Assembly (NCBI GenBank): GCA_026770585.1
Contig: MU646466.1
Coordinates: 609,281-642,575 of the forward strand
DNA: 33,295 nucleotides
DNA from: Baffinella frigidus
Taxonomy: Eukaryota; Cryptophyceae; Cryptomonadales; Baffinellaceae
Reading direction: 5' to 3'
Shown in pieces: positions 1 through 33,295 of the stretch; positions within the stretch are counted from its first letter, which is position 1, and the number at the start of each line of letters is the position of its first letter. A model generated the notes under the pieces. It ran no database searches, was not told the origin of the DNA, and was given only the letters and a program-made list of their open reading frames with translations. The position numbers and the translations under genes are program-made.

Positions 1-37
1 AAACCCGAAACCAAGACCCCCAAACCCTACCCCCCAG

Positions 38-120
38 TGTTTCGCGTTCGGATCCACGACGCCCGTCTCGCGCGACTTCTGTACATCCGATGACCCTTCT
101 GTCTCCGAGCCGTGTGAGAG
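38..120 (+). CDS. Exon 1: C-terminal half of a TSP1 module
   Basis: Follows acceptor CCCCCAG and ends at donor GTAACA; phase 0 to 2. It reads CFAFGSTTPVSRDFCTSDDP then SVSEPCE. The spacing C...P.VSEPC is the usual end of a thrombospondin type 1 repeat. The first half of the module would lie upstream of the window. A damaged second copy follows immediately. Confidence 0.65.
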
Positions 121-3100
121 GTAACAACCAAGGCCCTCTCCGAAGTGGGCGTGTAATGTCTGCGCCGTGCCAGTGGTGACATCCAAAGCACCCGTCTCCC
201 CCGGCTTCTGCACGCCATACGCCCCCGTTGTGTCAGAACCGTGTGACAAATATCATTGAAGGCCCTCTCCGAAATGGGCGTGTAATGTTCAGGAACCGAA
301 GAAATGCCCCCCGCTACATGCGCGTGGGGTGCCTGCTACGGTCATAACCCCGAAACGATTTTCAACCCTAAACAATTAAACCCTAAACTCAAACCCTACG
401 TGCAGCGTTTCGGGCTGCACGTTCACGTGGACCCTACACCCTAAACCCTAAACCCCAAACCCACAACCCCAAACCCTAATCCCTGAACCCGAAACCCTCA
501 TTGCTAAACCCTAAACCCTAAACCTACACTCAAACCCTCAGCAAGTGCTCCACGACCTGCCTCCTGCACCCTACCCCCTATCTCTCTAACGCCAACCCCA
601 AAGATGCACCCAATTGCCTCAACTCTCAAGCCGCGCCGCGTGGCGGGTTCACGTGGACCCTTGGCGCGTGGGGGCCCCCTCGGTTTTCACCCTCAACCGA
701 TTTTCAAGCCTCAACCGACAACCCCTAAAACCTAAACCTTAACCCTGGGTGCAGCGTGTCGGGGTGCACGTTGCTCTGGAAGCAGGAAGCGTGGGGCGCA
801 TGCTCCTTTCAACCCTAAACGGTTAAAACCTAAATCCCAACCTTACGACCCCAACCCTAAATGCAGCGTGGCGGGGTGCACCTTGGAGTGGAAGGAAGGG
901 TTGTGGGGGGCGTGCTCGACGACGTGCGGCTCCGGGACGCACGCGAGACTCGTAACCTGCCGAAGGAGCGATGGCGCCACGGTACGCCCCCCCCCCCCTG
1001 ATCGAATCTCGCCAGGTAGTTATGATAAACGATCACATTCTGTTGTTTTCAGCCGATTTTCTAGTTTTTTTCAGGCGATTTCGACATTCTAGTTTTTCTC
1101 AGCCACAAAACTAAGCCGTGATGTCCAGTTTCCAAGTGTTTGATTTAGATAGCTGGCGGGATGAGATCGCATGCCCAAAGCGCACGCTGCTGAATTGGAC
1201 GCGATTGTCTTACTTGGACGCGACTGGATCTACTTGGACGCGACTGTCGGACCAACGTTACGATAGAGGACGTTGAAGGGTTTGTTCGACTAAACCGGCA
1301 AAATTGCACCGGGGTGACTAACCCAACCCGGGCAGGGTTTGTTCGTGGAGAAGCTGAAATCAGTCAACTACTGCAGGTGTCCGTGGGGCAGTGTGCGGCT
1401 CTCGGACAGGCTCCCCCCTCCTCCGAGGCCTGCACCTCCGCTACAGGTTCTCTAGCTCTGTCAGGCTCGGGTTGACTGATCGTTTTCACACTCAAAATTA
1501 ACTGAATTGCACCAAACCCCCGGGGAATTAACTTCCGGGCTCGCGAAATTGGCGAGACCACACCGTGTAAAGTAGAGCTAGGTTCTAGCTCTGCCTTGGA
1601 CCGGTCAGCTGACTATTATTAAGTTGAAAATTTGGTGCGTGGTGACAATCCGTCGACTTTGGAGCGGGAAAGGACCCAGTCTCACCAGATGTGTGCGCCT
1701 CCGAGACATGAAAGAAGAAAGAAGATACCCGAAAGCAGAAAGACGAGTCCCGAAAGCAGAACCCCAAAACCCGAGCCCCAAACCTCGAAACCCAAACCCC
1801 CAAACCTCAAACCCCAGACCCTAAACCCTAAACCCTAAACCCTAAACCCAACCCCCAAACCCGAAACCGTCAGGGTGCAGCGACAACATGGTGAACGAGT
1901 GCACCGCGGGCTCTCACACCTGCGTATGCTCCTGCCCGAAACCCTAAACCCTAAACCCCAAACCCCGAACCCTGAACCCTGAACCCTGATCCCCAAACCC
2001 CAAACCCTGAACCCCCCAGGCCGAAGACGCAGTGTGCAGCGACGAGGTGAACGGGTACACGTGCGCCTGCAACCCCGGCTTCCTCGGGAGTGGGCACCTT
2101 TGCGTCGACGCTGACGAGTGTGTCATCGCCTCGCACAACTGCGCGGACAAATCCGCTGTCTGCGTGAACGTCGTCGGTTCCTACCGCTGCGAGTGCCCGC
2201 CTGGCACCCACACCACCAACGGAGGCTTCCCGTGTGTCCCGTGCCCTGCGGGGACCACCGCCACTTCCGTCGACGCCTCAGGCAAACGATCCCCAACCCC
2301 TCTCTGCTATCACCCGCGAAGCCTCTATCAAGATTGTTATTCCTTTACAAGGATTGGTGGTTCTTTATAAGGATTATAGAGCTTCTAGAGGGATAATAGA
2401 ACGTGAAGGAAGCCCTCACTGGGGGTCCCTCTCGGGAAAATTGTAAGCGCCGACGGGGCGGGACCACGGCTCTCGATTTTCTGCGAGACCACGCCAGGTC
2501 ACAAGTGAAAAATTTATAACGAAAATTTTCACTTTAAACGTGTTGCATGGTACAGATCACACATTGTTGCGGTGGCGGGCTATGGACGTTGGGCGTGTTT
2601 CTTGTACAAATCTGGTAAAAGTCTCCACAATTAAATTTAGAAAAAATCCTACTTGTGCCCTGGCGTGGGCCGAGAGAGAGAAGGCTTCATTGAAGTGGTG
2701 GTGGCGAAGAATTGTGCTGGCAAGCTTGGGCTCCACACAGCACACTACAAAGGGATTTCGTGAATAACACATACGCGAATATTCCAGAGGACCCTACGGT
2801 CCCGCAGGGACATAGGGTTGTTCCTGCCGATATCATATACGATTCTTGGTGGCTCAGCCACAAAGAATCCCTTCGTAGCCCGCTGCGACCGAAACTCAAC
2901 ACGCATGAATTGACCCTCTCCTAAAGCCCACACCCCACAGCCCAAAATCCTATCATCAAAACCGAAAGCCTGAACCCTCGCTTCCCGTCCAGAGTGCAGC
3001 ATCTGCGCGGCAAACTTCTACGGCAGCCCCACGGACGCCTGCCAGCCCTGCCCGGTCAACCCCACACCCTAAGTTCAGGGTTCAGGGTTCAGGGTTCAGA

Positions 3101-6100
3101 ATTCAGTGTTCAGGATTTAGGGTTTCATTGCGCGGCCACTTCTTCGGCAACCCTGCCTCCCAGGACGCCAGCCCTGCCCGGTACACCCCACACCCTAAAC
3201 CATTCAGCCTGAACCAAGTTACCATGCATTCATAAACACTAAACACTAAACCCTGAGCTCTGAACACGAAACCCTGAACCCTACACCCGCAAACCCTAAA
3301 CCCTAAACGCGCAACAGGTGGGCGCAGCTTCTTCCGCCGGGAGCAGGCATCCTTCCAACTGCATCTGTGGCCTCGGTAACCCTAATCCACCGCCCTCTCT
3401 CTGCCACAGTTGACTTTTGTGTGAGAAGCGGCAAAGTTGACACATGCCCGCGGGTGGTTTGACCACTTACGGAGGCTTGTTTTGAGCTTTTGGCTACTTT
3501 GGGGGTCTTTGGCCACTTTTTGGAGCCACGACGGCCTCCGTCCCCGAACACAAATAACTCCTCAACTCTGAACCCTAAACCTCAATCCCCAAACCCCAAA
3601 CCCTAACACTTTCCCCGATCACCCCGCAGGTTTCACAGGCAACATCACGACCACTTCTGACACGTGCGCCATCGAGGTATTCTCATCTCGAAAGATAACT
3701 GAATCAATTCCCTAATCAGCGTTTTCATTTAGTTAGGAGGCCTTAATATCCTATTCAACCTCCTATTGAAAAGGAAATGATTCGGTTATCTTCCGAGATG
3801 AAATCCATTGGATTCGGATATCAGAAATAGTTTTGCAAAGTTTTCAGAAATAGTTTCGTAAAGTCGAGCGTTCCACACATCGGGCTACGAAGGGGAACCT
3901 GGTGGCTGAGCCACCAGGTTTCGGTTCGGATGTCAATAGGACTAGCCTATGTCCCTATGGTATTGCCTGCCGTAGGGTCCTATAGATTATTCAGTCATGG
4001 GTTATTCACGAAATCCCTTCGTAGCCCGCTGTGTGGTCTGGTACAAATTTAAAACCCTGGGGGTTAAATACATGAGTTGGAGCCGTTTCGATTTTCAAAT
4101 CAGCACACTTTTATGATTTGTACCACAAGAGCGACCTTGCAAAATTATGCATACACTAAAGGACTGTGAAATCGGAATCGGGGCATCCGGTCGCCATACA
4201 CATCGTGCGCCGAACCCCCCCCGCGCCCTGAACCTGATTTCAGGCGCTCGCTGGTACTCATGCGGTCCACTTTTCATTATGCAACCACCAGGTTTTGACC
4301 AGCAATAAAACCCATTCAGAGCGGGCTACAGGTTTGGGGTTTTCTGTTGTCCCGCTCGGGTGTACTTCCTGAATAAAACGTCTCGCTCTCTATGAGTGCA
4401 GGATTCTTCTATCCCCCTTTTTTTCTTTTCTTCTTCTTCTTCTTCTTCTTCTTCTTCTCTTTATTACTCTCGATACAGTTCCTAAGTAGGACCTTAAGCC
4501 TAGAGTTGAGCGATCCAAAAGTCTAAAAGCCGTAATATCTCTCGTCGTGGACCCTCCCGCTCAGCTGTACTTCCTGAATAAAGCAACGCGCTCTCTATGC
4601 ACAAGGGTGGATGCATAGCCCGCTCCTAGGAATAGCTCCTAGAAAAAACCTCAACCCTCACCTCTAAGCCCATGTTTCCAGGAACTGTCGTCGTGGACCC
4701 TGCGCGGCTCTCCGGGCCTCTCGTGCGATTCGGTCTGTGGGAGCGTCGGGAAAACGTACTCGAAACCCGAAACCCGAAACCCGAAACCCTGGACCCCGAA
4801 GCCTCAACCCTTGTCGGGAAAAGTTACCCTCAACCCCGAACCCTGAACCCTAACCCCTAGACCCTAGATGGGTCTAGGGATCCCTAGACCCTAGATGGAA
4901 AAATGGACTCTGGTCCCTAGACCCTAGATGGGAAAATGGACCTCGAACCCTGAACCCTGGACCCTGAACGCTGAACCTTGAACCCTACATCCTCAACCCT
5001 AACCCCAAATCTTAAACCCTAACCCCTGAACCTCAAACCTTGAACCCCTACCGCTCAAGAAATCTAGATTAGCCCCTACAAGGTTTTGGGTTGCGAGATT
5101 TGCAATTCGCCCCACAGGGTACACAATTTCTCAATCGCAATCAATCAAGTTTCGCCGTCGCGCTTAGGGATCAGGATTTCTGGATTGCAGAAGCCTGAAG
5201 GCTGTGGGGACACCGAGCAGGTGCGTGCCTGGGCTGCTCGACCAGGTCGACACGACCGAGGAGGTCACCCCCCTCACATAAACCCCACACCATGAACCCC
5301 GAGCGCCTACCGCTAAATGCAGCCCTCTCTAAGCCCCTAGCCCCTGCCCCCTAACCCTGAATCACTCTCACGGTTCTCAACTACAACCTAAACCCGAAAC
5401 CCGAGGACCGAAAATCGAAACCCTACACCCGAAACCCGAAACCCGAAACCCGGAACCAGAAACCCGAAACCCGACACTCGAAACCCGAAACCTGAAACCC
5501 GAAACCCGAAACCCGAAACCTGAAACCCGAAACCCGAAAGCCTGAATCAGGTTGAGGCAGCGTCACAGGCATCGATGCGCGCTATCTTCGACCTCGAGGG
5601 CGAGGTGTGCGCCCCCCCTGCTGTAGGGTTTCGGGTTAGGGGTTTGGGTCTAGGGGCTTGAAATTTCTTCGAGTGCGAAGGTGAGGTATGCGGCATCACT
5701 GAAGGGTTTAGGGTTGAGGGGTTGGGTTTAGGGGTGTAGGGTTCAGGGTTTATGGCTTTCTTCGACCTTGGGCGAGATATGAGGCCTCGCTGCTTTAGGG
5801 TGTGGGGTTTGGGGTTTAGGGTTCATGGCTTTCGCGAGGTAGGTGGCCTCACTGTTGTACGGTTCTACACCGTCCTGGTACACACCCTGCCTGGTGCAGT
5901 CAACAGTCATGGGACTCCAGGCAGCGTTTGTGCACACACGCCACCCGTGGGCTCAGGCTCGTGTGTATCCCCGCCGGCGCTTCGAGGCCTCGAAGAGGCC
6001 ACGCCAGGTCTCAAGTGCGAATTTGATTCTCAAGTCCATCCATGAGTGAAGTTGATTCTCGCCCGGAAATATGCCAACGTCGACTGGAATTAGAGGCCTC

Positions 6101-9100
6101 AGAGCACGAGGGGTAAACTGAAACTCCGGGGGTGGGTTGACTCATTTCAGCTACTACATCTGTATTGGGGGCAACCCTTCCCCCCTGTTCATCGTTGGTA
6201 ACTCTTAACCCCTGTTTATCGTTGGTAATCTTCCGCCCTGCCACCCGGTTCTACAAGTCTCTTGTTGAAAGTCAACTTGCCCAGAGGCAATTGACTTTCA
6301 GGCCTTTTCTGGTGCAAATTTGATCACGTGACCCCCAGAATCCGGGGGTCTTGAAAGATGGGTAGTCCTGAGAGTGGTTTATCGTGGGGTAACGCTTGCT
6401 CCCGGATCGGCAGGGCACCGGGCTGTATGCACACTACCGCGCGTCCAGCTTCGATGCCGTCTCCAAGGTCGCCCTCACTTGAGCGTTTGCGTTTTAGGGT
6501 CCAGGGGTTGAGGGTTTAGGGTTGAGGTCCACTTTCGGTGCGAGCGGGGACATCACGAGAAGCAGAACCCCTTAGGTGTACGGTCCACACGGTGGACTAC
6601 AAACCTTTCACCAAAAGTCAACTTAGCTTGTGGGTAGTTAACTTTGAGGATGTTCTAATACGAATTTGGTCACGTTACCGCTAAATCAAAAGGCCCCGAA
6701 ACCCTCGAAGCCCACGGTGCGGCTAGGGGTCACGGTTCTGCCGTTTGTGTTGAGTGCTTACGATTCATGGTTTACGGTTTACGGTTTGCTGTTGTGTCGT
6801 TTCGAGGACACTGGACACTTTGACCAGGCCGCGTCTCTTGAGTGGAGAGAGAGAGAGTTCGTTATTGACGACCAATTGGTCCGGGTCCACCTCTTCTCCG
6901 AAATGATGCGGTTGGCTGTCCTCGCGCCATGGGTGTTTGAGTACCCCGTTCCCGGTAGTGTTCGATCTACCTTCCCAACCTCTTGAGTGGAACCTGGTGG
7001 CACTCATTGTTGGTACCGGTTGGCCAAACTATCTAAGTACTTCACCGATACCGCCAGTATTCTGTAGTACCGAGGTTCTACTCAAAAGACTCGGCTAGAT
7101 CAAGAAGGTGTCGATCGCGACAGAGAGATTGTTTCTGATGTTCGCGCAAATACTTGCTCGCATTCCGTCTATCTGTTGGCAGAGACCGTTCCTGATGCGA
7201 GAGAGACCTTTCCACACAGCGGGCTACGAAGGGATTCATGGTGGCTCCGCCACCGAGAATCGGTCAGGATATCCGAACGACCTTATGTCTCTACGGATGG
7301 CCTACCCACACAGCAGACTTCGAAGAGATTTTGAATAACCAATAAGCGGCAAGACCTAGGATCTTACGGTAGGCAATCCGTAGGGACATTGGGGGGTTCC
7401 TACGGATAAGGTAACGGAAAGGTGGCCCGATTTTCGCCGAAAATACCTGGGTGACCCGCTGTGTGGCGTAGTGCCTTTTGGAATATCCACTTGTGCTATT
7501 CACGAAATTCCTTCATAGTCCATAACCTGTCTGAATTGGCGTTCTTGCAACCTGCAAACGAAACCTCCGACGCGAGCGCCCCCACGACGCGAGCCCCCCC
7601 CAAAACCCTAAACCTCAAACCCCAAACCCCGAAGCCTAAACCCTTGACCGGTCTTGCAGGTCTGGAGTGACGTGTCCGGGAACAGCAGGGACGGGCAGGC
7701 CTTCTCTGTTCCCGCACCGGCCAGCGAGCTCTCTGCGTCCGGCTCCTACCACAGTTGGGATACCACATTGGCCTTGACGGCAGACGAAGATGCATGGTTC
7801 TCCTTCTCGTATCGGTACAGTTCTGGTGCCTATCGCTACTTTGACCTCCGGGTGGGCGACACGACCAAGAGGGTTGTTTTGGATGAGTCCCGGGCGGTTG
7901 ACGAGGGGAATGGCTGCCTGCTGTATTCGGTGATGACCAACGTCAAGTTGCCGCGGGCGGCGTACACCACTGGCTCTCTCAAGGTGCAGATTGTCTACTG
8001 GAGTGTTGGGTACTCTGGGAGGTATTGCAGCAGCAAGTCTGCGATGGCAAAGGTCGTGCAGTACACGCCTGAGGACAGCAGCGCATCCGTGGTCACGTCT
8101 AGTGGGCACGGCGCCGCATCCAGCGTCACGGCTGTCACAGGTTGCGAGCCCCCCCAGAACACTCTTGATTAACCGCACTGCGGGCTAGGAAGGGGTTCTT
8201 GGTTGAACATCAACCAATAATCGGTTGGGATGTCCGTGGGAATACCCTATGTCCCGACGGATTGCCTACCGCAGGGTCATAGGGATGATTTACGTATGGT
8301 TTATTCACTCAATGCCTTGGTAGCCCAATGCGTGGGCTTGGTGCGAGTGTTCTGGCTGAAGCCAAAACCCGAAACGCTAGGTGGCGTGCAGGACGTCCTC
8401 CTGCTGGCAACTCTCCCCCCAACGTTCACCATCTGCTCTGTCAGCCGCTACGAGAACGCCGCGCACTCGGACAACACCGTCCTGGGCGCGCTCACCACGG
8501 GAGCTAGTTGGTATCACGGGCACTCGGGGGGAACCGCGGGAGTGTTCAAGTACTCGTCTACTACGCAGGTTTTGAAGGCCCCTGTCTGAAACGAGCCGTT
8601 GACTAGACAAGTTCGACGTCACTCATGCGGTTGTCAGACGCCTGACAAGTAACACGACGTGCATTCAGAATTCTCGCGACACTCAGCTTGATGCCCTGAA
8701 CCCAGAACCCTGAACCCTACACCGAAACCCCTGAACCCGGAACCCTCAACAACGCAGGGATTCTCGACCGCGGCGTCGCTGCCGGCAACCGACTGGCTGG
8801 TCATGTGCGGCCAGAACGCCGGGGAGGTCTGTTACTTCCTCCTAAACCATAAACAATAGTTTTTTAGGGCCCTTAACCCCTGAACCCTACACCCTAAATC
8901 CTACACCCTACACCTGCACCTTAACACCTAGACCTAAACCCTGGACCCTAAACCCCAAACCCTGAACCCTTAGGCACTTTGAGAGGTCTCTATACCCTAA
9001 CCCCATCGACTCTGAACTCATGGCCCTAACTGCTGACCCTAAAACCTAACCCTCAACCGTATGCTGTACACTCGGCATGTTATCCCCCTACCCGCACACG

Positions 9101-12100
9101 TCAGGATTGTTCCTGGCGCTAGGCCTTTTCGGTTTCGTCATCGGACTGTTGCGAAACCTGACCACTTGAGGCAAGAAAAAGCAGTATTTAAAAACCGGGG
9201 GTCCTTTACAAGTGGGGCGGTGTGAAGTAATTTTCACACACATAGCAGGATATCCCGCAGCAGTAACGTGACCAACCCCTCCTGTGCCTGGTACAAATGA
9301 AACAACTCCACATTTAAAATACTCCCATTTCTAGCCTCGAGTGGGACCGTGCTGCTGGCTTTCACTCTTATTGGGTTGTGTAGACTCTGGGTGTAGACAC
9401 GGCGCCTTGCAAGCGCTGAGCAACACCTCACTCTCGCTTTCACTTCCGTTGGCACATCACCCATTTACATCATCTGTCTCTGCACGCTTTGGTGCTTGCC
9501 GCTAACATCTCTTTCTTCCCCTCTCTCTCTCTCCCCCCCCCCCCTCTCCTATCAATCCTTTCGATCAAAGTCTCTTCCTCTCTTGCAGGGGTTGGTGCTC
9601 GACACCAACACATCGCTTTCACCCTCTCTCTCCATTTCCATATCCCTCTCTCACACTCAAACATTCTCTCGCTCTCTCTCTCCCTCTCTCGCCTATGAAT
9701 CCTTTCAATCTGGGTCTCTCCTTCTGTTGCAGGGGCTGGTGCTCGCGAACGGAGTCACGGCTGGACACGGAGCCTCAGGCCAAGGCAATGTCGGCCTTGT
9801 CGTCAACAACCTTTTCTCCTGGACCACCCCCGGTGACACCAAGCTCCAACCCTGAGAACCAAACACTGAACCCTGAACCCTGAACCCTGAACCCTGAACC
9901 CTAAACCCTGAATCCTGAACCCTGCACACTAAACCCTGAACCCTGAACCCCAGGCCCAGCACCCTGAACCCCAAGCCCTTCACCTGCACCCTAAGCTCTA
10001 AACCGTAAACCCTGCACCCTATACCCTAAACCCTCAACGTTGCCACTAGCCCTCCGAACTATTGTGATCTTTGGGTTGCAGTCTGCTCAAAGGCACCCTC
10101 ATCAACCCACCCCTCTCCGTGACCACCATTTGTTGTTCGCAGCAACCCTACAGGACCTCTGACGTGGCATCTTCGCTTTACACGCAGACCCGTAGCCCTA
10201 AACCCTGAACCCCCCCACGAAGGAATCGGCGGCGATTCCTACAACGATTCCTTTGGCGGCGATTCCGGCGGCGATTCCCTCGGCGACGATCGGGATCCCG
10301 ACGCCGGCAATTCCTCCGTGGGCTCTGCGTGGTCCGTTTCCGAGGTAACTCTAACCCCCTGAACGCTGATCCCTGCACCCTGAACCATTTAACGAAAACA
10401 TGCAAACACCAAAACATAACCCCAAGAACCTCAAACCCCAAACCCTAAACCCCAAACCCCAAACCCCAAACCCCAAACCCAAAACCCCAAACCCCAAACC
10501 CCAAACGCTACCCCAGGTGGCCATTTGGGAGCGTGCGCTGACGCGCGGTGAGATGGAGGCAGTCTCGGCGCACCTCCTCCGTACTCTTGCAGAGGGCCGC
10601 GACACCCCCTTCGCCGCGTCGATGTGCCCTGGCGGCGTCGTTTCTTCGAGTGATGCGGAAGCGCCGTTCCTTTCGCCTTCGGGCGCGTGCTTCTTCCGCA
10701 ATGGAGCTGGCGTAGACTGCAGCGCCGGTAACCTTCAACCTCCAAATCCTAACCTTTAACCCCCAAAACCCAAAACCCAAACCCCAAACCCCAAAACCCG
10801 AAACCAAAACCCCAAACGCCGCACCCCAAACCCCAAACGGCACGCAGCGTCGTTCGGGCGGAGGCGGCTGTGCATGTGTGCGGCTCCGTGCGCCGCCGAC
10901 TTCTACGGATCAGGCACCGAGTGCACTGCCTGCCCTCCCGGATCTCACTCTTCTGCAGGCACGCCCCTTCACGTTTCTGTTCTGATCTTGTTGTTCTTGC
11001 ACGTGTTCGTGTTTTTGTTCAGCAGTTTATGAAAGACGTTTGGCACTCTGGTTTGGGTGATACGTGGGATCGAGGGCTCTACGACCTCACCCGCAGTCTC
11101 CCCAGCAGTGCCCACTCCATCGTATCCAGCTCAGCGGGTGTATTCGGGCTTGTATTTCTCTTTTCCACAACGCACCATTACACTGCCAGGGCGGAGCTTT
11201 TGTATTAGTCAACTCTAGACCGAAAAACGATTTTTCAAATACACATTACGTGTATCTCGTTTCTAAAGTTGACAGATTTTTGGGGGTGTCAACTTTAACA
11301 AAATCTCTGAATTCGCAGTGCATTAGCTCCTCGAGGCTACAGCTTAAACCCTAATCCATAAACCATAAACCGTAAACTCTAAAACCCGAACCCCGAACCC
11401 CGAACCCCACGCCCTAAACCCTAAATTGACCTTCCCGAACGGATAGCCTGACCGTCAAGCTCTGCACGACCTAGGCAAAGAACTCTCTCGCGAGAGACTT
11501 CTTTGTTAAACAACAACAGATCCGGATCAACTTCACCCCTGCAACGATTCAGTGGATCGTCCTGGTTTAGGGTCTCGTGCCATGGATGTTTGAATACCCT
11601 GTTCCCGGAAGCGTTAGATCTACGTTCCTTGAAAGGCCTGAGATTGACATTGGATGCAGGCAGTGAGACGGCCATGGGTTGCACGTGCCCTGGATCGACA
11701 TACCTCTCTGGGCCGGTGCGTCCTAAACCCGAAACCCGAAACTCGAAACCCAAAACCGAAACCCGAAACCTGAAACCCGGCAACCAAAATCCAACACCCG
11801 AAACCCGGCAACCGAAACCCGAAACCCGAAACCCGAAACGCGAAATGACACCTCCCCTATCAGCCCCCACAAGTCGGCTTGATCGAGCAGCAGAAGTCCA
11901 CTCTCTAGCTTTGCCTCGCACGATCGGGTTGACGCACGATCGGGTTGACGTTTTCTGGCATCAAGTTTTCTCTTCAAACAACAAACCTCCCTCTCCCTCC
12001 CCAGGGCGTCGCCGGCGGCTCCTGGCGGTGCGCCGCATGCCCTCCCAACTCCTTCTCGGCCCTCGGGAGCCTCAGCGCCTCCGATTGCTTCTGCCAGTCT

Positions 12101-15100
12101 GGGTTCTACTCCTCCGGGGCGGGGGCTGACTTGACGTGCGCGGCCTGCCCTGCGGGGTCGGTCTCGCCCGGCGGAAGCAGGTGTTTGCCCCAAACCCCAA
12201 ACCCCGGATCTCTGACGCTGTGTCGCTGGAACGCGCTCGCCTGTTTCAGCTGCAACGGCTTGAGAATTCGTGGATTGAACTGCGTGATTGTCGAGTGCAT
12301 GCACTTGCCAGGGGGCTCAAGAAGGTAAACGAGGACGAAACTGCCGTGCCAGGGTTTGCGACAAAGCCAGAACCGAGTCTGTCAGCGTCATCCGGTGGGC
12401 ACGAAAACGCATCAACTGCATTTTCAAGAGTACTAATTGCTCTTTCCCTTGACCGCAGCGACGCGGGGTCTTGCCAGTGTCCAGCGGGGACGTTCGGCAA
12501 ACCCCATCTTGGCAACTGTGTTTCGTGCCCTGCTCTCAGCTCCAGGTCGCCAGTCCCTCAACCACAAACCCAAAACCCTAAACCCTACCACCCTAAATCC
12601 TGAACCGTGGACCCTACGCCCGAAAACCAAAACCCGAAACCCTAAAGCTAAAACCCGAAACCCTTATCAGTGCGGAGGGAAGCACTGTTGTGGAAGACTG
12701 CGTCTGTATGTGAGCGCCTTCCCCTCCCTCCTGCGTGTCTACTTTATCTAGCCTAGAAAAGAGTGGTCTAGAAGTCAGCCAGACGATGTGCCCAGGATGG
12801 GATTGCCCGAGAAGGGCCTTGCAAAACCCATCTGTCTGTGAGCGCCCTCCCATCCTAAACCCCAAACCCTAAACCCTAAACCTCAAAACCTAAACCTATA
12901 ACCCTAAACCCCAAACACTAACGCCGAACCTTCAAACCCCTATTCCAGGTGGGGGTTTGGCGTGGCAGAGCTCGGTTTCAGCCGGCGCATCACAAGCCCC
13001 TCGCAGACCTGCGAAATGAAAATCGACGGCCTGGAGTTTGGTGGCGCTGGACTGAGCTGCTCCGAAGTGTGCTCAGCCTCGGGCCGCGTGTGCCTGCCGT
13101 TCCCGCCTGCGGGCCGCAACTGGCTTCAGGCGGCGGCGGCGGCCAAAGTAAACCCTAAACCCTCAACTTCACCCCTGATCCCTGATCCCTAAACCCTAAT
13201 CTCTGATCCCTATACCCTAATTCTGTATCACTAATCCCTAATCTCTAATCCCTGACCCCTAATCCCCAAACCAGGACGTCATGTGTTCCTCCATCAGCGA
13301 GAGCTCCTCGGAAAGCTTATCGCAGAACCCGTCAGACGGGGCGTGCTATTTCTCAGGCTCAACCGCCACAGCCCCCTCGACGTGCGCAGCTTCTTCTGCC
13401 AACAAGCGGTTCTGCATGTGCGGGTAAATCCAACCCCCAAAACCCAAAACACATAATCCAAAATCCAGGAACCTAACCTTTAAATCGTAAACCCTAAACC
13501 CTAAACAAAATCGTAAACCCTAAACCCTAAACAATAAACAATACACAATAAACAATACACCATGAGCCCCAAACCCTAATCCCTACACCCGAACCCCAAA
13601 CCCAAAACGCAGGTGCCCGATCGGCGAGTACGGAACAGGAGGCGCGTGCACGGCGTGCCCGCCAGGAAGCTCAGCTCCCGCAGGAAAACCTGCCCCTACA
13701 CGCCAAAACTCAGAACCCCAAATCCAAACCTCAAACCCCCAACCTGAAACCCTAAATCTCCTGTCTCTCTCTAACTCTGCCTGTAGTACGACTGCGTCCG
13801 CCGCCAACCCCTAAACCCTAAACCCTGAACCCTAAATCCTGAACCCTAAACCCTAAACCCTAATCCCTAAACCCTGATCAATAACCACCTGACTCTCTCG
13901 GTGTTTCCAGGGAGCACAATGGGCACGGCCTGCATCTGCAACACTTCGACCTACGGGGAAATCTCCGCGGAAGGTATCGTCCTGCTGCATATGCAGCAGC
14001 GTCCTGCTGCGGATATCGATTGCGGGCGCCTGCCGGACCACGCAAGAGGCTATTGTTGTTCTGGAGCAGAGAAAGAGATTGTTTTACTGACACGAACAGT
14101 CTAGATTCCAGAACTGTTCTGTGCCTTCTGGAGCCACATAGTCTTTCTATATGCATGGTACAAGTCGGCCTCTTTTGGGACCGAATCAGGGAATCCTCCC
14201 GCAAAACGGACGTTTGGCGAAGCCGAATTGGGCTGTAGCTTCCGCTGAGCACTTAGAGAGAGAGAGTTCTCAACCAAGTGGTCTGGATCCACTTCATCAC
14301 CGAAGTAATTTAGCGGACCGTCCTCGCGCCATGGGTTGAATCTCTTTTTTCTGGCAGCCTTAGTTCTAAATTCCTATCATTCAACTCAGTCCAAGCCTCT
14401 CGCGTGGTGGTCTAATACCCCACGAAATCAATCTCCTACTCGCTCGGAACACTAAACCCGAAACCTTAAACCCGAAACCCGAAACCCGAAACCCTAAACC
14501 CTAAACCCCAAACGCTGCACTAATTCTGACGCTCGGAAGGAACCGGGACGTGCGCGGATTGCGCGGACGGAACCGCTGTCGCGTCCTTCCGCATTGAGGT
14601 CACGTCCTTCCCCAACGCAGACACGTCCTTCCTCAAAACGCCTTGCTCTTCCTCAACACGTTAGCGTACAGTATTGACGGAGGGGACCGCGGTCGCATCT
14701 TTCCGCATCGAGGTATGGACCTTGTTACGTCCTTCCTCTAGACGATTTGCTACCCTGAAGCACACTTGTTGAGAGAAGTCAAAGTCCTTCGCACCCCTCT
14801 GGAAGATCTCCGCACCCCTGAGGACGATCTTCGCACCCCTCTGGATGATCTTCGCACCCCTCTGGCACACCCTTCCGCACCGAGGTTCCCGACGTCGCGC
14901 AGCCTTTTTGTGAAAGAGCGCTCAAATGGACTAGACGGGTTTGCCTCAGAAAAAGATGAGCCCGCCGCAGGACGAGGAAACAGGCCTGACTCTGAAGCCT
15001 TCTGCAGGACACCTTTGCGGCGTCAAGCTCCGACCTCCACGGCTGGGAGGGCTCGACCGAGGTACCTCGCCGGGCGTATTGGAATTATATTTGGGGATTG

Positions 15101-15670
15101 GAGCTGGTACCGGAATTGGAGCCTAACCTGGTTTGACGGGATCGCGTTTGTTAGTTCGGAGATCCTCTGGTACAGTTCTGAGTTTCTTGGCAGCAGTTCT
15201 CGCACTCTCTCCTATCAATAAAGGGCCCGATCACGCCAAACAAGGTCTTCCTTGTATTGTCGAAATGGGCTCCGCGCGAAAAAAGCTGAGGTCAGGTCAG
15301 GCACGGATCCAACATTTTTTCGAAAAATTTGCCCTTTTGTGTCATCTTATGGGTGGGGGATGCTATTTTGGGATAAAGCAATGCCTAAGATAGCATAAAA
15401 GTTCATTTTTTGAGAAATCCGGCTCGTTCCTGACCTGACATCGATTCCGCGCGGAGCCCATTTCGACAATATCAATCCTATCTACAGCTCTTTCTCTCGT
15501 AACAAAAACGCCCACCTCCATCTCTCTCCCCCGCAGGTCTCGCAGTGCGGTGGTCTGGGCGCGATGCTGGGAGGGTACGCGCAGCTTGGGCGCGCGTCGT
15601 TTCTCAGGTTCTTCTCTCCCTCGTATCTCTCGCTCACTCGCTCGCTTGCTTGGTTCATCAGGTTCCTCTC

Positions 15671-15741
<71 letters not shown>

Positions 15742-18700
15742 ACGACCCCACCGCTGTTTCTTTCTGTGTCTTTGTCTTTATCTTTCGCCTGTGCTCTTCA
15801 TTATCCATTCGTTCTCTCTCCCCCCCCCACCCCATTCTCTTTCTCCCCCTCTCTTTCGCTGTCCCCCCTATCTCCCTCTCCATCAGTCTCTGTCTCGCAG
15901 TCTAACCCCGCGGCCCACGCAGGAAAAGCGTGACCGGGCTGTGCAGCCACAACGAAGTGTGGCTCTCCTTCAACCTGGTTGCCATCGACGGCTGGGATGG
16001 CGAGGACGCGATTCTCTACGCTGACGGAGTCGAGGTAACCCCAACCCCTGAACCCTGAACCCTCAAAACTAAACCCAAAACCTCAAACCTCAAACCTCAA
16101 ACCTCAAACCCTAAACCCTAAACTCTAAACCCTAAACCCGGAAGAAACCCCTTTCCCACCGCCAGCCCTTTGAAATGAAGCATTTTGACCGTGTAATGTT
16201 TTCTCGGATTTGTACCGTGCGGAGAGGGGGGGGGATTCACAAACGCCCCCTGAAAACACTTGGAGGTTAAGAACGATCCAGAGGCATTGTTTGAGGGAGC
16301 GGATGGCAGTTTCAAAGCCCGATACTCTCCCGCACGCCATCCACCACTGTTGAGTCTGCTTCTGGAATGAGACATGCACATACCTCTATCACTCACGCGT
16401 GACCCTTCGCAACTTGCGCAGGACTCTTTGAAAGGGTCACGCGTGCCTCTTCGAAACTTGACTCACGCGGGACCCTTCGAAACTTCCGCAGTCCTCCAAC
16501 AGCCCGACCGGAGACGTTTATTGATAGCAGCATGGCCGCAATGCATTCCCCCACAGAGAAGCTATGCTAAATTCGACTAATTGAGTTATCTTTCGAGGCG
16601 AGCTTTCGGGAGGCGTGTTTGCACCCACCTGTTTGGATGCAGTCAAAAGAAAGTAATAGCATCAATTGTTCAGTAGGCAAATCGTCGATGTTTGTTATCT
16701 TTTCAAATCTGATATAGGCTTTTACGTAATTTTGATGTTATTTTGCCTCTTCCTCATCATCATTCAATTTTTTAAGAATATCATCTAATAATGTTTCTGT
16801 GAACTCCTCAAATCTCAGTCCCAGTCTGCTCAGCAATTCAGATGCACCGTCTAAACCACAACACATTCAGCCCTCTCCTGGTACAAAACGTCCCCCTTAG
16901 TAAAAGCGATGAAACCTAGCTGCGGGAGCAATTGGAGGTTGAACATTCACAGGTGTACCTCCCAACCCGGGCAAAGGGCAGTGCCCTGGTCCAATTGCTC
17001 CACTTTGTAGAAAGGCCTGTATGTGATGTGGTATAGACTGTACATCCGTCTCTCCTTCCTGTAGCTCAGTTGGATTCCGCTCGGTCACACTCAAGAGTTC
17101 GTGACTTTATGGGTGTCTAATAACCTTCTCTCGTGTGCGTAGGTCTGGCGGCGGCCCTTTTCCTTCTCCGGCTCTTCCTCGTGTGGCGGGAGCGGCGCTG
17201 AGGGTTCAATCGCAGGCAAACCCCCCAACTCTAAATCCCGGATCCCAACTTCTAAACCCCAGACCTCAAATCTCAAGTCCCAAATCCCCCAAAGCTCATC
17301 ATCCTCTAGAGGGAGCGGCGCCGATGGAATAATCTCGGCAACACCCTAAACCCCCAACCTGTTTGTCGCTGCCGAGTCGAACATGGCCCCTAGACACTGA
17401 ACCCTAACCCATAAACCGTAAATTCGAAACCCTGAACCCTGAACCCGACCCCCCTACAAACAGGCGGTATCGTGGTCGCGCACAGCGCGCGGGCGCTGAC
17501 GCTCGAGCTGCGCACGACGCTCACCGCTGAGGCTGATGTCGTCTCGTGGGGGTTGGCGAGCTTCACTGTCTACGCCGATTGCACGGGGGAGAGCGCTGCG
17601 GCGTGTGCGCCGATCGTTGCTACGGACTGCGCCCCTGTTTTGGTGAGCGGAACACCTCTCTCTTCCCCCTCTTCTCGATGTCGATCTGCCCCCCTGCCTC
17701 TCCCTCTCTCCATCTCTGCATCGCCCCGAATACTCTATCTTTGTCCCGCTCTCCCGCTCTTTCGTTCTCCAGCTGTGCCGCTGTCTCCCTCTCTGTCTCT
17801 CCCCCTCCATCTCTTCCTCTCTCCCTCGCCCCGAATGTTCTCCAGGTGTGATCTCTATCATGCGCTCTGTCTCACTTGGGTTGACGGACTATTCTCAAGT
17901 TGACTCTCTGAGTTTCTTGAACAAGTTCGTCAACTTTGGAGTAAAAAATAGCCAGCCCCCCCCCAACTGACTGGGTGAGCAAAATGACACTGCGACAGAG
18001 CTAGACTGTATTGGACGCTGGCCCTGGTTCGTGCCCCCCCTCTGCGCTTGCTCCTCCCTGCCCCTGACCTCGCAGAATTGGGAAGGGTTGGTTGAATCCG
18101 TGTTTTCAGGATTGCGGTTGTCGGAGTGGTTCGAGTGGCTGAAACTCTAAACCTCAAACCCGATGTGTCGCTGAAAAGTCTAATCTAACCCTTGAACCAT
18201 GACCCCCAAGCTATACTTTTAGAGGAAAGTGATGTGATGGCAGGGTACACAGGTTCGCATCAACCCAAATCCCCAAACCAGGACTCATACTCTGGTACGT
18301 GTGGCATCTCTGTGAGCGGTGTCGAGTGCTGGGGTCTCTCCTTCTCGACAAACCCTTCCGGCAAAGCAGTGGTATAACCCCTAGACCCTAGACCCTAGGC
18401 ACTAGACCATAGACCATAGAACATGAACTCTGGACCCTAGACCCTAGACCCTGGACCCAAGACCCTAGACCCAAGACCCAAGACCCAAGACCCTAGACCC
18501 TAGACCCTAGACCCTAGACTCTAGACCCCGAACCAGCCCTCCAAGTCGATGATATCATCGTTTGGAAAATTATGAGAAGGAACCGGGTGTGGTAAGTACC
18601 AATTCAGTAGCCGGTGTTGGAACTACTACCGGCAAACGCTTGGGAAATGCCGATGTGTAGGGATTTGAAACCCCTCCCACACGTCTGCAGGCAATCGCCG

Positions 18701-21700
18701 TTGGATATCGGCATGCGCTGGTGGTTCGGAGCGATGGCTCGCTCGAGGGCTTCGGAAGCAACTATGATGGTTCGCTTGGCGGCGGAACGGGTATCATTGA
18801 TCTCGGTGGGCTCAAGGCCGTGGTAAACCCTGAACCCCACACCCTACACCCTACACCCTACACCCTACACCCTACACTCGACATCCTCTAGCTCCTCCCG
18901 CAACGCTCACCGGAACTCAGGGCATCCCATCCTGTGTTCTCAAACCCTAAACCTGAAACCCGAAACCCTTATCTCTAAACCCCATCCCTAAACCCTAAAC
19001 CCTAAACGCAGGCTGTCGCAGCTGGAGCGTACCATACGGTGGTGCTGATTCAAGATGGGTCGGTCCGCGCCTTCGGACGCAACGGCAATGGGCAGCTCGG
19101 CCTCGGTGACACAGACGACCGCGGCGATGACCCTGGGGAGATGGGCGTGAACCTTCCCCCGGTACCACACACCCTCAGCGGGCACCCACCAGCCTGTGTA
19201 CTTGTGCCGGGTCGCCTGATTTGTACTGGTGCGGGGTGCTGGACGGATTTGTCTCACAAAACCAGGCTGTCAACTTGGGAATAGCACGTCTAAACTGAAT
19301 GAGGCTGAGCTAGGAATACCCAAAACGAAAGCCACGCTCACTCGGAGCCCGTGTGCAGGTTGCTCTTGGCGCAAACCTCGTGGCCGTGGCTGTGGCGGCT
19401 GGATCATGTCTGTGCCCCTCTATTTGTCATTGGTGCTTTACTTATGCATGACTCTCCGTTCCTCTCCCCCCCACACCCCTCGCACCCCAAAAACGAACTC
19501 TCTCTCTCTCTCTCGCACACACTCTCGCTCTCCCTCCTTCCTCCCGCACTACCTTCTTGCTCTCGTTCTCTCTTGCATTATCACGTGAGTGATAGCTAGT
19601 GCCCCGTCGCGAACCCTCGTCCTACGCTTGCAGTAGCCCAGCCTGGGACTGCACCACAAGATTCCAGTCGCGTCGCTGTCCCCATCAAAACTCCGTCCCT
19701 AAACCTCCGGAAGCTCACCCCCGAACCCGAACCCGAAAATGCAGCCCACTCGTGCGTCATCGTCAACACCGGGGCCCTCAAGTGTGCCGGATATTCCTAC
19801 TATTTTGGCACCTGGAGCGGAACCATCACTCTTCTGGCGGACGTCGATCTCTCCGGACTCAGCGCAGAGGTCGGCTATACCCGAAACCCCAAACCCGAAA
19901 CCCGGAACTCGCCTTTCCCTACAGGGAACTCCTAACTCCTAACTCCAACCCTTGAACCCCAACCCTTACCCTAAACCCTAAACCCTAAACCCTAAACCCC
20001 AAACCCTAAACCCTAAACCCTAAACCCTAAACCCCAAACCCCAAACCCCAAACCCGAAACTCGCGTTTCCATACAGGGAACTCCTAACCCCTAACTTCAA
20101 CCCTTCAACCCCAACCCTTACCCTAAACCCTTGACCCTAAACCCTTGACCCTAAACCCTAAACCCTAACCCCTGCACTCGATAGCGTGCGACGGGGGGCA
20201 GGGCGGGACTGGGAAGTTGGATGAACCCTGAACCCTGAACCCTGAACCCTGAGGCACAGGCTGTCTCGCTGGGATCTCGGCACACGGTCGTTCTCCTGGC
20301 GGACGGCTCTGTTCGCGTGTTTGGGTACTGTACCAATGGGCAGTGTGGATCCGGCTCTACCTCCTTCACTTCGTCCGGTTCCTCGGCGGTTGATCTGGGC
20401 GGGGGGAAGGCCAAGGTTCGCGCTCTCAGCCTCCAGCCTCCTTCTTCATCTTGCCTCCTTCATTTTGCCGAGCCTTCTGAGTGGACCCTTTTGTTTGTAC
20501 TAGGAGTGACGTATTTGGAATGATGGTCAACCTGTGGGACAAATATGTGTACCACAAAGATCCACTCAACAGACTCGGGCAGAGCAGGGTCCAGCAGGGG
20601 TGACAAACCTGACATGGTCCAAGCAGCCCGTCCGCGGGAGGAATTCAGAAGACCAACTGAACTGAAGGTTGTGCCATCCTGTGTGCATGGTCGAGCCTCC
20701 CTCGGCGCTTGCTCTGACACTGCCTCTGTGGCGGTGCATACATGGCGACCGTTGAGGTATTGTTCAAGGTCTCTCTCGGCAGGCTGTCGCACAAGATCTG
20801 AACCCTGGACTCTAAATCCGAAACCCTAAACTCTAAATCCTAAATCCTAAACCCTAAACCCTAAATCCTAAACCCTAAACGCAGGCTGTCGCAGCTGGAG
20901 CGTACCATACGGTGGTGCTGATGGAAGACGGGTCCGTCCGCGCCTTCGGACGCAACGGCGATGGGCAGCTCGGCCTCGGCGACACAGTCAACCGCGGCGA
21001 TAACCCTGGGGAGATGGGCGCGAGCCTCCCTTCGGTACCACACACCCTCAGCGGGCGAACAATCAGCCTGTTGGGGCCCCCTGATTTGTACCAGTGCCCA
21101 CCGGAATTCCGGCGTTGTCTGGTATAGATCAAGAGAGTCTGCCAGAACCCAGCGGGCTTGAGGCCAACCGACACGTCCGCGTAAGTTTTGGAGGCGGGGT
21201 TTCATGGTTTCGGTCTGGGTGTCAGGTGTCGCATTTTGGGGGTTGCGACCAGGGTTTCGGAGGGTTGGATTGGTCTACCTGGGTGAGGGAGGTGATGCCA
21301 GGCCAGAAGCCAATTCTGAAGAGACTCGACCCGAGGACACAAACACTGAACATCCCCACTCGACTCTGGGAATGTGACCATATTTTAATCTGCTGTACAC
21401 CTTTGTACTGAGATTGGGGGAACGTGTTCCGAAAATTATGGGCCACGTTACTTTCACCGCCTGAAGGTAGGACGTTTTAGTCACCTGTGTCATTTTGAGG
21501 AATAAATCGATTTGGTATGTAGGGCTTGACGGTTGCAGCCCGGACCAATACCTAAATCCTGAACCCTGAACCCTAAACCCTAATCCACAAGCCCTAACCC
21601 TAAATCCTAAACCCTAAACCAGGTGGACCTTGGAGGGCTCAGGGCGGAGGTGATTTACATCCCACTTTACCGTGTGTGGGGCAGTTGTGAGGGTTTGTGA

Positions 21701-24700
21701 GGGTTTGTCGGTGTTCCGGGTTTTGCCATCCAGATATTTTGCAAAGTAAAAGTATTTCAGAGGGCCTCGCTAGGTCCTGCTCAGACACAGCCTCCGTGGG
21801 AGTGCATGCATGTCGGCCGTGTTGGTAGGTGTAGAGGACTCTCTGGGTTTTGATGTAAGCGATGAATCTGATACTCTTTGGAAGCGCGTCTCTCCAATAC
21901 CAAGGGCTACCCCGACTCGCCAAAACCGAGGGAACCCCCCTGCTCGGAACCATCACCGAAAATGTAAACACTGGGCCTTGGACACCAACCCCTAATTCCT
22001 AAACCCCAACCCCTCAACCCCAACCCTAACCCCTAACCCCTAAACCCTAACCCCTCACCCTTGACCCAGGCCATCTCGGCCGGGTCCTACCACATCTGCG
22101 CGTTACTCGAGGACCGCACAGTGCGCTGCTGGGGGCAGTCGTTCTCGTCGCGTGGGTCGCTAACCGAAACCCGAAACCCAAAACACTGAAACCCGAAACA
22201 TGAAACTCGAAACCTTGGACCCTGAACCCTGTACCCTGGGCCCTGGACCCTGGACCGTAACCCCTGACCCCTCATCCCTCATCGCTGATCCATTGCACCC
22301 TACACCCTGAATCCCTACTCCTGAACCCTTAACCCTGAATTCCTACTCCTGAACCCTAAACCCTGAACCCCTACTCCTGAACCCTAAACCCTGAACCCCA
22401 AACCGGGGCTCGACACGAGGGACACTCTTGGGTATCGCGACCCAAGCCCCAAGTTCCTAATCAAACCCCTCAACCTTATTCCCTCAACCCTTAACCCAAA
22501 CTCGGAATCCAGAACCCCAACCCACAAACCCCAAACTACAAAACCCCTAACCCCCACCCTCAAAACCCCAACCCTAAACCCCAAACCCCTAAAACCCCAA
22601 ATTTTAAACAGGTATCGGGACTCGGTGCCCTCGAATCGATTCCTCTTACGGTTCTACGGGGACCACACCAAGTTCGTCCTTGCGGATTTCCAGGTGATTC
22701 CGTGGGGTTTTGGGGGAGGCTTTAGGGTTCAACTTAGCAGCGACCGAGGACCTTTTCACCTTGAATTCAAGGCGAAATTCCGGTTAGGTTGGAGGGCAAT
22801 GGATAAGATTCTAGTACAAATCGTTTAGATGGTCTTTATCCGTGAAGCCCCCATTGGCTGCTAAGTGGAGGGAGAGGCTTTAGGGTTGCATGCGGTTCCA
22901 CGACGACCGGACAAACCGTCCGAATTGTAAAACGTGGTCCAAACTTGGAGAACGTGATATCAATATGATTATATTAAGTAAAACAATGGTTAAATTAGAC
23001 AAGCCTATTTATGCTGGGTTTTGTCGAAGTTCGTCCTTGCGGATCATCAGACCAACCTCTCCTAACCCAAAACCACCAAACGGGTTTACGCACAAACGAA
23101 ACGGGTTTACGCATAAACGGGTTCACGCATAAACCACGCATAAACGAAACGGGTTTACGCATAAACGGGTTCACGCATAAACCACGCATAAACGAAACGG
23201 GTTTACACATAAACGGGTTCACGCATAAACCCGACACCCTGAACCCGAGCTGTCAGGACGGAGTCCTACACCCCAAACCCCAAACCCCAAACCTCAAACC
23301 CTAACCCCTGAAGCCTAAGCCGTAACCCCCCGGCCCCTAACCCCCACACTCTAACCCCCCAATCCCCAACCCCAAACGCTCAACGCTAAACCCGAACGCC
23401 TGACCCCTCAACCGTGCCCCAGGCGGACCTTGCCGTGGTGCTCTGGCATGTCAAGGCAGACAAAATCGTGCTCGAGGAGGGCCCGACTCAGGTACCACTC
23501 GAGACAGGCAGACAGACAGACAGACAGACAGATAGATAGATGGATAGATAGATAGGCAGACAGACAGTGGCCTTTGTTTAAAATCTACAAGTGTGCATAA
23601 AACCTCTTTTAGAGTAAAACCTCTTTTAGAGGTTTTGTCGAGGAAGGCCCGGCTCAGGTCACCTGGATTAGGGTTTAGGGTTACAAGTTGGAGTTTGCTT
23701 AAATTGGCGTTCCTGGTACAAATCGGGTACAAATGCCGGGAATCAAATTGGCCCGGAACCCCCCTATACCCCTACGGGTTGCCTACCGTAGAGTCCTAGG
23801 TCTCATCGCTTAGGGATTATTCAAAACCCCTTCGAACTCCGCTGTGTGGCCTGGTCCAGACCTGGCCATTTGATTTCCGAGATTTGGCCCGACTCAGGTA
23901 CCACTGGAGGCAGACAGTGACCTGTGTTTAGAATCTACAAGTGGGTGCGTGGAACCTCTTTTAGAGGTTTTGACAAAACCTCTAGAACTAGAGGTTTTGA
24001 CAAAACCTGCAAGGTCGGGCCCTCTACGACCCAGGTCATTTCTGAATTGGCCTAAGGTTGATCCCCTGAGATTGTTACCAGATTTTTGCCAGGAACACGC
24101 TAAACGTCGATTGCCCGCTGCGCAACAGTGTGGAATTTGTACAGCGAAACACCTTTCAAGCGAAATCGTTGCGTTCTGAACTTTCCGCTCGGGGCCCCGA
24201 CCCAAGGTATAGAGTTTGGACTGCTCGTTTCCGAATAGTAAAACAGCAGAAGAGGGGCAGAGAAGGGTCTGGAACGCTCTGGAAGCGTCTGGAAGCGTCT
24301 GGAAGTTGCGGGTTTCGAGTGTAGGGTTTTGGGGGGGTCTCATCCTGCTGCGTCTAAAACCTCGTCTGGAAGGGTCTGGAACGTCTGGAATGGTCTGGAA
24401 TGGTTTGGAACGTTCTCGAAGGTCTGGAACCTGATCCCCAACCGCCGCAGGCGGACGAGACCCCACTGGCCTCAACGACTGCCCAAGCGGCGCGCCGCGC
24501 GGCACAGGCCCGTCTCGGGGGGCGCGGGGCGCGCCTCCCTACCGGCTTTTCTGAGTCGGAGTTTCCGGAAGGTTATTTACCCGAGACCCGAAATCCGAAA
24601 CACGAAACACGAAACACGAAACACGAAACACGAAACACGAAACCCTAAACCCTAAACCCTAAACCCAGGGGCGGGTTCTGATGCAGACCGGGAGGAGGGG

Positions 24701-27700
24701 GGGAGGAGGAAGGGGGTGGAGGGTGGGCCGTATGACGGGTGCTAAACCCTAAACCCCAAACCCTAAACCTCAAACCCTAAACCCTAAACCCCGACCGTAT
24801 GACCGGTGCGGCCCAACCCCCGTGTCTTGAGGGGTTTAGGGTGTATGGGTTGTAAGTTGAGGGTTTATGTAGCCGGGTTTACGGTTTAGTGTAGCTCTGC
24901 ATGGAGGCGTTGGGGGTCGCTGTAACCATAACCTCGGTATACCGAGGTTATTGTTCGGGTTTAGGATGTAGGGTTGCCGAGGTTGGGGTTGGGGTTTAGG
25001 GTTTAGGGTTTGGGCTCCCGGACAGCCCCGCCCGATTTGATGGTAGGCGCGACACTGAACCCTGCACTATCCACCGTATCACCCTGCACCCTAAACTCAC
25101 CCTAAAACCTAAACCCTAAACCCTAAACCTTCAACCCTAAACCCTAAACCCTATACCCTAAACACTACACCCTGAACCCTGAACCCTGAACCCTAATCCC
25201 TCAACCATACACCCGAAGCCCTCAACCCTAAACCCCGAAACCCAAACCCGCCCTGCAAACTTTACAAACAGCAACACATCTTCAAACCAGGAACCCGAAA
25301 TCCTAAACCCTACACTCTCATCCACCCCTAAAACCCTACAACATAGAACCTTTCAACCCGAACCCCTAAAATCTACACCCAAAAGCCTTATACCCTCATA
25401 CCCGAACCCGGGTAAAGGTATTCCAGGGGGTTGATGGGCGCTCCCAGAAACCCAACCCCCAAACCTCAAACTCCAACGAACCCTGAAACCCAACCCCCAA
25501 CCCCCAAACACCAACGAACCCCGAAACCCAACCCCCCAAAATCCTACAACCTACAACCTTAAACCCAAAACATTCAACCCTAAACCCCAAACCCCAAACC
25601 CTACAGCCTAAAACTAAATCAGCCTTACACCCCTAAAATCTTACAACCCAGGTATTCCGGGGGGGTAATGGGCGCGCCAGCGTACGTGCCTCTGCAGAAC
25701 CTCGGCGCCTACAATGTGGTGAGTCACCCCAAAAGTGGCCAACACGTCCCCATTTTAATTTTTTAAAAGAGCGTGTTTTTTTTCGTCCTGCTTTCAGCCC
25801 GTGACAAGAACAGCGTCGGTACAAGTTTGTTTTAAAAGGTGTTGTTGCCGACGATAAAGAAGCGAAAACGCAACCTTCCGGATCCGTGATGGGCGTACGT
25901 GCCTCTCCGGAACCTCGGCACCTCAAAGTGGTGAGTGCCCTCAAAAGTGGCCACCTTCGGGGTTTAGGGTTTAGGGTTTAGGGCTTACTCCAAGAATACT
26001 GTTCCTCCGTGAGCACGGTGAACTTCCTTAAACCATAAACCTTAAACCATAAACCTTTGCGCTTGTCAACTTTACACAGTAAAGTGGTTAGCTATTAACA
26101 CTGTAAAGTGGTTAGCGATTAAAACAGTAAAGTGGTTGGCGACCCCAAACGCGTCCAGGCAGAGCTACCCGAAACCATAAACCCTGAGCACTGAACCCCA
26201 ACCCTCGGCGCGTTCGAAGTGGTCAGCGAACCCCGCACTCCAACCACACAGCGGGCTACGAAGGGATTTTCGGCCCAAATCGGGCCACCTTTCCGTAACC
26301 TTATCCGTAAGAACCCCCCTATGTCCCTACGGGTTACCTACCGTAGGGTCCTAGGTCTTATCGCGTAAGGGTTATTCGAAACCCCTTCGAAGTCCGCTGT
26401 GTGGCCCCTAACTCCAAACCGGCAATCGACGCAGCAGCCCAATCCCAGCCTCTTTAAAATGTCAAAACGGCTCCAATTCCTCAACAAACCAAACCCCAAA
26501 CCCCTCCCCAGGTGGTAGAGCGCTGTGCAGAGAAGTTGGCCACGGGAAATAATAGAAAATCGAGAAATTGGAGCCATTTGTCAACTTTTGAAAAATTTAG
26601 TACCATGAATTTCTCAAAAGTGGATAAAATGGCTCCAATTTCTCCATTTCCCCATTTTTTGGTGGGCAACTTCTCTACACAGCGCTCTAACGCAGCTGGC
26701 GCACAAGCAACGCGCCATCAACCCCCGCACCCCATCACCCAGCCTGTTAAATGTCAAAATGGTAATTCCTTAACAAACCCAAATCGTTGACACACCCACT
26801 TGCTGGACAACCCCCCCAGCCCCAGGTGACAACCCTGGTGGGGCGGAACATGACAAGGCAGTCACCTCGGACAGTTGGCTTCAGCGTCCGCGTGACCGGT
26901 CACGCGGGCGTGCTTGTGCAAGCAACGCGCCATCGACGCACCAGCCCTTTAGGTCCTTTAGGTTTTAAATGCTCCTAACATAGCCCAACGACACGCCCTT
27001 CCGTAGAAAGGACTGCAGAGAAAGCATTTTTGCTTTCGGATCGCGTTTCAGCTCTCCAGTGCAGACCAATCCCCAGCCTTCAAAAACGTCAAGATGGCTC
27101 TCCAATTTCTTAACAAACCAAACCCCAAACCCCTCCCTAGGTGATGACGCTGCGCACTTGCGCACGAGCAACGCTCCATGAACCCCCGCTCCCACCAAAA
27201 TGTCAAAACGGCTTCAGCTCACCCTCTTCAAAATGTCAAAACGGCTTTAAAATGGCTCCAATTCCTTAACCAAAAAAACATGTAAACAACAGGTGATAAC
27301 GCTGGTGGCGCACAAGCAACGCTCGATCGACGCAGCCGCGAAGAACCTCCTAGGCGAGGAGGACAGGGCGGTGGATGCCACGGCCCAGGCGCGCCGCACG
27401 CATTTCATGCACCAGTGGCAGGTCCTTCTCATCCCTGGGGTTGGCGGACTATACTTAAGTTGACGTGATGGCTGTATGGTACAAATTCGTCACCTTTGGA
27501 GAGGGATGCCACCGCCCAGGCGCGCCGCACGTTTCATGCATCAGTGGCAGGTCGCGTCCCGAACCGTACTCGAAAACGTGTTTTAAATTTACGATTGTTT
27601 GTAAAAAAGGCACGGTTTAGAATATAGAAGGGCGCGTTTTGAAAGGTATGTTTTAGAATATGCAGCGCTCAGGGCGAATCTGGGGTTGGGTGTTTTTATG

Positions 27701-30700
27701 GGGGGACGCGGTGAGGTGGGAAGCTCCTAGGCGAGGAAGACAGGGTGGTGGCCTGCGGTGGATGCATCCTGAGAACACGCAAGGCAGTCACGACCGACCG
27801 TCTGGCTTCGGCGTCCGCGTGACCGGTCACGAGCCTGCCGGCGGGGCTGTTCCACGTCCAGGCGCGCCTCACACATTTCATGCACCAGTGGCAGGTCCGG
27901 CCTATCCCTCAACCCGAAACCCTGAACCCCCCCCGGATCCCTACAACCGCACGCATTTCACGAAAAGCTTCATGGAAGGCTTTCCGTCGAGTCGGGTTGA
28001 CGGACTATTCTTAAGTTGTCATGCTGGGTGTGTGGTACAAATTCGTCAGTTTTGGAGGGAGGGATGCCACGGCCCAGGCGCGCCGCACGCATTTCATGCA
28101 CCAGTGGCAGGTCTTTCCCCCACACTCCCCTCCTAACCCACTAAGTTACTGAGGTCTGATAACCTCAACGTCTTCGTCCGGTTTCGTGACCGCCTACCGT
28201 TACCACACAGCGGGCTACGAAGGAATTTTCGGGCGTTGAGAGCCCGAGTTTCCGTTACCTTATCCGTTGGAACCCCCCCTATGTCCCTACGGGGTGTCTA
28301 CCGTAGGGTCGGGTTTAGGGATGATTCAGCGGTGGATGCCACCGCGCAGGCCGCACCTACTTGATGTACCAGTGGCAGGTCCGGCCGATTCCTGAACATG
28401 TAGCATAGGAGGCGACACAGCAGCCCTGTTCACTGTCCGAGTAAATCTGGGTACGTCATTGTTAGTTTTACAGCAGGGGGGGCAGTACAAATTAAATACA
28501 TTTCACTGCCAGGGCGGAGTTTTTGTATTAGTCAACTCAAGGCGAAAATCGATTTTCGAAGTACCCAATATGGGTACCTCGTTTCTAAGTTGACAGATTT
28601 TGTGGGTGGATTGACTTTTACAAAATCTCTGGCCTGGCAGTGCATTTAGACGCCTAAATGTATTTTATGACGTGCGCAACTTTACTCGGACAGAGCACGC
28701 ACTTCACGCACCAGTGGCAGGTCTTTCCCACCTCGATAAAACTATCGTTATGGGTTGGGGGTGGCTTGGTGAAATCAGTTGGGCTTGTTGATATTAGACT
28801 CTTCCACGGGTGCGTTGTAGGCAGTTCATGTCACTGGAGGAGGAGGAGGCGACCATGAACCCTGAACCCTATCCCCCAAACCCAAAACAGTACCCATCTA
28901 AGCCCCAAACCCCAAACCCTAAAGGGGGACTCGTAAACTTGGTAATCCCATTCGAGCTGAAACCTGGGGTTGGCAGGGCTTGTTGAAGTTAAACGTTTCC
29001 ACGGGTGCGCTGTGAGCGGTTCATGTCACGGGATGATCAGGCGACCCTGACCCTGAACCCTGAATCCCAAACCTCCAATCCTGAACCCTAAGCCCTAAGC
29101 CCTAAGCCCCAAACCCGTGCAGCTGATGTCCCTGGAGGAGGAGGAGGAGGCGATCATGAACCCTGAACCCTATCCCCTACACACCCAAAACACTAATCCA
29201 TATGCCCCAAACCCTCAACCCCAAACCCTCAACCGTGAAGCTGATGTCCCTGGACGAGGAGGTGTGCGCGAACCAAGACGTTAGGATCATAATACCACAA
29301 GTAAAGTAATTGTGCATTTCTTCGCGATGCAATTAAACGCTAGTTGAACGCAACCTGTAACCCGTAAATCAAATGATATTAAACCCTTAACTCCGAACCC
29401 TCAACCGTACAGCTGATGTCCCTGGAGGAGGAGGTGTGCGCGAACCAGACGGTCATCGCAACCGCCGCCACCACCGTGGTCAGCACTGAGATCGTACGCT
29501 CCCCTAACCCCCCTACCCCCGAAACCCTAAGCTGAAACCCTGCGCCCGACATCCAAAATCCTGAACCCGAAACCGGGAACCCGGAACCCGGACCCCGGCT
29601 ATCGCGACGGAAGCCACCACCGTGGTCGGCAGTGAGATTGTACACTCCCCTCCCCTCCCCGGAACCCCAAATTCCAAACCCGGAACCCGGAACCCGGAAC
29701 CCGGAACCCTAAACCCGGAACTCCAAACCCGGAACACCAAACCCAAAACCCCAAACTGACAACCCAAAACCCAAAACTCCAAACCCAAAAACCAAAAACC
29801 AAAACCAAAACCCAATACCCAGAAAAACCTGGACCAAATGCACTGCCAGGCCGGATATTTTGTAAAAGTTAATTCACTCACAAGATCTGTCAACTTAGAA
29901 ACGAGGTACCCAGATTGGGTACTTCTTTACTACACATTCGCGGGTGAGTTGACTAATACAAAAACTACGCCCTGGCAGTGAAATGAACCACAAACTCCAA
30001 AAAAAACCTGAACCCCAACCCCCCAAACAACCTGAACCCTGATTCCCAACAAAAACTGAACCCTGAACCCCAACCCAACCACCCCCCCCTAACTCCCCAA
30101 ATCCTAATTTCTGAACCCCACACCCCAAACCCCACACCGGAACCCCAAACCCCCGCCACCTGGGAAACCTCACCCCCCCCAAAAAAGGTGTGAAGCTGAA
30201 TAAAGGGACATTTTCACAGCGGCCTACTCGACACCCATAATTCCTGAACCCCAACCCCCAAATCCCAACCTCCAACCCCAAACCCTCAACCAGGTCTGCA
30301 AACTCAACCAGCGCGACATTTTCACACCCGAAAACCTTGAACCCTGAACCCCGACAAAAACCTGAAGCCTGAACCCCAACCCCACCCCCATCCCGCAGGT
30401 TTGCAAGTTGAACCAGCGGGACATTTTCACAGCGGCCTACTCGACGCCGCCCTACTCGTGTCCTCAGAACACTTTCAAGGCCGGGCTTGGCTGCACCAGC
30501 TGCCCGCTCCAGGTCCCAAACCCTGACCCTAACCCACCAGCAACCTGTAGCAGCTTAAAATGGGTCCGCCGAAGGCATCTTTTATCCGTTATGTCGGACC
30601 TTACGGTAGGAAACACCTAGGGACCTATGGACCTAGGAATCTCGGGATGGCTGGTGCCTCCATACTCCTGTACCAGCTGCCCGCTCCAGGTCCCAAACCC

Positions 30701-33113: not shown

Positions 33114-33295
33114 GTACACCCTAAACCCTAAACCCTAAACCTTAACCCCTAAACCCCGAACCCTACCCTAAACCCCAAACCCTAAGCCCTAAACCCCAAA
33201 CCCTGAACCCTAAACCCTAATCCCTAAACCCTAAACCCTTAACCCTAACCCCTAAACCCTAAACCCTAAACCCCAAACCCTAAACCCTAAACCCT
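33114..33295 (+). repeat. CCCTAAA-type array at window end
   Basis: Heptamers with CCCTAAA predominant, starting directly at the donor of exon 51. Because an exon with a donor precedes it, I read this as intron rather than chromosome end. Confidence 0.8.

Follow-up and report, generated by a model that had tools for sequence, protein, structure and literature searches.

Intron lengthening is usually attributed to mobile elements. Duplications within genes, exon and intron sequence included, were reportedly described as common by Gao and Lynch in 2009. For the RdRp gene of potato, a tandem genomic duplication across an intron-exon boundary has been described (Ma, Lan and Niu 2016, PMC4974935), in which the end of an intron (its 3' part) and the beginning of the following exon (its 5' part) were duplicated together, side by side and in the same orientation. 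It represents one event; ten sites distinguish the copies, and the new copy undergoes splicing and alters the exon structure. According to the same paper, which cites Gao and Lynch (2009), duplications internal to genes are commonly observed. Under the Rogers model, an intron is gained through duplication of an exon segment which holds AGGT (PMC3443670, PMC2891723). Introners are elements which are copied into many genes and add to the intron content of these genes (PMC9860276).

A single plus-strand gene of the cryptophyte Baffinella frigidus spans the whole window, that is, the entire stretch of 33,295 nucleotides which was analysed. Like the potato gene, it carries direct duplicates of intron-exon boundaries, but unlike the single spliced copy of the former, thirty-nine listed copies derived from fourteen exons are found inside its introns, many diverged, some arrayed, and on both sides of the exons. 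With the Rogers model it shares tandem duplication producing copies of splice sites; however, that model duplicates an exon segment to form a new intron, whereas one breakpoint here is intronic and, as far as can be judged from the sequence, an old intron grows. As with introners, sequence is added to introns, but each B. frigidus copy matches its own neighbouring exon only. The claim made in the original prediction that no described system matches must be withdrawn, as tandem duplication across the intron-exon boundary has already been published for potato. Boundary-crossing duplication is thus of a known kind as single cases, and it is the occurrence of so many within one gene that is unusual. 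As far as could be seen in the literature surveyed, there is no description of such density, and the number, two-sidedness, arrays and silent retention of the copies appear to be new. Many intron-lengthening events not due to mobile elements are visible in one gene, each with its source and direction. If this holds genome-wide, the events that lengthened introns in cryptophytes could be counted from the sequence, and these algae would naturally test how a spliceosome passes over partnerless splice sites.

An automatic gene finder over-predicted the gene, with 159 exons, and a curated exon list was used instead. Forty-nine exons (X2–X50) were placed, with phase kept at 46/48 junctions, a continuity that is partly by construction as frames and some boundaries were picked to fit phase. 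The conceptual protein comprises 1,760 letters, is stop-free and includes RCC1-like, EGF and thrombospondin type 1 domains (Pfam), while Rfam at gathering thresholds gave no match. In a protein search, the exons between 4682 and 19289 aligned exon by exon with the B. frigidus proteins P0001–P0003. Another B. frigidus model, P0014, is letter-identical to exon X43 and to the stretch 24668–24712, with X44, located between these, having the same reading in the P0014 sequence; the remainder of P0014 was not found in the window. The phase breaks at X2–X3 and X44–X45 point to unlisted exons, one of which, going by P0014, would be located at 24668–24712. The most copy-rich exons, X45–X49, are predicted as exons from their open frame and phase, with no protein match known to cover them, among which only P0014 was checked residue by residue. 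X3 (1881–1923) was considered as an exon copy and rejected, as its reading is that of a genuine EGF exon whose phase fits X4.

Exons were compared against introns by blastn with telomere-like sequence masked (E ≤ 0.1). Thirty-two of the thirty-four matches occur in the adjacent intron in direct orientation, with the other two found elsewhere, one of them on the minus strand. Among the adjacent matches, twenty-six lie at the predicted edge, defined as a match within 6 bases of it (14 upstream with the exon start and 12 downstream with the exon end), six are internal and none are at the wrong edge. Two of the internal matches (X31 and X48) extend to the edge on closer alignment, that of X42 ends 6 bases before the exon end with the donor gone, and the three of X46 do not reach the edge, two of them adjoining an insert. 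In Smith-Waterman alignment of exon edges, 13/49 exons had a predicted-side match at p < 0.001 relative to a null of 9,604 comparisons. This null includes 196 comparisons with the adjacent minus strand, none of which reached p < 0.01. Off-side matches comprised five downstream matches of the 5-prime edge (X5, X10, X27, X31 and X45) and, at p < 0.01, four upstream matches of the 3-prime edge (X47, X45, X39 and X23). Seven of these can be ascribed to the shortness of the exons (73 bases or less for the five downstream matches), where the 60-base query spans to the other end, while the upstream X39 and X23 matches are weak and without explanation. The fourteen accepted exons (Table) include twelve of the thirteen in the Smith-Waterman set, with X8 excluded because of a short match confined to one side of the splice site, as well as X15 and X22, which were added by eye and alignment. 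The copies of the latter two were not recovered by the blastn or Smith-Waterman scans, and for the X15 copy the intron part of the period has a z of 9.3. At least sixteen exons with copies had been predicted, and while many exons do carry them, this figure was slightly high. The X47 copy at 29018 was identified by a similarity match and reading only, and has lost its AG by reading.

Table. Exon-edge copies in the B. frigidus window, with the exons from which they derive
Feature	Position	Strand	Description
Exon X2	867..981	+	intact; thrombospondin type 1, Pfam TSP1_ADAMTS
X2 upstream copy	379..431	+	acceptor and 26 exon bases, then telomere-like repeat; back-to-back p 0.05
X2 upstream copy	729..805	+	acceptor and 51 exon bases; back-to-back test passed
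X5 (exon 2993-3054), downstream copy	3126..3207	+	exon end, donor and 24 intron bases; back-to-back failed
X10 (exon 5551-5604), two downstream copies	5666..5806	+	both pass the back-to-back test
X15 (exon 9733-9832), upstream copy	9559..9601	+	acceptor, pyrimidine tract and 13 exon bases
X22 (exon 12671-12709), downstream copy, weak	12820..12855	+	exon end and donor; back-to-back failed
X27 (exon 14540-14598), two downstream copies	14673..14886	+	exon end and donor; back-to-back: first passes, second fails
X31 (exon 17143-17215, GC donor), downstream copy	17294..17358	+	back-to-back failed
X42 (exon 22612-22693), downstream copy	23027..23050	+	aligned to 6 bases before exon end; donor lost; back-to-back failed
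X43 (exon 23423-23491), three downstream copies	23638..24036	+	exon end and donor; two pairs tested, both fail back-to-back
X45 (exon 25652-25718), upstream copy	25385..25444	+	acceptor and 27 exon bases; back-to-back p 0.05
X45, two downstream copies	25876..26233	+	exon end and donor; back-to-back failed
Exon X46	27293..27421	+	intact; own codon-position signal weak
X46 array, three upstream copies	26434..27189	+	acceptors read at 26512, 26826 and 27141; two split by inserted elements
X46, five downstream copies	27504..28730	+	ends 27550, 27894, 28110, 28378 and 28720; all five with donor GT
X47 (exon 29413-29493), upstream copies	28822..29280	+	at 28825, 29018 (decayed), 29123 and 29241; 1/3 pairs passes back-to-back
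X47 downstream copy	29596..29664	+	passes back-to-back test
X48 (exon 30399-30512), two upstream copies	30166..30326	+	back-to-back failed
X48 downstream copy	30668..30714	+	22 exon bases, donor and 23 intron bases; back-to-back failed
X49 (exon 32094-32206) array, five upstream copies	31112..31912	+	1/5 pairs passes back-to-back
X49 downstream copy	32683..32776	+	58 exon bases and donor; passes back-to-back

As a control, 400 random non-telomeric intron segments of exon length were searched for local copies: 54 were at the right edge, 50 at the wrong edge, 104 internal and 10 full, compared to 22, 0, 6 and 0, respectively, for the forty-nine exons in the same test. The right to wrong edge ratio thus differs between exons (22:0) and random segments (54:50) with a Fisher p of 5e-6, a value which is too small given that the matches are mutually non-independent. 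Among the comparisons made within the window this control is the strongest, and the expectation that upstream copies keep the acceptor and exon start, and downstream copies the exon end and donor, is borne out. Local copies are carried by 10/49 exons and 93/400 intron segments (p 0.72), so that exons join local duplication approximately as often as intron DNA, and the side rule reflects survival around exons rather than the duplication process. Among the forty-nine exon queries at E ≤ 0.01, no whole-exon copies were found within 1,500 bases, and no matches beyond this distance or on the minus strand. The random intron segments produced 570 far matches, which represent other, dispersed elements in the introns, distinct from the exon-edge copies.

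Homology starting in the exon continues past the splice site, with an intron part aligned in 36/39 rows; it is lacking in X42 and in two rows of X46, which inserts have split. The flank of each copy is more similar to that of its own exon than to the flanks of other exons, with the observed mean reached by 7 and 0 of 5,000 permutations (fixed positions without gaps; X47 copy 29018 excluded). Each upstream X49 unit comprises intron, acceptor and 61 exon bases, repeated in tandem, with the unit at 31541–31717 matching that at 31977–32154 at 93 % over 178 columns, and two other pairs at 73 % and 76 %. The same tandem build is evident in the upstream X46 array, where four unit pairs match at 56–85 %. 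Full-unit tandem homology is clearest in X49, X15, X10, X27, X46 upstream and X47 downstream. When thirty-six pairs were subjected to a back-to-back test against composition-matched intron windows, eight ranked first of 301 and eleven reached p ≤ 0.02, with twenty-five above this value under a null that is strict in telomere-like DNA. The pairs that did not pass include 15/20 downstream and 10/16 upstream pairs, the latter mostly located in telomere-like DNA, with its high null. All five downstream X46 pairs failed, with mobile elements in between, and in several downstream copies homology ends a few bases past the donor, with inverted-repeat elements or unrelated DNA between. By reading, the cut of the X46 copies at 27504, 28056 and 28695 and of the X49 copy at 32683 coincides with the end of an inverted-repeat element. 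Simple tandem duplication does not predict an element ending at the cut unless the element arrived later, and both later insertion and filler captured in repair are compatible with the interrupted downstream pairs. Tandem duplication with one exonic and one intronic breakpoint, as originally proposed, is partly supported, by the direct orientation, adjacency, side rule, splice-site crossing and clear units, while the majority of pairs failing the back-to-back test count against it. The special mode of intron growth that had also been proposed is unnecessary, since the side rule is expected from any tandem duplication combined with an intact exon.

Mismatches between exons and copies at codon positions one, two and three amount to 57/481, 40/485 and 101/480, respectively, across thirty-eight copies (X47 29018 left out), with a chi-square p of 2e-8 that is too small, as copies from one exon are related. 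Selection had been predicted to retain the intact exon, and the doubling at third positions, approximately as predicted if the exon is constrained and the copy neutral, supports this. Indels in the exon parts of the copies include thirty that break the frame and three in frame. From exon to copy, letters come to resemble intron composition, with 67 changes of G to C or A and 27 in reverse, and the intron copy thus seems to be the derived one. Under random placement of duplications with the observed lengths, the expected shares of partial, full and internal duplications are 0.68, 0.27 and 0.05. The only whole-exon duplicate seen, relative to this expected 27 %, is the RCC1 exon pair X35/X39 (19012–19161 and 20885–21034), which includes both splice sites, is ~92 % identical and is separated by three exons. 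If at least twenty independent events are represented, whole-exon events would be in deficit (0.0004 for all twenty being partial), which would suggest selection against them.

The copies very probably stem from short local duplications that recurrently spanned splice junctions, the single intact exon being kept by selection. A background of short local duplication would act along the gene, on exons and introns alike, and a stretch that starts in the intron and ends in the exon, or the reverse, would give rise to an intact exon and a truncated copy, the latter carrying the acceptor if upstream and the donor if downstream. Such events would spare the coding sequence and persist, while whole-exon or exon-disrupting duplications would mostly be lost. 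The copies would subsequently decay without coding constraint, take up mobile elements, sometimes re-duplicate into arrays, and lengthen the intron. An origin by local duplication would probably apply to all copies, and the molecular step may be replication slippage, or staggered-break fill-in with capture of filler or an element at the junction. The latter step is central to a more tentative explanation, in which a staggered break, or a transposition-linked event, is filled on both sides of captured DNA to give copy, filler and copy rather than back-to-back units. This alternative, which is conceivable though we consider it doubtful, would account for the inverted-repeat elements at or near the cuts of the downstream X46 and X49 copies, the absence of full-period homology in most downstream pairs, and the cuts joined directly to C-rich telomere-like sequence (14/17 upstream and 3/21 downstream). 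However, the clear tandem units of X49, X46 upstream, X15, X10 and X27 are without filler, and the introns are C-rich in any case, so that telomere-like joins require no special cause. The elements may also simply be later arrivals in copies that lacked constraint, as are those in two upstream X46 copies, which by reading have exon sequence on either side.

It is highly improbable that whole exons were duplicated and then truncated, leaving the copies as remnants of complete exons. The X35/X39 pair demonstrates that whole-exon duplicates exist, but random truncation should leave either edge on either side, which is at odds with the lack of wrong-edge copies in both comparisons, and four of the five upstream X49 copies are cut at one common point, after exon base 61. 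That the copies serve under selection as decoy or alternative splice sites appears very unlikely. Splice dinucleotides are retained in 35/39 rows, where GC donors are scored as kept, the row for X47 29018 measures a neighbouring copy, and two X46 rows are without AG because of inserts, the acceptors of these copies at 26512 and 26826 having AG by reading. A gapless count at fixed positions is below this aligned count, with 15/17 acceptors and 13/21 donors kept. This retention does not differ from the neutral expectation of 0.81 at the codon position 1–2 rate (p 0.22), and there is thus no sign of decoy sites being used or purged; preservation of the splice sites of the copies by selection, which had been considered, was accordingly dropped. 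Furthermore, 30/33 indels break the frame, and donor-like motifs follow the upstream acceptors in only 3/18 stretches. Collapse or expansion of repeats during assembly might be invoked for a copy that is identical over 49 exon bases (28062–28110), but artefacts are expected to be near-identical and blind to exon edges, whereas 28/39 rows are 5–25 % different from the exon, four more than that, and the copies respect the exon edges. An assembly artefact is thus extremely improbable, and local duplication with retention of the intact exon remains the preferred explanation.

The forty-eight introns have a mean length of 562 bases (median 414.5). Genome-wide mean intron lengths are 106 for Guillardia theta and 171 for Goniomonas avonlea (PMC6260743). 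The fourteen introns containing a copy average 896 bases and the other thirty-four 424 bases, although longer introns also give more room for copies. Edge-to-edge spacing ranges from 78 to 535 bp (median 172, later inserts included), and the edge-to-edge spans total 7,760 bases, part of which lies upstream of X2, outside the forty-eight introns. The exon-derived aligned letters number 1,451 relative to 26,969 intron bases (~5 %), while 37 % of the intron DNA is telomere-like and C-rich. The copies thus contribute to the introns but do not constitute their filling, and the assertion that they fill the introns was too strong.

On the sense strand, 42/44 stretches of telomere-like repeats are C-rich (sign test 1e-10), counting stretches with at least three motifs each in the forty-eight introns and the two window ends; excluding the ends, this is the case for 40/42. 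In the window, AACCC occurs 594 times and GGGTT 97 times, and the dominant heptamer variant differs between introns. The core repeat, CCCTAAA, contains neither AG nor GT, and YAG occurs 593 times in the introns on the sense strand and 1,026 times on the opposite strand. The sense C-rich orientation might follow either transcription or the chromosome arm, as one gene fits both, and this strand bias may be more important than the exon-edge copies. A two-part ratchet could be envisaged, whereby exon edges, their splice sites still live, are carried into introns by frequent short duplications, while expanding C-rich sense telomere-like repeats form splice-inert padding around the decoys, with splicing, through selection or a transcription-linked bias, setting the repeat orientation genome-wide. 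We regard this ratchet as speculative and rather unlikely; if true, the edge copies would represent a dated fossil record of intron growth. Telomerase healing as the origin of the telomere-like joins was not adopted, given that, by reading, the upstream strand is wrong for exon-end addition and the downstream joins are mixed. G-rich (TTTAGGG-like) patches are located at 3073–3124, 5620–5830, 24830–25010 and 25960–25985. The first two of these sit at the cuts of the downstream copies of X5 and X10, with G-rich telomere-like DNA found at the cuts of both X10 copies, the second of which has AT in place of the donor GT.

The donors of three exons are GC, at 2282 (after X4), 10959 (after X18) and 17216 (after X31), and that at 13684 (after X25) is apparently GA. 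These non-GT donors were placed by phase, and those of X18, X25 and X31 also by homologous proteins. The region following the X35 donor (19162–19289) aligns in frame with the end of P0001, at 74 % identity for 19209–19289. The P0001 model thus probably runs into the intron, with the paralogous introns still alignable. Several short elements also occur in the introns. One family, found in both orientations and with ends like CACACAGCGGGCTACGAAGG, has members outside the listed exons at 2733–2885, 3878–4036, 7217–7448, 8213–8326, 23755–23849, 26262–26404 and 28202–28290. A second family, likewise in both orientations, is represented at 11176–11307, 28499–28580 and 29854–29974. A pattern scan of viral contig and genome contig collections for one mobile-element end gave no match. 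The downstream X49 copy sits, by reading, directly after an inverted-repeat element at ~32437–32680, which is composed of two tandem repeats with units of 57 and 43 bp. Within the exon copies flanking X46, the same 60-base sequence, with one palindromic end, occurs at 26846–26904 and 27773–27831 with 87 % identity.
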